NCBI GenBank assembly: GCA_945946665.1
Contig: CAMEWO010000013.1
Span: 1-57,319, forward strand
DNA from: an uncultured Eubacterium sp.
Lineage (GTDB): Bacteria > Bacillota > Clostridia > Lachnospirales > Lachnospiraceae
Direction: 5' to 3'
DNA length: 57,319 bases
The translations under genes were made by a program, and so were the position numbers. Position 1 is the stretch's first letter; the number at the start of each line of letters is the position of its first letter. The notes beneath the pieces are model-generated. The model did not search any database. It was not told the origin of the DNA and saw only the letters and a program-made list of their open reading frames with translations. Shown piece after piece: positions 1 through 57,319 of this stretch.

Positions 1-218
1 TCATAAAAAGTGTTTGTCTGGTTAGTTTTGAACTAACTAGCTAAATAGTTTCCGTTGAAGATTATTCATCTTCGGATACTGTGTTTAAGGATGTCTTGAT
101 TTCTCAAGACTGTTCGTAATCGATTAAACTTGGTTTAATCGCTGAAATTCTTAAAGAATTTTCAGGGTTGTTTTACTGTTCAGTTATCAAGGTTCGTGCC
201 GGCTCTCTTGCCGACAGC
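1..218 (-). other. 16S rRNA leader (pre-rRNA 5' region)
   Basis: Read on the minus strand this region ends in CACTTTTTATGA, the usual junction with 16S rRNA (which continues GAGTTTGATCC), so the rRNA gene itself lies just outside the window. The leader is not coding. It contains a chain of short perfect or near-perfect hairpins, centred near 31, 65, 101, 131, 154 and 206. The rRNA identity rests on the edge sequence, the promoter and the recognisable clostridial leader segment AACCTTGATAACTGAACAGT; no mature rRNA beyond a few bases can be seen. Confidence 0.75.
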
Positions 219-224
219 TTTAAT

Positions 225-253
225 AGAATATCATTCAAAAATTGATATGTCAA
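225..253 (-). promoter_or_regulatory. Strong sigma-A promoter of the rRNA operon
   Basis: On the minus strand there is a consensus -35 TTGACA (253-248), a 17-base spacer and a -10 TATTCT (230-225), predicting a start near 218. Strength and position fit an rRNA P1-like promoter. The bases from 254 to about 393 are A/T-rich and hold nothing else that I can identify. Confidence 0.8.
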
Positions 254-393
254 CACTTTTTTTCAAAAGTTTTTTATTATTTTTTCTTCTTAATTATAAT
301 GCTACTATATGTTGTATTTATCTTTAAATCTCACTACTATTTATGGTTTAAAAAAATATATATCTTCTATATTCCGCTTACACCTTCTATATC

Positions 394-2208
394 CTAATAG
401 AAATAAGCACATATCGGAATATCTGGGGCAATAACATGAATTGCCACTTCTACAACGTCATCTGAAAGATGCGATGAATAGAAAAATGGTTCCCCATCAA
501 CCGGTAAATCCAAATCATATGTGGTATCCCACATTTCATCACTATGTTTAATATATAATCGAAAACGCGCCTTCTTTCCTTCAACAGAATCATTTTTATC
601 GTAAGCTGTAATCAGCAGGTGCCCTCGTATTTCCTTATATTCACCAGGTTCAAGATTCCTAGCCACCACTGATCTGTCTTCATCAGGTGATATATATCCT
701 TTATTGTTTTTATTCATGTTATATGCATACTCATAGCATTTACTATCATAGGGGTTATTCCATCTGTATAAAGTAGATACTGTACCAGCCCTTAAATACA
801 TCTTTTTAGGAAGTATCTTTTCTCCATATGAATTCGTTGTTGCCTCACATATTATTTCTGTCGGAACAATTGATCTTGAAGGCTCCTCTTCTACCACTCT
901 TTCAGGTTGCTTTACTGTTGTTTTCTCCTCTGTTTGAGCCTGTTTTACTGTTGTTACTCCTTCTGTTTGAGCCTGCGTAACATAATTGTCCGAATCAGTA
1001 TCTCTATTATCCCCGCTTTCTTTATAATGCTGATTTGCATTATTGTTTTGAGAAATGCTGCTATTATTCTCTTCTATCTGTTTTGCAACATCTCTTTTCT
1101 CATTACTAGCACTGATTACACCTGCTATTACCACTATACAGGCAATTACAACACATATAGCCACACCGGCAATCATCTTTCTATTAACATCATTGCTTTC
1201 TCTTTCTGTCTTAAATGTATCGCTCTTCAATGTCTGATATAGTTCTTCCGACATATCCAACCGACTGATTGTATCTATTTTCCTACTGTCAATTTCACTC
1301 AGTTCTTTTCTCATGTTACTTGCGCTCTGATATCTTTTTTCCTTATCAAATGCACAAGCTTTTAATATTACCTCACCAAGCGCCTTCTCACACCCCGATG
1401 GTTTTGGGATAGGCTTTCCTCTCAACCTGATTCCAACTTCATAATTGCTTGCGAATAGAGATTCGCAGAATGGCAGTTTTCCATCGTTTGCTAATTCATA
1501 CAAAACCAGGCCAAGACTATATATATCCACAGTTTCATCATAGGACTCGCCTTCTTTAGCATACACAACCTCTGGTGCTGCATATTCATATGTTCCTATT
1601 CTGGTTTCCGCTCTGTTTAATTCATCTACCATTTTTGATATTCCGAAATCTCCCAGAAGAAAATCTCCATTTGCATTAATAAATATATTATCTGGCTTGA
1701 TATCTCTATGGATTATACCCTTTTTATGGCATACTTCCAGTGCTCTGCATATATCAATTCCCACATTTGCAATCATAGAATCAGAAAAACTCTCATGACG
1801 CATTCGTTTTCTTAATGTATCATAGAAATCCATACGGATATATAAATCACAGCCAAAACCTGTTTCATCTTCCCAATCATTAAACAGATAATCCTTGTAT
1901 GTAACGATATTGGGACAATCTCTTACTGTATACATAAGAGAAATTTCGTTTTCCATGTCGGCAACCAGCTTATCCCTTCGCTGTATATAGTCACCCAGAA
2001 AGCCCTCTTTACAGGATTTCTTTTTCCCTTCCACTTCAATAATGGTTACAGCCTTCAAAGCGCACTCTTCCACAAATGTATTATTTCTTGTTATTCGGAG
2101 AAGCTTATACACCGCAGTTTTGCCACATGAACCACTGCCAATCTGCTCGCCAACTTCCCAGTTACTGGATATTTCTTTACATCTAATAACACGTTCCTTT
2201 ACTGACAT
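394..2208 (-). CDS. Transmembrane serine/threonine protein kinase with extracytoplasmic domain
   Basis: A Hanks-type (PknB/PrkC-like) kinase that would phosphorylate Ser/Thr of cytoplasmic proteins in response to an external signal. Visible motifs are the glycine loop GSGSCGKT (about residue 24), the ALKAV lysine (52), the catalytic loop HRDIKPDN (167-174), DFG (187) and APE (211). One membrane helix follows (about 345-367), then a Gln/Thr/Glu-rich linker and an outer domain of about 150 residues. The outer domain has no PASTA repeats and I do not recognise it. The start is ATG 2208, eight bases after GGGAG; an upstream in-frame ATG lacks a site. Length is 604 aa. It lies beside sorted surface proteins and an HTH-FHA operon, suggesting a surface-sensing circuit (inference). 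Confidence 0.9.
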   Translation of the reverse strand: MSVKERVIRCKEISSNWEVGEQIGSGSCGKTAVYKLLRITRNNTFVEECALKAVTIIEVEGKKKSCKEGFLGDYIQRRDKLVADMENEISLMYTVRDCPNIVTYKDYLFNDWEDETGFGCDLYIRMDFYDTLRKRMRHESFSDSMIANVGIDICRALEVCHKKGIIHRDIKPDNIFINANGDFLLGDFGISKMVDELNRAETRIGTYEYAAPEVVYAKEGESYDETVDIYSLGLVLYELANDGKLPFCESLFASNYEVGIRLRGKPIPKPSGCEKALGEVILKACAFDKEKRYQSASNMRKELSEIDSRKIDTISRLDMSEELYQTLKSDTFKTERESNDVNRKMIAGVAICVVIACIVVIAGVISASNEKRDVAKQIEENNSSISQNNNANQHYKESGDNRDTDSDNYVTQAQTEGVTTVKQAQTEEKTTVKQPERVVEEEPSRSIVPTEIICEATTNSYGEKILPKKMYLRAGTVSTLYRWNNPYDSKCYEYAYNMNKNNKGYISPDEDRSVVARNLEPGEYKEIRGHLLITAYDKNDSVEGKKARFRLYIKHSDEMWDTTYDLDLPVDGEPFFYSSHLSDDVVEVAIHVIAPDIPICAYFY

Positions 2209-2264
2209 TACCAAAGCTCCCAATACCAATAATATAATTCACGCCAAAGTATAATATAAAACAA

Positions 2265-2293
2265 GTTGCCGGCAGTTGTAAACTGTCGGCAAC
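2265..2293 (-). terminator. Rho-independent terminator after the 870-aa surface protein
   Basis: A 13-bp stem (GTTGCCGGCAGTT paired with AACTGTCGGCAAC, one G-U pair, 3-base loop). On the minus strand it is followed by the T-rich tail TTGTTTTATATTATA. It separates the surface-protein gene from the kinase gene downstream. Confidence 0.8.
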
Positions 2294-2342
2294 TAAAATA
2301 TGATTATTTACAGTGGCAAACGCCATTAAAACCAGAATGAAA

Positions 2343-4955
2343 CTATTTATAAAAGTTTCTCTTAATACTTACGCCCAATGTAACCATTGCTGATAATAAC
2401 ACAAATACAAGCAATGCCACAGGTGCATTATCTCCTGTAACCGGAGCTTTCACGGCTACAGCTTCAGCCGACTCCTGTACAATCATATATGTACTGAAGT
2501 GGTCTGTTTCAAATGTAACCTTTCCACCAGAAACTGATGATGAAAGCTTTGTATAAGATTTTCCATCTGTTGATAATCTGTAAACCGCAACCCTGGATGC
2601 ATCAAATCCTGATGGAATATCTGTTGTGATTGACAGCTTTCCATTAGGCTGAATCTTGGCATTGCTGCTGCTAAGAAGATCAATCTCAAAAACAGCAATC
2701 TTATCTGCAACAGCATTAGTAACAGCTTTTGCATCAGAATACTGTGTACCAGTTACCACCTTGCTAATTTTCATTGAAGCCCCTGATGGTATCACACCAT
2801 TTCCGGCTTTCACATCAAATGTAAATGACTGGTTAAGCACAGCTTTAGCCTGGGCATCCAATTTATTCGCATCAACGCCTGCCAGTTTATCACCTGAAGA
2901 AAGCTTTATTGAAGTAACTGAATCACCTGAAGAATCTTTTGAAATCTTATTTTCAACAGCAACTGCTCCTGTTGATGAATTGTTTGCAGATGATGTCTTT
3001 GAAGATGAATCAGATGAATTCTGTTCATCACCATCATTCTCTGTTACTCCTGTGTCTTCAGAATCATCACCAGAGTTTACTGCACCACCTGAAGAATTCC
3101 CGGATTCTGTTGCACCAGAACCACTGGTACTCTGGGCAAGAATGTATGTTGAAAAATGATTAGTATCAAAAACAAGCTTACCATTTTCAATATGTGCAGG
3201 AACTTTTACTTTATTAGCTGTACCATCTTCAATTCTATAAACAACCATATTCTTAAATCCTGATGGAATATCTGTTGATATAGAAACATCACCATTTGGT
3301 TGCACTTTTTTATCCCCTGTTCCAAGCAGGTTAATTTCGAAAACACGGAAATCAGAAGCTATGCCGGAATCGTTCTTAACTACTTCCTTTGCAATATCAT
3401 ATGTGTTTCCTGTAAGCACTTTACCAATTTCCAAGTTTGTATTATCAGGAATAGCAGATGACTCAACAGTAAAGTCATATTTCTCATTTGCAAACTTTTT
3501 TCCCAGCGAATCAAGTTCACCATCTGCTGCAACTTTGCTGTTATCTACACTTACCTGGGCTGATGATTTACCATCAGATGTTTTCGTCACTGATGACTTT
3601 TTTGATGCGGCACCTGTCTCTTCTGGGACAATGGCATCCGTGTTCTTTACAATAAGAGTTGAATTACAGCCCATTTGAGGCGTGAAGTCCACTGCATTTG
3701 CTTCATTATTGTTTTTTATATATTTTATTGGAACATCCTTACTACTGGTCAATTCAATTGAATCAATCCGGTATTTTCCTACTGCCTGATTTTGAGGAAC
3801 ATCAATCCATGCTGTATACCTTCCAGAACCAACAGAATCAAATGTATCAATGGTTTTTTCGTATGTATTTCCACCACAGGTAAATTTCACGGTTGCACTG
3901 CTTAAAGTAACATTTTTATCAGGTGAGCTGGTATCAATATACACCTTTAGTTTTGTACTTCCATTGGATATATTAGCCGTCTGTTTTGTCGTTCTCTTAT
4001 TTATGGCAGTATTCATAAAATAAAAATGATTCAAAGAAACCAGTCCCGGGGTGACATTATTTGTAAAATTCACCTTAGCATTTGTGGTAAATGCAGTTCC
4101 TTTATCTTTATAACTCTCAAGCCGTGTATTATAATATGTGTATGTTAAATCATTAGTATCTGTTATATCAATTCTGGAAGGCGTATACTCACTTGTTTTC
4201 CATTTAGATGAATATCTCACAGACATAGATACCGTGTTATCATCTACCTTCTTTACACTTCCCTGATTACTGATTTCCTCTGCAGTATTGTCACTTGTAT
4301 ATTGTGCATAAAGTCTTACGCTTTTAATATTTGCAGCATTTGCAGATTTTATATAAAATGTAACAACTGCCTCAGGATTACTATTATCTATTGTTACTTC
4401 CTTTGTCTCTGCAGATATGTTCTGATTTAATCCAATCTGAACATCACCATAAGCCCCTCCGCCAGAAACAACTTTAATCTTCATATCATTGCCACCAGGA
4501 ATATTTGATGCATTTACTTCCTTTGTTTCATCACTTCCATAATATGACAATTTCACCTTTGACAAAGAATACACTCCATCTGTAGGATTCTCAGTTTGCA
4601 TAATAATACTCGGATAATATTCCTGTTGCTCTGTAGTAAACGAACTACACTTTTTGTTCGTTACAAACTCAACAGTCTGATTATTGTCATTAGCAAATGT
4701 AAGCAGTATACTGCTCACGATATTTGTACCTGTTCCTTTATTCTTATTAGACAGATAAAATGTAACTTCTAATGGTGTTGAATCTTTAGCCACACTAGGA
4801 ATATACCCTTCTGCAGTATTCCTGTGAGATATACTATAAACTTCTGGTAAATTAGATTCTGTCGCCTTTGTACATACCGCCATCGGCACTGCCATGCTTA
4901 TTGTCATTATCAACACGCACAGCCATGAAATAACTCTTTTTCCAATTCTTTTCAT
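2343..4955 (-). CDS. Large secreted, wall-anchored surface protein with duplicated C-terminal module
   Basis: An 870-aa exported protein of unknown ligand. The N-terminus is a signal peptide (MKRIGKR, hydrophobic core, cleavage near residue 30). The middle (about 35-440) looks like several beta-rich, immunoglobulin-like repeats. The C-terminal half carries two copies of a module of about 150 residues, each with 'ITTDIPSGF...VYR' and 'FETDHFSTY' type signatures, separated by a Ser/Gly/Asp-rich linker. The end has a sortase-type signal, APVTGD, then a hydrophobic helix and KRNFYK; Ala replaces the usual Leu of LPxTG. The second module closely matches the end of the 712-aa protein at 6878-9016. 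Translation starts behind AAGGAGAG. It is transcribed alone between its own promoter and terminator. An adhesin or wall structural role is inference. Confidence 0.85.
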   Translation of the reverse strand: MKRIGKRVISWLCVLIMTISMAVPMAVCTKATESNLPEVYSISHRNTAEGYIPSVAKDSTPLEVTFYLSNKNKGTGTNIVSSILLTFANDNNQTVEFVTNKKCSSFTTEQQEYYPSIIMQTENPTDGVYSLSKVKLSYYGSDETKEVNASNIPGGNDMKIKVVSGGGAYGDVQIGLNQNISAETKEVTIDNSNPEAVVTFYIKSANAANIKSVRLYAQYTSDNTAEEISNQGSVKKVDDNTVSMSVRYSSKWKTSEYTPSRIDITDTNDLTYTYYNTRLESYKDKGTAFTTNAKVNFTNNVTPGLVSLNHFYFMNTAINKRTTKQTANISNGSTKLKVYIDTSSPDKNVTLSSATVKFTCGGNTYEKTIDTFDSVGSGRYTAWIDVPQNQAVGKYRIDSIELTSSKDVPIKYIKNNNEANAVDFTPQMGCNSTLIVKNTDAIVPEETGAASKKSSVTKTSDGKSSAQVSVDNSKVAADGELDSLGKKFANEKYDFTVESSAIPDNTNLEIGKVLTGNTYDIAKEVVKNDSGIASDFRVFEINLLGTGDKKVQPNGDVSISTDIPSGFKNMVVYRIEDGTANKVKVPAHIENGKLVFDTNHFSTYILAQSTSGSGATESGNSSGGAVNSGDDSEDTGVTENDGDEQNSSDSSSKTSSANNSSTGAVAVENKISKDSSGDSVTSIKLSSGDKLAGVDANKLDAQAKAVLNQSFTFDVKAGNGVIPSGASMKISKVVTGTQYSDAKAVTNAVADKIAVFEIDLLSSSNAKIQPNGKLSITTDIPSGFDASRVAVYRLSTDGKSYTKLSSSVSGGKVTFETDHFSTYMIVQESAEAVAVKAPVTGDNAPVALLVFVLLSAMVTLGVSIKRNFYK

Positions 4956-5014
4956 AACGCTCTCCTTAAATCATTTTTCGTTCGTACTTTTGTAATTTTT
5001 ACGATTTGGTACTA

Positions 5015-5042
5015 ATTATAAACTAATAAAATGATTTTTCAA
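5015..5042 (-). promoter_or_regulatory. Candidate sigma-A promoter for the 870-aa surface protein
   Basis: The minus strand reads TTGAAA (5042-5037), a 16-base spacer and a perfect TATAAT (5020-5015), about 60 bases before the ATG at 4955. It implies a 5' leader of about 50 bases. Confidence 0.65.
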
Positions 5043-5112
5043 CATCCGGTTGATACCTGAAGTTTACTGGAGTTCACTATTCATCTGTGAAAATAGATAT
5101 GACACATAAAAA

Positions 5113-5158
5113 ACTCATTGACACATTAAGCTTAAAATCGCTTAACATATCAATGAGT
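5113..5158 (-). terminator. Rho-independent terminator after the HTH-FHA operon
   Basis: Outer arms ACTCATTGA/TCAATGAGT and inner arms TTAAGC/GCTTAA form an interrupted hairpin that is followed on the minus strand by TTTTTTATG. It lies 17 bases past the FHA gene's stop codon. Confidence 0.7.
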
Positions 5159-5175
5159 ATTACATAAAACACTTC

Positions 5176-5559
5176 CTAACAATTATCTTCACATTCCAGA
5201 TACTTAATCCACAATCCTTCTTCACTGACATCATCTGGCTCTAGACTTTCAGGTGCTGATATATCAACACACAACACGTCTCCATCCTGAAGTACGTGAG
5301 GTCTTATCGTGCCACCTATGCCAGGTTTAAGAAGTCTGCCATTAACATACGTACCATTGCTGCTTCCCCTGTCAAAATACATCCACACGCCGTTAATACA
5401 ACAGAACTCCCCATGCGCCCTGCTGACATATGCTGCACTCACACTGATATCTGGCTCCCACCTCCCGGCTTTCCGGCCAAATGTCCATCTTGTCCTGTCA
5501 TCCAGAATGACATTCCGCTCATTTCCATGTTCTTTTATAATAATTCTGCTTCTTTCCAT
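5176..5559 (-). CDS. Small FHA-domain protein (phosphothreonine-binding)
   Basis: About 127 aa, almost entirely one forkhead-associated domain. The conserved pieces are all present: FGRK (GR), SRAHGEF (S..H) and SSNGTYVNG, the loop that reads phosphothreonine. FHA proteins bind proteins phosphorylated by Hanks-type kinases, and one is encoded at 394-2208. The gene follows the HTH gene (stop 5610) in the same transcript. The ATG at 5559, five bases after GAGGG, is preferred; a TTG at 5604 would give 142 aa but has no good ribosome site. No membrane segment or enzymatic domain is seen, so it probably acts as an adaptor. Confidence 0.85.
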   Translation of the reverse strand: MERSRIIIKEHGNERNVILDDRTRWTFGRKAGRWEPDISVSAAYVSRAHGEFCCINGVWMYFDRGSSNGTYVNGRLLKPGIGGTIRPHVLQDGDVLCVDISAPESLEPDDVSEEGLWIKYLECEDNC

Positions 5560-5609
5560 AACAGCCCTCATATTTGATGCATATGTTGTAGAAAAGCTTA
5601 CCAATTAAA

Positions 5610-6596
5610 TCACAATTCCGATAAGAACTCCTCAATCTCAGGAATATCAAGTTGTTCCAGAACACTTCTGGCATACTGGCATAATTTGTCAGAACCATTA
5701 GTGCAAACCATATTGTTAAGCACTGCATCCTCAAGAATAAATATTATAGCCAGTTCAAATGGATTCTTAGCATATAGTTTTTCCATGTTGGCAAGAGACA
5801 GCATCTCATCCACCTCTTCATGGTCCATGTTAAGATGAAGTCCCAGGGAAATAATCTTATTTCTGGTAGGATACCATTTTCCCACATTTACTGCATAGAC
5901 ACATTTTCGAAGTGAAGCAGACCACCCTTGCTTGTTTGCCAAATCATTAATACTGAAACGAACCTCATCATCATAGGGGTCAGAATTATTTGCATACAAG
6001 AATGCTTTAATATAAGCATACAGCTTGTTATATGCCTTTTTAAACTCCTTTGCATTCTCCCTGACAAATGCCTTCAATTCATCAATATTTGAAACTATAT
6101 TAAGCTGCTCAGTAAATTTATCTGTCTGATATTCCTTATCAGTATCCCCGCCATCAATAATCTCAGCTCTGATTTCCTCAACAAGATTGGAATATATACT
6201 GCATCTCTCTTTAACATTGCTGGTTTCAACATTCTTCAGAACATACATACACACGCAGTCCTCAAGAGTTCTGGAATACAGCCCCGGAAATCTTCCATAT
6301 CTTTCAAGAAGCTCATCCATCTGCGAAATCTGATATCCTGCTGCCAGACCAATTTTAATAAATGTCTCTCTGTTTCTGGGCACACTCCCATTGCACCACT
6401 TTGACACTGACATCTTGCTTACTCCGCACATATCAGCGAGTTCGCTTTTTAAAAGTCCACTATCACTAAGTATTTTGTTAATCTTAATCTTCCACATCTG
6501 CTGATAGCTGTTAAGTTTTGCAATAATTCCCTTAAGCTCATCAACAGACTCACACACAAGAACCTGTTCTTCTATGTAGTTTGTTTCGTTGTCCAT
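5610..6596 (-). CDS. XRE-like DNA-binding regulator with two related HTH halves
   Basis: A 328-aa cytoplasmic protein. The first half has a clear helix-turn-helix (LKSELADMCGVSKMSVSKW, about residues 50-70) followed by 'IKIGLAAGYQISQMDELL'. The second half repeats this layout more loosely (SINDLANKQGWSASLRKCV, then 'IISLGLHLNMDHEEVDEML'), so the protein appears to be an internal duplication. Start is ATG 6596, ten bases after GGGGG; a longer frame to 6668 has no site. It is the promoter-proximal gene of a pair with the FHA protein, which suggests an output regulator whose activity is tied to phosphothreonine signalling. Targets are unknown; the two neighbouring surface genes are the obvious candidates (inference). 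Confidence 0.75.
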   Translation of the reverse strand: MDNETNYIEEQVLVCESVDELKGIIAKLNSYQQMWKIKINKILSDSGLLKSELADMCGVSKMSVSKWCNGSVPRNRETFIKIGLAAGYQISQMDELLERYGRFPGLYSRTLEDCVCMYVLKNVETSNVKERCSIYSNLVEEIRAEIIDGGDTDKEYQTDKFTEQLNIVSNIDELKAFVRENAKEFKKAYNKLYAYIKAFLYANNSDPYDDEVRFSINDLANKQGWSASLRKCVYAVNVGKWYPTRNKIISLGLHLNMDHEEVDEMLSLANMEKLYAKNPFELAIIFILEDAVLNNMVCTNGSDKLCQYARSVLEQLDIPEIEEFLSEL

Positions 6597-6658
6597 TCTT
6601 ATGTTTCCCCCGTTATAGCTGTATACTTCACAGCTTTTTCGGACGACTGGCTTAATAT

Positions 6659-6688
6659 AAAATAGCACTTTTCACGTTTAACAGTCAA
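6659..6688 (-). promoter_or_regulatory. Candidate promoter of the HTH-FHA operon
   Basis: Minus strand: TTGACT (6688-6683), 18-base spacer, TATTTT (6664-6659), about 60 bases before the ATG at 6596. The -10 is weak, so confidence is moderate. Confidence 0.45.
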
Positions 6689-6791
6689 TCCTACACGATA
6701 AATATGTATGTAATTTTATATTTTCTGGTAAAAATAGGCAATAGTCCTTTGAGACATGGAGTTTACCATGTTAAATTGTCATTTTAAATCC

Positions 6792-6833
6792 AAAAAGCCC
6801 TCCACCTGGGTTTTCCCCAGAGGAGAGCTTTTT
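6792..6833 (-). terminator. Terminator after the 712-aa surface protein
   Basis: AAAAAGC(T/C)CTCC arms flank an inner CTGGG-GAAAA-CCCAG hairpin, ending in GGCTTTTT on the minus strand and GAGCTTTTT on the plus strand. It is strong and usable from either side. The rest of 6597-6877 holds the HTH promoter and no gene. Confidence 0.85.
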
Positions 6834-6877
6834 GAATATTATTGTAAGTAGACACGCTGGCAAGTAACTAATATACA

Positions 6878-9016
6878 CTATTTTGCGTATTTTCTAACAG
6901 TGCCTGCAACTAATGTTGCTCCAGCTGATAACAATACGAATGCAAGCAGGGCTAAAGGTGCCTTATCTGCTGTAACCGGAGCCTTATCTGTAACCTTTGT
7001 TACAGACTCCTGGGCAACAATATATGTACTAAAGTGGTCTGTCTCAAATGAAATCTTTCCTCCACTGACAGTTGATGTAAGTTTAGTATATGACTTACCA
7101 TCTGCTGAAAGCCTGTACACAACCACTCTTGATGGGTCAAATCCAGTTGGAATATCTGTTGTAATTGAAACCTTACCGTTAGGCTGTACCTTAACATCAT
7201 TACTATTCAACAAATCTATCTCAAAAACTGCAATCTTGTCAGATACTGCATTAGTAACCGCTTTCGCATTACTATACTCAGTTCCTGTAACAACTTTGCT
7301 TATCTTCATTGATGCGCCACTAGGAATTACACCATTTCCAGCCTTAACATCAAATGAAAATGCCTGGTCAAGAACTGCTTTTGCCTGGACATCAAGTGTG
7401 TTTACATCAAGATTTGCCACTTTATCATTAGCTGGTAATTTAATAGTTGCTGTTGCTTCTCCTGAAGCAGATGTTGTTACCTTGTTCTCAACTGCAGCAG
7501 TTCCTGTTGATGAAGTAACAGGATTTCTTGTACTTGTTGCATCAGTTGTATCGCTTGATGAATCCGAATCTGAAGAATCATCGGATGAGGAATCATCATC
7601 TGTTGAAGGCGCATACCCTTTTATATTGATTGAAAGGATACCACTTAAACTAGCCAGGTCTGTCCCACTTTTTTTCACTTTGTTATCTGCATTATCTGTA
7701 AATTGGATATGAGATAATTTGTATTGACCAACTTTCCATGAATTGTTAAGCTGTGTTTTTCCCCCACCAAAGAGTAATCTTACTACTGTGTATGTTTTAC
7801 CATTAATCACAGTTGTCTGTGGTGACGGATGATCAGTCCACAACATAATTGTACCATTATCATCCTTTCCACTTTGCGATGCATCCTCAAAGGAAGCCGA
7901 ACCATATTGAATTCCAGACTTATCATCTGAAACTTCAACATACAACTCTACAGTATCACCATAATAATAATCAGTTTTATTATCCTTAAAGAAATAGCTC
8001 TTAACAACAGGAGCTGTAGCATCCTGTCCAGCATTATTGATAGTGATTTTTACAGCTTTCATATTTTCAGTCAGTGGAGTACGTTTGTAGTATATACCAT
8101 TTCCAATTTCCACGCTTTCTTCATTTCTCGAAGATTCATACTCTGTATAGTTGTCTGATGTATCTCCAACGATTATTGAAAGCAACGAATATGTATCACT
8201 TTCAATATATTGGTTCAGTCTTACAGTTCCGATGTAACCTTCACTTTCTTTTTTTAGAGATACATTTATTAATTTATTACATCTATCACCAACAAAACAA
8301 ACGCCAATTCCGCCTTCAATCCCCTTATTATCTGAAGCTGAAACCTTTACTTTTATATCAGAATTCACATCATTAATAGTAGCAGTTTTTCCATAGTCGC
8401 CATCTCCTACCACTATATTAATATCTGTTACTTCTGGATACTCACTATCAACTTCTGTGTTACTGACAGTCATATAAAAAGAATTATTATACCCACATAC
8501 GTATATATCAGGTCTAAAAGTCGCAAGAACAGACGCACTTCCTTTTATTAGCGTTGTTTTATCATCAGAATCTGTAACACTTAAATAACGCAAATAATAT
8601 TTTCCCGCCCTATATGTGGTTGGAATTGCACCTGTAATACTATAGTATTCGCCCTCTTTAGCTACGACATCTCCAGTAACATTCATCTCAACACTCGCTG
8701 AAGCCCCTTGGGCAAAAACTGCGTCTATTTTCTTAATGGTTTTATTATTAACAGTTGTAGCCTTTACATACAGTGTAACAGGCGTTCCAGCATTTAAATC
8801 AACCATGTTGTTTGCTTTGTTCCCCTGTTTGACATAAAAATCTCCTATAGTAGGATATGACGATGCATCATCTCCACCTATAGTCTTTGGACTTTCTGTC
8901 ACAACAATATTCGCTTTTACCACCTCACTAATAATTCCAGCAGGCATCATGCCAACTGTCATAGCCACTGCTGCAATAGAAACAGCAATTCTTTTAAACA
9001 ACCCCTTTTTCTTCAT
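6878..9016 (-). CDS. Secreted surface protein, paralogue of the 870-aa protein
   Basis: A 712-aa exported protein with signal peptide (MKKKGLFKR, then a hydrophobic core). Beta-rich repeats occupy the middle, including paired segments starting 'DATAPVVKSYFF', typical of bacterial Ig-like folds. A Ser/Asp-rich linker (about residues 480-500) precedes one C-terminal module of about 150 residues nearly identical in protein sequence to the last module of the 870-aa neighbour. The tail is APVTAD, a hydrophobic helix and RKYAK. Compared with APVTGD in the neighbour, the Gly after Thr is replaced by Ala, so sortase cleavage is uncertain and it may stay membrane-anchored. Start: GGAGG six bases before ATG. 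Likely co-regulated with the HTH-FHA-kinase set (inference). Confidence 0.85.
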   Translation of the reverse strand: MKKKGLFKRIAVSIAAVAMTVGMMPAGIISEVVKANIVVTESPKTIGGDDASSYPTIGDFYVKQGNKANNMVDLNAGTPVTLYVKATTVNNKTIKKIDAVFAQGASASVEMNVTGDVVAKEGEYYSITGAIPTTYRAGKYYLRYLSVTDSDDKTTLIKGSASVLATFRPDIYVCGYNNSFYMTVSNTEVDSEYPEVTDINIVVGDGDYGKTATINDVNSDIKVKVSASDNKGIEGGIGVCFVGDRCNKLINVSLKKESEGYIGTVRLNQYIESDTYSLLSIIVGDTSDNYTEYESSRNEESVEIGNGIYYKRTPLTENMKAVKITINNAGQDATAPVVKSYFFKDNKTDYYYGDTVELYVEVSDDKSGIQYGSASFEDASQSGKDDNGTIMLWTDHPSPQTTVINGKTYTVVRLLFGGGKTQLNNSWKVGQYKLSHIQFTDNADNKVKKSGTDLASLSGILSINIKGYAPSTDDDSSSDDSSDSDSSSDTTDATSTRNPVTSSTGTAAVENKVTTSASGEATATIKLPANDKVANLDVNTLDVQAKAVLDQAFSFDVKAGNGVIPSGASMKISKVVTGTEYSNAKAVTNAVSDKIAVFEIDLLNSNDVKVQPNGKVSITTDIPTGFDPSRVVVYRLSADGKSYTKLTSTVSGGKISFETDHFSTYIVAQESVTKVTDKAPVTADKAPLALLAFVLLSAGATLVAGTVRKYAK

Positions 9017-9218
9017 GTCTTTCCTCCGTGTGTTAGTAAATAGTTATAATGTATTCCACGCATCCTTTATCGTTGAAACATCAGCACTTTTACCTGAATT
9101 AATTAAAATCAACAGAAAACTACCATTAATCCCACACTTCGTCAAATTTTTTTCAGACAATAAGTTTACAGCTCTGGCATCTTCCAATATAAATATAACC
9201 CTTTTTACAATCCAACTG

Positions 9219-9247
9219 TTGAAAATCTATTCTTACTATGTTATATT
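9219..9247 (+). promoter_or_regulatory. Promoter of an antisense RNA
   Basis: TTGAAA (9219-9224), a 17-base spacer and TATATT (9242-9247) on the plus strand. No gene follows, but a short transcript from about 9254 would run into the strong terminator at 9316-9353. Confidence 0.6.
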
Positions 9248-9253
9248 AGGTAA

Positions 9254-9353
9254 AGGAAGAGTACCCACTCCAAAGTGGATGCTCCCGAATGGTTTTTTGG
9301 TTCTTACGGACACCGCCTATCCTGGGGTCAGACAGGATAGGCATTTTTTATTT
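9254..9353 (+). ncRNA. Candidate antitoxin RNA antisense to a small membrane toxin
   Basis: A predicted RNA of about 100 nt bounded by the promoter above and a perfect terminator (GCCTATCCTG, 8-base loop, CAGGATAGGC, then ATTTTTTATTT). It also carries a 5' hairpin at 9259-9284. It is complementary to the 3' untranslated region and stop codon of the small reading frame on the minus strand, the same 3'-overlap layout as TxpA/RatA and BsrG/SR4 in Bacillus. The RNA is inferred from DNA signals only. Confidence 0.5.
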
Positions 9354-9472
9354 CTTGTGGTTCCTAACTCTTATGAGAAAGGCAAGAAACGTAATTATTA
9401 AGCTTCCAAAGGTTGCTAACAGTGTTAGAATTCCAATGAAAAAGATGGAAACAGCTCAAAGTCCATTTCCAT
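9348..9472 (-). pseudogene. Holin-like small membrane toxin, apparently frameshifted
   Basis: Too short to be found by length-based gene calls. Stop-to-stop, the minus strand encodes FFIGILTLLATFGSLIITFL, then AFLIRVRNHKK and a stop at 9348: one membrane helix with a basic tail, typical of type I holin-like toxins. That frame has no start codon. A good start exists one frame away (ATG 9472, reading MEMDFELF); adding one T in the TTTCC run at 9447-9451 would join the two into a peptide of about 41 aa. Either the toxin is inactivated by a 1-base deletion or the sequence has an error there. No convincing ribosome site precedes 9472. Confidence 0.5.
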
Positions 9473-9566
9473 CTACTACTACATCTATATATTACATTGA
9501 GGGGCAACAATCATATATGATTTACATAGCTCATCTATAGATTCCCACAGATGTCATGCCCCAATT

Positions 9567-10412
9567 CTACCCCATAATCGTCCTTGTAATAAGATTATTC
9601 TCATACAGAAACCTTAAGAATCCATTATCTCCTATCAATGCCAATGCATCAGCAGCCCATGAGAAGTTGCTGCATGCTGTAATAATTGCAAACACAAGCC
9701 ACACAACAACCAGTCCTTCAAGAATTCCAAATACAAGTCCCACAGCCTTGTTTGCCTGCCTTATGATAGGAAGAGACGCAATAATATTAGTTGCAAGAAG
9801 TACAATCTTCAATATAACAAACACTACCACGAACACCGTAATATATACAATTGCGTGAATTGCCATGTCTGCAAGTCTTGCTGCAAATATAGCAGCAAAC
9901 ATATGCTCTACACTGACAGCCCCCTGTTCAACCACCTGGTTTACAGTAGGAATGAATTCTGCAATATCTACATTTTCCATTATTGAATCAGGAAAATTCA
10001 TGTAGGATGACACTTCCTCCATAAACTTATTTATATTATTTTCAAGAGCAGACAGTTCTTCCACAGTAATATTACCTAATCCAGCCCCATTTCCAGCCAA
10101 AGCCCCATCTGACAGATTAGATAAATCTTCCACTTCCGGAGCATTAGCCCTACCAGATAAACTGACCTCTTCAAATGCCTGATTAAAACTGCCGCTGTTA
10201 ATAAGCATTTCATATATTGACTCTGTCATCTTTGAATAAACCTCTGTCTGGTTCTTAACAGCAGAACTTACCACAGGCGTAACGAATACGCAGGCAATCA
10301 TAGCAACAATCATAGATGCCAGTGAAACAGCAATCCTTATAATTCCTTTTCTGTATCCCTGCCAGGCGCTGACAAACAGTATTACAATAACAGCAATTAA
10401 TATCCAGTTCAT
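9567..10412 (-). CDS. CvpA-family membrane protein
   Basis: A 281-aa inner-membrane protein of the CvpA (colicin V production) family. It has an N-terminal helix starting MNWILIAVIVILF, the family motif G-x-x-K-G (WQGYRKGI), a second helix, then a long extracytoplasmic stretch (about 70-175) and two further helices near the C-terminus. CvpA proteins are linked to envelope homeostasis; the exact function is unsettled. Start ATG 10412 with GGGAG eight bases upstream; a longer frame has no site. It is the last gene of a minus-strand group with the DUF5711 and LysM genes, though a 132-base gap separates it from the DUF5711 gene. Confidence 0.85.
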   Translation of the reverse strand: MNWILIAVIVILFVSAWQGYRKGIIRIAVSLASMIVAMIACVFVTPVVSSAVKNQTEVYSKMTESIYEMLINSGSFNQAFEEVSLSGRANAPEVEDLSNLSDGALAGNGAGLGNITVEELSALENNINKFMEEVSSYMNFPDSIMENVDIAEFIPTVNQVVEQGAVSVEHMFAAIFAARLADMAIHAIVYITVFVVVFVILKIVLLATNIIASLPIIRQANKAVGLVFGILEGLVVVWLVFAIITACSNFSWAADALALIGDNGFLRFLYENNLITRTIMG

Positions 10413-10544
10413 ATGTATCTCTCCCATCATCTGCATTTTAAAATAAATACATCTGCATCTTAAATTTAATATATCTTCATATTGCCACATTACGATTATG
10501 CGTCAGAATTACTCCTGCCACTCACTTGACAACAATCACAGCTT

Positions 10545-11801
10545 CTACTTCAGCTTAATAAACTGAACATACTTAGAGCTTACCAGAATGTAGCTTCCCC
10601 TCTTTCCAGTAGTAAGAAATTCCGTAACAGGAAGAGACGCCTGAATCTCCGCCAGTTTTCTTCCCTTGAAATTCATAAGAATAAGGGTGGAATCATTATT
10701 CATAACCACAGTGTTGCCATCAATCTTTATTTTGTCACACTGGGTATTAAATGTAGTCTGACACACCCTGCTTCCCGAAGTATTGTAAACTGCCAGCTTG
10801 TACACATCACCGGATTCTTCATTTTTCTGGACAATGCCTATGTACTCACCGCTGAAAAACACCCGCTCTATCTCATTATCAATAGTAATTTCCTTATAAA
10901 GCTTAGGATACTCCTTAATCTTATATATGCTGATTACATTTTCACCTACAGCCACTGCGGTTTTATTATCCATAAAGAACACGTCACCCACAATGGTATC
11001 ATTATAGTGGTTAAATCCACCTACAATCCGTTCTGTCTCATTCTGTCCCACATCAGAGAAATTGTAGAAAACAACATTAGTTTTCATGCTCTCTCCGCTG
11101 ACATACAGATAAGAAGCCATGAGCTTGGTGCCATCCTCAGACACACTTATATCCAATGGATATCCGTCTCCTGACAAAGATGTCTTAACGCTGTATATTT
11201 TCTCTCCACTGGCATTATACAGATTAATATAGTTAGCCTCATTATCCTCAAGAACTGCAGCTACCAGCCCCTGGCTTGTCACCTCAATCTGTGCAATATT
11301 AAGGGAGGTATCAATGCTTCCCATAGCTCCCGATGCATTAAACACATAGATTGTACTGCCATTGATATCACCAACAGCCACTGCATTTCCACATATTTTA
11401 ACCTGAGGCTTCTGCATTGAAAATGTCTTATCCCACACAGAGGTGCCTTTGGAGTTATGATACGCTATACCATCATTACTATAGCGCAGATAGCCGTCTT
11501 TATACTCAGTATAACATGTGGTCTCCGAATCATCTCTGTTGACTGAGTAATTAACCGCATAATCTGTATATGATACCGAATCAATCATATACGAAACCGC
11601 AATCACAATTACAACTACAAGGGCAATCCCCAGAAGCCCGGTAACAATTTTCCGTCTTTTATGCCGCCGTATTTTCTTATAATAGTTTTCTTCATCCTGG
11701 TCTTTTTCTTCATCCTCCGGCTCGTCCCCATCTATTCTGTATACACGCTTATCCTTATTAGAGCTTAAAAACCTGGATTTTCCTGAAATAATATCTGCCA
11801 T
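10545..11801 (-). CDS. DUF5711-family membrane-anchored beta-propeller-like protein
   Basis: A 418-aa protein: an acidic/basic cytoplasmic N-terminus (about 55 residues), one membrane helix (TGLLGIALVVVIVIAVSYMI), then about 330 residues of repeating four-strand blades ('VFNASG', 'LYNASGEKIYSV', 'VYNTSGSRV', 'MNFKGRKLAEI') that read like a WD40/PQQ-type propeller facing outside. This matches the DUF5711 family common in Lachnospiraceae, whose role is unknown. ATG 11801 with GAGG six bases upstream is preferred over ATG 11813. It lies between a LysM protein and CvpA, suggesting a shared envelope function (inference). Confidence 0.75.
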   Translation of the reverse strand: MADIISGKSRFLSSNKDKRVYRIDGDEPEDEEKDQDEENYYKKIRRHKRRKIVTGLLGIALVVVIVIAVSYMIDSVSYTDYAVNYSVNRDDSETTCYTEYKDGYLRYSNDGIAYHNSKGTSVWDKTFSMQKPQVKICGNAVAVGDINGSTIYVFNASGAMGSIDTSLNIAQIEVTSQGLVAAVLEDNEANYINLYNASGEKIYSVKTSLSGDGYPLDISVSEDGTKLMASYLYVSGESMKTNVVFYNFSDVGQNETERIVGGFNHYNDTIVGDVFFMDNKTAVAVGENVISIYKIKEYPKLYKEITIDNEIERVFFSGEYIGIVQKNEESGDVYKLAVYNTSGSRVCQTTFNTQCDKIKIDGNTVVMNNDSTLILMNFKGRKLAEIQASLPVTEFLTTGKRGSYILVSSKYVQFIKLK

Positions 11802-11898
11802 ATATGTCCTCATCCTGCCTGGTGGCAGTTAAACTGTTCCTTAATACTACAAAGCAAAGAAATATGCCTACTTAATTATACAGTATTGGGACAAATAT

Positions 11899-13164
11899 TC
11901 AAGGAAGTTTTATCTCCTGTCCAACATAGAGCTTATTGGCATCCTTAAGTTCATTAAGTTCAATAATCTGTGAAGCCATCTCTGTTGTTCCATAATTTTT
12001 CTTTGATATGCCAAGTATAGTATCACCCTTCTGTACAATATATTTTTTGTACTCTACTGGTGCTGCAGCCTGTGTACTGTCATTTCCAGAAGATGCAGCT
12101 GCCTGAACTCCATCATTTCCTGCAGCCATCTCCTGGGCGGCATCGGTATTCTGGCTTGAAGCTGTCCCCCCTGTTGCAGAAGTTCCTGTTGAACTGGCTG
12201 TTCCTGATGAATTAGCAGCGGTGGTTGATGCTGTATTTCCTGCTGCCGTTGTCTCCGAACCGGCTACCTTTGTTTCATACACTACATTTACAGGTACCAC
12301 ATCATCCTGTGCCACAGTTTCTGTTTCTTTACCACTCAGATTAGATACCTCTTTTACAATGCTGTTTATGGAATTATCAATTCTCTTCATTTTTTCATAG
12401 CTTTTCACCAGATTAACTCCTGTTATCACCACCACAGAAGCCATAAATGCACATGCGCCATAAGAGATGAGAGAAGCTCTTTTCTGTCGTTTCTGTTCTT
12501 CCTTCTCCCTCATTATGGCCCTCATGGAGCTTACCACCTTCTCAGTTTCCGGCTTTTCCACGAATTTATTGCGGTTCTTATCAAGCATGTATTCCTGCAT
12601 CTCATAATTACGCTCATAAAAGCATACGTAGCCTCTCTGTTTTTTCATTCCCCCACCTTCATACAGATAGAAGCTTTCCTCTTTCTCCTCAATATCTACA
12701 AGATACATTGTCTTTTCTTTTCCAGAAAAGTTGTCCAGGTGAATCTTTTTCATTCTTGCCATAGACTCAGAATTTATGCGTGGCAGGGCAGCAAACCATC
12801 CAACAATTGACAAATCCGGGAAATATTTTTCACTCTCATTGTATATCTGACTCCAGACCGCTTCATTAAAACATATTTCCCTGCTGTCTGTGTCAGGATT
12901 TTTCGCCTTGATAACACCCTTGATAAATATACATACCTGCCCCTCAACTCTGGACATTTCCCCCAGCAATACTCCGGCAAGTTCCGTGTCCTCAGACTGA
13001 TAAGCTATGGAGTTTATGTATGTAAAGGCATAATCTTCGATATATATTTTCTTGCCAGAGCTGACATCGCCAATCTGCTTAATATTCTTTGGCAATTCCT
13101 TAACTGATGTATTTTCACTGTTTCCAGTTTTATCCCCTTTACCATTGCATATAATCTCTATCAT
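11899..13164 (-). CDS. Membrane protein with degenerate MPN/JAMM-like domain and C-terminal LysM
   Basis: A 421-aa protein. Residues about 40-140 resemble an MPN (JAB1/JAMM) domain, with 'TELAGVLLGE' and 'SIVGWFAALP' at the places of the family's 'E..G.LlG' and 'GWFHSHP', but the metal-binding HxH is replaced by AAL. Any such domain would therefore be non-catalytic. A membrane helix follows (about 240-262), then a coiled segment, a long Ala/Ser/Thr/Gly linker and a C-terminal LysM domain (YIVQKGDTILGISKKNYG) that binds peptidoglycan. Start ATG 13164, with GGAG eight bases upstream. The topology puts the MPN-like part in the cytoplasm and LysM in the wall. First gene of the CvpA/DUF5711 group. 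Confidence 0.75.
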   Translation of the reverse strand: MIEIICNGKGDKTGNSENTSVKELPKNIKQIGDVSSGKKIYIEDYAFTYINSIAYQSEDTELAGVLLGEMSRVEGQVCIFIKGVIKAKNPDTDSREICFNEAVWSQIYNESEKYFPDLSIVGWFAALPRINSESMARMKKIHLDNFSGKEKTMYLVDIEEKEESFYLYEGGGMKKQRGYVCFYERNYEMQEYMLDKNRNKFVEKPETEKVVSSMRAIMREKEEQKRQKRASLISYGACAFMASVVVITGVNLVKSYEKMKRIDNSINSIVKEVSNLSGKETETVAQDDVVPVNVVYETKVAGSETTAAGNTASTTAANSSGTASSTGTSATGGTASSQNTDAAQEMAAGNDGVQAAASSGNDSTQAAAPVEYKKYIVQKGDTILGISKKNYGTTEMASQIIELNELKDANKLYVGQEIKLP

Positions 13165-13369
13165 TACCCTCACTCCATTCCTTATTGCAATGCCTGTCCG
13201 CATATTTGTTTGAAATAATACCACGGAAAATCCAAGAAACTTATCACAATTTGTCAATAAAATAAAATAATATTTTATCCATTACCGGCATATTTTTAAG
13301 CCCTTCTACATATAAATAAATCCGTGGAGACTTCTTTTAAGTCACTTTAGAAATTAGGATAGGCAGCGC

Positions 13370-13398
13370 AAAGCGTCTGCGGAATGAGGATTAATATG
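13370..13398 (+). repeat. Recurrent 30-bp leader motif, copy 1 (before yyaC)
   Basis: AAAGCGTCTGCGGAATGAGG followed by ATTAATATG, ending in the start codon. Almost the same sequence precedes murB (43471-43500) and the sortase gene (50388-50417). It includes the ribosome site (GAGG/GGGG) and an in-frame upstream ATG four codons before the likely start. Confidence 0.75.
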
Positions 13399-13962
13399 TC
13401 TGTTTATTACTATAATTCAGAATGCAAGAACATTCATATCATGCTGGGCCGTCAGCTTTCCCAGCTTCTTGCAGAGAACAATGCATATGATAAAGACATT
13501 GTGATTATGTGCATCGGCAGTGACAGATCAACCGGAGACAGTCTCGGTCCTATAATCGGATATCATCTTCTTGATACTATTATTAAAAATGTGTATATAT
13601 ATGGTGACATATACAACCCTATCAATGCAACAAACCTTGGCTGTTCCATCAAATATATCAACAGACTTCATCACAATCCATTTATAATTGCTATAGACTC
13701 ATGCCTTGGACAGACTGAGCACATCGGATATGTCACTCTGGCATCTGGTCCACTGTGTCCGGGAACAGGCATAAAAAAAGAGCTGCCTGAAGTAGGAAAT
13801 CTTCACATTACCGGAATTGTTAATTCCTATGGCAATGGAAGCTCCCTGCTCCACACAACCCGTTTATGCACTGTGGTAACTCTGGCAAAAGTAATTGAAA
13901 ATGGTATTCTTCTTGCTTTCAATAAAGAAACCCTTAATTCCTTGCCTTATACTGTGCAATAG
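13396..13962 (+). CDS. yyaC: YyaC-family spore protease homologue (GPR-like)
   Basis: A 188-aa protein of the YyaC family, relatives of the germination protease that degrades small acid-soluble spore proteins. The signature IMCIGSDRSTGDSLGPIIG is clear, as are 'AIDSCLGQ' and 'LHITGIVN'. Family members occur in endospore formers, so sporulation capacity or ancestry is implied; the exact role of YyaC is not established. ATG 13396 follows GAGG at good spacing; an ATG at 13384 would add MRIN. Its last 29 bases overlap the 3' end of the opposite-strand coiled-coil gene. Confidence 0.85.
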   Translation: MSVYYYNSECKNIHIMLGRQLSQLLAENNAYDKDIVIMCIGSDRSTGDSLGPIIGYHLLDTIIKNVYIYGDIYNPINATNLGCSIKYINRLHHNPFIIAIDSCLGQTEHIGYVTLASGPLCPGTGIKKELPEVGNLHITGIVNSYGNGSSLLHTTRLCTVVTLAKVIENGILLAFNKETLNSLPYTVQ

Positions 13963-15025
13963 CCATGGATATGGTAAGATATGGTTCCTCAATCATCATA
14001 TTTAGAAGCTCAGTAAGCCTGTCAACATTGGTAAATTCTCTTCCAAGATACGCCTCATAATTTGATGAAATATATGCCCTCTGATTCTTAATTAGAGAAT
14101 CCAGCCTTGCCATCTCCTGCTCACATACAGCAACCTGGGATTTTAACTGTTCTAACGTACCAGCATTCCTTCCACGTATTTCAGCTATAATATCTGTCCT
14201 GGTTGTAGCATTAAACTGCTCAATAGCTTTCGCTTTTGCATCTTCAATGTTTCTTATGCTGTCATTGATTTCATTAATCCTATAATCAAAATCCGAAAGA
14301 CCATACATATCTTCATTCTTATCCTTGCGGATTCCCTTCTCGATACGCTTAATCTTCTTCTGGTTAGTCTCAATGTCATACTTAACCCTGCGTGCCTTGG
14401 CAATAGTTTCGCTGTGTGGCACCATGGTTCTGTTATATATTAACTTTACAGCTGTAAGTTCAAGGGTAATCATTACAAAATAATATACGATAAGCACCCA
14501 CTTTGGAATCTGTGGAATAATATACATCACTCCAGGAATTGCAGCATACAGCACAACCAGAGAAATAATATATATGAATACATCCCCAATCCCCTGGGTA
14601 GCAAACAAGGCGTAAAACCACCTCTTACTGCAGTATTTTGGAATTCCTTCCTCTTTGAAAGCAGCTTTAATCTGAGAATACATATCTCTGTTCATATCTC
14701 TCAATTCAGCTGTCTCATTCTGTATTCTGTCCTTCACCCCGGCATGCTTGGCTTTGTCCCTCTTGCTCTGGACATCCTTCAGCTTTACCTTTTCCTCCAG
14801 GATAGACTGGTCAAAGCTCTCGCTGACTGAATTGATGCCTTCTTTTACCTTATTATCTATCTCATCGTTGATATTTTTCTGAATTGATTCAATATTCTTG
14901 TTAAGTTCTTTTAATGTGTCATTTTGCCTGTCCAGTTCTTCCCTGTTAGCACTATACTCGCTTACATCACTTATAACCTGCTTTAGTACATTAAGGTCAC
15001 CATTCAAAACATTCTGACCTGCCAT
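13934..15025 (-). CDS. Coiled-coil protein with two central membrane helices, function unknown
   Basis: A 363-aa protein I do not recognise. Two long heptad-rich, charged coiled-coil regions (about 20-115 and 225-330) flank two membrane helices (about 150-205, 'IGDVFIYIISLVVLYAAIPG' and 'WVLIVYYFVMITLELTAVKL'). The C-terminus is short and contains no catalytic motif that I can name. ATG 15025 with GGAGG seven bases upstream is the start; a longer reading frame to 15097 runs into the 170-bp repeat and is not credible. It ends convergently inside yyaC (29-bp overlap). Confidence 0.75.
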   Translation of the reverse strand: MAGQNVLNGDLNVLKQVISDVSEYSANREELDRQNDTLKELNKNIESIQKNINDEIDNKVKEGINSVSESFDQSILEEKVKLKDVQSKRDKAKHAGVKDRIQNETAELRDMNRDMYSQIKAAFKEEGIPKYCSKRWFYALFATQGIGDVFIYIISLVVLYAAIPGVMYIIPQIPKWVLIVYYFVMITLELTAVKLIYNRTMVPHSETIAKARRVKYDIETNQKKIKRIEKGIRKDKNEDMYGLSDFDYRINEINDSIRNIEDAKAKAIEQFNATTRTDIIAEIRGRNAGTLEQLKSQVAVCEQEMARLDSLIKNQRAYISSNYEAYLGREFTNVDRLTELLNMMIEEPYLTISMAIAQYKARN

Positions 15026-15046
15026 CACATTCCCTCCATCTAAAGA

Positions 15047-15215
15047 ATATACACGAATTGCTCTGTTGCCGTTCAACTCCCGCAATTCTACACACATTCG
15101 TAATCCGTTGATTTATCAAGAAAAATCGCCACTTCCTCATGTGTGTGCGGGTCAACAAGTCAGAACTCTTATCCTGCAAGCAGCAACGAATTCTGACTTT
15201 TGATCCTTGTATCAT
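15047..15215 (+). repeat. 170-bp structured dispersed repeat, copy A
   Basis: Begins ATACACGAATTGCTCTGTTG and ends CCTTGTATCAT. About 85% identical by eye to copy B (18101-18271). It abuts the stop codon of the aconitase gene (15216) exactly and fills the gap to the coiled-coil gene. Internal hairpins match those of the other copies, with a G-U pair in the GGGTCAA/TTGATCC helix. Confidence 0.85.
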
Positions 15216-17501
15216 TTAATTATTCTTATAATAATTAATCAGGCATCCATCAAGAATAATCTGGCGCTCATCATCTGTAAGCTCATCCATTCTTAATTCA
15301 AACTCCTTCATATCCTTGTTAACTACATATGCCTTAAATGTATACTTCTTATCAATAACAGCCTGCTTAATTCCAGGAATAAATATATAATCCCCATTAG
15401 CAAATGGAAGCTCGCCCTTATCAATAAGGAATGGAAGCATACCCCAGTTAATCAGGTTTGAACGATATCTCTTGGTTGCGTACTCGTTGGCAATGTTAGC
15501 CCATCCACCCAGAACCTTCTGACATGATGCAGCCTGTTCACGGGCTGAACCATCACCTGGCTTTACAGCGAATATTGTACTTCCTACGCCAACATTTTCC
15601 TTATTAACATCATAAGTTTCCTTAATCTTATGCACGATATCCTTTAATTCAGGAAGAGCCTCGCCCATGCACTGACCTGCTTCTCTGGCTTTTTCTGCCT
15701 TCTGTACCTCTTTTGCTTTTCCTACATATGCAGGATCCTTTCTTGAAAGGGCAAATTCAGCAAGTCCCAGAGGATTAGAACGGTATGATGAAGTCTCTCC
15801 TGATGGAATAAGCTCATCAGTTGTTGTAACAGGATCATGAATCTCAGAAACAACCTTAATAATAAGATTCTCTGGAAGTTCAACCATCTCTGGCCAATCC
15901 TTGATATTAGGGCCAAACTGGATTTCCTGGTCAGGATCTGCCACACCCTTACTATCGAACACTCTGTTAGCATATATTGTCTTATCAAAATGATATGTTG
16001 GGCCTGTGAATTCCACATCCATATCTGTAGCTGCTGTAAGGAATCCCTTATTAGCTGCTGTTGCAGCAATAGAACGGGCATCCATAAGTGCAACTGAAGA
16101 AATCTGACCCTGCTGCAGCTTTGAACCTTCTCTGTTAGGGAAATTCCTTGTTGAATGTCTGATTGAAAATGCATTATTCGCAGGTGTATCACCGGCACCA
16201 AAGCAAGGACCACAGAATGCAGTCTTAACAATGGCACCTGTCTGCATAAGATCTGCCAGTCTGCCATTTCTTGCAAGTTCCATATATATAGGTGTACTTG
16301 CTGGATATACGCTTAATGTAAACTCGTCAGCTCCGATAGAACGTCCTTTTAATATATCAGCAGCTGCACAGATATTCTCAAATCCGCCACCTGCACATCC
16401 GGCAATAATACCCTGGTCAACATAGAGCTTTCCATCTCTTATCTTATTAGTAAGCTTATAATCTACAGCACCATCAAGACTTACAAGAGCCTTCTTCTCC
16501 ACATCGTGTAAGATATCCTCCAGGTTGGCATTAACCTCCTCGATTGTGTAAGTATTGCTTGGATGGAAAGGCATTGCGATCATTGGCTTAATCTTGCTTA
16601 AATCCACGTATACAACACCATCATAGTATGCAACCTTTTCAGGCTTTAACTCCTTATAGCACTCTGATCTGCCATGGATATCGTAGAATTCCTTAATTTT
16701 GTCATCTGTCTGCCATATTGATGAAAGACATGTTGTCTCTGTAGTCATAACATCGATTCCAATTCTGAAATCAGCGCTAAGATTCTTAATACCTGGTCCT
16801 ACGAACTCCATCACCTTGTTCTTAACATATCCGTTGCCGAATACAGCACCAATAATTGCAAGTGCCACATCCTGAGGACCAACGCCCTTTGCTGGCTCTC
16901 CGGTGAGATATATTGCAACAACCCCAGGCATATTAATATCATATGTCTTATTGAGGAGCTGCTTAACAAGCTCTGGTCCACCTTCGCCCATTGCCATTGT
17001 ACCAAGTGCACCATATCTTGTATGGCTGTCTGAACCAAGAATCATCTTGCCGCCTTCTGCCAGCATCTCTCTTGCAAACTGGTGAATAACTGCCTGATGA
17101 GGTGGTACATAGATTCCACCATACTTTTTAGCACATGTAAGACCAAACATGTGGTCATCTTCATTAATTGTTCCGCCTACTGCGCATAAGCTGTTATGGC
17201 AGTTTGTAAGCACATAGGGAATAGGAAACTTTTCCAGTCCTGAAGCTCTCGCTGTCTGGATAATTCCAACAAATGTAATATCATGGGATGTCATCTTATC
17301 AAACTTAATCTTAAGCTTGTCCATGCTGCCTGATGTGTTATGGCTCTGTAAAATTCCATAAGCAATTGTATTCTTTGCTGCCTCTTCCTTTGATGGTGCA
17401 AATCCAGTTTTTGCCTCAAGTTCTCCTGCCTGTGCAGAAGCCTCTTCAATAATCTCAGTACCATCAATAAGGTATGCTCCACCTTTACTTAATTCTATCA
17501 T
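15216..17501 (-). CDS. Aconitase-family hydratase (putative aconitate hydratase)
   Basis: A 761-aa [4Fe-4S] dehydratase of the aconitase superfamily, expected to isomerise citrate to isocitrate on the way to 2-oxoglutarate and glutamate. Iron-sulfur ligands are visible as GCAGGGFEN (the position of GSCTNS in classic aconitase) and [10 protein letters not shown] (CxxC). The C-terminal swivel domain has DGSAREQAA, equivalent to the usual GSSREHAA, and '[11 protein letters not shown]'. It belongs to the monomeric 'hydratase' branch (YbhJ-like) rather than AcnA/AcnB, so substrate is inferred. Start: AGGAGG six bases before ATG. It follows the HIT gene by 44 bases. Citrate synthase lies at 37712-39097; no isocitrate dehydrogenase is in the window. 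Confidence 0.85.
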
Positions 17502-17545
17502 CCTCTACCTCCTGAAAATTATGGTTACTACTTATGAGTTGTATT

Positions 17546-17965
17546 TTACTTAATTCTGGGACAAACCAGTGATTTAATCTTCTCTATTTCCTCATCTGTA
17601 ACTTCACCCGGTTTCCATCCTACATTAACAGTATCCCCTTTATATCTTGGGATAATATGCATATGGAAATGGAATACAGTCTGACCTGCAATTTCTCCAT
17701 TGTTCTGTACAATATTCAATCCTTCCAGATTCAACCCCTCTTTAAGTGCTTTTGCCACTTTAACTGCTACCTGAAATACATGGGCGGCAGTGTCATCATC
17801 CAAGGCATACACATTATCAAAGTGTTCCTTTGGCAAGATAAGAACATGTCCGGAAGATGCTGGACCCGCGTCAAATATTACCTTGACAACATCGTCTTCA
17901 TAAAGAGAATTGGTAGGAATAATTCCATTTGCAAGCTTGCAGAATATGCAATCATCTTTTTTCAT
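17546..17965 (-). CDS. HIT-family nucleotide hydrolase (HinT-like)
   Basis: A 139-aa histidine-triad protein. The active-site motif HFHMHIIPR (His-x-His-x-His) is near residue 100, and an N-terminal CIFC pair suits zinc binding as in many bacterial HIT proteins. Such enzymes hydrolyse AMP-amidates, for example lysyl-AMP. Length is typical. Start ATG follows GAGGGA. It precedes the aconitase gene on the same strand, so a two-gene transcript is possible. Confidence 0.9.
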   Translation of the reverse strand: MKKDDCIFCKLANGIIPTNSLYEDDVVKVIFDAGPASSGHVLILPKEHFDNVYALDDDTAAHVFQVAVKVAKALKEGLNLEGLNIVQNNGEIAGQTVFHFHMHIIPRYKGDTVNVGWKPGEVTDEEIEKIKSLVCPRIK

Positions 17966-18070
17966 AGTCCATCCCTCGCTTCACATAAATGTCGTATTTT
18001 GTAGTTATTTGTCTAAAACCTTGTGTTTACACATTCAAACTACAAGTATATAATTTTCTTAATATTGACA

Positions 18071-18098
18071 TGAGGGTCAAATAGTACTTTGTCCCTCA
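18071..18098. other. Hairpin in the HIT / histidine-kinase intergenic region
   Basis: TGAGGG(T)CAAA and TTTG(T)CCCTCA form a near-perfect 10-bp inverted repeat three bases from repeat copy B. It could be an operator or simply part of the larger structured region. The interval 17966-18330 holds only this hairpin, repeat copy B and A/T-rich DNA. Confidence 0.4.
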
Positions 18099-18100
18099 TT

Positions 18101-18271
18101 ATGATACACGAATTGCTCCGTTGCAATGCAACTCCCGCAATTCTACACACATTCGGAATCCGTTGATTTTTCAGGAAAAATCACTACTTCCTCATGTGTG
18201 TGCGGGTCAACAGGTCAGAATTCTTATCCTGCAAGCAGGAACGAATTCTAATCTTTTGACCCTTGTATCAT
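18101..18271 (+). repeat. 170-bp structured dispersed repeat, copy B
   Basis: The best-preserved copy, with short inverted termini ATGATACA...TTGTATCAT. Internal pairs: GAATTGC/GCAATTC, GTTGC/GCAAC, CACACAT/ATGTGTG, GATTTTTC/GAAAAATC, GGGTCAA/TTGACCC, AGAATTC/GAATTCT and CCTGC/GCAGG. An open frame across it has no counterpart in the other copies beyond shared DNA, so it is noncoding. Confidence 0.85.
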
Positions 18272-18330
18272 ATAATATCCTAAACAAAAGCCATTATCAA
18301 TAAAAAATGAAAGGAAATTAATAAAATAAA

Positions 18331-19053
18331 ATGTCAGAACGAAAGATTATAGAATATAAATACGATTTTGAGACACACTATAAAGATTTAAGTAAAATTT
18401 GCCATGAAATTATCAACAGTGTTGCCCTTATCAATTCTTCATACCAGTACATCGATGCCAGATATCCAGAATCCCATGAATTCAAGTTCTGGAACACTCT
18501 TGGCAATTCCGTCAGGAATCTGACCTGCCTTATGAAAAGGACAACTCTGTGCCGTTACAGTCACTTTCCTAACAAGGAAATAATATCCATAGGCCAGATA
18601 GTTGATAATGCACTGGCAAAATTGGAAGAATACTCCGACAGCAGTATTCTCAATGTAATATCTGTCAGCAGCAACATCGACAGCAATACGCCTGTGCTGT
18701 GTGATGCAGAACATACATCCCAGGCCATGACAGAATTAATAACCAATGCCTACGAAGCACAACTTGACACAGAACAACTGGACACAGATGCTCCATGGAT
18801 TAAAGTCAATATTAGCTCAAAGGATGATTTACTGGCTATAACTGTTACTAATCCAGGCTCAATCGACGTAAACCAGCTTTACCAGAACCTATCAAGTGCT
18901 TTATACACAACCAAGGATAATCATTCAGGGCTTGGATTATTCATCGTCAAATCAACCTGTAGCAGCCACGGTGGAAATCTCATCATAGAGAGTGATGACG
19001 ACACCACTTCCGCAACCATGACTCTGTCACTGAAAGCTGACCAGTCCGTTTAA
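18331..19053 (+). CDS. Soluble histidine-kinase-like ATPase without sensor domain
   Basis: A 240-aa cytoplasmic protein with only the two core parts of a sensor kinase: a dimerisation/phosphoacceptor helix with ICHEIINSV (His near residue 29) and a GHKL ATPase domain with an N box (ELITNAYEA), a G1-like segment (ITVTNPGS) and the G2 box (HSGLGLFIVKS). There is no membrane helix, PAS or HAMP domain and no response regulator nearby. SpoIIAB- or Spo0B-like roles are possible but not shown. The ribosome site is weak (AGGAAA about 15 bases from ATG). It converges on the flavodoxin gene with an 18-base gap. Confidence 0.75.
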   Translation: MSERKIIEYKYDFETHYKDLSKICHEIINSVALINSSYQYIDARYPESHEFKFWNTLGNSVRNLTCLMKRTTLCRYSHFPNKEIISIGQIVDNALAKLEEYSDSSILNVISVSSNIDSNTPVLCDAEHTSQAMTELITNAYEAQLDTEQLDTDAPWIKVNISSKDDLLAITVTNPGSIDVNQLYQNLSSALYTTKDNHSGLGLFIVKSTCSSHGGNLIIESDDDTTSATMTLSLKADQSV

Positions 19054-19071
19054 TCATATGCAACAAATGTA

Positions 19072-20064
19072 CTATTTCTGGAAGCCAAACAGCTCATCCA
19101 GCATGCGGAGACTTCTGAAATTCCCCTTTGCTGTCATATCCCCCGTCATAAATGCTCTGTGGAATGTAATCTTGCCAGATACGATATCTTCAAACACATC
19201 CTTGCTTAATCTGGCGATTACATCCGCAGCTTTATTATCTCCAAAGTCAACATCCAGCTTATCTCCATCCACATTCATGACAATATTCTTATCCTTGTCA
19301 CTAATCATAATCATATACGTGCCATTATAATTCTGTCCCTTTTTAAAATTATCTTTGAAAATATTGATATAATAGCTGTCGCCACCCTGTTCCTGCTCTG
19401 TAAGCATCTCTTTATAGATGGATGCCAGTGACTCAATATCCTGTTTCTGTGTCTTAACAAATGTATCATCTGAAGCATACTTTGAAAGCTGCTCACTTTC
19501 CTGAGGAGTGAACTTAATAACATCTTTCATCACGTTATTCTTAATTGTCATACTGCTTGATGGAAGGCATATTCTTTTCTGGGATATGGTTCTATACATA
19601 TCCTCAGTTTTTCTCTCAATCATCTCCATATACTTACTGTTAAATTCGAATTCAGTAGTATCATCCACATAGGCAGTTATACCATTGCCGACCTTACCGC
19701 CTATCATCTCCCATGAATTAATTAATGTGAGAGAAACATCCCTTTCACCATATGTCTTAGACATAACAACAGGGAACATATATACATTGTTAATCTTGCT
19801 TTTATCTGCATAAAGCCAGCAGGAATCAAGAAGCATCTGCATGTAACCGCCCATTCCAAGCCACTCTACTGTAGTAGCCAGAATAACACCATCCGCTTCT
19901 GTCACTGTCTGTGAAAGGGTAGTAATCTGTGTCCTTAATTCAAACAGATTATACCTTTCTACTGTTACATTAAGTTCGCCTAAAACTCCCTGAATTTTGT
20001 CAAGAACGAACATTGTAGGGTCATCTACGACCCCTCTTCCCCCATAATATATATTAATCTTCAT
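19072..20064 (-). CDS. Flavodoxin-fold NAD(P)H-dependent oxidoreductase fused to an SCP2-like domain
   Basis: A 330-aa two-domain protein. Residues 1-160 resemble NADPH-dependent FMN reductases (MKINIYYGGRG at the phosphate loop, 'ADGVILATTVEWLGMGGYMQ' and 'TYGERDVSL'). Residues about 225-330 look like a sterol-carrier-protein-2 fold ('NIVMNVDGDKLDVDFG', 'DIVSGKITFHRAFMTGDMTA'), which binds hydrophobic ligands. Redox of a lipid-like or quinone ligand is a reasonable guess but not established. Start ATG follows AAAGGA at nine bases. It lies just past the Tad locus, on the same strand. Confidence 0.8.
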   Translation of the reverse strand: MKINIYYGGRGVVDDPTMFVLDKIQGVLGELNVTVERYNLFELRTQITTLSQTVTEADGVILATTVEWLGMGGYMQMLLDSCWLYADKSKINNVYMFPVVMSKTYGERDVSLTLINSWEMIGGKVGNGITAYVDDTTEFEFNSKYMEMIERKTEDMYRTISQKRICLPSSSMTIKNNVMKDVIKFTPQESEQLSKYASDDTFVKTQKQDIESLASIYKEMLTEQEQGGDSYYINIFKDNFKKGQNYNGTYMIMISDKDKNIVMNVDGDKLDVDFGDNKAADVIARLSKDVFEDIVSGKITFHRAFMTGDMTAKGNFRSLRMLDELFGFQK

Positions 20065-20120
20065 CAGTCAGATTCCTTTCACTGCCACAAACTCTTATAT
20101 CTGAAAATATAGCATAAAAC

Positions 20121-21491
20121 CTAACTCATTTCAACCACATAGGAAACAGCAGCCAGTGTAATCTCATCATGATTGTTTAATTCTCTTCTGGAATTCATAA
20201 TGAGACGCTCCCCATTAACATAAGTACCATTGGTAGAATTCAGATCCTCCACATAGTATTCACCATTATCTCTGGTAATACATGCATGTATATGGCTTAC
20301 CAGTTTACTTTTCAGTACAGTATTGCAGTTCTTTTCCATACTTCCTATTATCCACGGGAACTGGGATACTTCTATGTCAGGAAATCCGTCATTTCCTTTA
20401 TACAACAGCTTCACTGTTTTGTCCTTCTTATTATTGAAATAATCGGACAAAAGCATTGTGTTTCCGTCATAGTTTTCATTGTCATCATCCCTATCTTTAT
20501 CATAACTATCATTGTTCGTTTTATAATAGTCATTGACATCTTTGTACCCAGAATTGATATAGGAATCATCATTCCTGCCATTATCGCAGCCTTCATACCG
20601 GTCTTTCTTATCATATATGAATGGTTCCATGACCTTCTTTGTTTCAACCCTTGTAAATAGAGATTTTGGAATTTTGCTGATTACAGCTATCAATGCAGCA
20701 CATGATATTATTATTATCAATGCACCTGTGTCTGACACCGGAACGGGAACATATGATGGAGCCAGCATCCTGCCAATTGCCGCCACCATCACAACACCAA
20801 GGCATACTCTGGCAATGTTAAACAGCAGAAACACCTTTTTGTTTTCCACTTCTTCCTGTTCTTCCACCTCTTCCATGGGAATAAAGTCCAATACATTTTC
20901 GTCATTCTCTGTATTGTCCTTACTAATATCACTGTCACAGCTTAAACTGTCCATCTCTGCTAATGCCTTTAAATTTGATGCATCATATTCTCCCCGGACA
21001 ATTTTCTGATAGAGATTGTATATGTATAATACGTCTGTATCTCCTGCTCCATGGTCAAAATGCTCTATAACATAATCAAACAGCCTTTTTAGTCCCTGCT
21101 GAAAGCTACTGTCCTCCTGCTCATTTCCATACGCAAAATACAGCTTATCCTTGGATACATCCACATATATGCAGTCTGTTTTAAGAATTATACAATTAAG
21201 ATTAAGCATATATTCATTGACAGCGTCTACCATTTCATTAAGACTGTAAAGAATATTATCAACATTCTTCCGGGACAGTTTTCTATATTCATATATCTTC
21301 GAAAACTGCTGCCTCGAAGTCACATCATAGTAATACAGGCTGCGGTTATCAATATGTCTTATTTTTACAGGAAGCAATGGCTCAATATGGTTATTTTCCA
21401 GCATTTTAATATCAATCTCCATATCAGTTTCCATTGTTTCTTTTTCAATTACCATATACATGCTATTATTTTCCTGCTGATATTTTATCAA
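20121..21491 (-). CDS. DUF6382/FHA-domain membrane protein of the Tad locus
   Basis: A 456-aa protein, last gene of the pilus run. The N-terminal ~200 residues match the DUF6382 type found before FHA domains in clostridial Tad loci. Two membrane helices follow (about 225-270), then an Asp/Asn/Tyr-rich linker and a C-terminal FHA domain (IIGS, SHIHACI, NSTNGTYVNGERL). The FHA part would bind phosphothreonine proteins, perhaps linking pilus activity to the kinase at 394-2208 (inference). Start is uncertain: TTG 21491 has AGAGGTG at six bases; ATG 21461 also has an upstream AGGA. Confidence 0.8.
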   Translation of the reverse strand: MIKYQQENNSMYMVIEKETMETDMEIDIKMLENNHIEPLLPVKIRHIDNRSLYYYDVTSRQQFSKIYEYRKLSRKNVDNILYSLNEMVDAVNEYMLNLNCIILKTDCIYVDVSKDKLYFAYGNEQEDSSFQQGLKRLFDYVIEHFDHGAGDTDVLYIYNLYQKIVRGEYDASNLKALAEMDSLSCDSDISKDNTENDENVLDFIPMEEVEEQEEVENKKVFLLFNIARVCLGVVMVAAIGRMLAPSYVPVPVSDTGALIIIISCAALIAVISKIPKSLFTRVETKKVMEPFIYDKKDRYEGCDNGRNDDSYINSGYKDVNDYYKTNNDSYDKDRDDDNENYDGNTMLLSDYFNNKKDKTVKLLYKGNDGFPDIEVSQFPWIIGSMEKNCNTVLKSKLVSHIHACITRDNGEYYVEDLNSTNGTYVNGERLIMNSRRELNNHDEITLAAVSYVVEMS

Positions 21492-21523
21492 TTATTACAC
21501 CTCTTTTCCCTGTGACCTGATTA

Positions 21524-21865
21524 TTATGGAATCAGTTTCAGTGCGGCCCTTGTTTTTCTGATAAACTCTCTTGGGCTGTTGTTAACCACTTTATTCTCAT
21601 CCATACTCTTTTTTATTTCTTCATCATTCACACTTTTTCTCATAGATTTAAGACCGGCATAGGAAGATACATCTGAAACGCACATATTCCTGTTGCTTCC
21701 TTCAAGCTTTTCCTGTTCGATTTTCATATTCCCCTGAAAAGACACAGCTTTACCAATAAGCTCATCATGCATATCGAGAGCCAGAATCACCATAACAACT
21801 ATTATCATTGTAAAGAATGGGATAATAAATGAATTCTCCACTGTAAAGGATGCTCTCAACCGCAT
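21524..21865 (-). CDS. TadE-like minor pilin / pseudopilin
   Basis: A 113-aa protein with a short basic N-terminus, then 'ASFTVENSFIIPFFTMIIVVMVILALDM', the hydrophobic helix with internal Glu typical of TadE/TadF pseudopilins, and a hydrophilic tail. It would be cleaved and inserted with the Flp pilus. Its start overlaps the stop of the preceding prepilin-peptidase gene by 10 bases (translational coupling), with GGGGGTG upstream. Confidence 0.75.
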   Translation of the reverse strand: MRLRASFTVENSFIIPFFTMIIVVMVILALDMHDELIGKAVSFQGNMKIEQEKLEGSNRNMCVSDVSSYAGLKSMRKSVNDEEIKKSMDENKVVNNSPREFIRKTRAALKLIP

Positions 21866-22311
21866 AACATCACCCCCAGTGTGCTTATTCCAAGAAATGG
21901 AATGAATGGAAGTGAGGCTTTACCAGCAATTTTCTTCCTGATTACACATATTATTCCTGATAAGGATACCCCCGTTAATGCCACCATAGTTGAAACCAAC
22001 GCAAACTCCAGTCCCTTTACAACACCAATAAACAGCATTACAGCAACATCTCCCATGCCAATATTTCCTGTTTTTACTGAATAGATGCCTGTTCCTAAAA
22101 TAATAAGGATACCGGCAATTATGCTGTATATCTCCATTTCCCTGTATAGCAAAATATATAATACCCTGTATATTATTCCTGCCGGGACAACAATCATAAT
22201 CCCTATAACCCCTATTGACCTTAACCTTATGTCTTCCACGGAAAACCATATAAGAACCAGCATAACCACGCTGTTTACAATCCATGGATTCTTCAATATC
22301 TCTGCACTCAA
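21856..22311 (-). CDS. A24-type prepilin peptidase (TadV/CpaA-like), second copy
   Basis: A 151-aa polytopic membrane protein with the two aspartates of type IV prepilin peptidases: one in 'WFSVEDIRLRSI' and one in 'GNIGMGDVAVM'. It would process Flp or TadE-type prepilins. The start is TTG, overlapping the upstream TadE stop as TTGA, with GGAGG nine bases before. A different A24 peptidase opens the locus (29865-30443), so the two may have separate substrates. Confidence 0.8.
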   Translation of the reverse strand: MSAEILKNPWIVNSVVMLVLIWFSVEDIRLRSIGVIGIMIVVPAGIIYRVLYILLYREMEIYSIIAGILIILGTGIYSVKTGNIGMGDVAVMLFIGVVKGLEFALVSTMVALTGVSLSGIICVIRKKIAGKASLPFIPFLGISTLGVMLCG

Positions 22312-23201
22312 TTATGATTTCCTCCACACTTCTGACATGCACTCATGCCGGACACTTCTTTAATATCAACTTCTTTTACCGTTCTCTTAAGCCCCGGACA
22401 ATCCCTGTCACTGTGATATCTGTCGCCATAATCTGTAATGTAAACCCCATCACCAGCTCCTGTCTCTGCCTGTCCACAACAACTTTCACAGGGATAATAC
22501 TTTCCGCCAGATTCATTCCTTCTCTCATTAAGTGACTCAAATGAAACAAGGGAAATACTAAGGTCAAGAAGGCTGCATTCTGGGGTTGTATGATACACTG
22601 TACCCCATGGGGTAATATATACCTTTTCTCCTTCTTCACCATCTTCAGAGTCCATGTTTCTATCTGGCTCAGCATCATTTTCATATCCAGAATTGATTCC
22701 ACCAGAAGCCTTTCCGTCCCATTCTCCGCTTTTTTCTTCTCCAAGCCACGCTTCTGCAATTACTCCCTGCCTTACAGTAATTATTCCAAGCCCGAATATG
22801 TCAAATGGATTCTTCACCGTATACTCTGCATTAATCTGTATCTTGCTGTCACCATCACATACCTTTGACGATGTAAGAATAAATCCAGGAGTGCCTCCAA
22901 CAACATAATAATCCCTGCCGGTATCTGCACCTATATTAGACATAAAACTGGTGTACAATTGTCCATTCATAATTCCAAGATTATCCTGTTTATTATAAAG
23001 ATATGCATATTTACACATTTCTCTTGCAGTGTTGTAAGCAGCCCTGTCCACATCCACGTACACATTAAGAAGTCTGATTACAAACATCACAGCAAGAACA
23101 GCGTATACATATAGCGGAATTACCAGTGTTGCCTCCAGAGTGGCAGATGCCTTCAATATTCTATGCCGCATAGCTGTATGTCTGTTTTCGTACAATAACA
23201 T
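22308..23201 (-). CDS. TadE-like pilus protein with two C-terminal zinc-binding-like repeats
   Basis: A 297-aa protein. The N-terminal helix ('ASATLEATLVIPLYVYAVLA') is TadE-like. The C-terminal 104 residues carry two copies of a Cys/His motif: 'VYITPWGTVYHTTPEC'...'PCESC' (194-241) and 'VYITDYGDRYHSDRDC'...'ACQKC' (253-292), i.e. YHxxxxC then CxxC. This resembles the Ada-type metal-binding fold seen at the ends of some secreted nucleases. If exported, these modules would sit outside the membrane on the pilus. The GGGGAGG site supports the first ATG; it overlaps the end of the DUF5702 gene by 41 bases. Confidence 0.75.
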   Translation of the reverse strand: MLLYENRHTAMRHRILKASATLEATLVIPLYVYAVLAVMFVIRLLNVYVDVDRAAYNTAREMCKYAYLYNKQDNLGIMNGQLYTSFMSNIGADTGRDYYVVGGTPGFILTSSKVCDGDSKIQINAEYTVKNPFDIFGLGIITVRQGVIAEAWLGEEKSGEWDGKASGGINSGYENDAEPDRNMDSEDGEEGEKVYITPWGTVYHTTPECSLLDLSISLVSFESLNERRNESGGKYYPCESCCGQAETGAGDGVYITDYGDRYHSDRDCPGLKRTVKEVDIKEVSGMSACQKCGGNHN

Positions 23202-25347
23202 CCTTCCTCCCCTGTATTGCTGCTTTTACCGTACACTCCGCTTCGTATCCGTGATTTTTCATTCTGAATCCAGTCTGACCCAGGGAAATCAGCCTTAATT
23301 CCATAGCCTGCATAACCCTGTAATTCTTGGTCGTCTGGCTAATCATAAGAAGGAGTGTTCCCAGGTAATCCTCATAAGAAAACTTCCCTTCAATTAAATG
23401 TCCAGGGTCATCTTTTTCTCCCGCCTGTCCAGAGTCGAAATTCATGGCAATAAGATTTTCCAGAGACAGCTTCCAGTCATCCCTGTTTTTTACCACACAT
23501 AGGTTCTCTCCTTTAAGAAGTCTTCGGACATCAAGTACACTTTCCCCATAAGACCATATCCCCATTATTACATACTGGGCTGCCTTTACTGCCGCCATAT
23601 TGCCTGTAGCCCCTGCAAGAGTTACAGCAAGAGTAAATGCCTGCTGCCGCTTTGGTGAATCAGTTACAATATGTACAAAATCAGCAGCTTCCCTTACCGC
23701 CGACAGCTTAAGTATTACCTCATTCAGATTGCTGATATCATTGTCGTGTCCTGCAAGAATATATTCCACAACATAAGCCAGTTCGCACCAGTCCTTATAT
23801 TTATCAGCATCCTTTCCGTGAACATCTGTATATGATGGAAATTTATCAAATATATAGGCATTAAACATGGCTGCATTAATCCCATAGCTTCCTGAACCTG
23901 AAGATTTCTTCTGCAGGGTTGTAGCAAGACCGCTATGGGAAAAGCTCCCCTCCATCACTTCCATACCGCCCAGCACAATTCCTGCAAGACCTTTATCCAG
24001 TGCCTGGCTTATCTTTTTAACCTTCTTTGTTCCCTCTCCCTTATTGCCAAAATCCACACTGGAATAATCGAATATAATCTCACTCACATCAATTTCTTCA
24101 AGGATTTCTTCAACCTGTGCCAATTGCTCTAACAATGCGTCTGCACTACCAACAGAAAGGCTTCCCATTGAACCTAATGCACTGCTGGCATCATTACAGA
24201 TATTTATGTTCTCATTAATAAAAGGTCTCATCCTGTTCTTATTACACAGCTTTGCCCTTGCAATATCCTTCTGGACTTTAATATCGTCAATATCATTCCG
24301 CAGAGTGTCCGTGACTTCTTTAAGCACTGAAGCACTGTCAACAACTTTCTGCCGGCACTCTTTTATTGCATTGTCTGCCTCCTGTTCCCTTGTCTCATAC
24401 TCCTGAATCAGGTTAAGTGCCTCATTATAATCACTTATTACGTCCGACAGAAGATTAGAAAAGCTCTGTACATTACTCTCATATGCGTCTGCACAATACT
24501 GTGCTTCTTCATATTCCTCCTCTGCCATGCAGTCAAGGTAACAATAGATATCATCCTCAATAGAAGCAATTATGCTTTGGACAGTAATATAGCTGCTGGG
24601 ACTAGTCATGGCTTCATACACGGCATCATCATTTATTCCAACTTTTCCTGGGGACAATTCCCCTGAGTACCACCCATAGTAATATTCTTCCCCGGTATTC
24701 TCCTCACTTATAAGCATTTTTGCAAAGCCGCCTCCTGAAGCCACAGGCTTTCCATTTCTTGAAACGAATCCATTCCCATTAGTATGTATTCCCTCAACGA
24801 CCTTTACAAGCTTAAGGTCTGTCTCATCAAGTTTAGATATTTTCATATCAAGCCCCTCAATGGATGCAGTTATTTCCTTTACCTTATCCGCTTTTCTTGT
24901 CTCCTCCTCCACATTAAAGAAGTCCTTTACTATCTCTGCATATCCGCCTTCCTTCATGTAATCAGACACCTGTTTTTCAAGTCCTTGTCCTGCCCTGTCT
25001 GTCATATGTATCCTGTTATCCACACTGCTCCCCTTATACTCCAGCATATTCCTTACTGATGAAAGCTCCATATTCCTGCCTGCATAATAATCAAGCTTGC
25101 TGTCACAGCACTGTTTGTCACTGATTGCAAATATATCAAATTCTTCCAGAAGTGCATTATTATATCCGGCAAATACAGATTCAACAGACAGCCTTGTTGC
25201 CATATTAATCTCTGTATCAGCAATCACCAGCTTACACGACTTCACACAGTTTACTATCAAGGCAAGAACCAGTCCCAGGGACAAAGCAGCATATACTGTA
25301 ACCTGTCCTTTAAGTCTTATACCTCTCATATTGTGTTTTTCTGACAT
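23161..25347 (-). CDS. DUF5702/TadG-like pilus-locus protein
   Basis: A 728-aa protein with one N-terminal helix ('VTVYAALSLGLVLALIVNCV') of pseudopilin type and a very long extracytoplasmic part. The latter includes a coiled-coil stretch (about 300-375) with 'EQEADNAIKECRQKV'. It matches the DUF5702 family that takes the TadG position in Lachnospiraceae Tad loci. Probably a minor structural or anchoring component. It begins four bases after the pilin stop codon and has no strong ribosome site, so coupling to the pilin is possible. Confidence 0.75.
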   Translation of the reverse strand: MSEKHNMRGIRLKGQVTVYAALSLGLVLALIVNCVKSCKLVIADTEINMATRLSVESVFAGYNNALLEEFDIFAISDKQCCDSKLDYYAGRNMELSSVRNMLEYKGSSVDNRIHMTDRAGQGLEKQVSDYMKEGGYAEIVKDFFNVEEETRKADKVKEITASIEGLDMKISKLDETDLKLVKVVEGIHTNGNGFVSRNGKPVASGGGFAKMLISEENTGEEYYYGWYSGELSPGKVGINDDAVYEAMTSPSSYITVQSIIASIEDDIYCYLDCMAEEEYEEAQYCADAYESNVQSFSNLLSDVISDYNEALNLIQEYETREQEADNAIKECRQKVVDSASVLKEVTDTLRNDIDDIKVQKDIARAKLCNKNRMRPFINENINICNDASSALGSMGSLSVGSADALLEQLAQVEEILEEIDVSEIIFDYSSVDFGNKGEGTKKVKKISQALDKGLAGIVLGGMEVMEGSFSHSGLATTLQKKSSGSGSYGINAAMFNAYIFDKFPSYTDVHGKDADKYKDWCELAYVVEYILAGHDNDISNLNEVILKLSAVREAADFVHIVTDSPKRQQAFTLAVTLAGATGNMAAVKAAQYVIMGIWSYGESVLDVRRLLKGENLCVVKNRDDWKLSLENLIAMNFDSGQAGEKDDPGHLIEGKFSYEDYLGTLLLMISQTTKNYRVMQAMELRLISLGQTGFRMKNHGYEAECTVKAAIQGRKDVIVRKQTYSYAA

Positions 25348-25351
25348 ATTT

Positions 25352-25555
25352 TTATATCTGCTTTGCAGTGCTTGTCATCTTTGACAAAAGGGTATTAACC
25401 AGCGCAGTAATCTTCGACTTGAAGAGAATTACCAGACTAACCAGCACAATAATAATCAGAACAACCTCCACAACTCCCATTCCACTCTCATCTCCAAGCC
25501 CTTTAACAAGCCCTGCAAAATACTTTCTTACTTTTACAAAATTAATTCCTGCCAT
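25352..25555 (-). CDS. Flp1-family type IVb pilin
   Basis: A 67-aa prepilin, the main fibre subunit. After a hydrophilic leader, 'GDESGMGVVEVVLIIIVLV' carries the glycine, the Glu at +5-like position and the hydrophobic helix used for cleavage and assembly. GGAGG lies seven bases before ATG, the strongest ribosome site of the locus, as expected for the major subunit. Confidence 0.85.
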   Translation of the reverse strand: MAGINFVKVRKYFAGLVKGLGDESGMGVVEVVLIIIVLVSLVILFKSKITALVNTLLSKMTSTAKQI

Positions 25556-25651
25556 ATTTTTTCCTCCTGTTTTTCATCATTTTTTGACACATTTCTTTAC
25601 ACAACATCACTCCACGCAACATCACTCTGAACATCATCACTTCACACAACA

Positions 25652-26974
25652 TCACACTGCAAATGCCATAACTGCTGGGAGCATAATAATTCCCATAACA
25701 ACCATCAGCATCACAATCATTGGAAACAGCATTTTAGTTCCTGCTTCCTCACCATATTTCTTAGCCATATTTTTTCTTTCCTCAAATGCATCAATAGCCT
25801 CCAGTTCCAGCAGTTTCACAATCTCCTTTGAACCCTTGCGCAGATTCTGGACTATTAATGAACTAAACTTAAGATATTCCTTAGTGTCACACCTTGCCCC
25901 GAATTGGGTATATGCATTAATCTCCGACACTCCTGAATTAAGCTGGTAATAGGTTTCAGTCATCTCCTCATATACATATTTTTTCTGGATTCTTTTCTCC
26001 TTAAGTTTTTCCCTGTAATCCTTAACTATATGTTCCCATGCCATTCTTACTGTCATTCCGGCACCCATCAGCAGAGCCAGCTTATGAATCATCTCAGAAT
26101 AATCTCTTTTTAATTCCTTAGCTCTTTTATTCGCAGCATTTTCTCTCTTTTTCTTTTCACCAAGAATAACAGTTGCAACAGCCGCAAAACCAAGAAAAAT
26201 TATGACAAGCACACTGTTCCAGTCTGGCTTCTTTTCATAAGAAACCTGCTTTCCATCTATTTCTTCTGGAAGATGTACATATTCTTCATTAAGCCCAGTC
26301 TGTGCTGCTTCATCAATTAATGCCTTTACCCTCTTTTCTCTTACTATTTCATCAGAATAATCTGGTTGTTTTACAGTTATCTTATATTCCTTTTCCCTTA
26401 TCCAGCCCTGATATTTTATTACTGCATTTAAGAAAACTTCCTTTTCCTCCCCATCTGAGAATCCAGCATTATTTACTTTTCCGTTATAGTCCACCACATC
26501 ATAATCCTCACAGAACCACTGTATACTGAAAGGATACCCTTCCAGATATGAAGGCAGATTCAGGTCACAGGTTATATTATCCAGATTAGCATTACCCTTT
26601 AATATAGCGGTATCCAGAGCCTCCACAGCCTCATCTAATGCCTGCTCTATATTTTCTTCGCTATATTCCAAAGGAGCAATTATAATATCTGTATTAATCT
26701 CCTTACCATCCTGGTCAGTCACTGTAAATGACAGCTGCCGCTCATCTTCACTGTAATCTGGTCTTTTAAGATCCTGCTGTGTTACAGAAGTTTCCATACA
26801 ATACATAAATCCATACAGCCCGGCAATTATTAATGTTACAACTGCAATCAGAATTATCTCTTTCTGCATCTTTGCAGTAATTCCGTAAGCATCCATGAGG
26901 CTGGCAGATTTTCTTAATTTTTCTTTGTTCTTTTCTGATATACTAAATCTCAATACTAACAATCCTTCTGGCAA
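25652..26974 (-). CDS. TadC-like pilus assembly membrane protein with inserted Ig-like domain
   Basis: Up to 440 aa. The C-terminal part (about 295-440) is a type II secretion F domain with paired helices, the TadC platform. Unusually, a first membrane helix (about 38-58) is followed by about 190 extracytoplasmic residues before the next helix (252-272). Within it, residues 108-204 show an atrophied bacterial Ig-like pattern: 'ALDEAVEAL', 'ITCDLNLP', 'IQWFCEDYDVV' and 'VFLNAVIKYQG'. Start is uncertain: TTG 26974, or TTG 26953, which sits nine bases after AAGGA; either overlaps the end of tadB. Confidence 0.8.
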   Translation of the reverse strand: MPEGLLVLRFSISEKNKEKLRKSASLMDAYGITAKMQKEIILIAVVTLIIAGLYGFMYCMETSVTQQDLKRPDYSEDERQLSFTVTDQDGKEINTDIIIAPLEYSEENIEQALDEAVEALDTAILKGNANLDNITCDLNLPSYLEGYPFSIQWFCEDYDVVDYNGKVNNAGFSDGEEKEVFLNAVIKYQGWIREKEYKITVKQPDYSDEIVREKRVKALIDEAAQTGLNEEYVHLPEEIDGKQVSYEKKPDWNSVLVIIFLGFAAVATVILGEKKKRENAANKRAKELKRDYSEMIHKLALLMGAGMTVRMAWEHIVKDYREKLKEKRIQKKYVYEEMTETYYQLNSGVSEINAYTQFGARCDTKEYLKFSSLIVQNLRKGSKEIVKLLELEAIDAFEERKNMAKKYGEEAGTKMLFPMIVMLMVVMGIIMLPAVMAFAV

Positions 26975-27773
26975 CCACGTTCATACAGCCTATTATTACA
27001 AGACAGACACTCATGAATATTACTCCAATCACATTATGATAAAGGGCATCAATGAATTCCGGGGAACTCAGTTTCATATACCCCAGTATGCCAAATGGCA
27101 TAACTGCCATAACCGCCGACTCCATCTTCTTTCCACTGATTGCAGTCTGAATCTGGGCATCCACCTCAATCTTATCCCTTATGGTACTGGCAGTATTTTT
27201 TATAATAGATATCAGGTCTCCTCCACTTCTTTTTGCATATCCGAATACATCTGCAAAATACATAATGTCCTCAATCTGAGTTTTTATGGCAAATTCTGAC
27301 AGCACATCTTCTATATTCTCGTTATTCTTTATTCTTCTCAACATTTTCTCAAAACACACAACTATAGCTGACTGGCTGCCATACAGTGTCATTAGTTCTT
27401 TTACAGCCTCCCTGAAGGAATTCTCAATTGAATATCCCGCATTCAGGGCAAATGATACCGCCACCATTCCATCCTTGAACTGTGTTACCAGTTGCCTCCT
27501 TTCTTTACTGTTTTTTTCAAGGGCTTTTCTTCTCAGATATATGACCAGATATGGCGAAAGCAGTAACGCTCCCAGCAAGCTGTCATAGAAAAGAAAACTT
27601 ACAACTAAAAGCATAATTATTCCTTCAAAAATCCACAGACTAATATCCCGCCCGCTGCATTTTCTCAGTATTTTTAAGGTTTTCTGCCACTCTGACAAGC
27701 CCGCCCCGGACTTTTCCTCCTTCTTCCCCCGTTTCTTTAAATTCATACAGGGTGTTAAAGGCAATCTCTCCAT
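26943..27773 (-). CDS. tadB: TadB-like pilus assembly platform protein
   Basis: About 276 aa, a type II secretion F-domain membrane protein forming the inner-membrane platform with TadC. Helices near 45-75 and at the C-terminus ('VIGVIFMSVCLVIIGCM') flank the cytoplasmic bundle ('FKDGMVAVSFALNAGYSIEN', 'YAKRSGGDLISIIKNTA'). The likely start, ATG 27773 with AGGA seven bases upstream, lies inside cpaF and gives a 134-bp overlap, which is long; a later start is possible because the first ~25 residues are poorly conserved-looking. Confidence 0.8.
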   Translation of the reverse strand: MERLPLTPCMNLKKRGKKEEKSGAGLSEWQKTLKILRKCSGRDISLWIFEGIIMLLVVSFLFYDSLLGALLLSPYLVIYLRRKALEKNSKERRQLVTQFKDGMVAVSFALNAGYSIENSFREAVKELMTLYGSQSAIVVCFEKMLRRIKNNENIEDVLSEFAIKTQIEDIMYFADVFGYAKRSGGDLISIIKNTASTIRDKIEVDAQIQTAISGKKMESAVMAVMPFGILGYMKLSSPEFIDALYHNVIGVIFMSVCLVIIGCMNVVARRIVSIEI

Positions 27774-28920
27774 TTTCAATTCCTGTAATCTCAACTATTT
27801 TCAATACCCTCCTTGATTTATCCCTCAGCCTTCCAAGATGAACGATTATATCGATAGCCGAAGCAATCTGCTGTCTCACTGCGGACACAGGCATATCCAT
27901 CCCCATAAGAACCATGGTCTCCAGTCTTGCCATCATATCCTCTGGACTGTTTCCATGACCTGTGGACAGACTTCCGTCATGCCCGGTACTCATAGCCTGA
28001 ATCATGTCCAGTGTCTCTTCTCCTCTTACTTCTCCAACAATAATTCTGTCAGGTCTTAACCTCAGGCTTGCTTTAATCAGATCTCTTATGGTAATTGCAT
28101 TCTTCCCCTCCACATTGGCATTTCTCGCCTCAAGCCTTACAATATTCTCCACATTTTTCAGTTGTAGTTCTGCTGAGTCTTCGATTGTAACAATTCGTTC
28201 ATCCTTAGGAATAAAATTAGACAGCACATTAAGAAATGTGGTTTTACCGCTGCCAGTTCCACCAGATATAAACAGGTTGTATTTTGCCTTAACCGCCTTT
28301 TCAAGAAATGCTGCCACCTCAGTATTAACAGAACCCAGCTCAATTAATTTTTCAATGGTAAGGGGAATCTCAAAGAACTTACGGACAGTAATAATAGGGC
28401 CATTCAATGCCACGGGAGGCAGAATTATACATACTCTTGAACCATCTGCCAGCCTTGTATCCACAATGGGAACAGAAGCATTCACAATTCTGTTAGACAA
28501 TGCCGCAATCTTCTGGGCTATATCCTCCAGTCTGGCATCACTGTCAAAGACCTTGTCAGACTTTTCAATACGTCCGTTTCTTTCAATAAATATATTGTCC
28601 TTTCCATTAATCATAATCTCTGTTATAGAGTCATCTTCCAGTATATCCTGCAGCACATCCAGCCTCCTGATAGCATTAAATACTGCCTCCGCCAGCTCCT
28701 GCCTCTGCCTGATTGGAATCATGGTAATACGGCTTTCCTCCAACACACACTCATCAATCACATCCATCAGTTCATTATCTTCAAGATCCTGTGACATATC
28801 CAGCCTTCCATATACTCTGTCCTTAATCAGAGAAACCATCTCACTGTTACTCTCCTGCACCTGTATCCCCATCCTTTTCCAGCATTTTTCTGACATATCT
28901 GCACATTCCGCTATATCCAC
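27640..28920 (-). CDS. cpaF: CpaF/TadA-family pilus ATPase
   Basis: A secretion ATPase of about 410-426 aa powering Flp pilus assembly. Walker A is ISGGTGSGKTTFLN; also present are the Asp box region 'RIVTIEDSAELQL', 'RPDRIIVGEVRGEE' (Walker B) and 'STGHDGSLSTGHGN' (His box), in the expected order. The start is uncertain (GTG 28920, ATG 28896 or ATG 28872); all overlap the end of the CpaE-like gene. It is directly followed by overlapping tadB and tadC. Confidence 0.9.
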   Translation of the reverse strand: MDIAECADMSEKCWKRMGIQVQESNSEMVSLIKDRVYGRLDMSQDLEDNELMDVIDECVLEESRITMIPIRQRQELAEAVFNAIRRLDVLQDILEDDSITEIMINGKDNIFIERNGRIEKSDKVFDSDARLEDIAQKIAALSNRIVNASVPIVDTRLADGSRVCIILPPVALNGPIITVRKFFEIPLTIEKLIELGSVNTEVAAFLEKAVKAKYNLFISGGTGSGKTTFLNVLSNFIPKDERIVTIEDSAELQLKNVENIVRLEARNANVEGKNAITIRDLIKASLRLRPDRIIVGEVRGEETLDMIQAMSTGHDGSLSTGHGNSPEDMMARLETMVLMGMDMPVSAVRQQIASAIDIIVHLGRLRDKSRRVLKIVEITGIENGEIAFNTLYEFKETGEEGGKVRGGLVRVAENLKNTEKMQRAGY

Positions 28921-29860
28921 ACTTTTCCCAGAAATCAGGCTTCATATCATTCTCACCTTCCGGAAGCCTGATTTTCTCGAACCTGTCAAATGAATATTCC
29001 CTTCCAATACTGCTGTAATATGTCTCAAAGGATTTCAGCTTTTCCTTAGAGATATAATCGCTTTTCTCAGGAACATACACCGTACTGCACATATCCAGCA
29101 TATCCCAGGGCTGCCTTACCGCAGTTGATATATCCACCACAATCATCTCGTATCCAAACATATTACCCAGCTGTTCAAAAAAAGTAATAAGTTCCTTGGA
29201 ATCAACGAAAGACAGGTCTTCAGCGCACATTACCGGTGGAATATAATCAACCCCTGATACAGAATTAATAGTCTGTCCGATTTTGTCAGCCACCATTTTC
29301 CCATTCTGCCTGTAAAAATACAGTGCATCTGACAAAGTGTACTGGTTCTCTGCTGGCAGCAATTCACCAAGTCCTGAAAATTCTTCAAGATTAATATACA
29401 GGGTTTTGTATTTTTCAGACAAAACCTTTGCCAGATTAAGAATAAATGACTGTTTTCCCTCAACATACACTGGGGAATACACACCAATAATATCCAATGT
29501 CTTTATTCTTGTATTCCTTTTCAAGCCTCCCTTTATTACAATCTCATTGAATATTCTCTCTACAGACTGATATCTGTATATTCCATAACAGGCACTGTCT
29601 CCAAAATCCATCTCCTCATTGACACATGGCTCCTCAGTAAGAACAATAATATTACCCCTGTACAATCTGGATATTCCATCATTCATACTGTCCTCACTTA
29701 CCAGCAGAAGATCCGGTCTTCCCTCTTTTAAATATTTCTCCAGTTCTTCCATCCCTGTGAAAAGCATCAGGTTAAACTGGTTCTGGGCTTTCTTTATAAG
29801 CCCGCTGAGTAGTCTTTTCCCGTACTCTCCTGTTTCATCATAAATTACACATGTTTTCAT
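28847..29860 (-). CDS. CpaE/TadZ-like pilus localisation protein with degenerate ATPase site
   Basis: A 337-aa protein. Residues 1-120 look like a degenerate receiver domain ('DLLLVSEDSMND', 'IIVLTEEP'), then a MinD/ParA-like domain. The P-loop KGGxGKT is replaced by 'SPVYVEGKQSF', while 'YEMIVVDIS' keeps the Walker-B-like strand. CpaE/TadZ proteins place the pilus machine in the cell; this one may bind nucleotide poorly or not at all. It starts four bases after the prepilin-peptidase stop. Confidence 0.75.
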   Translation of the reverse strand: MKTCVIYDETGEYGKRLLSGLIKKAQNQFNLMLFTGMEELEKYLKEGRPDLLLVSEDSMNDGISRLYRGNIIVLTEEPCVNEEMDFGDSACYGIYRYQSVERIFNEIVIKGGLKRNTRIKTLDIIGVYSPVYVEGKQSFILNLAKVLSEKYKTLYINLEEFSGLGELLPAENQYTLSDALYFYRQNGKMVADKIGQTINSVSGVDYIPPVMCAEDLSFVDSKELITFFEQLGNMFGYEMIVVDISTAVRQPWDMLDMCSTVYVPEKSDYISKEKLKSFETYYSSIGREYSFDRFEKIRLPEGENDMKPDFWEKCGYSGMCRYVRKMLEKDGDTGAGE

Positions 29861-29864
29861 ACGC

Positions 29865-30443
29865 TCACCCTTTTCCCCAGATATTAACTCCTGTCTGCAA
29901 CATCACAACCACATTTCCAGCAAGTATTCCCAGGGAATAATGATTTGCATGAAATTCTCTTCCCCATACCTTCACAACATCTTTTCTACCGATATCAACG
30001 TCTTTTCTCCTGATTTCAACATCTTTTCTTCTGATAAAAACCTCCATTATTCCAATAACAACACCTGCCGCCATAGTGTACAGAAGCATTTTCCCTGACA
30101 TTCTGTACCCCGACAGCAACCCACACACCATATACAGCTTCACATCCCCTGCCCCAATTCCCTTAAGGGCATATAGTACAAATGCAGCTGCAAAACTTAC
30201 AATTCCTCCAAGAAACATATCAAGCACCATTCCCAGTGCCTTACTGATACCCATACCACTGTCTCTGTTTCCAAAAATCAATGTCTCCACAGCCACTGCC
30301 AGTGACAGCATAAGCCCTGCTAATATAATACTGTTAGATATCCTGTATCTCCTAAGGTCATCCACAACTGCATCTGCAAGTATCACCAGCAAAGCTGACA
30401 TCCTTGAAATAAGTATAATATCCTCATTACATAATCCTGCCAT
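29865..30443 (-). CDS. A24-type prepilin peptidase, first gene of the Tad locus
   Basis: A 192-aa polytopic membrane peptidase with both catalytic aspartates: 'DAVVDDLRRYRISN' and 'GIGAGDVKLYMVCG'. A cytoplasmic insert near residue 145 contains three tandem seven-residue repeats (consensus RRKDVEI), encoded by a 21-bp tandem repeat at about 29968-30030. ATG 30443 with GGAG six bases upstream is preferred. The upstream gap (30444-30673) is the probable promoter region of the whole locus; it is A/T-rich, with a TATAGT box but no clear -35. Confidence 0.85.
   Translation of the reverse strand: MAGLCNEDIILISRMSALLVILADAVVDDLRRYRISNSIILAGLMLSLAVAVETLIFGNRDSGMGISKALGMVLDMFLGGIVSFAAAFVLYALKGIGAGDVKLYMVCGLLSGYRMSGKMLLYTMAAGVVIGIMEVFIRRKDVEIRRKDVDIGRKDVVKVWGREFHANHYSLGILAGNVVVMLQTGVNIWGKG
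29968..30030. repeat. 21-bp tandem repeat, three copies, in a coding region
   Basis: Three consecutive in-frame units around CATCTTTTCTxCxGATxTCA encode RRKDVEI-type heptads in the prepilin peptidase. They differ at several third positions. Confidence 0.75.
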
Positions 30444-30673
30444 TCTAATCTCCATTTCATAAGTATTTATCCGCCATGTTCATCTGCCATTTTGGCTGTC
30501 TGCCTTAACCCATAAACTATAGTTGAATAGTTTTTTCCATATTTTTTAGTCTTTCACCATATAATTTAATAATGAGTGAATAGCACATAAAAATATGTCA
30601 ATACTTTAATATCAACTTAACCAGGTCATAACAGGCCATAAACCAAAATATTAATTGGGAATCAGGAGGTTTT

Positions 30674-30898
30674 ATGGGATTATTAAAAAAGAAAGCTGTT
30701 CCGGTTACCTATAACCAGAAATATCTTAAAGATGAGTTGAAGATGACTCAGGATGCCTTAACTGTGGCATACTCTAATCTCAACAACGCAACGGACCCAG
30801 ATCTTATTGACTGCTATATCTATCAGCTGAATTCTGTACAGAAAAGATATAAATATCTGCTAAATCAGGCCCGTGAATATGAATCTGACGTAAGATAA
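30674..30898 (+). CDS. DUF2508 (YaaL-like) small protein
   Basis: A 74-aa soluble, helical protein with the DUF2508 pattern: 'LKDELKMTQDALTVAYSNLN', a DPDLIDCYIYQLN segment, and 'RYKYLLNQARE'. Function is unknown in the family. AGGAGG stands just before ATG. It is divergent from the Tad locus and is followed by a strong terminator, so it is transcribed alone. Confidence 0.85.
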   Translation: MGLLKKKAVPVTYNQKYLKDELKMTQDALTVAYSNLNNATDPDLIDCYIYQLNSVQKRYKYLLNQAREYESDVR

Positions 30899-30969
30899 TA
30901 ATGTGTATGTGTATGTTGTGAATATATATTATCACTATATTTATATTATGTCAATACTTTTTAAACATA

Positions 30970-31008
30970 AAATAACCTCTGGTCACCAGTCATGACCAGA
31001 GGTTATTT
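30970..31008. terminator. Bidirectional terminator
   Basis: A perfect 16-bp stem (AAATAACCTCTGGTCA / TGACCAGAGGTTATTT) with a seven-base loop, T-rich on both sides. It serves the DUF2508 gene and the convergent aquaporin gene. Confidence 0.9.
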
Positions 31009-31064
31009 CTCATGGGGCATACAGCCCCTGTTTTCTTCTATTCAATGTCACTTAATTTTATATA

Positions 31065-31922
31065 TTACTCTGCCTCTATCTCAGAAGTTTCAGCAACTGC
31101 CTCTTCTGCCTCTGATTCTGCAATTACTGCCTCTGCATTAACCTCAGCCTCTAAAGCCTCTTCCTCACTAATCTCTGCAGCCTTTTCTGCTCCAGATGTC
31201 TTCTCAGATGTGAGAACCATATAGATTACAGCTGCCAGTAAAGCACCTGCAAGCGGTCCAACGATGAATACCCATACCTGAACAAGTGGAGTAATATCAC
31301 CTGTAACAGCCCTTACAATAGCTGGTCCAAAGCTTCTTGCAGGGTTCACACTTGTTCCTGTGAAAGGAATACCAAAGAGATGAACAGCTGTAAGTGCTAC
31401 ACCAATTACAAGACCTGCAACAGAACTGTATTCCTTCTTGGCAGTAACACCTAAAACAGCAATTACAAATACAAATGAAAGGATAATCTCAACAATCAGG
31501 GCTCCCCACATGTTAATCTGTAAGAATCCACCATTTTCTCCAAATCCGTTAGTTCCAAGACTTGTAAGGCTGTAACCATACTGTTCATATGCTGAAACAA
31601 CCTCCGCATTAAATGATTTGCTGATTCCTAACATTGCAAATCCTGCTGCAATACCGCCTAAGAGCTGTGCAGCTACATATCCGATAAAGTCAATGACACC
31701 CATTCTGCCTGATACGAAAAATCCCAGGGAAACTGCCGGATTAATATGGCAGCCTGACACATTTCCTATTGAGTAAGCCATTGCTGTAACTACCATACCA
31801 AATATAAGGGCAATTCCTACTACTCCAAGAAGTCCCTGATATCCTGCTGTAAATGATGCGGCACCGCACGCCATGAATGTCAGTACGAATGTACCGATAA
31901 ATTCTGCCAAATATTTCTTCAT
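31065..31922 (-). CDS. MIP-family channel (aquaporin / glycerol facilitator)
   Basis: A 285-aa six-helix channel. Both half-helix signatures are present, 'CHINPAVSLG' and 'SVNPARSFGP'. The residues around the second NPA and the length suit an AqpZ-like water channel better than GlpF, but selectivity cannot be settled here. The last ~45 residues form an Ala/Glu-rich acidic tail not typical of the family. Start ATG 31922 with GGAGGG six bases upstream; a much longer frame reaching 32111 is not credible. Divergent from the lysozyme gene. Confidence 0.9.
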   Translation of the reverse strand: MKKYLAEFIGTFVLTFMACGAASFTAGYQGLLGVVGIALIFGMVVTAMAYSIGNVSGCHINPAVSLGFFVSGRMGVIDFIGYVAAQLLGGIAAGFAMLGISKSFNAEVVSAYEQYGYSLTSLGTNGFGENGGFLQINMWGALIVEIILSFVFVIAVLGVTAKKEYSSVAGLVIGVALTAVHLFGIPFTGTSVNPARSFGPAIVRAVTGDITPLVQVWVFIVGPLAGALLAAVIYMVLTSEKTSGAEKAAEISEEEALEAEVNAEAVIAESEAEEAVAETSEIEAE

Positions 31923-32093
31923 TATAACCCTCCATTCCTGCGCCACATTTACATCACGATAATGTATATTTAACGCAGTCCTTATAATTCCACATTTACT
32001 ATTCAGTATTAATTTGATAGAATAGTATATGTTCGATGTTAAAAAGAATATCACATTATTTATTATTTTACAACAAAATATGGAGGTTAAACA

Positions 32094-33113
32094 ATGAACA
32101 GCAGGAAACAAACGAAAATACTGCTACAGATTATAATCGTCCTTGCTTCTGTTCTGATTATTCTGATTCTGGTGGGGAGCTTCATGTTCTTCAGATTCGG
32201 CATGTGGAAAGCCTGGACAAACCGTGGCACAAGATTCTACACACCAGCCCAGATAACCAGTATTAAGGAGACCGCCCGCCAGAATGGTGAAGATGCCAAG
32301 GTAGATGAAATCAAGCAGCGCCTTGAGGGGGGCACAGGTATTAATGCTATTCTTCGCCAGTTCTACCCTGATGATTATATTTACACTGTAGATGGCCGTT
32401 ATTACTTCTCACCAATTAACAAGAATCTTAAATTAAATAATCTGGATAACCAGAAATTTGTTAAAGATGACAATGGTGAGATTACCTATAATGACAGTTC
32501 AATTACCACTCTTAAAGGAATTGATGTGTCCCAGTATCAGGGAAATATTGATTTCTCCAAGGTGAAGAACAGCGGTGTTGAATACGCTATTATCCGTTGT
32601 GGATACAGAGGCTACGAAAGCGGTACATTAACCCAGGATACTAAGTTTGATACTAATGCAAGGAATGCTCTTGCTAATGATGTCAGCATAGGGGCATATT
32701 TCTATACACAGGCAATAACTAAGGAAGAAGCTGTGGAAGAAGCTGATTTTGTAATCAACTGCCTTAAGCCATATCATGTAGATTATCCTGTATGTCTTGA
32801 TGTGGAGACAGCTTCAGAAGACACTGCCCGTCAGAATTCACTGTCCAATTCACAACTTACTGATGTAGTCGTGGCATTCTGTGAAAGAATTAAAGCAGCG
32901 GGATACACACCTATGATATATTCCAACTCAAGATATTTTGCCGGCCGTCTTGAGATGGAACGACTTGAAAACTACGATAAATGGTATGCAATGTATGCAG
33001 ATACTCCTTACATTCCATACGAAATCGCCATGTGGCAGTACACAAGTTCCGGCAGCATCGATGGCATCAACGGCAATGTGGATGTGAATATAAGTTTCAA
33101 AAGCTGGAAATAA
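32094..33113 (+). CDS. Membrane-anchored GH25 muramidase (lysozyme)
   Basis: A 339-aa peptidoglycan hydrolase. An N-terminal membrane helix (about 8-34) anchors it; residues about 50-135 form a linker domain, then the GH25 domain. Catalytic-type acidic residues appear in 'GIDVSQYQGNIDF', 'VCLDVET' and 'GNVDVNIS'. It would cleave the MurNAc-GlcNAc bond at the outer face of the membrane. GGAGG precedes ATG by seven bases. Transcribed alone, with a terminator after it. Confidence 0.9.
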   Translation: MNSRKQTKILLQIIIVLASVLIILILVGSFMFFRFGMWKAWTNRGTRFYTPAQITSIKETARQNGEDAKVDEIKQRLEGGTGINAILRQFYPDDYIYTVDGRYYFSPINKNLKLNNLDNQKFVKDDNGEITYNDSSITTLKGIDVSQYQGNIDFSKVKNSGVEYAIIRCGYRGYESGTLTQDTKFDTNARNALANDVSIGAYFYTQAITKEEAVEEADFVINCLKPYHVDYPVCLDVETASEDTARQNSLSNSQLTDVVVAFCERIKAAGYTPMIYSNSRYFAGRLEMERLENYDKWYAMYADTPYIPYEIAMWQYTSSGSIDGINGNVDVNISFKSWK

Positions 33114-33134
33114 GGACGAATGAAAGTCCAGTAA

Positions 33135-33218
33135 AAAATCGCTGTAAGCATTATACCGATTTCCAAAAGTAAGACTAATAATCTAACCATTGGAGTACGG
33201 TATACTTACAGCGATTTT
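33135..33218 (+). terminator. Terminator-like long hairpin after the lysozyme gene
   Basis: A 14-bp perfect stem (AAAATCGCTGTAAG / CTTACAGCGATTTT) continues as ATACCG/CGGTAT and encloses a loop of about 40 bases, then TTTTATTATATT. It is unusually large for an intrinsic terminator. Confidence 0.6.
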
Positions 33219-33298
33219 ATTATATTCAGATATAAATATATTCAGATATAACCCTGCTTGCAGATTGCCTGCAGCCAGATTAGATTAAACTATTAAGT

Positions 33299-34246
33299 TT
33301 ACAGGGAATATTCCCTTGCAAATTTAACTATCATTTCTTTGGTAAGACTGATTCCATCGTCAATCATATCAATATCACCTGCAGAAACCCATTTTCCAAT
33401 GGCAAGTTCATCCTCCTGCAGTGTTATACCGGTATCTCCATCCACCTCACAGAAGTATCCGTACAGCAGTGAACCAGACAATCCCCAGGGCTGGCTTTTA
33501 TAGTATCTTAAATTCTTAACCTTAAGCCCCGTCTCCTCAAAAACTTCCCTGTGAACCGTCTCTTCCACTGTCTCACCAATTTCTGTAAATCCTGCCACAA
33601 GAGCATAATCCTTGTATGTGCGTCCAACGTACTTAGTAAGAAGTATCTTGTCACCACATGTAACGGCAACAATAACTGCCGGGCATATCTTAGGATAAAT
33701 GCTATTCTTACAGACCGGACAGAACATCATTCTCTCTTTCTTACCATGAAGTAAAGAGTGTCCACATCTTCCACAGAAAGTATTATCTCTGTACCATCCA
33801 TAGAGATGAAATGCAGTTATGGATGCATATGCAATTTCCTTTGGTCTGGCTTTCCTGAACAGATTAACTCCTATGAATTCATATCCTTCCCAGCAGCTCT
33901 CATATTCAATATGGACTGCAGAATCCGCCATTTCTCCCTGAAAGCTGCCCTTTGCTATATTACTTTCAGATATTACAGGCTTTGCAAGAAAGAACCTGTT
34001 TTCTGTTCCATCTGGCATCACTAATGCAAACAAATATATGAAATCAAAATCCTTATCCCCATGATTGTCAGCATCTCTGCCATTATATCCATCCAGAAAT
34101 TTCCTGTATGAAGGAACATTTATAATATCTTCATCAAGTCTTCCAAGCAATGAACTACCCTCAAAGAAGAAAACCATATCCCCATCATCGGGTACTACAT
34201 TCCTGTACTGATTATCCAGTCTGACCGGTTCTATATCCTGTATCAT
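33299..34246 (-). CDS. nudC: NADH pyrophosphatase / NAD-capped RNA decapping Nudix enzyme
   Basis: A 315-aa Nudix hydrolase. It has a four-Cys zinc ribbon ('CGRCGH' and 'CPVCKN', about 155-175), the Nudix box 'GFTEIGETVEETVHREVFEETG', and 'SQPWGLSGSLL' at the site of NudC's SQPWPFPxS motif. It splits NAD(H) to NMN(H) and AMP. The substrate motif departs from consensus (GLS for PFP). Its ATG directly follows the upstream stop codon (TAAATG), so it is translationally coupled to the GTPase gene. Confidence 0.85.
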   Translation of the reverse strand: MIQDIEPVRLDNQYRNVVPDDGDMVFFFEGSSLLGRLDEDIINVPSYRKFLDGYNGRDADNHGDKDFDFIYLFALVMPDGTENRFFLAKPVISESNIAKGSFQGEMADSAVHIEYESCWEGYEFIGVNLFRKARPKEIAYASITAFHLYGWYRDNTFCGRCGHSLLHGKKERMMFCPVCKNSIYPKICPAVIVAVTCGDKILLTKYVGRTYKDYALVAGFTEIGETVEETVHREVFEETGLKVKNLRYYKSQPWGLSGSLLYGYFCEVDGDTGITLQEDELAIGKWVSAGDIDMIDDGISLTKEMIVKFAREYSL

Positions 34247-35194
34247 TTAGAAATACACCATCTCTTCCTGTGGTGCCTCAGCAGGCACTACCTCTGAAAC
34301 ATAGAGGACAGGTCCTTTCTTCTTGTATGCCATCTGAAATTCATACTTTATAGTTGCTGTTACAGTTACCCACTGCTTATTCTCAAGAGAACTGATATGG
34401 TCATAATAACTGATATATCCGATGAACTGTAAATCTGCTGCACAGCATGTCATAACCTGTCTTCCCGGAACGAAATTCTTATCCTTGAAGTACTTATTCT
34501 TAAGAACCTGTCCCTTGAATTTAACAGTCTTTCCCTGATAAACCTCAGGTCTTTCAGATACATCCATGTACCATATTCCGTAATCCGCATCATCTATCTC
34601 AATAATGTCTGAATTAATATCATAAGGAAGCTGTTCAGAGATTGCAACCTGCTCACCCTTCTCATCCTCAAATATAATCTGTACTGCCGGGCTTAAGGCT
34701 CTCATACTTCTTCTGTAGCTGCCCAGATCCATACTTGTCCTGCATCTGTTAAATATAACCATATCAGAATATTTAACAGTTTCAGCAAGAATTGACTTCA
34801 TGTTATTCCACTGGTTCTTAAATGATAATGCATCAAATAAGGTAATTGACTGATATATCTGCCATCCCCTTGGCTTTGAAGTCTGGAATATCAATGCAGG
34901 ATCCCACATACCGTTATACTCCACGATAACAAGCCATGGATCATATTGTTTATCCAGTTCTGTGAGCCTTTCCTCTGTAAATTCTTCTTTTTCGAGAACG
35001 ACCATGTCTATTTCCTTATCCTTTAACATCTGCTGGTCGTACTCTTCCTCTCCTTCTTCACATACAATAAGCAGCTTTTTCTTCGCATCGTCAAACTGTC
35101 CCATCTCAATAGTCTCTGAGATGAATCTTGTCTTTCCGCTGTCTAACTGCCCATTAATCAGGAATATAGGAATCTGGTATTCTTCCTCTGCCAT
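34247..35194 (-). CDS. G3E-like P-loop protein fused to a TIGR03943/DUF1980-type domain
   Basis: A 315-aa protein. The N-terminal half resembles COG0523/CobW GTPases (Walker A GQLDSGKTR, 'MVIFNRC' at the NKxD-like place) but lacks the CxCC metal motif. The C-terminal ~100 residues ('VKFKGQVLKNKYF', 'GRQVMTCCAADLQFIGY') match the OB-like domain of TIGR03943/YcgQ proteins that partner DUF318 permeases. Second gene of a run after a full CobW GTPase, 26 bases apart. A metal-handling role is inferred from the neighbour; the permease is absent here. Confidence 0.75.
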   Translation of the reverse strand: MAEEEYQIPIFLINGQLDSGKTRFISETIEMGQFDDAKKKLLIVCEEGEEEYDQQMLKDKEIDMVVLEKEEFTEERLTELDKQYDPWLVIVEYNGMWDPALIFQTSKPRGWQIYQSITLFDALSFKNQWNNMKSILAETVKYSDMVIFNRCRTSMDLGSYRRSMRALSPAVQIIFEDEKGEQVAISEQLPYDINSDIIEIDDADYGIWYMDVSERPEVYQGKTVKFKGQVLKNKYFKDKNFVPGRQVMTCCAADLQFIGYISYYDHISSLENKQWVTVTATIKYEFQMAYKKKGPVLYVSEVVPAEAPQEEMVYF

Positions 35195-35220
35195 ATCTTA
35201 ATCCTTTCTTAATACAATTT

Positions 35221-36297
35221 CTATGCAACCTGGAATAATTCCTTAAGATCATCCTCTTCAAGATTAGAGCCAATTACACAGATTCTTCCTGTATAATCCG
35301 GTTTTCCTTCACGGATTTCATATTCACCAGGTACAAGGTCAAAATACATCCATGTTCCATCTGTACATGGAAGCATTCCCTTAGCACGGAGAATTGTGCC
35401 ATATTCATTAAGTCCTGCCAGCTTCTTAAGGATTTCATCAAGCTGTGATTTATCATACTTATTAGGTGTCTCAACACCCCAGCTTGTAAATATCTCATCT
35501 GCATGATGATGATGTTCATGGTCATGATCGTGATGATGTCCACAGCCACACTCTCCATCATGGTGATGTTCATGCTCATGGTCGTGGTCGTGGTCATGGT
35601 CATGTCCGCAGCAGCACTCCCCATCATGGTGGTGATGTTCATGCTCATGCTCCTGATGAGTCTTCTCTGCCTGCTCTGCAAGCATCTGTAGCTCAAGATT
35701 ATCAACATTTTCCATTGCAGATAGAATCTGCTCACCAGATATAAGCTCCCAGTTGGTAGTAATAATATGGGCATCCTTATTGATTGTCCTTATCATTTCA
35801 ATAGCCTTCTGAACCTTATCATCACTGATATTCTGTGTTCTGCTTAATATAATGGTTCCAGCATGCTCAATCTGATTGTTGAAGAACTCACCGAAATTCT
35901 TCATGTAAACCTTAACCTTTGAAGCATCAGCAACTGTTGATGCACTGTTTAACCTGATTTCATTCTCAATATGAAGGTCTTTAACAGCCTTGATAACATC
36001 TGAAAGCTTACCTACACCTGAAGGCTCAATAATAATTCTGTCAGGATGGTACTTGTCTACAACCTCTTTTAGAGATGTACCGAAATCACCTACAAGAGAA
36101 CAACAGATACATCCTGAATTCATCTCTCTGATTTCAACACCTGAATCCTTTAAGAATCCACCATCAATTCCAATCTCACCAAACTCATTCTCAATAAGTA
36201 CAACCTGTTCTCCTGCCAGAGCTTCCTTTAACAGCTTACTGATAAGGGTTGTCTTACCAGCTCCCAGAAATCCCGAAATAATATCAACTTTAGTCAT
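35221..36297 (-). CDS. COG0523 (CobW/ZNG1-like) metallochaperone GTPase with His-rich insert
   Basis: A 358-aa G3E GTPase. It has Walker A (GFLGAGKTT), the metal-binding 'GCICCS' (CxCC), 'IIEPSG' and a C-terminal CobW_C domain. Between them (about residues 215-270) is a very His/Asp/Glu-rich stretch with two 'HHDGEC.CGH' units, likely binding zinc or nickel. Such proteins deliver metal to enzymes under scarcity. No zinc-uptake-regulator box was found upstream; a TATAAT at 36388-36383 could be its -10. It leads the GTPase-NudC run. Confidence 0.9.
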   Translation of the reverse strand: MTKVDIISGFLGAGKTTLISKLLKEALAGEQVVLIENEFGEIGIDGGFLKDSGVEIREMNSGCICCSLVGDFGTSLKEVVDKYHPDRIIIEPSGVGKLSDVIKAVKDLHIENEIRLNSASTVADASKVKVYMKNFGEFFNNQIEHAGTIILSRTQNISDDKVQKAIEMIRTINKDAHIITTNWELISGEQILSAMENVDNLELQMLAEQAEKTHQEHEHEHHHHDGECCCGHDHDHDHDHEHEHHHDGECGCGHHHDHDHEHHHHADEIFTSWGVETPNKYDKSQLDEILKKLAGLNEYGTILRAKGMLPCTDGTWMYFDLVPGEYEIREGKPDYTGRICVIGSNLEEDDLKELFQVA

Positions 36298-36397
36298 TAT
36301 TAATACTTCCTTTCTTATGCTACAAAAGCATGGAGCTGCATATACCCTGCATACATAACTCCACGCCTCACACTCTATCTACATTATACTCTCCTTG

Positions 36398-37693
36398 TCA
36401 AGAGTAAAACGCTTCCTCAAATACCTGAAAATAATTCTCAAATGTTTTCCTGCAACACTGGTAATCATCAATAACCACCCCTGGTACCCTAAGCCCTGCA
36501 AGAGCAAAGGACATCGCCATTCTGTGGTCATCATAGGTAGACACCACTCCACCATGAAGAGGTGCAGGAATTATCCTGATTGCACTTTCCTCTTCTATCA
36601 CATTTCCTCCAAGTTTCTTAAGCTCAGCAGCAATTCCATGTAGTCTGTCAGATTCCTGAAGTCTTATATGTCCGATGTTCTTAATATAAGTAGGTGTTTG
36701 TGCAAATGCAGCCACAACCGCCATAGTCATTGACTGGTCAGAATAATCATTCATGTCCACTTCAATTCCGTCATATATGCCATCTTTACAGCCACATACA
36801 ATAATGCCATCCTCTGTATCTGTAACCTGACACCCCATCTGGGAAAGAAGCTTTATGAATTTAATGTCACCCTGCATAGAATTAAAATGCACATTCTTCA
36901 CCAGAGCCTTTCCACCTGTAATGGCAGCAGCCCCATAGAAATAACATGCAGCCGACACATCCGGCTCAATCATATAGTTCCCCGGCGTATATGTTTTTCC
37001 ACCATTAATGGCATACAACGCCCCGTCATGATTAACGCTGCATCCAAAATCTTCCATCATTCTGGCAGTAATATTAATGTAAGACCCTTCTGTCTTCTCA
37101 CTTGTTATATGAATATTAAGACCATCCACAAGCACTGGTGCAGCCATCATCAATGCACTTAAGAACTGTGTGCTCCTGCTGATGTCAATATCCACATCCC
37201 TGCCACACTTCCTTCCTCCATATGCTGCTCCCTTAACACTTACCGGCAGAAATCCTTCATTTTCAAGATACTTAAATTCTGCTCCAAGAGCCGTCAATGC
37301 ATCAAATAAAGGCTTCATGGGTCTTTTCTTCATCTGCTCTGAAGAATTGATTACATACTCCCCATCAGACAATCCAAGCATGGCTGTAAGAAATCTTGCT
37401 GCTGTTCCTGCACTTCCAACATTGATTTCCCCTGTCTTTAAAGGGATATTTCCGGAAGTACCGGTAAGAATGACGCATTTTTCGTCTTCATTAATATCCA
37501 CCCTGAATCCAAGGCTTTTCAAACACTCCAGAAAATGTCTGGAATCATCACTGAACAAAACGCCATCAAGGCGGCACTCCCCACTGGAAAGCGCCGCCAT
37601 TAACAATGCTCTGTTAGTAATACTTTTCGACCCAGGAACCTCCACCACACAATCTACTGGTCCATTCACTGGTCTAACTTCATATTGAGCCAT
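36398..37693 (-). CDS. aroA: 3-phosphoshikimate 1-carboxyvinyltransferase (EPSP synthase)
   Basis: A 431-aa enzyme of the shikimate pathway that transfers the enolpyruvyl group of PEP to shikimate-3-phosphate. Motifs in order: 'PGSKSITNRALLMAALSSG', 'NVGSAGTAARFLTA', 'KKRPMKPLFDAL', 'DYSDQSMTMA', 'IRLQESDR' and 'YDDHRMAMSFALAG'. Length is normal. GAGG precedes ATG by five bases. It follows citrate synthase on the same strand with an 18-base gap, so it may share that transcript. Confidence 0.95.
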   Translation of the reverse strand: MAQYEVRPVNGPVDCVVEVPGSKSITNRALLMAALSSGECRLDGVLFSDDSRHFLECLKSLGFRVDINEDEKCVILTGTSGNIPLKTGEINVGSAGTAARFLTAMLGLSDGEYVINSSEQMKKRPMKPLFDALTALGAEFKYLENEGFLPVSVKGAAYGGRKCGRDVDIDISRSTQFLSALMMAAPVLVDGLNIHITSEKTEGSYINITARMMEDFGCSVNHDGALYAINGGKTYTPGNYMIEPDVSAACYFYGAAAITGGKALVKNVHFNSMQGDIKFIKLLSQMGCQVTDTEDGIIVCGCKDGIYDGIEVDMNDYSDQSMTMAVVAAFAQTPTYIKNIGHIRLQESDRLHGIAAELKKLGGNVIEEESAIRIIPAPLHGGVVSTYDDHRMAMSFALAGLRVPGVVIDDYQCCRKTFENYFQVFEEAFYS

Positions 37694-37711
37694 AATAACC
37701 TCTTTTTTCTA

Positions 37712-39097
37712 TTATTCCTGGTGTTCTCTGTGCTGTTCATCACAGTATGTCCTGTGATATCCTACATACTTGTACGCAGGTCGTATTATCTTGCCTGCAT
37801 TAACCAGCTCCTCAAGTCTGTGGGCACACCATCCTGATATTCTTGATACAGCAAATATAGGTGTAAACAATTCTTCAGGAATTCCCAGCATTGAATACAC
37901 AAATCCGCTGTAGAAATCCACATTAGCACATACCGGCTTGAACATCTGGCGCTTCTTCATGATAAGCTCACCAGCTTCCTTCTCCACCAGATTATATAAT
38001 GCAAATTCCTTCTGCATTCCCTTCTCCTCAGACAGCTCCTTTGCAAACTTCTTAATAATCCTTGCTCTTGGATCTGAAAGAGTATATACAGCATGTCCCA
38101 TTCCATAGATAAGTCCTGAGTGGTCAAATGCCTGCTTATCAAGTATCTTCTCAAGATAAGCACACACCTCATCCTTGTCTTCCCAGTTTTCACAGTTAGA
38201 CATAATATCCTCGAACATTCTCTGAACCTTTAAGTTAGCACCACCATGCTTAGGTCCCTTAAGAGATGCAATAGACGCCGCTGTTGCAGAATAAGTGTCT
38301 GTTCCTGATGATGTTACTACATGGGTTGTAAATGTAGAATTATTACCACCGCCATGCTCTGCATGAATTATGAGACATGTATCCAGAACCTTTGCCTCCA
38401 GCTCTGTAAACTGTCCATCCTCTCTTAACATATACAGAATATTCTCAGCAATTGAATACCCCTTCTTAGGATTCTTTATAAGTAATGTTCCATCCAGTTT
38501 ATAATGTCTGTATGCCTGATAAGCATATACCGAAATCAAAGGCATCTTGGCAATAAGCTGTAATGACTGTCTTAAGACATTAGGAACAGATGTATCATCT
38601 GGATTCTCGTCATAAGAGTAGAGGCTTAATATACTCTTCATAAGAGAATTCATAAGATTGGCACTTGTGGCCTTCATAATTACATCTCTGATAAATGCTC
38701 CTGAAAGCTCCTCCAGGTCTGTAAGAATATGAATAAAATTCTGGCGTTGCTCAGGGGTTGGAAGCTTTCCGAAAAGAAGAAGATAAGTAACCTCCTCAAA
38801 TCCGAATCTTTTATCTCCCAGATCATCCACAATCTCTTCTACATTATATCCCTGATAGAACAGCTGTCCATCAACAGGAACCTTTCTTCCATTCTCGCTC
38901 TTAGTACCAATAACGTCTGAAATCTCTGTAAGTCCTGTAAGGACACCATTACCATTACTGTCACGAAGACCTCTCTTAACGTCATATTCAACGTAAAGAC
39001 TTGAATCTATAGAGCCAGAACGGGTACATTCCTTAACCAGCTCCTCAAAGGCACTTTTTTCAACGGTAGTTAATTCCATCATCTGTTGATTATTCAT
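37712..39097 (-). CDS. Citrate (Si)-synthase
   Basis: A ~461-aa citrate synthase. Catalytic regions are visible: 'IIHAEHGGGNNSTF' (His), 'GPKHGGAN' (His) and 'NVDFYSGFVYSMLGIP' (Asp). It condenses acetyl-CoA with oxaloacetate. The extended N-terminus (about 60 residues before 'VLTGLTEI') is common in Lachnospiraceae homologues. ATG 39097 lies eight bases from GGAGG; ATG 39103 and 39118 are closer or upstream and less likely. With the aconitase-family enzyme at 15216 it would supply glutamate precursors. A 6-bp hairpin (CATGGA/TCCATG, 39116-39133) lies in the leader. Confidence 0.95.
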   Translation of the reverse strand: MNNQQMMELTTVEKSAFEELVKECTRSGSIDSSLYVEYDVKRGLRDSNGNGVLTGLTEISDVIGTKSENGRKVPVDGQLFYQGYNVEEIVDDLGDKRFGFEEVTYLLLFGKLPTPEQRQNFIHILTDLEELSGAFIRDVIMKATSANLMNSLMKSILSLYSYDENPDDTSVPNVLRQSLQLIAKMPLISVYAYQAYRHYKLDGTLLIKNPKKGYSIAENILYMLREDGQFTELEAKVLDTCLIIHAEHGGGNNSTFTTHVVTSSGTDTYSATAASIASLKGPKHGGANLKVQRMFEDIMSNCENWEDKDEVCAYLEKILDKQAFDHSGLIYGMGHAVYTLSDPRARIIKKFAKELSEEKGMQKEFALYNLVEKEAGELIMKKRQMFKPVCANVDFYSGFVYSMLGIPEELFTPIFAVSRISGWCAHRLEELVNAGKIIRPAYKYVGYHRTYCDEQHREHQE

Positions 39098-39168
39098 TGC
39101 CATTACCTCCCATTTCATGGATGCCTGTCCATGTAGAATTAAAACAATATTAATGCGATATTTCTATG

Positions 39169-39197
39169 ATTATGCAATATTTGTAGTCATTTGTCAA
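39169..39197 (-). promoter_or_regulatory. Promoter of citrate synthase (and possibly aroA)
   Basis: Minus strand: perfect TTGACA (39197-39192), 17-base spacer, CATAAT (39174-39169), about 70 bases before the ATG at 39097. Confidence 0.75.
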
Positions 39198-39224
39198 ATA
39201 ATAATACAAGGTAAATCCCCCATT

Positions 39225-39800
39225 TTAGCTATTATTATTACGTTTATTCTTATGCTCTTCCATAACAGCTCCACACAATTGTCTCAAGTCAGAGGCAGTG
39301 CACTGGGTAAAGCCCTTCTTACTGATAATCAGGCATTCCCCAAGAATAAAGGCTTCCGGCTCACTTCCCGTATCATAGATAATATAGAAATAATTCTGGT
39401 TCTCCATCCAGCTGACAGCATCATCCCATCTGTATGCGGATTGTTTACTGCTGGCATTGACAATTATTTCCTCTGAATCAATTTCATATTGGATGTTTGT
39501 ACATCCCATACCGGAATAGTATTGCTTAATCTGGTTATACTTATTCCTGTCAAGATAATACATTCCCATGAACAGGCAGAATCCACATACTGCCACAAAA
39601 GGAAGTATTAAAAATATGTTATAATCCCCCGTATTTGCCAGCTGTCTTGCCATTACGGCTGCTGCTGTCATCCCCGAAACAAGACCAATACAATTATATA
39701 TAAGCTTCTTTTTTCTGTAAGTTTCTATTTTGCTATTGCTTACAACGGCGGCTTGATTTATCATATTGTTATTACATGTTGTTGTGTTTTTAATTATCAT
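39225..39800 (-). CDS. YcxB-like membrane protein
   Basis: A 191-aa protein: two membrane helices (about 35-80) followed by a YcxB-type C-terminal domain ('QYEIDSEEIIVNAS', 'SAYRWDDAVSWMENQNYFYI', 'AFILGECLIISKKGF'). The family is common in Firmicutes and of unknown function. AGGA lies eight bases before the ATG. No operon partner is evident; citrate synthase is downstream beyond its own promoter. Confidence 0.75.
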   Translation of the reverse strand: MIIKNTTTCNNNMINQAAVVSNSKIETYRKKKLIYNCIGLVSGMTAAAVMARQLANTGDYNIFLILPFVAVCGFCLFMGMYYLDRNKYNQIKQYYSGMGCTNIQYEIDSEEIIVNASSKQSAYRWDDAVSWMENQNYFYIIYDTGSEPEAFILGECLIISKKGFTQCTASDLRQLCGAVMEEHKNKRNNNS

Positions 39801-39888
39801 AGCATTAGTCCTTTTTTATAATATGATGTGAGTGTCATAAGCCTTTTCCCACTCATGTCACGAAAGCGGCTTAAGAATGGAGGTTATT

Positions 39889-40653
39889 ATGGCAATTGCC
39901 TGTGTTACAGGTGCCAGTTCAGGCATCGGCAGAGAATGTGCAAAGCAGTTAAGTGGGATGGGATACAACCTTATCCTTATCTCAAGACACCCCAGAGAAT
40001 TGAAGAAGCTTGCTTCAACCCTTAAAACAAAGTGTAAGGTCATATCCTGTGATTTGTCTGATACCGAAAGCTGTGTAAAGCTTGCAAAGAAGCTCCGCCA
40101 TTATAAAATATCGATTCTTGTCAATAACGCAGGATTTGGCGAGATTGGCGATTTTGCTGACACTAAATTAAAGAATGACCTTAACATGATTGACCTCAAC
40201 GTGAAGTCCGTCCACATACTTACCAAGGCAATTCTGCCACAGATGGTTAAGAGAGACGAAGGATATATACTTAATGTATCTTCCATAGCAGGTCTTATGC
40301 CAGGTGGTCCATATATGTCAACATACTATGCAACCAAGGCCTACGTAACAAGCCTTACCTGTGCTGTTAACCATGAGCTTAAGGAAGCCGGAAGCAATGT
40401 ATCTGTAAGTGCACTATGTCCCGGTCCTGTTGATACCAACTTCAACAAGAGAGCCAATGTAGAATTCGCCCTTAAGGGAATAACACCGGAATTTTGTGCA
40501 TCCTATGGTCTTTACCATATGTTCAGAAAGAAGCTGATTATCATTCCAACCATGGAATTAAAACTTAGCGCTCTTGCAATAAAGTTCTTACCAAGAAAAG
40601 CTGTCCTTGCATTCTTATCCCACCAGCAGAGAAAGAAGAAAACAGTTAAATAA
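39889..40653 (+). CDS. Short-chain dehydrogenase/reductase
   Basis: A 254-aa classical SDR. The cofactor loop TGASSGIGRE, NNAGFGE, and the active-site set 'NVSSIAG' (Ser) with 'YYATKAYV' (Tyr-x-x-x-Lys) are all present; 'CPGPVDTNF' follows. 'SRHPREL' after the second strand suggests NADP(H). Substrate is unknown; the short C-terminus with 'MFRKKLIIIPTMELKLSAL' resembles YqjQ/DltE-like members. GGAGG is five bases before ATG 39889. A perfect terminator follows. Confidence 0.9.
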   Translation: MAIACVTGASSGIGRECAKQLSGMGYNLILISRHPRELKKLASTLKTKCKVISCDLSDTESCVKLAKKLRHYKISILVNNAGFGEIGDFADTKLKNDLNMIDLNVKSVHILTKAILPQMVKRDEGYILNVSSIAGLMPGGPYMSTYYATKAYVTSLTCAVNHELKEAGSNVSVSALCPGPVDTNFNKRANVEFALKGITPEFCASYGLYHMFRKKLIIIPTMELKLSALAIKFLPRKAVLAFLSHQQRKKKTVK

Positions 40654-40661
40654 TAATCAAG

Positions 40662-40698
40662 GTGCTGCCAGAAACCTGCTGGCAGCACTTTTTATTTT
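40662..40698. terminator. Terminator between the SDR and whiA genes
   Basis: GTGCTGCCAG / CTGGCAGCAC, a perfect 10-bp stem with a seven-base loop, followed by TTTTTATTTT on the plus strand. It also lies four bases past the stop of convergent whiA. Confidence 0.9.
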
Positions 40699-40702
40699 CA
40701 CA

Positions 40703-41629
40703 CTAGTCGCCCCTTAGTTCACTGGCAATCTCACTTATTTTGCGAAGTCTGTGGTTAACTCCTGATTTACCTACTGCCGGTGTGAGAAGCTCACCAATAT
40801 CCTTAAGATTCATGTCCGGATTTTCCAATCTGACCTCTGCTACCTCCCTGAGAGAATCCTTAAGGTAGGAAAGTCCCACCGTATCTCTTATATACTCAAT
40901 ATCCCTGATCTGTTTTACAGCAGCCTCTATGGTCTTGTTAAGGTTGGCTGTCTCACAGTTTACTTTCCTGTTTACATCATTTCTCATTTCCTTAAGAATC
41001 ATGATATTAGTCAAATTCATCTGGGATACATAGGCCCCCATTATATTAAGACAGTCCATTATGTGGTTTCCTTCCTTCAGGTACACTACGAAACTTTTCT
41101 TTCTTGCTATATACTTGGCATCAAGCTGGAAATATGCAATTATATCTGTCATCTGTCTTGCATCGTCCTCACTGTCACACACAATCTCCAGATGATAGAA
41201 CTTCTTCGGGTCACTGATGGAACCTGCTGCCAGAAATGCGCCCTTAATAAATGCTTTTTTACAGCACTCCTTCTGGATAACAACAGGATTTGCAAAGCAT
41301 CTCTCAAAGGCATTTCCCCTGGTTACGTTAATCCATTTCACAGTCATAAGTATTCCCCTTGACTGCTCCTCATTGAGAGTCACATATATTGCGCTGCCCT
41401 TCTTATTATCCTGGCACCAGTCCACATTGTCTCTTTCTATACCTGCAATATCCCCCAGCAGTTCAATATACTTGTCCGCCACAGTAACATTCTCTGTAGA
41501 CATAACAAGACACCCGGCAGTCACCTCTCCGCAAAATGCAAGAATTGCTGCCAGTTCAGCAATCTGACAGTGTTTGGCGCTGTCAGTTCTTCCTGATAAT
41601 TCTTCTTTAACTTCGGCCGAAAATGACAA
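40703..41629 (-). CDS. whiA: WhiA, DNA-binding / cell-division regulator
   Basis: A 308-aa WhiA: N-terminal LAGLIDADG-type fold without nuclease residues ('CQIAELAAILAFCGEV', 'CKKAFIKGAFLAAGSI') and C-terminal HTH ('LREVAEVRLENPDMNLKDIG', 'SGVNHRLRKISEIA'). In Bacillus it affects division and chromosome segregation. Start is TTG after GGAG. Last gene of the uvrC-hprK-glcK-murB-rapZ-whiA run; yvcK, often between rapZ and whiA, is missing. Confidence 0.95.
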   Translation of the reverse strand: MSFSAEVKEELSGRTDSAKHCQIAELAAILAFCGEVTAGCLVMSTENVTVADKYIELLGDIAGIERDNVDWCQDNKKGSAIYVTLNEEQSRGILMTVKWINVTRGNAFERCFANPVVIQKECCKKAFIKGAFLAAGSISDPKKFYHLEIVCDSEDDARQMTDIIAYFQLDAKYIARKKSFVVYLKEGNHIMDCLNIMGAYVSQMNLTNIMILKEMRNDVNRKVNCETANLNKTIEAAVKQIRDIEYIRDTVGLSYLKDSLREVAEVRLENPDMNLKDIGELLTPAVGKSGVNHRLRKISEIASELRGD

Positions 41630-41644
41630 TTCTCCAACTCCTTA

Positions 41645-42547
41645 CTACTTCTTTCTCTTAGCATCCTTCTCAATATCACGATGCTCCACCTTACAGCCAT
41701 ATGCTGATTCTTTAAGCTTTGAAGCTATGGCATTGGCAAGAGTCACTGAACGGTGTTTGCCACCAGTGCACCCTACCGCAATAACAAGACTGTTCTTCCC
41801 CTCCTCCACATAGCGTGGAAGAAGAAACTCAAGAAGGTCTGTGACCTTAGAAAGAAATACTCCTGCCGCTTCAAATCCCATCACATAATCCTGAATAGGC
41901 TTATCGTTACCTGTGAGAGGTTTCAGCTCCTCTATATAATAAGGATTAGGCAGGAACCTTACATCAAAAACCAGGTCAGCATCCGCAGGAATACCATATT
42001 TGAATCCAAATGAAAGTACTGTTACAAACAGGTTGCCATACTGTCCATCCTGATTAAATATTTTCTCCAGCTCCTGCTTCAACTCCCTTGTAAGCATCTG
42101 GCTTGTATCAATTATATAATCTGCCCTGCGCCTTAAGAATTCCATCTGTCTGCGCTCTTCCGATATGGCCCTGTCCACCCTTTCATCCTTGGCAAGTGGA
42201 TGGGTTCTCCTTGTCTCCTTATATCTCTTAACCAACACCTCATCGCTGGAATCAAGAAACAGGATTTTGTAGCGTTCATCAATATTATTGTTAAGCATAT
42301 CGCTTAACTCACCCAGGGCATCCCCATTACGGATATCTACTCCAAGGGCAATCTTATCATAACCGGTTTCATGGGCTTTGTTTCCATCCTTCTCCCGGTG
42401 TTTTTCCTGGCTCTTGGCAAGCTTTGCAAAATGAGGAATAAGAGGAACAGGCATATTGTCCACACAGTAATATCCCTGATCTTCAAGTACATTCAAAGCT
42501 GTTGATTTACCGGCTCCCGACATTCCTGTTACAATTACAATCTGCAT
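41645..42547 (-). CDS. rapZ: RapZ/YvcJ nucleotide-binding adapter
   Basis: A 300-aa P-loop protein: Walker A GMSGAGKSTALN, 'YYCVDNMPVPLIP', and the conserved C-terminal 'AVGCTGGKHRSVTLAN' with 'HRDIEKD'. In enterobacteria it targets glmZ RNA to RNase E; in Bacillus YvcJ affects competence. It begins 17 bases after murB ends, in the same transcript. Confidence 0.95.
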   Translation of the reverse strand: MQIVIVTGMSGAGKSTALNVLEDQGYYCVDNMPVPLIPHFAKLAKSQEKHREKDGNKAHETGYDKIALGVDIRNGDALGELSDMLNNNIDERYKILFLDSSDEVLVKRYKETRRTHPLAKDERVDRAISEERRQMEFLRRRADYIIDTSQMLTRELKQELEKIFNQDGQYGNLFVTVLSFGFKYGIPADADLVFDVRFLPNPYYIEELKPLTGNDKPIQDYVMGFEAAGVFLSKVTDLLEFLLPRYVEEGKNSLVIAVGCTGGKHRSVTLANAIASKLKESAYGCKVEHRDIEKDAKRKK

Positions 42548-42564
42548 ATTCCCTTATCTCCTTT

Positions 42565-43473
42565 CTACAAGCCTATTCTTTTAACCTCTAATTCAAGGGT
42601 GACACCAAACTGTTCCATTATCCTTTTCTTAATATAATCCGTAAGCTCAACCACGTCCTTTGCAGTGGCACCTCCCATATTAACAACAAATCCGGCGTGT
42701 TTTTCTGAAACAGCTGCTCCTCCAATGCTGTATCCCTTTAGACCTGCATCAGCTATCAGCTTTCCTGCAAAATATCCTTCCGGCCGCTTAAATGTACTTC
42801 CCGCACTTGGATACTCTAATGGCTGCTTCTGCTTCCTTAATTCTGATAACTGGTTCATCCGGGCTTTAATCTGCTCCTTGTCACCAGATTTAAGTTCAAT
42901 AACAACCTGCAGCACAATCATGTTATTCTTTGCAACAGCACTTGTTCTGTAACCCATGTCAAGCTCATCCCTGCCAAGAATCCTTATATTGCCAGCCTCA
43001 TCAAGAACTGTCACAGAAGTGACTACATCCTTCATCTGTCCATCATAGGCACCGGCATTCATATATACTGCTCCACCAACGCTTCCCGGAATTCCACTGG
43101 CAAACTCCAGCCCGGTAAGCCCCTCACGCAAGGCTATTACTGCCAGTTTAATGAGGCTCATTCCAGCCTGGGCAGTTATTACATTATCCTTAATCTCATA
43201 ATCTGAAAATGTATTAAATAAAGCAAGAACTACACCATCAACGCCATCATCACCAACAAGAATATTGCTTCCGTTGCCTATTACGTGTAGTGGAATATTC
43301 ATATTTCTGCATAAAGAAACAACTTCCTGAATCTGATTAACAGACTCAGGAGTTACGTAGTACTGTGCAGGGCCTCCTATCTTAAACGTAGTGTGGTTCT
43401 TCATAGGTTCATTAATTCTAACATTATCTTTGCCAGTAATATTAATTAACCGGGTAACTATCTCGTCACTCAT
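42565..43473 (-). CDS. murB: UDP-N-acetylenolpyruvoylglucosamine reductase
   Basis: A 302-aa FAD enzyme making UDP-MurNAc for peptidoglycan. 'NHTTFKIGGPAQYYV', 'VIGNGSNILVGDDGVDGVV', 'EFASGIPGSVGGAVYMNAGAYDG', 'YPSAGSTFKRPEG' and 'HAGFVVNMGGATA' are characteristic. It is type IIb-like in length. ATG 43473 stands within the 30-bp leader motif; an in-frame ATG lies four codons upstream. Confidence 0.95.
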   Translation of the reverse strand: MSDEIVTRLINITGKDNVRINEPMKNHTTFKIGGPAQYYVTPESVNQIQEVVSLCRNMNIPLHVIGNGSNILVGDDGVDGVVLALFNTFSDYEIKDNVITAQAGMSLIKLAVIALREGLTGLEFASGIPGSVGGAVYMNAGAYDGQMKDVVTSVTVLDEAGNIRILGRDELDMGYRTSAVAKNNMIVLQVVIELKSGDKEQIKARMNQLSELRKQKQPLEYPSAGSTFKRPEGYFAGKLIADAGLKGYSIGGAAVSEKHAGFVVNMGGATAKDVVELTDYIKKRIMEQFGVTLELEVKRIGL

Positions 43474-43500
43474 ACCAATCCCCATTCCGCAGACGCTTTG
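43471..43500 (-). repeat. Recurrent 30-bp leader motif, copy 2 (murB)
   Basis: Minus strand CAAAGCGTCTGCGGAATGGG then GATTGGTATG, ending in the murB start codon. It differs from copy 1 (13370-13398) at only three positions over the shared 28. Confidence 0.75.
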
Positions 43501-43530
43501 ATAATCCTCTTTTCTGACAAAAGCCTCATG

Positions 43531-44445
43531 CTAATCAGCCTTATATATTAATCTTGCAGCTCCATACATTCCTGCATCATTGCCAAGAATCGCCTTCACA
43601 ATCTTATTATCCCTTGATGGATGGAAAGCGTATTCCCGGTAATATTTTCTTATTTTCTCAAGCAAATACTCTCCGGCAGCTGACACACCGCCACCTATAA
43701 TAAAACACTCTGGATCAGCAATACCTGCTGCGATGGCAAGCGCCTTTCCCAGATACATGGAAACCTTCTCAACAACAGCTTCCATATCCTTATCCCCAGC
43801 CATGGCTGCATCAAATACCTCTTTGGCATTCTTCTTTCCGCCCATTCTGGCAATTCCCGTAGCAGAAGCCACCTGTTCCAGACATCCTGTTTTTCCACAG
43901 GTACATGGAAAATCCAGATCATCCACAAATGGAATATGTCCAATCTCTGCTGCAGCGCCATTATATCCATTCACAGGCTTGCCGTTAATTATTAAACCAC
44001 CGCCTACACCTGTTCCAATTGTAATCATCATTATGCTGGAATAGCCTTTTCCTCCGCCCTTCCAGTACTCTCCAAGGGCAGCTACATTAGCATCATTACC
44101 CACAGATATATTCTCTATAGGAATATCTATATGCTTAGCCAGTGCTTCAGGCACATTGAATACTCCCCAACCCAGGTTAACACATTTGTTAACAGTTCCA
44201 TCATCTCTTACAGAACCAGGAACACCGATTCCTACCCCGATAACATCACTAAGAGAAAGCCCCTGCTCATCCACAATCTTTCTGATATAATCTGCCACAT
44301 CAGCTAAGATAAGCTGTCCGCCATTCTCCTTTCTTGTAGGAATCTCATCCTTTCCTGCCATATTGCCCTTATCATCAAAATATCCACACTTAATAGTGGT
44401 TCCGCCTATGTCTATTCCAAATATAATCTTATTCATCATCTTCAT
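43531..44445 (-). CDS. glcK: ROK-family glucokinase
   Basis: A 304-aa sugar kinase: phosphate-1 motif 'GIDIGGTTIKCG', 'GIGVPGSV', 'NDANVAALGEYWKGGGKG' and the ROK zinc site 'CTCGKTGCLEQVAS'. It phosphorylates glucose with ATP. Its start overlaps the end of hprK by 17 bases, coupling sugar phosphorylation with catabolite control. Confidence 0.95.
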   Translation of the reverse strand: MKMMNKIIFGIDIGGTTIKCGYFDDKGNMAGKDEIPTRKENGGQLILADVADYIRKIVDEQGLSLSDVIGVGIGVPGSVRDDGTVNKCVNLGWGVFNVPEALAKHIDIPIENISVGNDANVAALGEYWKGGGKGYSSIMMITIGTGVGGGLIINGKPVNGYNGAAAEIGHIPFVDDLDFPCTCGKTGCLEQVASATGIARMGGKKNAKEVFDAAMAGDKDMEAVVEKVSMYLGKALAIAAGIADPECFIIGGGVSAAGEYLLEKIRKYYREYAFHPSRDNKIVKAILGNDAGMYGAARLIYKAD

Positions 44446-45382
44446 CGTCGCCTTTCATAAGGTTTTCCTGTACTCTTCTATACAACTCCTTAGCTGCATT
44501 GTAACCCATCTTCTTCTGTCTGTGGTTAACTGCCGCCGCCTCAACTATAACCGCCAGGTTACGTCCCGGACGGATTGGAAGTGTGTGACATACAACCTTG
44601 TTGCCAAGGTACTCGATATATTCCTCTTCCAGTCCAAGTCTGTCATACTCTTTGTCCTTGTTCCAGTCCTCCAGCTTCATAACCATATCAATCTGCTGTG
44701 TTTCCTTGATGCTCTCTACACCGAACAGTGTCTTTACATCAATAATACCGATTCCACGAAGCTCGATAAAATACTTGGTAACACCTGGCGCTGTTCCGAT
44801 AAGAGTCTCATCACTTACCTTACGTATCTCTACAGCATCATCTGTTACAAGACGATGACCTCTCTTAATAAGTTCCAGGGCAGCCTCGCTTTTACCGATA
44901 CCACTCTCCCCGACTATAAGAACTCCTTCTCCATATACATCAACCAGTACGCCATGGATTACGATGCATGGGGCAAGCTGGACATTAAGCCATCTTATTA
45001 CTTCTGCCACAAATGCAGATGTAGTACCTTTAGACTTGAGAATTGGAATTCCATACTTGCTGGCAATTTTAAGAATCTCCGGCTCCGGCGATAAATCCCT
45101 GCAGAATACCAGACATGGAATATTGCTTGAAAGAAGCTGTGAATACCGGCTGACCCTGTCCTCCTCCGAAAGACTCTGAAGGTAAGAATATTCCACATTA
45201 CCGATTACCTGAATTCTGTCATTGTCAAACTGGTCATAGAATCCTGTAAGCTGCAAAGCTGGGCGGTTTACATCCGGAACATGAAGCCATATCCCGCTTG
45301 TATCCACATCTGGGGTAAGATTTTCCAACCCCATCTTATCAACAACCTTTGATAATTTAACCTTCTCTGTACTATTATTCAT
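44429..45382 (-). CDS. hprK: HPr kinase/phosphorylase
   Basis: A 317-aa enzyme that phosphorylates and dephosphorylates HPr at Ser46, the main switch of carbon catabolite repression in Firmicutes. P-loop GESGIGKSEAAL and the signature 'ELRGIGIIDVKTLFG' are present. ATG 45382 with GAGGG five bases upstream gives the usual length; a frame to 45487 overlaps uvrC and has no site. Confidence 0.95.
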   Translation of the reverse strand: MNNSTEKVKLSKVVDKMGLENLTPDVDTSGIWLHVPDVNRPALQLTGFYDQFDNDRIQVIGNVEYSYLQSLSEEDRVSRYSQLLSSNIPCLVFCRDLSPEPEILKIASKYGIPILKSKGTTSAFVAEVIRWLNVQLAPCIVIHGVLVDVYGEGVLIVGESGIGKSEAALELIKRGHRLVTDDAVEIRKVSDETLIGTAPGVTKYFIELRGIGIIDVKTLFGVESIKETQQIDMVMKLEDWNKDKEYDRLGLEEEYIEYLGNKVVCHTLPIRPGRNLAVIVEAAAVNHRQKKMGYNAAKELYRRVQENLMKGDDEDDE

Positions 45383-45483
45383 AGAAACCCTCATTTCCTG
45401 TGCATTCACGCTGACTGCACATACCTTAATGCCTAAAAAGTTTTCCTGTACGCTAGATACATGTATTGTACCATATATTTTAA

Positions 45484-47304
45484 TCAATGAAAATAATTAT
45501 ATATATTTTCTGCCACTCCTCTGTTAATACCCGGTGCTTCCATAAGTTCCTCAACAGATGCATGTCTGATTTTTTCAATTTCCATAAAATGCTTCATCAA
45601 CGCTTTCCGTCTTGCCGGTCCCACACCATCAATACCATCCAGCACAGAACTTACCTGGGCTTTACTTCTTAAACTTCTGTGATATTCAATGGCAAACCTG
45701 TGAGCCTCATCCTGAATCCTTGTAATCAGTTTGAATCCCTCACTTCGTTTATCAATAGGAATCTCAACATTGTTGTAATACAACCCTCTTGTATTATGAT
45801 TATCATCTTTTACCATGCCACACACAGGAATAGAAAGACCCAGTTCCCCAAGAACCTCCAGGGCAATATTCACCTGTCCCTTTCCACCATCCATCATGAT
45901 AAGGTCAGGATATATGTCAAATCCTGCTGAACTTTCCAGTGCCCTTTTGAAACGTCTTGTAAGCACCTCTTTCATGCTCTTGTAATCATCAGGACCTTTT
46001 ACAGTTTTTATCTTAAACTTCCTGTAATCATTTCTGGCAGGCTTCCCATCCTGAAATACAACCATTGAACCAACAGATTCCACACCGCTGGTGTTGGAGA
46101 TATCGTAAGCCTCCACTCTCCTTACCCCAGACAGGTTTATCCAGCCAGCAATCTCCTCCATGGCACCTACAGTACGCTGCTGTTCTCTCTTAATCTTCTC
46201 TCCATCCTGTATAAGCACCATCTGTGCATTTCTATATGCCAGTTCAACCAGCTTTTCCTTATCACCCTTCTTAGGAGTTATAATGTTTACCTTTCTCTTC
46301 TTAATTCCAGACAGCCACTGGCTTATAACCTCGCTGTCCTCAATTTCCTCCTGTAGCATGACAACGTTAGGTATATAAGGCGTTCCGCCATAATACTGTT
46401 TTATAAACTGGGACAGAATCTCCCCTCTTGTATCCCCCTCTGCCACACTCATATGAAAATGGTCTCTTCCCAGCAGTTTTCCGCTTCTTACGAAGAACAC
46501 CTGAACCACCGCATCCTGACCATCTGAAGCCACTGCAATCACATCTCTGTCTGTCACATCATCCATGGTTATTTTCTGCTTCTGGGCAACCTGCTTCACA
46601 CTGGCAATTAAATCCCTGTATTTTGCAGCCTCTTCAAACTCCATATTTTCTGAAGCCTGCTGCATCTGCTGTGTCAGGGAATTAAGTATGTGAGAATAAT
46701 CACCATCGAGAAATTCCATAACTGACTCAATAGACTTTCTGTAATCCTCCTCATTAATATATCCCTGGCATGGCGCACTGCACTGTCCGATATGGTAATT
46801 AAGGCATGGTCTTTCCTTTCCCTGGTCAGCAGGAAGCTTTCTGTTGCAGGTTCTTATTTTATATAACTTACACAACAGTTCAATTGTATCCTTCACTGCT
46901 CCTGCGGAGGTATATGGCCCATAATACTTGCCTGTTCCGTGAACAATCTTTCTTGAGAATAATACCCTTGGAAAATGTTCCCCTGTTGTAATCTTAATAA
47001 ATGGATATGTCTTATCATCCTTAAGCATCGTATTATACTTAGGGCTGTGCTCCTTTATAAGATTACACTCAAGAACCAGGGCTTCCAGTTCTGAATCAGT
47101 AATAATATATTCAAAATAATCTATTTTAGAAACCATACGCTTGATTTTAGCAGAATGGTTGGTACTTGCCCTGAAATACTGTCTCACCCTGTTTTTAAGG
47201 CTTACAGCTTTGCCAACATATATTATGGTGCCGATTTTATCATGCATTATATATACTCCCGGTTTATCCGGCAGCTTCTTTAACTCTTCTTCAAGATCAA
47301 ACAT
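45484..47304 (-). CDS. uvrC: Excinuclease ABC subunit C
   Basis: A 606-aa nucleotide-excision-repair nuclease that makes both cuts around a lesion with UvrA/UvrB. Domains: GIY-YIG ('PGVYIMHD' ... 'TIIYVGKA', residues 13-92), a Cys cluster ('CNRK', '[13 protein letters not shown]'), UVR motif (about 205-240), RNase H-like domain ('[10 protein letters not shown]', '[11 protein letters not shown]') and tandem HhH at the end. GGGAG lies six bases before ATG. First gene of the hprK-whiA run. Confidence 0.95.
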
Positions 47305-47330
47305 ACTTATCTCCCACAGGTAAATCCTAA

Positions 47331-47384
47331 AAACCCCGCCACACTCCTTAAATCATGTATTTAATGGAATATAGCGGGTTTTCA
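47331..47384 (-). terminator. Terminator after the 590-aa sorted protein
   Basis: AAAACCCGC / GCGGGGTTTTT arms with additional pairing (TCC-ATTAAAT / ATTTAA-GGA) inside; ends in a T run on the minus strand. Confidence 0.75.
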
Positions 47385-47399
47385 TATGTATTAACTGTT

Positions 47400-49172
47400 T
47401 TAATAATTATCGTTTATATTTTTCTTTCTTCTGGCAAGAACTACAATACCAACTCCAAGAAGCAGGGTGGCTGCTGGAATAAGAATCCACATAACATCCT
47501 TAACTCCTGTGTTAGGTGTATTATCAAGACCTCCTCCCGGTGCCTTGGTAGTTGCCTGGGTATATGATGTTGTTGAATTATTATTATTGTTATTGCCATT
47601 ACCGTTTGAAGTTGTTGGCTGCTGTGCTGATGTTGTTGGCTGTGTAGTTGGTGTCTCCCCTGCATTAGCATAATACAGCGCATACGGAGAGAAATGTGGT
47701 GGTGTGAATTCAAGATACTTCTTTCCATCTACAGTCTTAACTTCAACGCCCTCAACTTCTTCTATAGTATTAGCATCCTTTATTGTAATAACCTTAACAC
47801 TGCTTGCATAGGACTCCCATTCAGAAGGAACTGGAACCTTGACTTTAAGATTCTCAATCTTACTTGACTGTTCTACACCATCTATTTTTGCAGATATATC
47901 GAAAACTCTCAAATGTACTGCATCAAGCTTGTATTTGCTGTCATTAACGCTCACGAACTTATTATAAGCTTCTGTGGCTGCTGCGCTGGTAGGAGTTGCT
48001 AGAGTCGCACTGCCGTTATTTATATTCCACTGGAAAACACCCTGGAAAAAATCTGTTGTAATTGAAATCTCCGTTTGTGGGTTTTCGTTATAATCGTAGT
48101 AAAGAGCGTAAACACCATACTTATCTGTCGTAAATGAAATATAATTCACCCCATCATCTTCAGATATAGCTGTTTCACCTACTTCGATAATAGAAGCCGT
48201 GCCATTCTCGCTAACCGAATATGACAGCACTTTAACTTTGTCCGTTTGTCCCCAACTACTACCAATAGGAATTCTTATTTTAACTGAATCAACAGGACTA
48301 TTAGTATCAGATTTTTCTATATCAAATAATTTTAATCTGCTAACATCGTAATTATTCATAAAATTCCTAAGTACCGAATCAGACGGATAATTTCTCCCGT
48401 CCATATCAGCCAGCATCTCTCCTGCCCCATCATATGTCGCATATGCCTTATCATTGCTACCCAGAAGATTAGTAGAAGAAATTACAACATTATATGCATT
48501 GATTACAATATTTTCGTTCTTTTGAACGTTTCTCGTGTCTTCCTCCGAAGCGGGAATATCAGTAGTCTTAAACAAAGTAAAATATTCCGATAATCCACTG
48601 TAACAGTTTACCTGTTCAATATTAACTATAAGATTGTTTCCATCTTCTGTTGCACTAACAAATGCTGTCGCGTCCAATCCAGATTGAGTATTTCTAAAAC
48701 CATATATTGAAAGATTTTTAATTATTGAATTCGCAAAAGCATATTTACCAATTTTAGCAACATCTGATTTAATAACAATATTGTTGAATGTTTTCTTACT
48801 TTCTCTACTCGAATTAAACGCACAGCCCCCAATGTTTTTAACTCCATCTTCAACCACAATATTACATACAGAAGAATAACCTGGTGCGCTGTTCCAAGGG
48901 GCCTCAATACCTGCATAGTCATTCATTACACCACGGTCAGCTTCATCTGCTTCGGCATTGACAGTAATCGAAAGTGTACTAGTACTTGTATCTATTCCCC
49001 AGTGGATTCCTCCATCATTTCCACTATTTCCAACCTCATCAGCCATAACTACACTTGATTCTGAAAAATCTAATGCAAAAGCCATAGAAAATGCAACGCA
49101 TGCCGCCAGCATCACCTTTAATATGCCTTTTTTTATTCTATTTCTTCTTTCATTTACCCCATTCTTCTTCAT
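47400..49172 (-). CDS. Sortase-anchored surface protein, likely substrate of the adjacent sortase
   Basis: A 590-aa exported protein with a signal peptide (about residues 20-45), a region with an interrupted leucine-rich-like pattern ('NIVVEDGVKNIGGCAFN', 'KIGKYAFANSIIKNLSI'), then two modules with 'SFTTDKYGVYALYY' and 'EFTPPHFSPYALYY' endings, related in pattern to the modules of the 870- and 712-aa proteins. A Thr/Gln/Asn linker leads to TPNTG, a hydrophobic helix and ARRKK. TPNTG replaces LPxTG. ATG 49172, with GGAG seven bases upstream, is the start. It directly follows the sortase gene. Confidence 0.85.
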   Translation of the reverse strand: MKKNGVNERRNRIKKGILKVMLAACVAFSMAFALDFSESSVVMADEVGNSGNDGGIHWGIDTSTSTLSITVNAEADEADRGVMNDYAGIEAPWNSAPGYSSVCNIVVEDGVKNIGGCAFNSSRESKKTFNNIVIKSDVAKIGKYAFANSIIKNLSIYGFRNTQSGLDATAFVSATEDGNNLIVNIEQVNCYSGLSEYFTLFKTTDIPASEEDTRNVQKNENIVINAYNVVISSTNLLGSNDKAYATYDGAGEMLADMDGRNYPSDSVLRNFMNNYDVSRLKLFDIEKSDTNSPVDSVKIRIPIGSSWGQTDKVKVLSYSVSENGTASIIEVGETAISEDDGVNYISFTTDKYGVYALYYDYNENPQTEISITTDFFQGVFQWNINNGSATLATPTSAAATEAYNKFVSVNDSKYKLDAVHLRVFDISAKIDGVEQSSKIENLKVKVPVPSEWESYASSVKVITIKDANTIEEVEGVEVKTVDGKKYLEFTPPHFSPYALYYANAGETPTTQPTTSAQQPTTSNGNGNNNNNNSTTSYTQATTKAPGGGLDNTPNTGVKDVMWILIPAATLLLGVGIVVLARRKKNINDNY

Positions 49173-49232
49173 CACTAGTCTCCATTTCCAGTTCAAACAG
49201 GAGCGTTACACAGACTTTCCTTCAAGAATCTG

Positions 49233-50390
49233 CTAATCCTGTCTTACTGCAACTATATACAGTCTCCCATTCTCCGAAACCTTGCTGCATGTGGACAATG
49301 TTATAAATCTGTCATCATTCTTAAACTCATAATCTACCGGATATAACGACTGATTTCTTATGTCCATAAAGAAACTGTCTAATTCATACTCATCATCCGT
49401 ATAATTATAATATCTAAATCCCTCTTCGTCAATATATTTGACCTCTCCAAGACAGGCGGCAATAACCCTGTAAGTGTAGTGGTCGTACAGTGTATCGAAC
49501 TTTATCTCCCTGTGGTTTTTATAAAAATTTTCATCCATATACTGTGTGAGACAGCTGAACATTTCCCCATCGCTGGTATTGTGTCCATATATAATCATAT
49601 TGATGTCGTTATAGCTGTTTCTGTAATCCATGAATATACTTCCGTTAGGATTATACTCATTATAGAATCCCTTTTTAAGATAATAATCATTATCTCCTCC
49701 CTTAAGAACAGGGTAATCTACCACAGTTCCTGGGATATTAACCCATCCTGCCAGCTGTGAGTTAATCCGGAACATTTCTGCCAGTTCAGGAAGAATTGTA
49801 TCTGACTGGGATGAATATCTGTGATTATCACCAACATTTCCTGAACCATCATCACTTATTCCCAGTCCATTATTGCCACCATCGCCATCCTGTCTGTCAG
49901 AACCATCTCCATCAGATTCCTGTCCTTCTTCTGATGCAGAACTTTCCTGGGTAGCATTGTGCATCTGCTGGAGATTATTCATATTCTCCCTGCTTAATGC
50001 AGCATTTTTCCTGCTCTGATAGTTGTACACAAATATGCCCACTGACGCTATAATCAGAATACATCCAAGAATAGTAAGAAATATTTTCTGCATATTAAGC
50101 TTCTTGTTAGCCTTAAGATTGCGTTCAGACTCTTCCTCTCTGTTTCTTGCAGCTGTGTCAGCCAGATACTTTAGGAAATATTCCCTGACCTTTTCCGTCT
50201 TAAATGTAATCTTGTACTCCTTAACCAGAAGATAAAGCCTGTTGGCATCCTTGGAACTTTTTATGTCGCAGCCTTCTATTATGGATTTGACTTTGACAAG
50301 GTCCTCCTCCACAGCTTTGTCTCTTGCTTCACGTTCGGTTTCATCTATATCATTTTCAAAATCATAATCAAGATATTTCTTCCAACTCAT
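49233..50390 (-). CDS. Class B sortase
   Basis: A 385-aa transpeptidase that joins surface proteins to the wall. The cytoplasmic N-terminus (about 95 residues) is unusually long; one membrane helix ('IFLTILGCILIIASVGIFVY') and a Gly/Ser/Asp-rich linker follow. The catalytic domain has 'MIIYGHNTSDGEMF' (His), 'FITLSTCSKVS' (Cys) and the final 'GRLYIVAVR' (Arg). 'GSIFMDYRN' is typical of class B. ATG 50390 lies in the recurrent leader motif. Its substrate gene is 60 bases downstream. Confidence 0.9.
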   Translation of the reverse strand: MSWKKYLDYDFENDIDETEREARDKAVEEDLVKVKSIIEGCDIKSSKDANRLYLLVKEYKITFKTEKVREYFLKYLADTAARNREEESERNLKANKKLNMQKIFLTILGCILIIASVGIFVYNYQSRKNAALSRENMNNLQQMHNATQESSASEEGQESDGDGSDRQDGDGGNNGLGISDDGSGNVGDNHRYSSQSDTILPELAEMFRINSQLAGWVNIPGTVVDYPVLKGGDNDYYLKKGFYNEYNPNGSIFMDYRNSYNDINMIIYGHNTSDGEMFSCLTQYMDENFYKNHREIKFDTLYDHYTYRVIAACLGEVKYIDEEGFRYYNYTDDEYELDSFFMDIRNQSLYPVDYEFKNDDRFITLSTCSKVSENGRLYIVAVRQD

Positions 50391-50417
50391 ACTAATCCCC
50401 ATTTTACAGACGCTTTT
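50388..50417 (-). repeat. Recurrent 30-bp leader motif, copy 3 (sortase)
   Basis: Minus strand AAAAGCGTCTGTAAAATGGG then GATTAGTATG, ending in the sortase start codon. It keeps AAAGCGTCTG, AATGRGGATT and the final TATG of the other two copies. Confidence 0.7.
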
Positions 50418-50480
50418 ACGCCGAATTAGATTCGCAAAACATAGTATACACTATTTTGTCAATCTGTTGTATAATATTTT

Positions 50481-50653
50481 GAGATACAAGGGTCGAAAGT
50501 TCAATATGCCGTTCATGCTTGCATGAAAAGGCATTTGAATTTGAGACCCGCACACACATGAGCAAGTAGTGATTTTCTCTTGAGAAAATCCACGGATTGC
50601 GAATGTGGGTAGAATTGCGGGAGTTGCTCCGCAACGGAGCAATTCGTATATCA
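50481..50653 (-). repeat. 170-bp structured dispersed repeat, copy C (inverted)
   Basis: Opposite orientation to copies A and B, ending 22 bases before the trkA ATG. Diverged in the 3' third, yet its helices are kept by compensating changes: TGCC/GGCA instead of AGAATTC/GAATTCT, CATGC/GCATG instead of CCTGC/GCAGG, GATTTTCTC/GAGAAAATC instead of GATTTTTC/GAAAAATC. It would form part of the trkA 5' leader. Confidence 0.85.
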
Positions 50654-50674
50654 AAATATTAATGGGAGATTAAT

Positions 50675-52060
50675 ATGTTTAAGTCTAAAAAGAATACCAA
50701 TGGTCTTAATATAATAATTGTAGGCTGTGGTAAAGTAGGTCTTACTCTGATTGAGCAGCTTACGAAAGAAGGTCATGATATAACTGTTATTGACAGGAAA
50801 CCTTCCGTAATACAGAATGTTACCAACCTGTATGATGTTATGGGAGTTGTGGGAAATGGAGCCAGTTACAGCGTTCAGAAGGATGCAGGAGTTGACAGTG
50901 CAGACCTTATTGTTGCCGTAACTAATTCAGACGAACTTAACCTCTTGTGCTGTACAGTTGCAAAGCGTGTAGGAAACTGTGCAGCCATTGCCAGAGTCCG
51001 CACCCCTGATTACAGCAACGAAGCCCCATATCTCAAAGATGAACTTGGTCTTGCCATGATTATTAATCCAGATCTTGAAGCCGCCAAGGAAGCTGCGAGA
51101 ATACTGTATCTTCCTACTGCCCTTGAGGTTAATACTTTCGCTCATGGACAGGCAGAACTGGTTAAATTCGTGATTCCAGAAGACAACATAATTAATGGAA
51201 TAACTGTTGCCCGGCTGGGAAGCTCGATTACCAACGATATATTAATCTGCGCCATTGAGCGTAATGATGAGGTCTATATTCCTAATGGTGACTTCCAGCT
51301 TATGGCTGGGGATGTTATCTCATTTGTTTCAGATAAGAACTCGGCAAGAAGCTTTCTGAAGAAAATAGGATTTAACACAAGGCAGGTAAAGGACGTCATG
51401 ATTATTGGCGGCAGCCGCTTTGCATATTATCTTGCCAAAGAGCTTCTGTCCATGAAGATTGGTGTTAAGATTATAGAGCAGAATGAAGAAACATGCCAGT
51501 TTTTAAGCACCATTCTTCCTGGTGCAATCGTAATAAATGGAGACGGAACTGACCCTGATATTCTCAAGGAAGCAGGAATCCAGCACGCACAGGCATTTGT
51601 ACCTCTGACAGGGATTGATGAGGAAAATATCATGCTTACACTGTATGCAAAAAAAGTTTCCAACGCCAAGGTTATTACCAAGATTAACAAGATTAATTTT
51701 AAGGAAGTGGTAAACAGCCTTGACCTGGGAAGCGTGGTATATCCCAAAAATATAGCATCCGAGGCTATTATAGCCTACGTCCGTGCCAGAAGTAATTCTA
51801 AGGACAGCAACATCGAAACTCTCTACCACATGTTTGACTATAAGGTTGAAGCCATTGAGTTCCTGGTAGATGAGCCTTCCCCTGTTACGGACACACCTTT
51901 GAAGGACTTAAAGCTGAAAAAAGACGTGCTTATCTCATTTATCAACCGCAACGGAAAAATTATTATTCCAACAGGTAACGACTCCATAATAGTTGGGGAT
52001 ACTGTTATGATTGTTACTAAACACACCGGCTTTGATAATATTAATGATATAGCACTTTAA
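50675..52060 (+). CDS. trkA: Trk/Ktr potassium uptake regulator TrkA
   Basis: A 461-aa peripheral protein with two RCK repeats, each a Rossmann NAD/ATP-binding part plus a TrkA_C part. First: 'IIVGCGKVGLTLIEQL', 'VIDRKP', 'VVGNGAS'. Second: 'MIIGGSRFAYYLAKEL', 'INGDGTDPD'. It gates the TrkH channel according to nucleotide state. GGGAG is six bases before ATG, just after repeat copy C. It forms an operon with trkH. Confidence 0.95.
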   Translation: MFKSKKNTNGLNIIIVGCGKVGLTLIEQLTKEGHDITVIDRKPSVIQNVTNLYDVMGVVGNGASYSVQKDAGVDSADLIVAVTNSDELNLLCCTVAKRVGNCAAIARVRTPDYSNEAPYLKDELGLAMIINPDLEAAKEAARILYLPTALEVNTFAHGQAELVKFVIPEDNIINGITVARLGSSITNDILICAIERNDEVYIPNGDFQLMAGDVISFVSDKNSARSFLKKIGFNTRQVKDVMIIGGSRFAYYLAKELLSMKIGVKIIEQNEETCQFLSTILPGAIVINGDGTDPDILKEAGIQHAQAFVPLTGIDEENIMLTLYAKKVSNAKVITKINKINFKEVVNSLDLGSVVYPKNIASEAIIAYVRARSNSKDSNIETLYHMFDYKVEAIEFLVDEPSPVTDTPLKDLKLKKDVLISFINRNGKIIIPTGNDSIIVGDTVMIVTKHTGFDNINDIAL

Positions 52061-52089
52061 TCTGTATATAAAAGGATTTATTTAGAGCA

Positions 52090-53544
52090 ATGAACAAATC
52101 AATTATTCGTTATATTCTGGGCATGATTCTTAAGACTGAAGGCTTTCTTATGACAATTCCATGCCTTACAGCATTGATATATTGTGAAAAACAGGGATTG
52201 GTATACGTTATTGTTGCCCTTGCATGTATTATAACCGGAACTCTTGTCTCCCTTAAAAAGCCTGCAAACTACGTTATTTATCTTAAGGAAGGCTGCATAT
52301 CAACAGCTTTAAGCTGGATTTTAATGGGAATGGCTGGCGCTGTGCCATTTGTGCTGACAGGAGAGATTCCGACTTACACAGATGCATTATTTGAGACAGT
52401 TTCTGGTTTTACTACCACGGGAGCTTCAATCCTTAATGATATTGAGGCACTTTCCCGATGTTCCCTTATGTGGAGAAGCTTTACCCACTGGATTGGCGGT
52501 ATGGGTGTTTTAGTTTTCCTTATTGCCATTATCCCAATGTCAGGTGGCTCTAACATTAACCTGATGAGAGCTGAAAGTCCCGGACCTTCTGTAGGCAAGC
52601 TTGTCCCTAAGGTCCGCTACACCGCACGACTTCTGTATGTGTTCTACTTCGGACTTACATTTTTGGAATTTCTATTCCTGATATTTGCAGGAATGCCGGT
52701 GTTTGATGCCATTACAACTTCATTTTCTACAGCAGGAACTGGTGGTTTTGGCATTAAAAATGATTCCCTGACCAGCTATTCTGTATCAGTGCAATGGATT
52801 GTAACTGTATTCATGATTCTGTTTGGAATTAATTTTAATGCATATTATCTTTTATTCTTCGGTAATATTAAAAAGGTGCTTGAACTGGAGGAAGTCCGCT
52901 ATTATCTGGGAATAATCCTGTTTTCTGTTGTTGTTATATCATGTAACATCTACTCAATGTGCCAGGGATTATTTGACACAATAACCAAGTCCTCATTCCA
53001 GGTTGCCTCAATAATCACTACCGCAGGATTTACCACAACTGATTTTGACCTGTGGCCGAAAACATCCCAGATTATACTTGTAATGCTGATGTTTGTGGGA
53101 GCCTGTGCCGGTAGTACAGGTGGCGGAATCAAGGTCTCACGTTTTGTTATTTTGTTTAAGACTATATTCAAGGAATTTAATTCCTACATCCATCCACACA
53201 GTGTGAAGAAGATTAAGATGGATGGAAAATCAATTGAACATGACGTAATCCGTTCAGTTAATGTACACATGATAACATTTATTGCCCTGTTTGCCATATC
53301 AGTATTCATCATATCCTTTGAGAATCTGGATCTGACAACTACATTTACAGCTGTGGCTACAACTATTAACAACGTAGGTCCCGGTCTTGAGCTGGTAGGG
53401 CCAACCCGCAACTTTGCAGATTTCAGCATATTGTCAAAGTACGTGTTTATATTTGACATGATTGCCGGACGTCTGGAGCTGTTTCCACTGCTGATTCTCT
53501 TCCATCCGGGAGCATGGAAGGACTTTTTTAAGAAGAGCAAATAA
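52090..53544 (+). CDS. trkH: Trk-type potassium transporter subunit TrkH
   Basis: A 484-aa polytopic K+ channel subunit. Four pore-loop repeats carry selectivity-filter-like segments: 'TVSGFTTTGAS', 'STAGTGGFG', 'TTAGFTTTD' and 'TINNVGPG'; 'GACAGSTGGGIKVSR' and 'WIGGMGVLVF' are family motifs. It lies 29 bases after trkA, with only a weak ribosome site. Confidence 0.95.
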   Translation: MNKSIIRYILGMILKTEGFLMTIPCLTALIYCEKQGLVYVIVALACIITGTLVSLKKPANYVIYLKEGCISTALSWILMGMAGAVPFVLTGEIPTYTDALFETVSGFTTTGASILNDIEALSRCSLMWRSFTHWIGGMGVLVFLIAIIPMSGGSNINLMRAESPGPSVGKLVPKVRYTARLLYVFYFGLTFLEFLFLIFAGMPVFDAITTSFSTAGTGGFGIKNDSLTSYSVSVQWIVTVFMILFGINFNAYYLLFFGNIKKVLELEEVRYYLGIILFSVVVISCNIYSMCQGLFDTITKSSFQVASIITTAGFTTTDFDLWPKTSQIILVMLMFVGACAGSTGGGIKVSRFVILFKTIFKEFNSYIHPHSVKKIKMDGKSIEHDVIRSVNVHMITFIALFAISVFIISFENLDLTTTFTAVATTINNVGPGLELVGPTRNFADFSILSKYVFIFDMIAGRLELFPLLILFHPGAWKDFFKKSK

Positions 53545-53571
53545 CCCAAATCAATGAAAGGAGATACCCCT

Positions 53572-55194
53572 ATGTATCAATGTCCCAATTGTGGTGGTCA
53601 GTTGAGATTCAACATTCCCACCCAGCAGCTGGCTTGCGAAAACTGTCGGTCTGAATTCGACCCTTACCAGATTTCCAGGGAAAAGGACGCTGAGGAAGAA
53701 AGTTTCTACGATGTAACCGTATTCAAATGTCCCCAGTGTGGTGGTGAGATTGTCAGTTCTGACAACACAGCCGCCAATTTCTGTACATTTTGCGGGGCTT
53801 CAACTGTTCTTACCAGCAATTTAAGAAAAGAGAAGCGTCCGGGCTATATAATTCCTTTTACTAAAACCAAAGAGGATTGTAAGAAAGCCTATGCAAAGCA
53901 TATGCGCCGTGCCTGGTTTGCCCCAAAGGAGCTTAAGGATTCCCGTTTCATTGACAGCTTCAGGGGAATCTATATGCCATACTGGGCTTACCATATAACA
54001 GAGGAAGGTCCTGTTTCCCTGTCTGCTTCCAGAAGCTACCGAAGAGGTGATTACATTATTACCGACAAATACAGCGTTACGGGTGATATTAACTCATCAT
54101 ATAAAGGAATATCCTACGATGCCTCATCATCCTTTGATGACCAGTTAAGCCAGAGCATCGCCCCTTATGATGTGCGTAACATGAATCGTTTCACCCCATC
54201 ATATCTGTGCGGTTTCTATGCTGATACTGCTGATGTGGACCCAGATACATACACACCTGAAGCTGTAGACATAGCCGCCACCAAAACCTATGACTATGTG
54301 AGAACACATACTGAACTGGGAGCTGTGTCCCTTGACGAGACTGCCTCATCCGCAAAGTCGAAATTCAACCCTAAGTGCAAGGCAGTTGACGGAGCCATGT
54401 TCCCTGTGTGGTTTATGTCTTACAGAAACAAGGACAGGGTTGCATACGCCACTGTTAACGGACAGACTGGAAAAGTTGTGGCTGACATGCCTGTATCAAT
54501 TTCAAAATATATTATAAGTTCGCTAATTCTGGCTATACCAGTATTTATGCTGCTAAATGCATTTCTTACACTGCTGCCTTCCACAACTCTGGGACTTTCA
54601 GCAATTGTGGCAGCATTAGTATGCTTCCTGTATTCTTCTGAGTTAAACCAGATTATGAACAGGGATATGCCTGATTTCCCTGGAAATAAACAGTCTGGCA
54701 GGTACAATGGAAATGGTAAGACAAATGATGGTACTGTATACTACAATACCCCAGGGCAGAATTCTTATAACCGAAAGAATAAATCAAAGAAGAACAGCTC
54801 TGGTGCAGGAGCAATTGCTGTCATTTTGTTTACATTTGCATTTATACTATTTTCATTTTTTACTGCTATCGCAGGTGATCTTGGCATATTCAGGCTTGTT
54901 ACATATGTGGCTGTGATTCTTTCAATAGCAGGCAGTGCTGCATCAATCAAGCCATACTCTGTTGTAACAGGCAGACACATGCCGGCAACATTCATTACTA
55001 TGGCTGCTGTTATTATTGCTGCTGTAGTCCAGTTTACAGCCCCTGTATCAGATCTGTTTTATTATGCAGGTACTATACTCTGTCTCGCTGCTGTAATAAT
55101 ACTGCTTCTTGGAGTTATAAAATACTACAATGTGCTTTCAACCAGAAAGCTTCCTCAGTTCAGCAACTATTCAGGAGGTGATGACCGTGCGTAA
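53572..55194 (+). CDS. TFIIB-type zinc-ribbon membrane protein
   Basis: A 540-aa protein beginning MYQCPNCGG. Two zinc ribbons ('CPNCGG...CENC' and 'CPQCGG...CTFCGA') occupy the first 80 residues, then a beta-rich region of about 220 residues with 'FRGIYMPYWAYHI' and 'VDGAMFPVWFMSYRNKD', one or two helices (about 310-360), a Gly/Asn/Lys linker and further helices at the end. This architecture is common in Firmicutes and uncharacterised. ATG 53572 lies eight bases after AGGAG. It follows trkH closely and overlaps the TPM-domain gene. Confidence 0.8.
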   Translation: MYQCPNCGGQLRFNIPTQQLACENCRSEFDPYQISREKDAEEESFYDVTVFKCPQCGGEIVSSDNTAANFCTFCGASTVLTSNLRKEKRPGYIIPFTKTKEDCKKAYAKHMRRAWFAPKELKDSRFIDSFRGIYMPYWAYHITEEGPVSLSASRSYRRGDYIITDKYSVTGDINSSYKGISYDASSSFDDQLSQSIAPYDVRNMNRFTPSYLCGFYADTADVDPDTYTPEAVDIAATKTYDYVRTHTELGAVSLDETASSAKSKFNPKCKAVDGAMFPVWFMSYRNKDRVAYATVNGQTGKVVADMPVSISKYIISSLILAIPVFMLLNAFLTLLPSTTLGLSAIVAALVCFLYSSELNQIMNRDMPDFPGNKQSGRYNGNGKTNDGTVYYNTPGQNSYNRKNKSKKNSSGAGAIAVILFTFAFILFSFFTAIAGDLGIFRLVTYVAVILSIAGSAASIKPYSVVTGRHMPATFITMAAVIIAAVVQFTAPVSDLFYYAGTILCLAAVIILLLGVIKYYNVLSTRKLPQFSNYSGGDDRA

Positions 55195-56032
55195 AACAAC
55201 ACCTTTCATAAGACTGATATCATTCTTATCAATTTTCCTGATATGTGTATGCATGGCTTCAGGCACTGTATATGCAGCAACTGGCATTGACGGAATCAGT
55301 TCTGGTGCCGAAACTGTGTCCACTGACAAGTATTATGGCACTGTATATACAAACGACGAGACAGGTTACAGAGTTGTAATTGAAGACGATGCGGGACTTC
55401 TCACCGATGATGAAAAAAGCCGGCTGGCTGAGACAATGAAGGACATTACGCCATATGGCGATGTGGCATTCAAGAGTATTGATTACAATTCATACAGCAC
55501 CGAAACCTATATAGAACGTTACTATAACTCAGTATTCGGAACTGGCAGCGGAACTGTATTTCTTATTGATATGGATAACAGAAATATATGGATTTACAGT
55601 GACGGAAACATATATTCTACTATCACCACAGCTTATGCCAACGTAATTACTGACAATGTATACACTTATGCTTCTGACAGGGATTATTTCTCCTGTGCCA
55701 ACAAGGCATTTATCCAGGAGGCTGCCCTGCTTCAGGGAAGGCGCATAAGCCAGCCTATGAAATACATAAGCAATGCCCTACTTGCCATAGCCATTGCAAT
55801 TCTTATTAATTACTTTATCGTGCGCCAGACATCAAGAGTACGAAAGGCTAGTGATAATGAAATTGTAAATGGCGTATTTGCAAACAATGCATTTAATAAT
55901 GTAAGCGTTAACTTCATTCGCCAGACAAGAACCTATTCACCACGAAGCAGTTCTTCCAGTGGAAGCAGCGGCGGTCACAGTGGTGGCGGTGGTGGTGGCC
56001 ACAGTGGCGGTGGCGGCGGTCACAGCTTCTGA
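55181..56032 (+). CDS. TPM-domain membrane protein with Gly/His-rich tail
   Basis: A 283-aa exported/membrane protein: signal-like helix ('LISFLSIFLICVCMASGTVYA'), a TPM domain ('DDAGLLTDDEKSRLAETM', 'GTVFLIDMDNRNIWIYS'), a second helix (about 195-212) and a C-terminal run of GGGHS units. TPM-domain proteins have been linked to photosystem repair in plants and are of unknown function in bacteria. Start ATG 55181, or GTG 55187 with AGGAGG eight bases upstream; both overlap the zinc-ribbon gene. It is probably a functional partner of that gene. Confidence 0.8.
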   Translation: MTVRKTTPFIRLISFLSIFLICVCMASGTVYAATGIDGISSGAETVSTDKYYGTVYTNDETGYRVVIEDDAGLLTDDEKSRLAETMKDITPYGDVAFKSIDYNSYSTETYIERYYNSVFGTGSGTVFLIDMDNRNIWIYSDGNIYSTITTAYANVITDNVYTYASDRDYFSCANKAFIQEAALLQGRRISQPMKYISNALLAIAIAILINYFIVRQTSRVRKASDNEIVNGVFANNAFNNVSVNFIRQTRTYSPRSSSSSGSSGGHSGGGGGGHSGGGGGHSF

Positions 56033-56048
56033 TATGACACAACGAATA

Positions 56049-56090
56049 AACCCCAGGCAGAATATACTTGTGTTTCTGCCTGGGGTTATT
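56049..56090. terminator. Bidirectional terminator after the trk operon
   Basis: AACCCCAGGCAGAA / TTCTGCCTGGGGTT, a perfect 14-bp stem with an 11-base loop, then ATTTAATT on the plus strand. It also lies just past the PIN-fragment gene on the minus strand. Confidence 0.9.
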
Positions 56091-56102
56091 TAATTATATA
56101 AA

Positions 56103-56282
56103 TTACATAATTACAAAATCTGCAGCGGATACTATTACAGGGTTATCTATATCTGCTTCAAGGAAATCCTTATCTCCTGTAAGCAAAACATCTGCTCTAG
56201 CTTTAACAAAAGCCTGATAAGGTGTTCCGTTACTATTTAATGCAGCTGAAATAAGGATATTAGTATCAATTAGAATTCTCAT
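56103..56282 (-). pseudogene. VapC-like PIN-domain toxin with large internal deletion
   Basis: A 59-aa reading frame starting MRILIDTNILISA and ending in TGDKDFLE...NPVIVSAADF. These are the first and last parts of the PIN fold of COG1569-type toxins, normally about 135 residues. The middle ~75 residues, with a conserved Glu and Asp of the active site, are missing, joined in frame near 'AFVKARADVLLTGD'. It overlaps the antitoxin stop as TAATG, the usual coupling in such pairs. The product is very likely inactive. Confidence 0.75.
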
Positions 56283-56554
56283 TAGCCCTCACTTTCCGTT
56301 CTTACTTCCTTAACGAGATTCGCAATAGCATCATCCGATGTTAATCCTGAGTTTGATGCTTCCCCTTCCATCTGAGATTGTAACATCTGCATAGCATATA
56401 CAGCAGAATTAATCAAACGTACACTCCCATTCTCTACAACAAATGTTACTCTGTCACCACTTGAAACACCAAGAATTTCTCTTATATCTTTAGGAATAGT
56501 AATCTGTCCTTTTGCCATAACTTTAGCGTTATCAATAAATGTATTTGTAATCAT
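56282..56554 (-). CDS. AbrB/MazE-family antitoxin
   Basis: A 90-aa protein with an N-terminal SpoVT/AbrB swapped-hairpin domain ('KVMAKGQITIPKDIREILGV', 'GDRVTFVVENGSVRLIN') and a C-terminal tail that would grip the toxin. It binds its own operator and neutralises the PIN RNase encoded next. ATG 56554 with GGAGG eight bases upstream. It appears intact while its toxin is deleted. Confidence 0.85.
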   Translation of the reverse strand: MITNTFIDNAKVMAKGQITIPKDIREILGVSSGDRVTFVVENGSVRLINSAVYAMQMLQSQMEGEASNSGLTSDDAIANLVKEVRTESEG

Positions 56555-56584
56555 CTCATGCACCTCCACCATATGAATAAATGT

Positions 56585-56602
56585 AGTAGGGAATTCCCTA
56601 CT
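56585..56602. promoter_or_regulatory. Perfect 18-bp palindromic operator
   Basis: AGTAGGGAATTCCCTACT, a perfect palindrome lying just past the -10 box at the predicted start of the antitoxin transcript, the expected autoregulatory site. Confidence 0.7.
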
Positions 56603-56605
56603 TAT

Positions 56606-56634
56606 AGTATACTCATTATTATGGAAAATATCAA
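56606..56634 (-). promoter_or_regulatory. Promoter of the AbrB-PIN pair
   Basis: Minus strand TTGATA (56634-56629), 17-base spacer, TATACT (56611-56606). The palindrome at 56585-56602 covers the predicted start point. Confidence 0.65.
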
Positions 56635-56680
56635 ATATAATGTCTTTATTTTTCAGGTAATTATATATTATAAATCATAC

Positions 56681-57319
56681 TTATATATGTATGATATACC
56701 AACCTATATTTCTTGTCAATACTAAAAATAAATAATATATAATAAATAAATCCCATCTTACAAGTGGCTGTTTTCTACAGCCCCTGATTTTCTTATATTC
56801 ATTTTTTAATATCCCTATACTGGTAAAAGCTGCTAAAAATCCAAATAATAGGAATATCCATAACAACAGATTATTTTCATCTCCGGTCTTTGTAGAAGAA
56901 TCTTGCACCTGATTACCATCAGTTTTAGACTGATTGTTTGATTTATTTGAATTACTGCTGGTATTTTCATTATTGTTACTACTATTATTGTTGCTATTAT
57001 TATTTCCTTCATTATTTCCACCAGAAGGAGTACTTATAGCAAATGAAGTTCTCTGTGAATTTCCTGTTCCATTATAATTAACCACATATGCTGTATAAGT
57101 CTTTCCCGCTGTTAAAGTACTGGAAAGCATGGCGTTATAACTTCCGCTTGTCACAGCATGTGTCTCTAATGTGATGATACTATTGCTTTCATCCATTATT
57201 TCAATTTAAACTAAGCGTTTTTCCAACACCCTTACCTGCGCCGAGCTTTGCGCCGTTAATTGTTCCATCTGGATTTGCATTGGGAACAGCTATGGCTTCC
57301 ACCTTTACAGGTGCATTAC
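56681..57319 (-). pseudogene. Frameshifted surface protein, cut by the window edge
   Basis: The minus strand enters reading 'NAPVKVEAIAVPNANPDG' ... 'GVGKTLSLN' then stops at 57203-57201. The next frame, one base off, continues as 'IEIMDESNSIITLETHA' and runs 171 aa from ATG 57196 to 56681. One extra A in the AAA run near 57205 would join them, so this looks like one exported protein with a 1-base deletion or a sequence error. The second part has an Asn/Ser-rich linker, a sorting-like STKTGD, a hydrophobic helix and KNEYKKIRG, then about 30 further residues that sorting signals do not normally have. Confidence 0.6.

Follow-up and report, generated by a model that had tools for sequence, protein, structure and literature searches.

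Insertion behind intrinsic terminators is known from group IIC introns. In the Bacillus cereus group, the consulted passages of PMC3446304 describe bcr1-bcr3 as MITE-like repeats that often lie within UTRs, and IStrons appear in the consulted part of PMC4227781 as DNA transposons that carry a structured RNA. The repeat considered here belongs to Clostridiales-1 (Rfam RF01699), listed in the table of Weinberg et al. 2010 (PMC2864571) as a probable RNA and as “probably not” cis-regulatory. We consider it probable that short, non-autonomous mobile elements of Lachnospiraceae and their relatives form a family whose body is RF01699, presumably served by an enzyme acting in trans and kept in shape by selection at the RNA level.

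The window, a stretch of 57,319 nucleotides from an uncultured Eubacterium sp., contained three full-length RF01699 copies, detected with cmscan and spanning model positions 1-166 (strands are those of the RNA). Copy A (15045-15214, minus strand, 96.6 bits) was situated between the stop codon of an aconitase gene (15216-17501, minus strand, Pfam PF00330) and the gene that follows on that strand. Copy B (18102-18270, minus strand, 128.2 bits) was followed, in the RNA sense, by a HIT-domain gene (17546-17965, minus strand, PF01230). Copy C (50482-50653, plus strand, 122.8 bits) occupied, as had been reported, the leader of a trkA-type gene (50675-52060, plus strand, PF02254/PF02080); it lies in sense orientation and ends 21 bases before the start at 50675. 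The three repeats of the preliminary description were real and its coordinates fell within 2 bases of the covariance-model boundaries. Its suggestion of an undescribed noncoding RNA class was ruled out, since all three copies exceeded the curated cut-off of 48 bits for this family published in 2010 (PMC2864571), the only family found in the window at the Rfam gathering score. Copy A had also been said to abut a stop codon exactly; its start at 15214 and the aconitase stop (15216-15218) are one base apart.

Pairwise identity was 89% between A and B, 83% between B and C and 79% between A and C. Copy A looks partly decayed, as it had the lowest score of the three and mismatches both at the base of the first hairpin (A.C) and in the next stem (G.G). 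At the 5′ end of copy B, the terminal inverted repeat (18252-18270, minus strand), recovered by pattern search with one mismatch, doubles as the 5′ strand of the RNA's first hairpin; the corresponding repeat of copy A (15196-15214) had two mismatches. Copy B continues into a 3′ module (18067-18101, minus strand), recognised from the sequence and from an empty site and also carried by other copies, which consists of a hairpin with the 3′ terminal inverted repeat at its end (18067-18085, TGACATGAGGGTCAAATAG as read on the plus strand). With this module the mobile unit spans about 18067-18270. A 3′ terminal repeat was seen in neither copy A nor copy C; we interpret both as older copies lacking the 3′ end.

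A search of the genome, as the preliminary description had proposed, detected 18 covariance-model matches (8 over the cut-off), whereas the 14 control genomes had none, a contrast well outside chance expectation. There were more in relatives: overall 30 of 61 genomes had a match, 22 of them over the cut-off. Several genomes held 17-35 dispersed matches each, with varied neighbours, and the ten named relatives scanned around aconitase all lacked a copy there. Plasmid carriage was dropped as a candidate, with no match in 72,556 plasmid records; among 50,697 phage records there were five matches, all in unannotated faecal contigs. For closer study a set of 120 copies was assembled, comprising the 18 from the same genome and a selection among the matches listed for relatives. 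It is dominated by this genome (G000), G018, G023 and G024, its orthologous copies are not independent, and neighbouring genes were taken from a simple ORF finder rather than from annotation.

The longer unit of copy B is bounded by terminal inverted repeats of about 19 bp, TGATNNNNGGGTCAAAAGG. Allowing up to three mismatches, this pattern occurred 22 times in the copy's own genome; in 11 relatives (picked because copies were present in them) it occurred 112 times. The pattern read backwards gave zero in both cases. The exact pattern was present in 39 of 150 genomes of the family, again with none backwards. Exact 5-bp target duplications flanked 18 of 40 copies with these ends (shuffled mean 1.4, maximum 7 in 10,000). 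In genome G082, where 23 copies were recovered from 50 fetched stretches, 15 had such a duplication (shuffled mean 1.0, maximum 6) and three more matched at 6 bp. The target is the palindrome aTNNNAt: among the 40 copies the left flank had A at -6 in 32, T at -5 in 27 and A at -1 in 35, and the right flank had T at +1 in 34, A at +5 in 31 and T at +6 in 30. Given the terminal repeats, the 5-bp duplications and the palindromic target, RF01699 is, at least in part, a mobile element of the MITE-like kind.

An empty site, which the preliminary description had recommended looking for, was found for copy B. Window positions 18062-18267 were missing from the close sister genome G011, in which both sides aligned. 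Copy A was near-identical and in the same place in G011, and the 3′ part of copy C was also present there before trkA, where the G011 contig ends inside the copy. No exact target duplication was seen at copy B (ATATTA stands beside ATATTATA, shifted), and none at copies A and C. By pattern, 43 of the 120 copies carried the 3′ end and 77 did not, a count in which at least one copy (L061) was misfiled. Most units measured 184-212 bp between their outer ends, with a maximum of 250 in G018, and they had no coding capacity; hairpin-only derivatives of 46-71 bp possessed the same ends.

No autonomous element was detected as an inverted pair of ends 1-2.5 kb apart among the terminal-repeat places listed for this genome and the 11 relatives, and no transposase for these ends was found among the elements examined. 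Three candidate pairs were rejected. In G082, an inverted pair of 1,475 bp enclosed an rsmH gene and a third, inner repeat, and therefore represents two separate copies; a 5.3-kb pair in G086 consisted of two separate copies around ordinary genes; and a further G082 pair (C2:11073 and C2:16497) was a hairpin-only copy with a truncated one.

The fold was assessed in an alignment of 42 copies. Two-sided changes occurred at 28 of 35 pairs, 93.4% of cells were paired (75.9% when shuffled) and covariation was 0.469 (0.161 when shuffled), values that none of 500 shuffles reached. The helix replacements reported for copy C were all visible: ATGCC/GGCAT against AGAATTC/GAATTCT in A and B (the helix in which copy A has one G-U pair, as noted earlier), CATGC/GCATG where the others have CCTGC/GCAGG, and GATTTTCTC/GAGAAAATC in place of GATTTTTC/GAAAAATC. 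Pairing is not complete, copy C having one A.G mismatch in the long-range CACACAT/ATGTGTG helix. The preliminary description would have been undermined by a lack of further copies or of covariation; both were found.

A repeat whose hairpins serve only transposition of the DNA, as in IS200/IS605-type or REP elements, and which has no RNA function, could account for the hairpin-only derivatives with the same ends. However, G-U cells outnumbered A-C cells by 67 to 21; this excess was strand-specific and points to selection acting on RNA, but it fell to 41:18 with two apical pairs left out and to 15:7 in 16 divergent copies, and counted by column it was 15 to 8. Furthermore, three two-sided compensations occurred at an orthologous site shared by three species (G001, G003 and G008), with 2 of 58 pairs broken in one species, whereas transposition needs no compensation at a fixed site. 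The IS200/IS605 pattern also differs from terminal inverted repeats with a 5-bp duplication. We therefore regard a purely DNA-level repeat as improbable. Selection on a folded RNA, one of the earlier proposals, is borne out by the covariation and the G-U excess, and the MITE-like unit by the terminal repeats, target duplications and empty site. These had been posed as alternatives; the evidence backs both at once, with an RNA class that was already known.

Related subfamilies without the terminal inverted repeats were placed differently. All 20 fetched copies lay directly behind intrinsic terminators, compared with 0 of 580 controls, both figures coming from a rule widened after its first version had given 16 of 20. 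At one terminator-type site, in a T-box/tyrS leader, sister species differ. Two loci, L044 and L046, yielded only T-box and RF01699 at the Rfam gathering score. Further copies begin at stop codons, the first three bases of the element usually being TGA. Truncation of the upstream gene was rejected as the origin of this placement: 8 of 10 upstream proteins matched their family model to within four positions of its end, either fully (YchF 368/368, ArgS 569/569, YicC 291/291, HisD 393/393) or nearly so (PheS 322/324, RNase HII 250/251, GalK 384/388, Pfk 319/323). The matches of a glutamine synthetase-like protein upstream of L276 stopped short of the model end, and the protein upstream of L067 had no family match.

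Rfam types RF01699 as “Gene; sRNA”, and the compensating changes at the site shared by G001, G003 and G008 are what a kept RNA gene would show. Nevertheless, that the family is a conventional gene for a trans-acting sRNA, merely duplicated by recombination, is very improbable in view of its terminal repeats and 5-bp duplications, the 17-35 dispersed matches with varied neighbours in several genomes and the empty site; the terminator-type copies, right behind a T-run, also seem to leave no obvious room for a promoter. A promoter-like signal before the element was weakly enriched (crude SigA score 3.44 in copies with terminal inverted repeats, 1.85 shuffled, 1.03 on the opposite side). It was strong in 6 of 42 copies, and too weak to support the claim of a fixed promoter where the element begins.

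Alternatively, the RNA might act in cis in mRNA leaders, like a riboswitch or as a stabiliser, having spread as a mobile unit and been retained for the most part in sense orientation. Between co-directional genes the RNA was on the gene strand in 60 cases against 14 (p 6e-8), and in 21 against 5 among copies with terminal inverted repeats (p 0.0025); copy C, close before trkA, fits as well. Yet in G082, with its many recent-looking copies, sense and antisense stood at 6:7, which suggests that insertion itself is unoriented; orientation as a property of insertion was accordingly rejected, as this genome did not reproduce the 21:5 ratio (Fisher p for the contrast 0.06). The distance to the next start also varied from overlap to more than 1,000 bases, and the table entry in PMC2864571 speaks against cis-regulation. 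We consider a leader element of this kind possible but unlikely.

Under the preferred reading of a mobile element with a selected RNA, a unit of the subfamily that includes copy B would begin with TGATAC.AGGGTCAAAAGG, continue as the folded RNA and close with a second hairpin whose end is CCTTTTGACCC....ATCA. Its ends would be recognised by an enzyme from another element, presumably a DDE-type transposase, which would insert the unit into the AT-rich palindrome and duplicate the 5 bp TNNNA. The copies, in leaders and between genes, are probably transcribed with their neighbours, so that the fold would be maintained by selection on the RNA; any benefit to the host is conjectural. With TGA as its usual first bases, a copy could land on a stop codon and leave the protein unchanged. 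A single transposase cannot explain all copies, because the other subfamilies have different ends. Conceivably, though this is quite improbable, the RNA core belongs to the mobility machinery, with interchangeable ends and three target rules (the palindromic aTNNNAt, the T-run directly following an intrinsic terminator, and the upstream gene's stop codon), and may help to select or tolerate sites. If so, it would be an RNA-assisted mobile element of a new kind, neither an sRNA gene nor a plain MITE.

Since mobile elements make up at least a large part of a family that Rfam classes among sRNA genes, automatic annotation of dozens of “sRNAs” per genome is misleading in some genomes. The small mobile elements of gut bacteria that carry this RNA frequently lie exactly at gene boundaries, which alters how the “small RNA gene” ought to be understood. 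The joining of MITE ends to a selected RNA fold, and above all the base-exact placement at terminators and stop codons, offers a natural system in which to ask how a mobile element reaches harmless sites and whether its own RNA takes part.

Compared with Clostridiales-1 RNA as published, the copies match the same covariance model over its full length and all three lie far above the cut-off, so the RNA class is not new; its MITE-like carrier is. The consulted passages of PMC2864571 are silent on mobility, and the 3′ terminal repeat falls outside the Rfam model. Like group IIC introns, the terminator subfamily begins right behind a terminator stem and T-run, but its elements are only about 130-160 bp, too short for an ORF, and neither a reverse transcriptase nor, by Rfam in the window, L044 and L046, an intron core was matched; the likeness is an analogy of placement, and we claim no shared mechanism. 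IStrons, in the part of PMC4227781 consulted, similarly have a structured RNA carried by mobile DNA, whereas the elements here have no group I intron match and no ORF and lie mostly at gene ends. By the usual marks of a MITE, copy B has terminal inverted repeats and an empty site, its subfamily has a target duplication, and the unit is short and non-coding. The repeats bcr1-bcr3, in the consulted passages of PMC3446304, resemble these elements by description, being MITE-like, intergenic, present in many copies and located in UTRs and between operon genes. There, conserved RNA structure is credited to bcr10 and bcr18 and not to bcr1-3, whereas in the elements described here a covarying RNA and MITE ends form one unit.

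The three repeats of the window lie where the preliminary description had placed them (copy A, 15045..15214; copy B, 18102..18270; copy C, 50482..50653). All three were full-length matches to Rfam family RF01699, the Clostridiales-1 RNA, with scores of 96.6, 128.2 and 122.8 bits (cut-off 48 bits); the RNA is on the minus strand in copies A and B and on the plus strand in copy C. They thus belong to a known family and not to an undescribed RNA class, as had been considered. In an alignment of 42 of 120 copies, 28 of 35 pairs had two-sided changes. Paired cells made up 93.4% (75.9% when shuffled) and the covariation score was 0.469 (0.161 when shuffled). None of five fold measures was reached by the shuffles (0/500), and the covariation signal was lost when the partner column was slid by 1-3 columns. 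At a site orthologous in three relatives (G001, G003 and G008; flanking DNA 81-98% identical), the 58 predicted pairs included three two-sided changes, three one-sided changes that kept the pair and two broken pairs. G-U cells outnumbered A-C cells 67:21 in the 42 copies, 41:18 after two apical pairs were dropped, 15 to 8 when counted by column and 15:7 in 16 divergent copies. Since a DNA hairpin would be expected to give equal numbers, this excess favours selection on RNA over selection on a DNA hairpin; a caveat is that RNA energies had been used to predict the structure.

Further copies were found in the same genome (2.45 Mb, 48 contigs), where the covariance model had 18 matches, 8 of them above cut-off, and blastn detected 35 pieces of the element, many truncated. 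Among 61 genomes, this one and 60 relatives, 30 had a match and 22 a match above cut-off, with 0 to 35 matches per genome; none of 14 control genomes had any. The nearest named relatives, judged by the aconitase gene (15216..17501), were Lachnospira and other Lachnospiraceae. An Rfam scan of ten of the 80 loci matched by that gene (L126-L134 and L139, up to 10 kb each) detected no RF01699 near aconitase in these ten named relatives. The gene downstream of copy A (13934-15097) had no Pfam match, although several Lachnospira carry similar reading frames behind aconitase. The start listed for this gene falls inside copy A, probably in error; near 15020 there are a ribosome site and a start.

Beyond the 3′ end of the Rfam model, in RNA sense, many copies run into a second hairpin with the terminus ..CCTTTTGACCC....ATCA. 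Its end, reverse-complemented (TGATNNNNGGGTCAAAAGG), is similar to the first bases of the RNA, so the unit is bounded by imperfect terminal inverted repeats (TIRs) of about 19 bp, one of which doubles as the 5′ strand of the first RNA hairpin. The terminal-repeat pattern occurred at 22 places in the genome of the window (up to 3 mismatches) and at 112 in 11 relatives (up to 1 mismatch), against 0 for the backwards pattern in both. Exact matches were present in 39 of 150 family genomes. One of these, G082, had 121 in 3.7 Mb, an expansion that looks recent.

The pattern located the 3′ end in 43 of the 120 copies studied, 40 of them with complete 15-bp flanks. The flanking 5 bp were identical in 18 of these 40 TIR copies, whereas 10,000 partner shuffles gave 1.4 on average and never more than 7. 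In G082, examined after this set, 50 fetched stretches yielded 23 two-ended copies; 15 had identical flanking 5 bp (shuffled mean 1.0, maximum 6), three more were identical at 6 bp and five lacked a duplication. Two neighbouring G082 copies (C8:56613 and C8:56803) had the duplication TAATA in common. The target consensus of TIR copies was aTNNNAt. Copy B had only an imperfect candidate duplication, and copies A and C had none.

An empty site was found for copy B in the close sister genome G011. Queried with 6.5 kb across copies A and B, G011 matched 13000-18061 and 18268-19500 adjacently, with a 5-bp overlap; G011 therefore lacks copy B and its extra hairpin but has copy A. The 3′ part of copy C precedes trkA (50675..52060) in G011 too, whose contig ends inside copy C. 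On one flank of the copy B site the identity to G011 was 100%, on the other flank 92%, a step that may mark a recombination boundary. Together, the terminal repeats, 5-bp duplications and empty site support, for the TIR subfamily, the earlier suggestion of a MITE-like mobile unit, most likely a MITE mobilised in trans by a putative transposase.

Several derived forms were observed. Tandem arrays (L055-L060 and L061-L065, in G024, G057, G052 and G023) are 5′-truncated copies in a row, each unit with a varying start inside the element and an end some 20-30 bases beyond its 3′ end. Hairpin-only derivatives of 46-71 bp (L119, L107, L098) had the same terminal repeats without the RNA core. Two copies in the genome of the window (L075, C1:341864; L084, C2:75315) had shrunk to about 36 bp and look like sharing one internal deletion between short AATTCGT repeats. 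Copies also occurred on contigs classed as viral, possibly host contamination (phage records MT839604, MT837057, MT835871, MT838256 and MT837213, and the IMG/VR contig of L311, a TIR-type copy with a TTATA duplication).

Of 106 copies flanked by a gene on each side, 84 had the downstream gene on the strand of the RNA. Between co-directional genes, the fair test of orientation, 60 copies were sense and 14 antisense. G082 did not show this bias (6:7), and the bias therefore seems to arise by retention and not by directed insertion. Among copies with a same-strand upstream gene, 16 of 44 non-TIR copies, copy A included, had their start at -5 to +1 relative to the stop codon (uniform placement would give 4.8), as did 4 of 24 TIR copies (0.8 expected). 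The upstream genes end normally: in eight of the ten scanned, no more than 4 positions at the end of the family model were left unmatched. The five TIR copies in this set that begin on a stop codon (L029, L036, L067, L257, L304) all have TAA or TAG after the second target copy, which places the original stop directly 3′ of the target. The present stop is the element's own TGA (TAA in L257), and the protein is unchanged. In G082, copy L417 likewise has its start on a stop codon, without an exact duplication. We interpret this placement as a target preference combined with the survival of insertions that did no harm.

Copies whose closing stems differ, present in several Lachnospira genomes, begin immediately after the T-run of an intrinsic terminator (16 of 120 copies under a widened rule). 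Places of such repeats were listed in G002, G012, G017 and G019; 20 of those in G002, G012 and G019 were fetched, and all 20 follow a terminator under that rule (16 under a narrower first rule), whereas none of 580 control positions from those loci did. Two copies stand behind T-box leaders (L044 and L046; Rfam 95.5 and 115.5 bits). At the T-box leader of tyrS, G019 has the RNA and a second repeat, G017 a 3′-truncated RNA only, G012 a remnant and G009 neither. G002 has the second repeat but lacks the RNA (query 1502-1656), in whose place 5 other bases stand at the junction. This second repeat is a divergent relative; a model match below cut-off (G002:C1:484941, 45 bits) overlaps one of its copies. 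It is about 130 bp long (TTTGCGCGAGYAGCGATGAGAA...), distantly like Clostridiales-1, and lies behind terminators at L362-L379 (G002, G012), L044 and L314. Its first 18 or so bases often recur at the 3′ end, and at some loci both occurrences carry identical local variants.

The terminator and stop-codon subfamilies have the RNA in common with the TIR subfamily but differ in their ends, and may be older or moved by something else. The RNA would be transcribed within host transcripts and its fold is maintained, which may benefit the host, the element (e.g. by making insertions harmless) or both. In the literature searched, no dedicated study of Clostridiales-1 RNA or RF01699 was found by title or abstract. 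The sole description found was a table row in Weinberg et al. 2010 (PMC2864571), which lists it as probably an RNA, probably not cis-regulatory and probably not a riboswitch. As far as the searched literature shows, the mobile-element nature and base-exact placement are unpublished features of an RNA that is itself already known.
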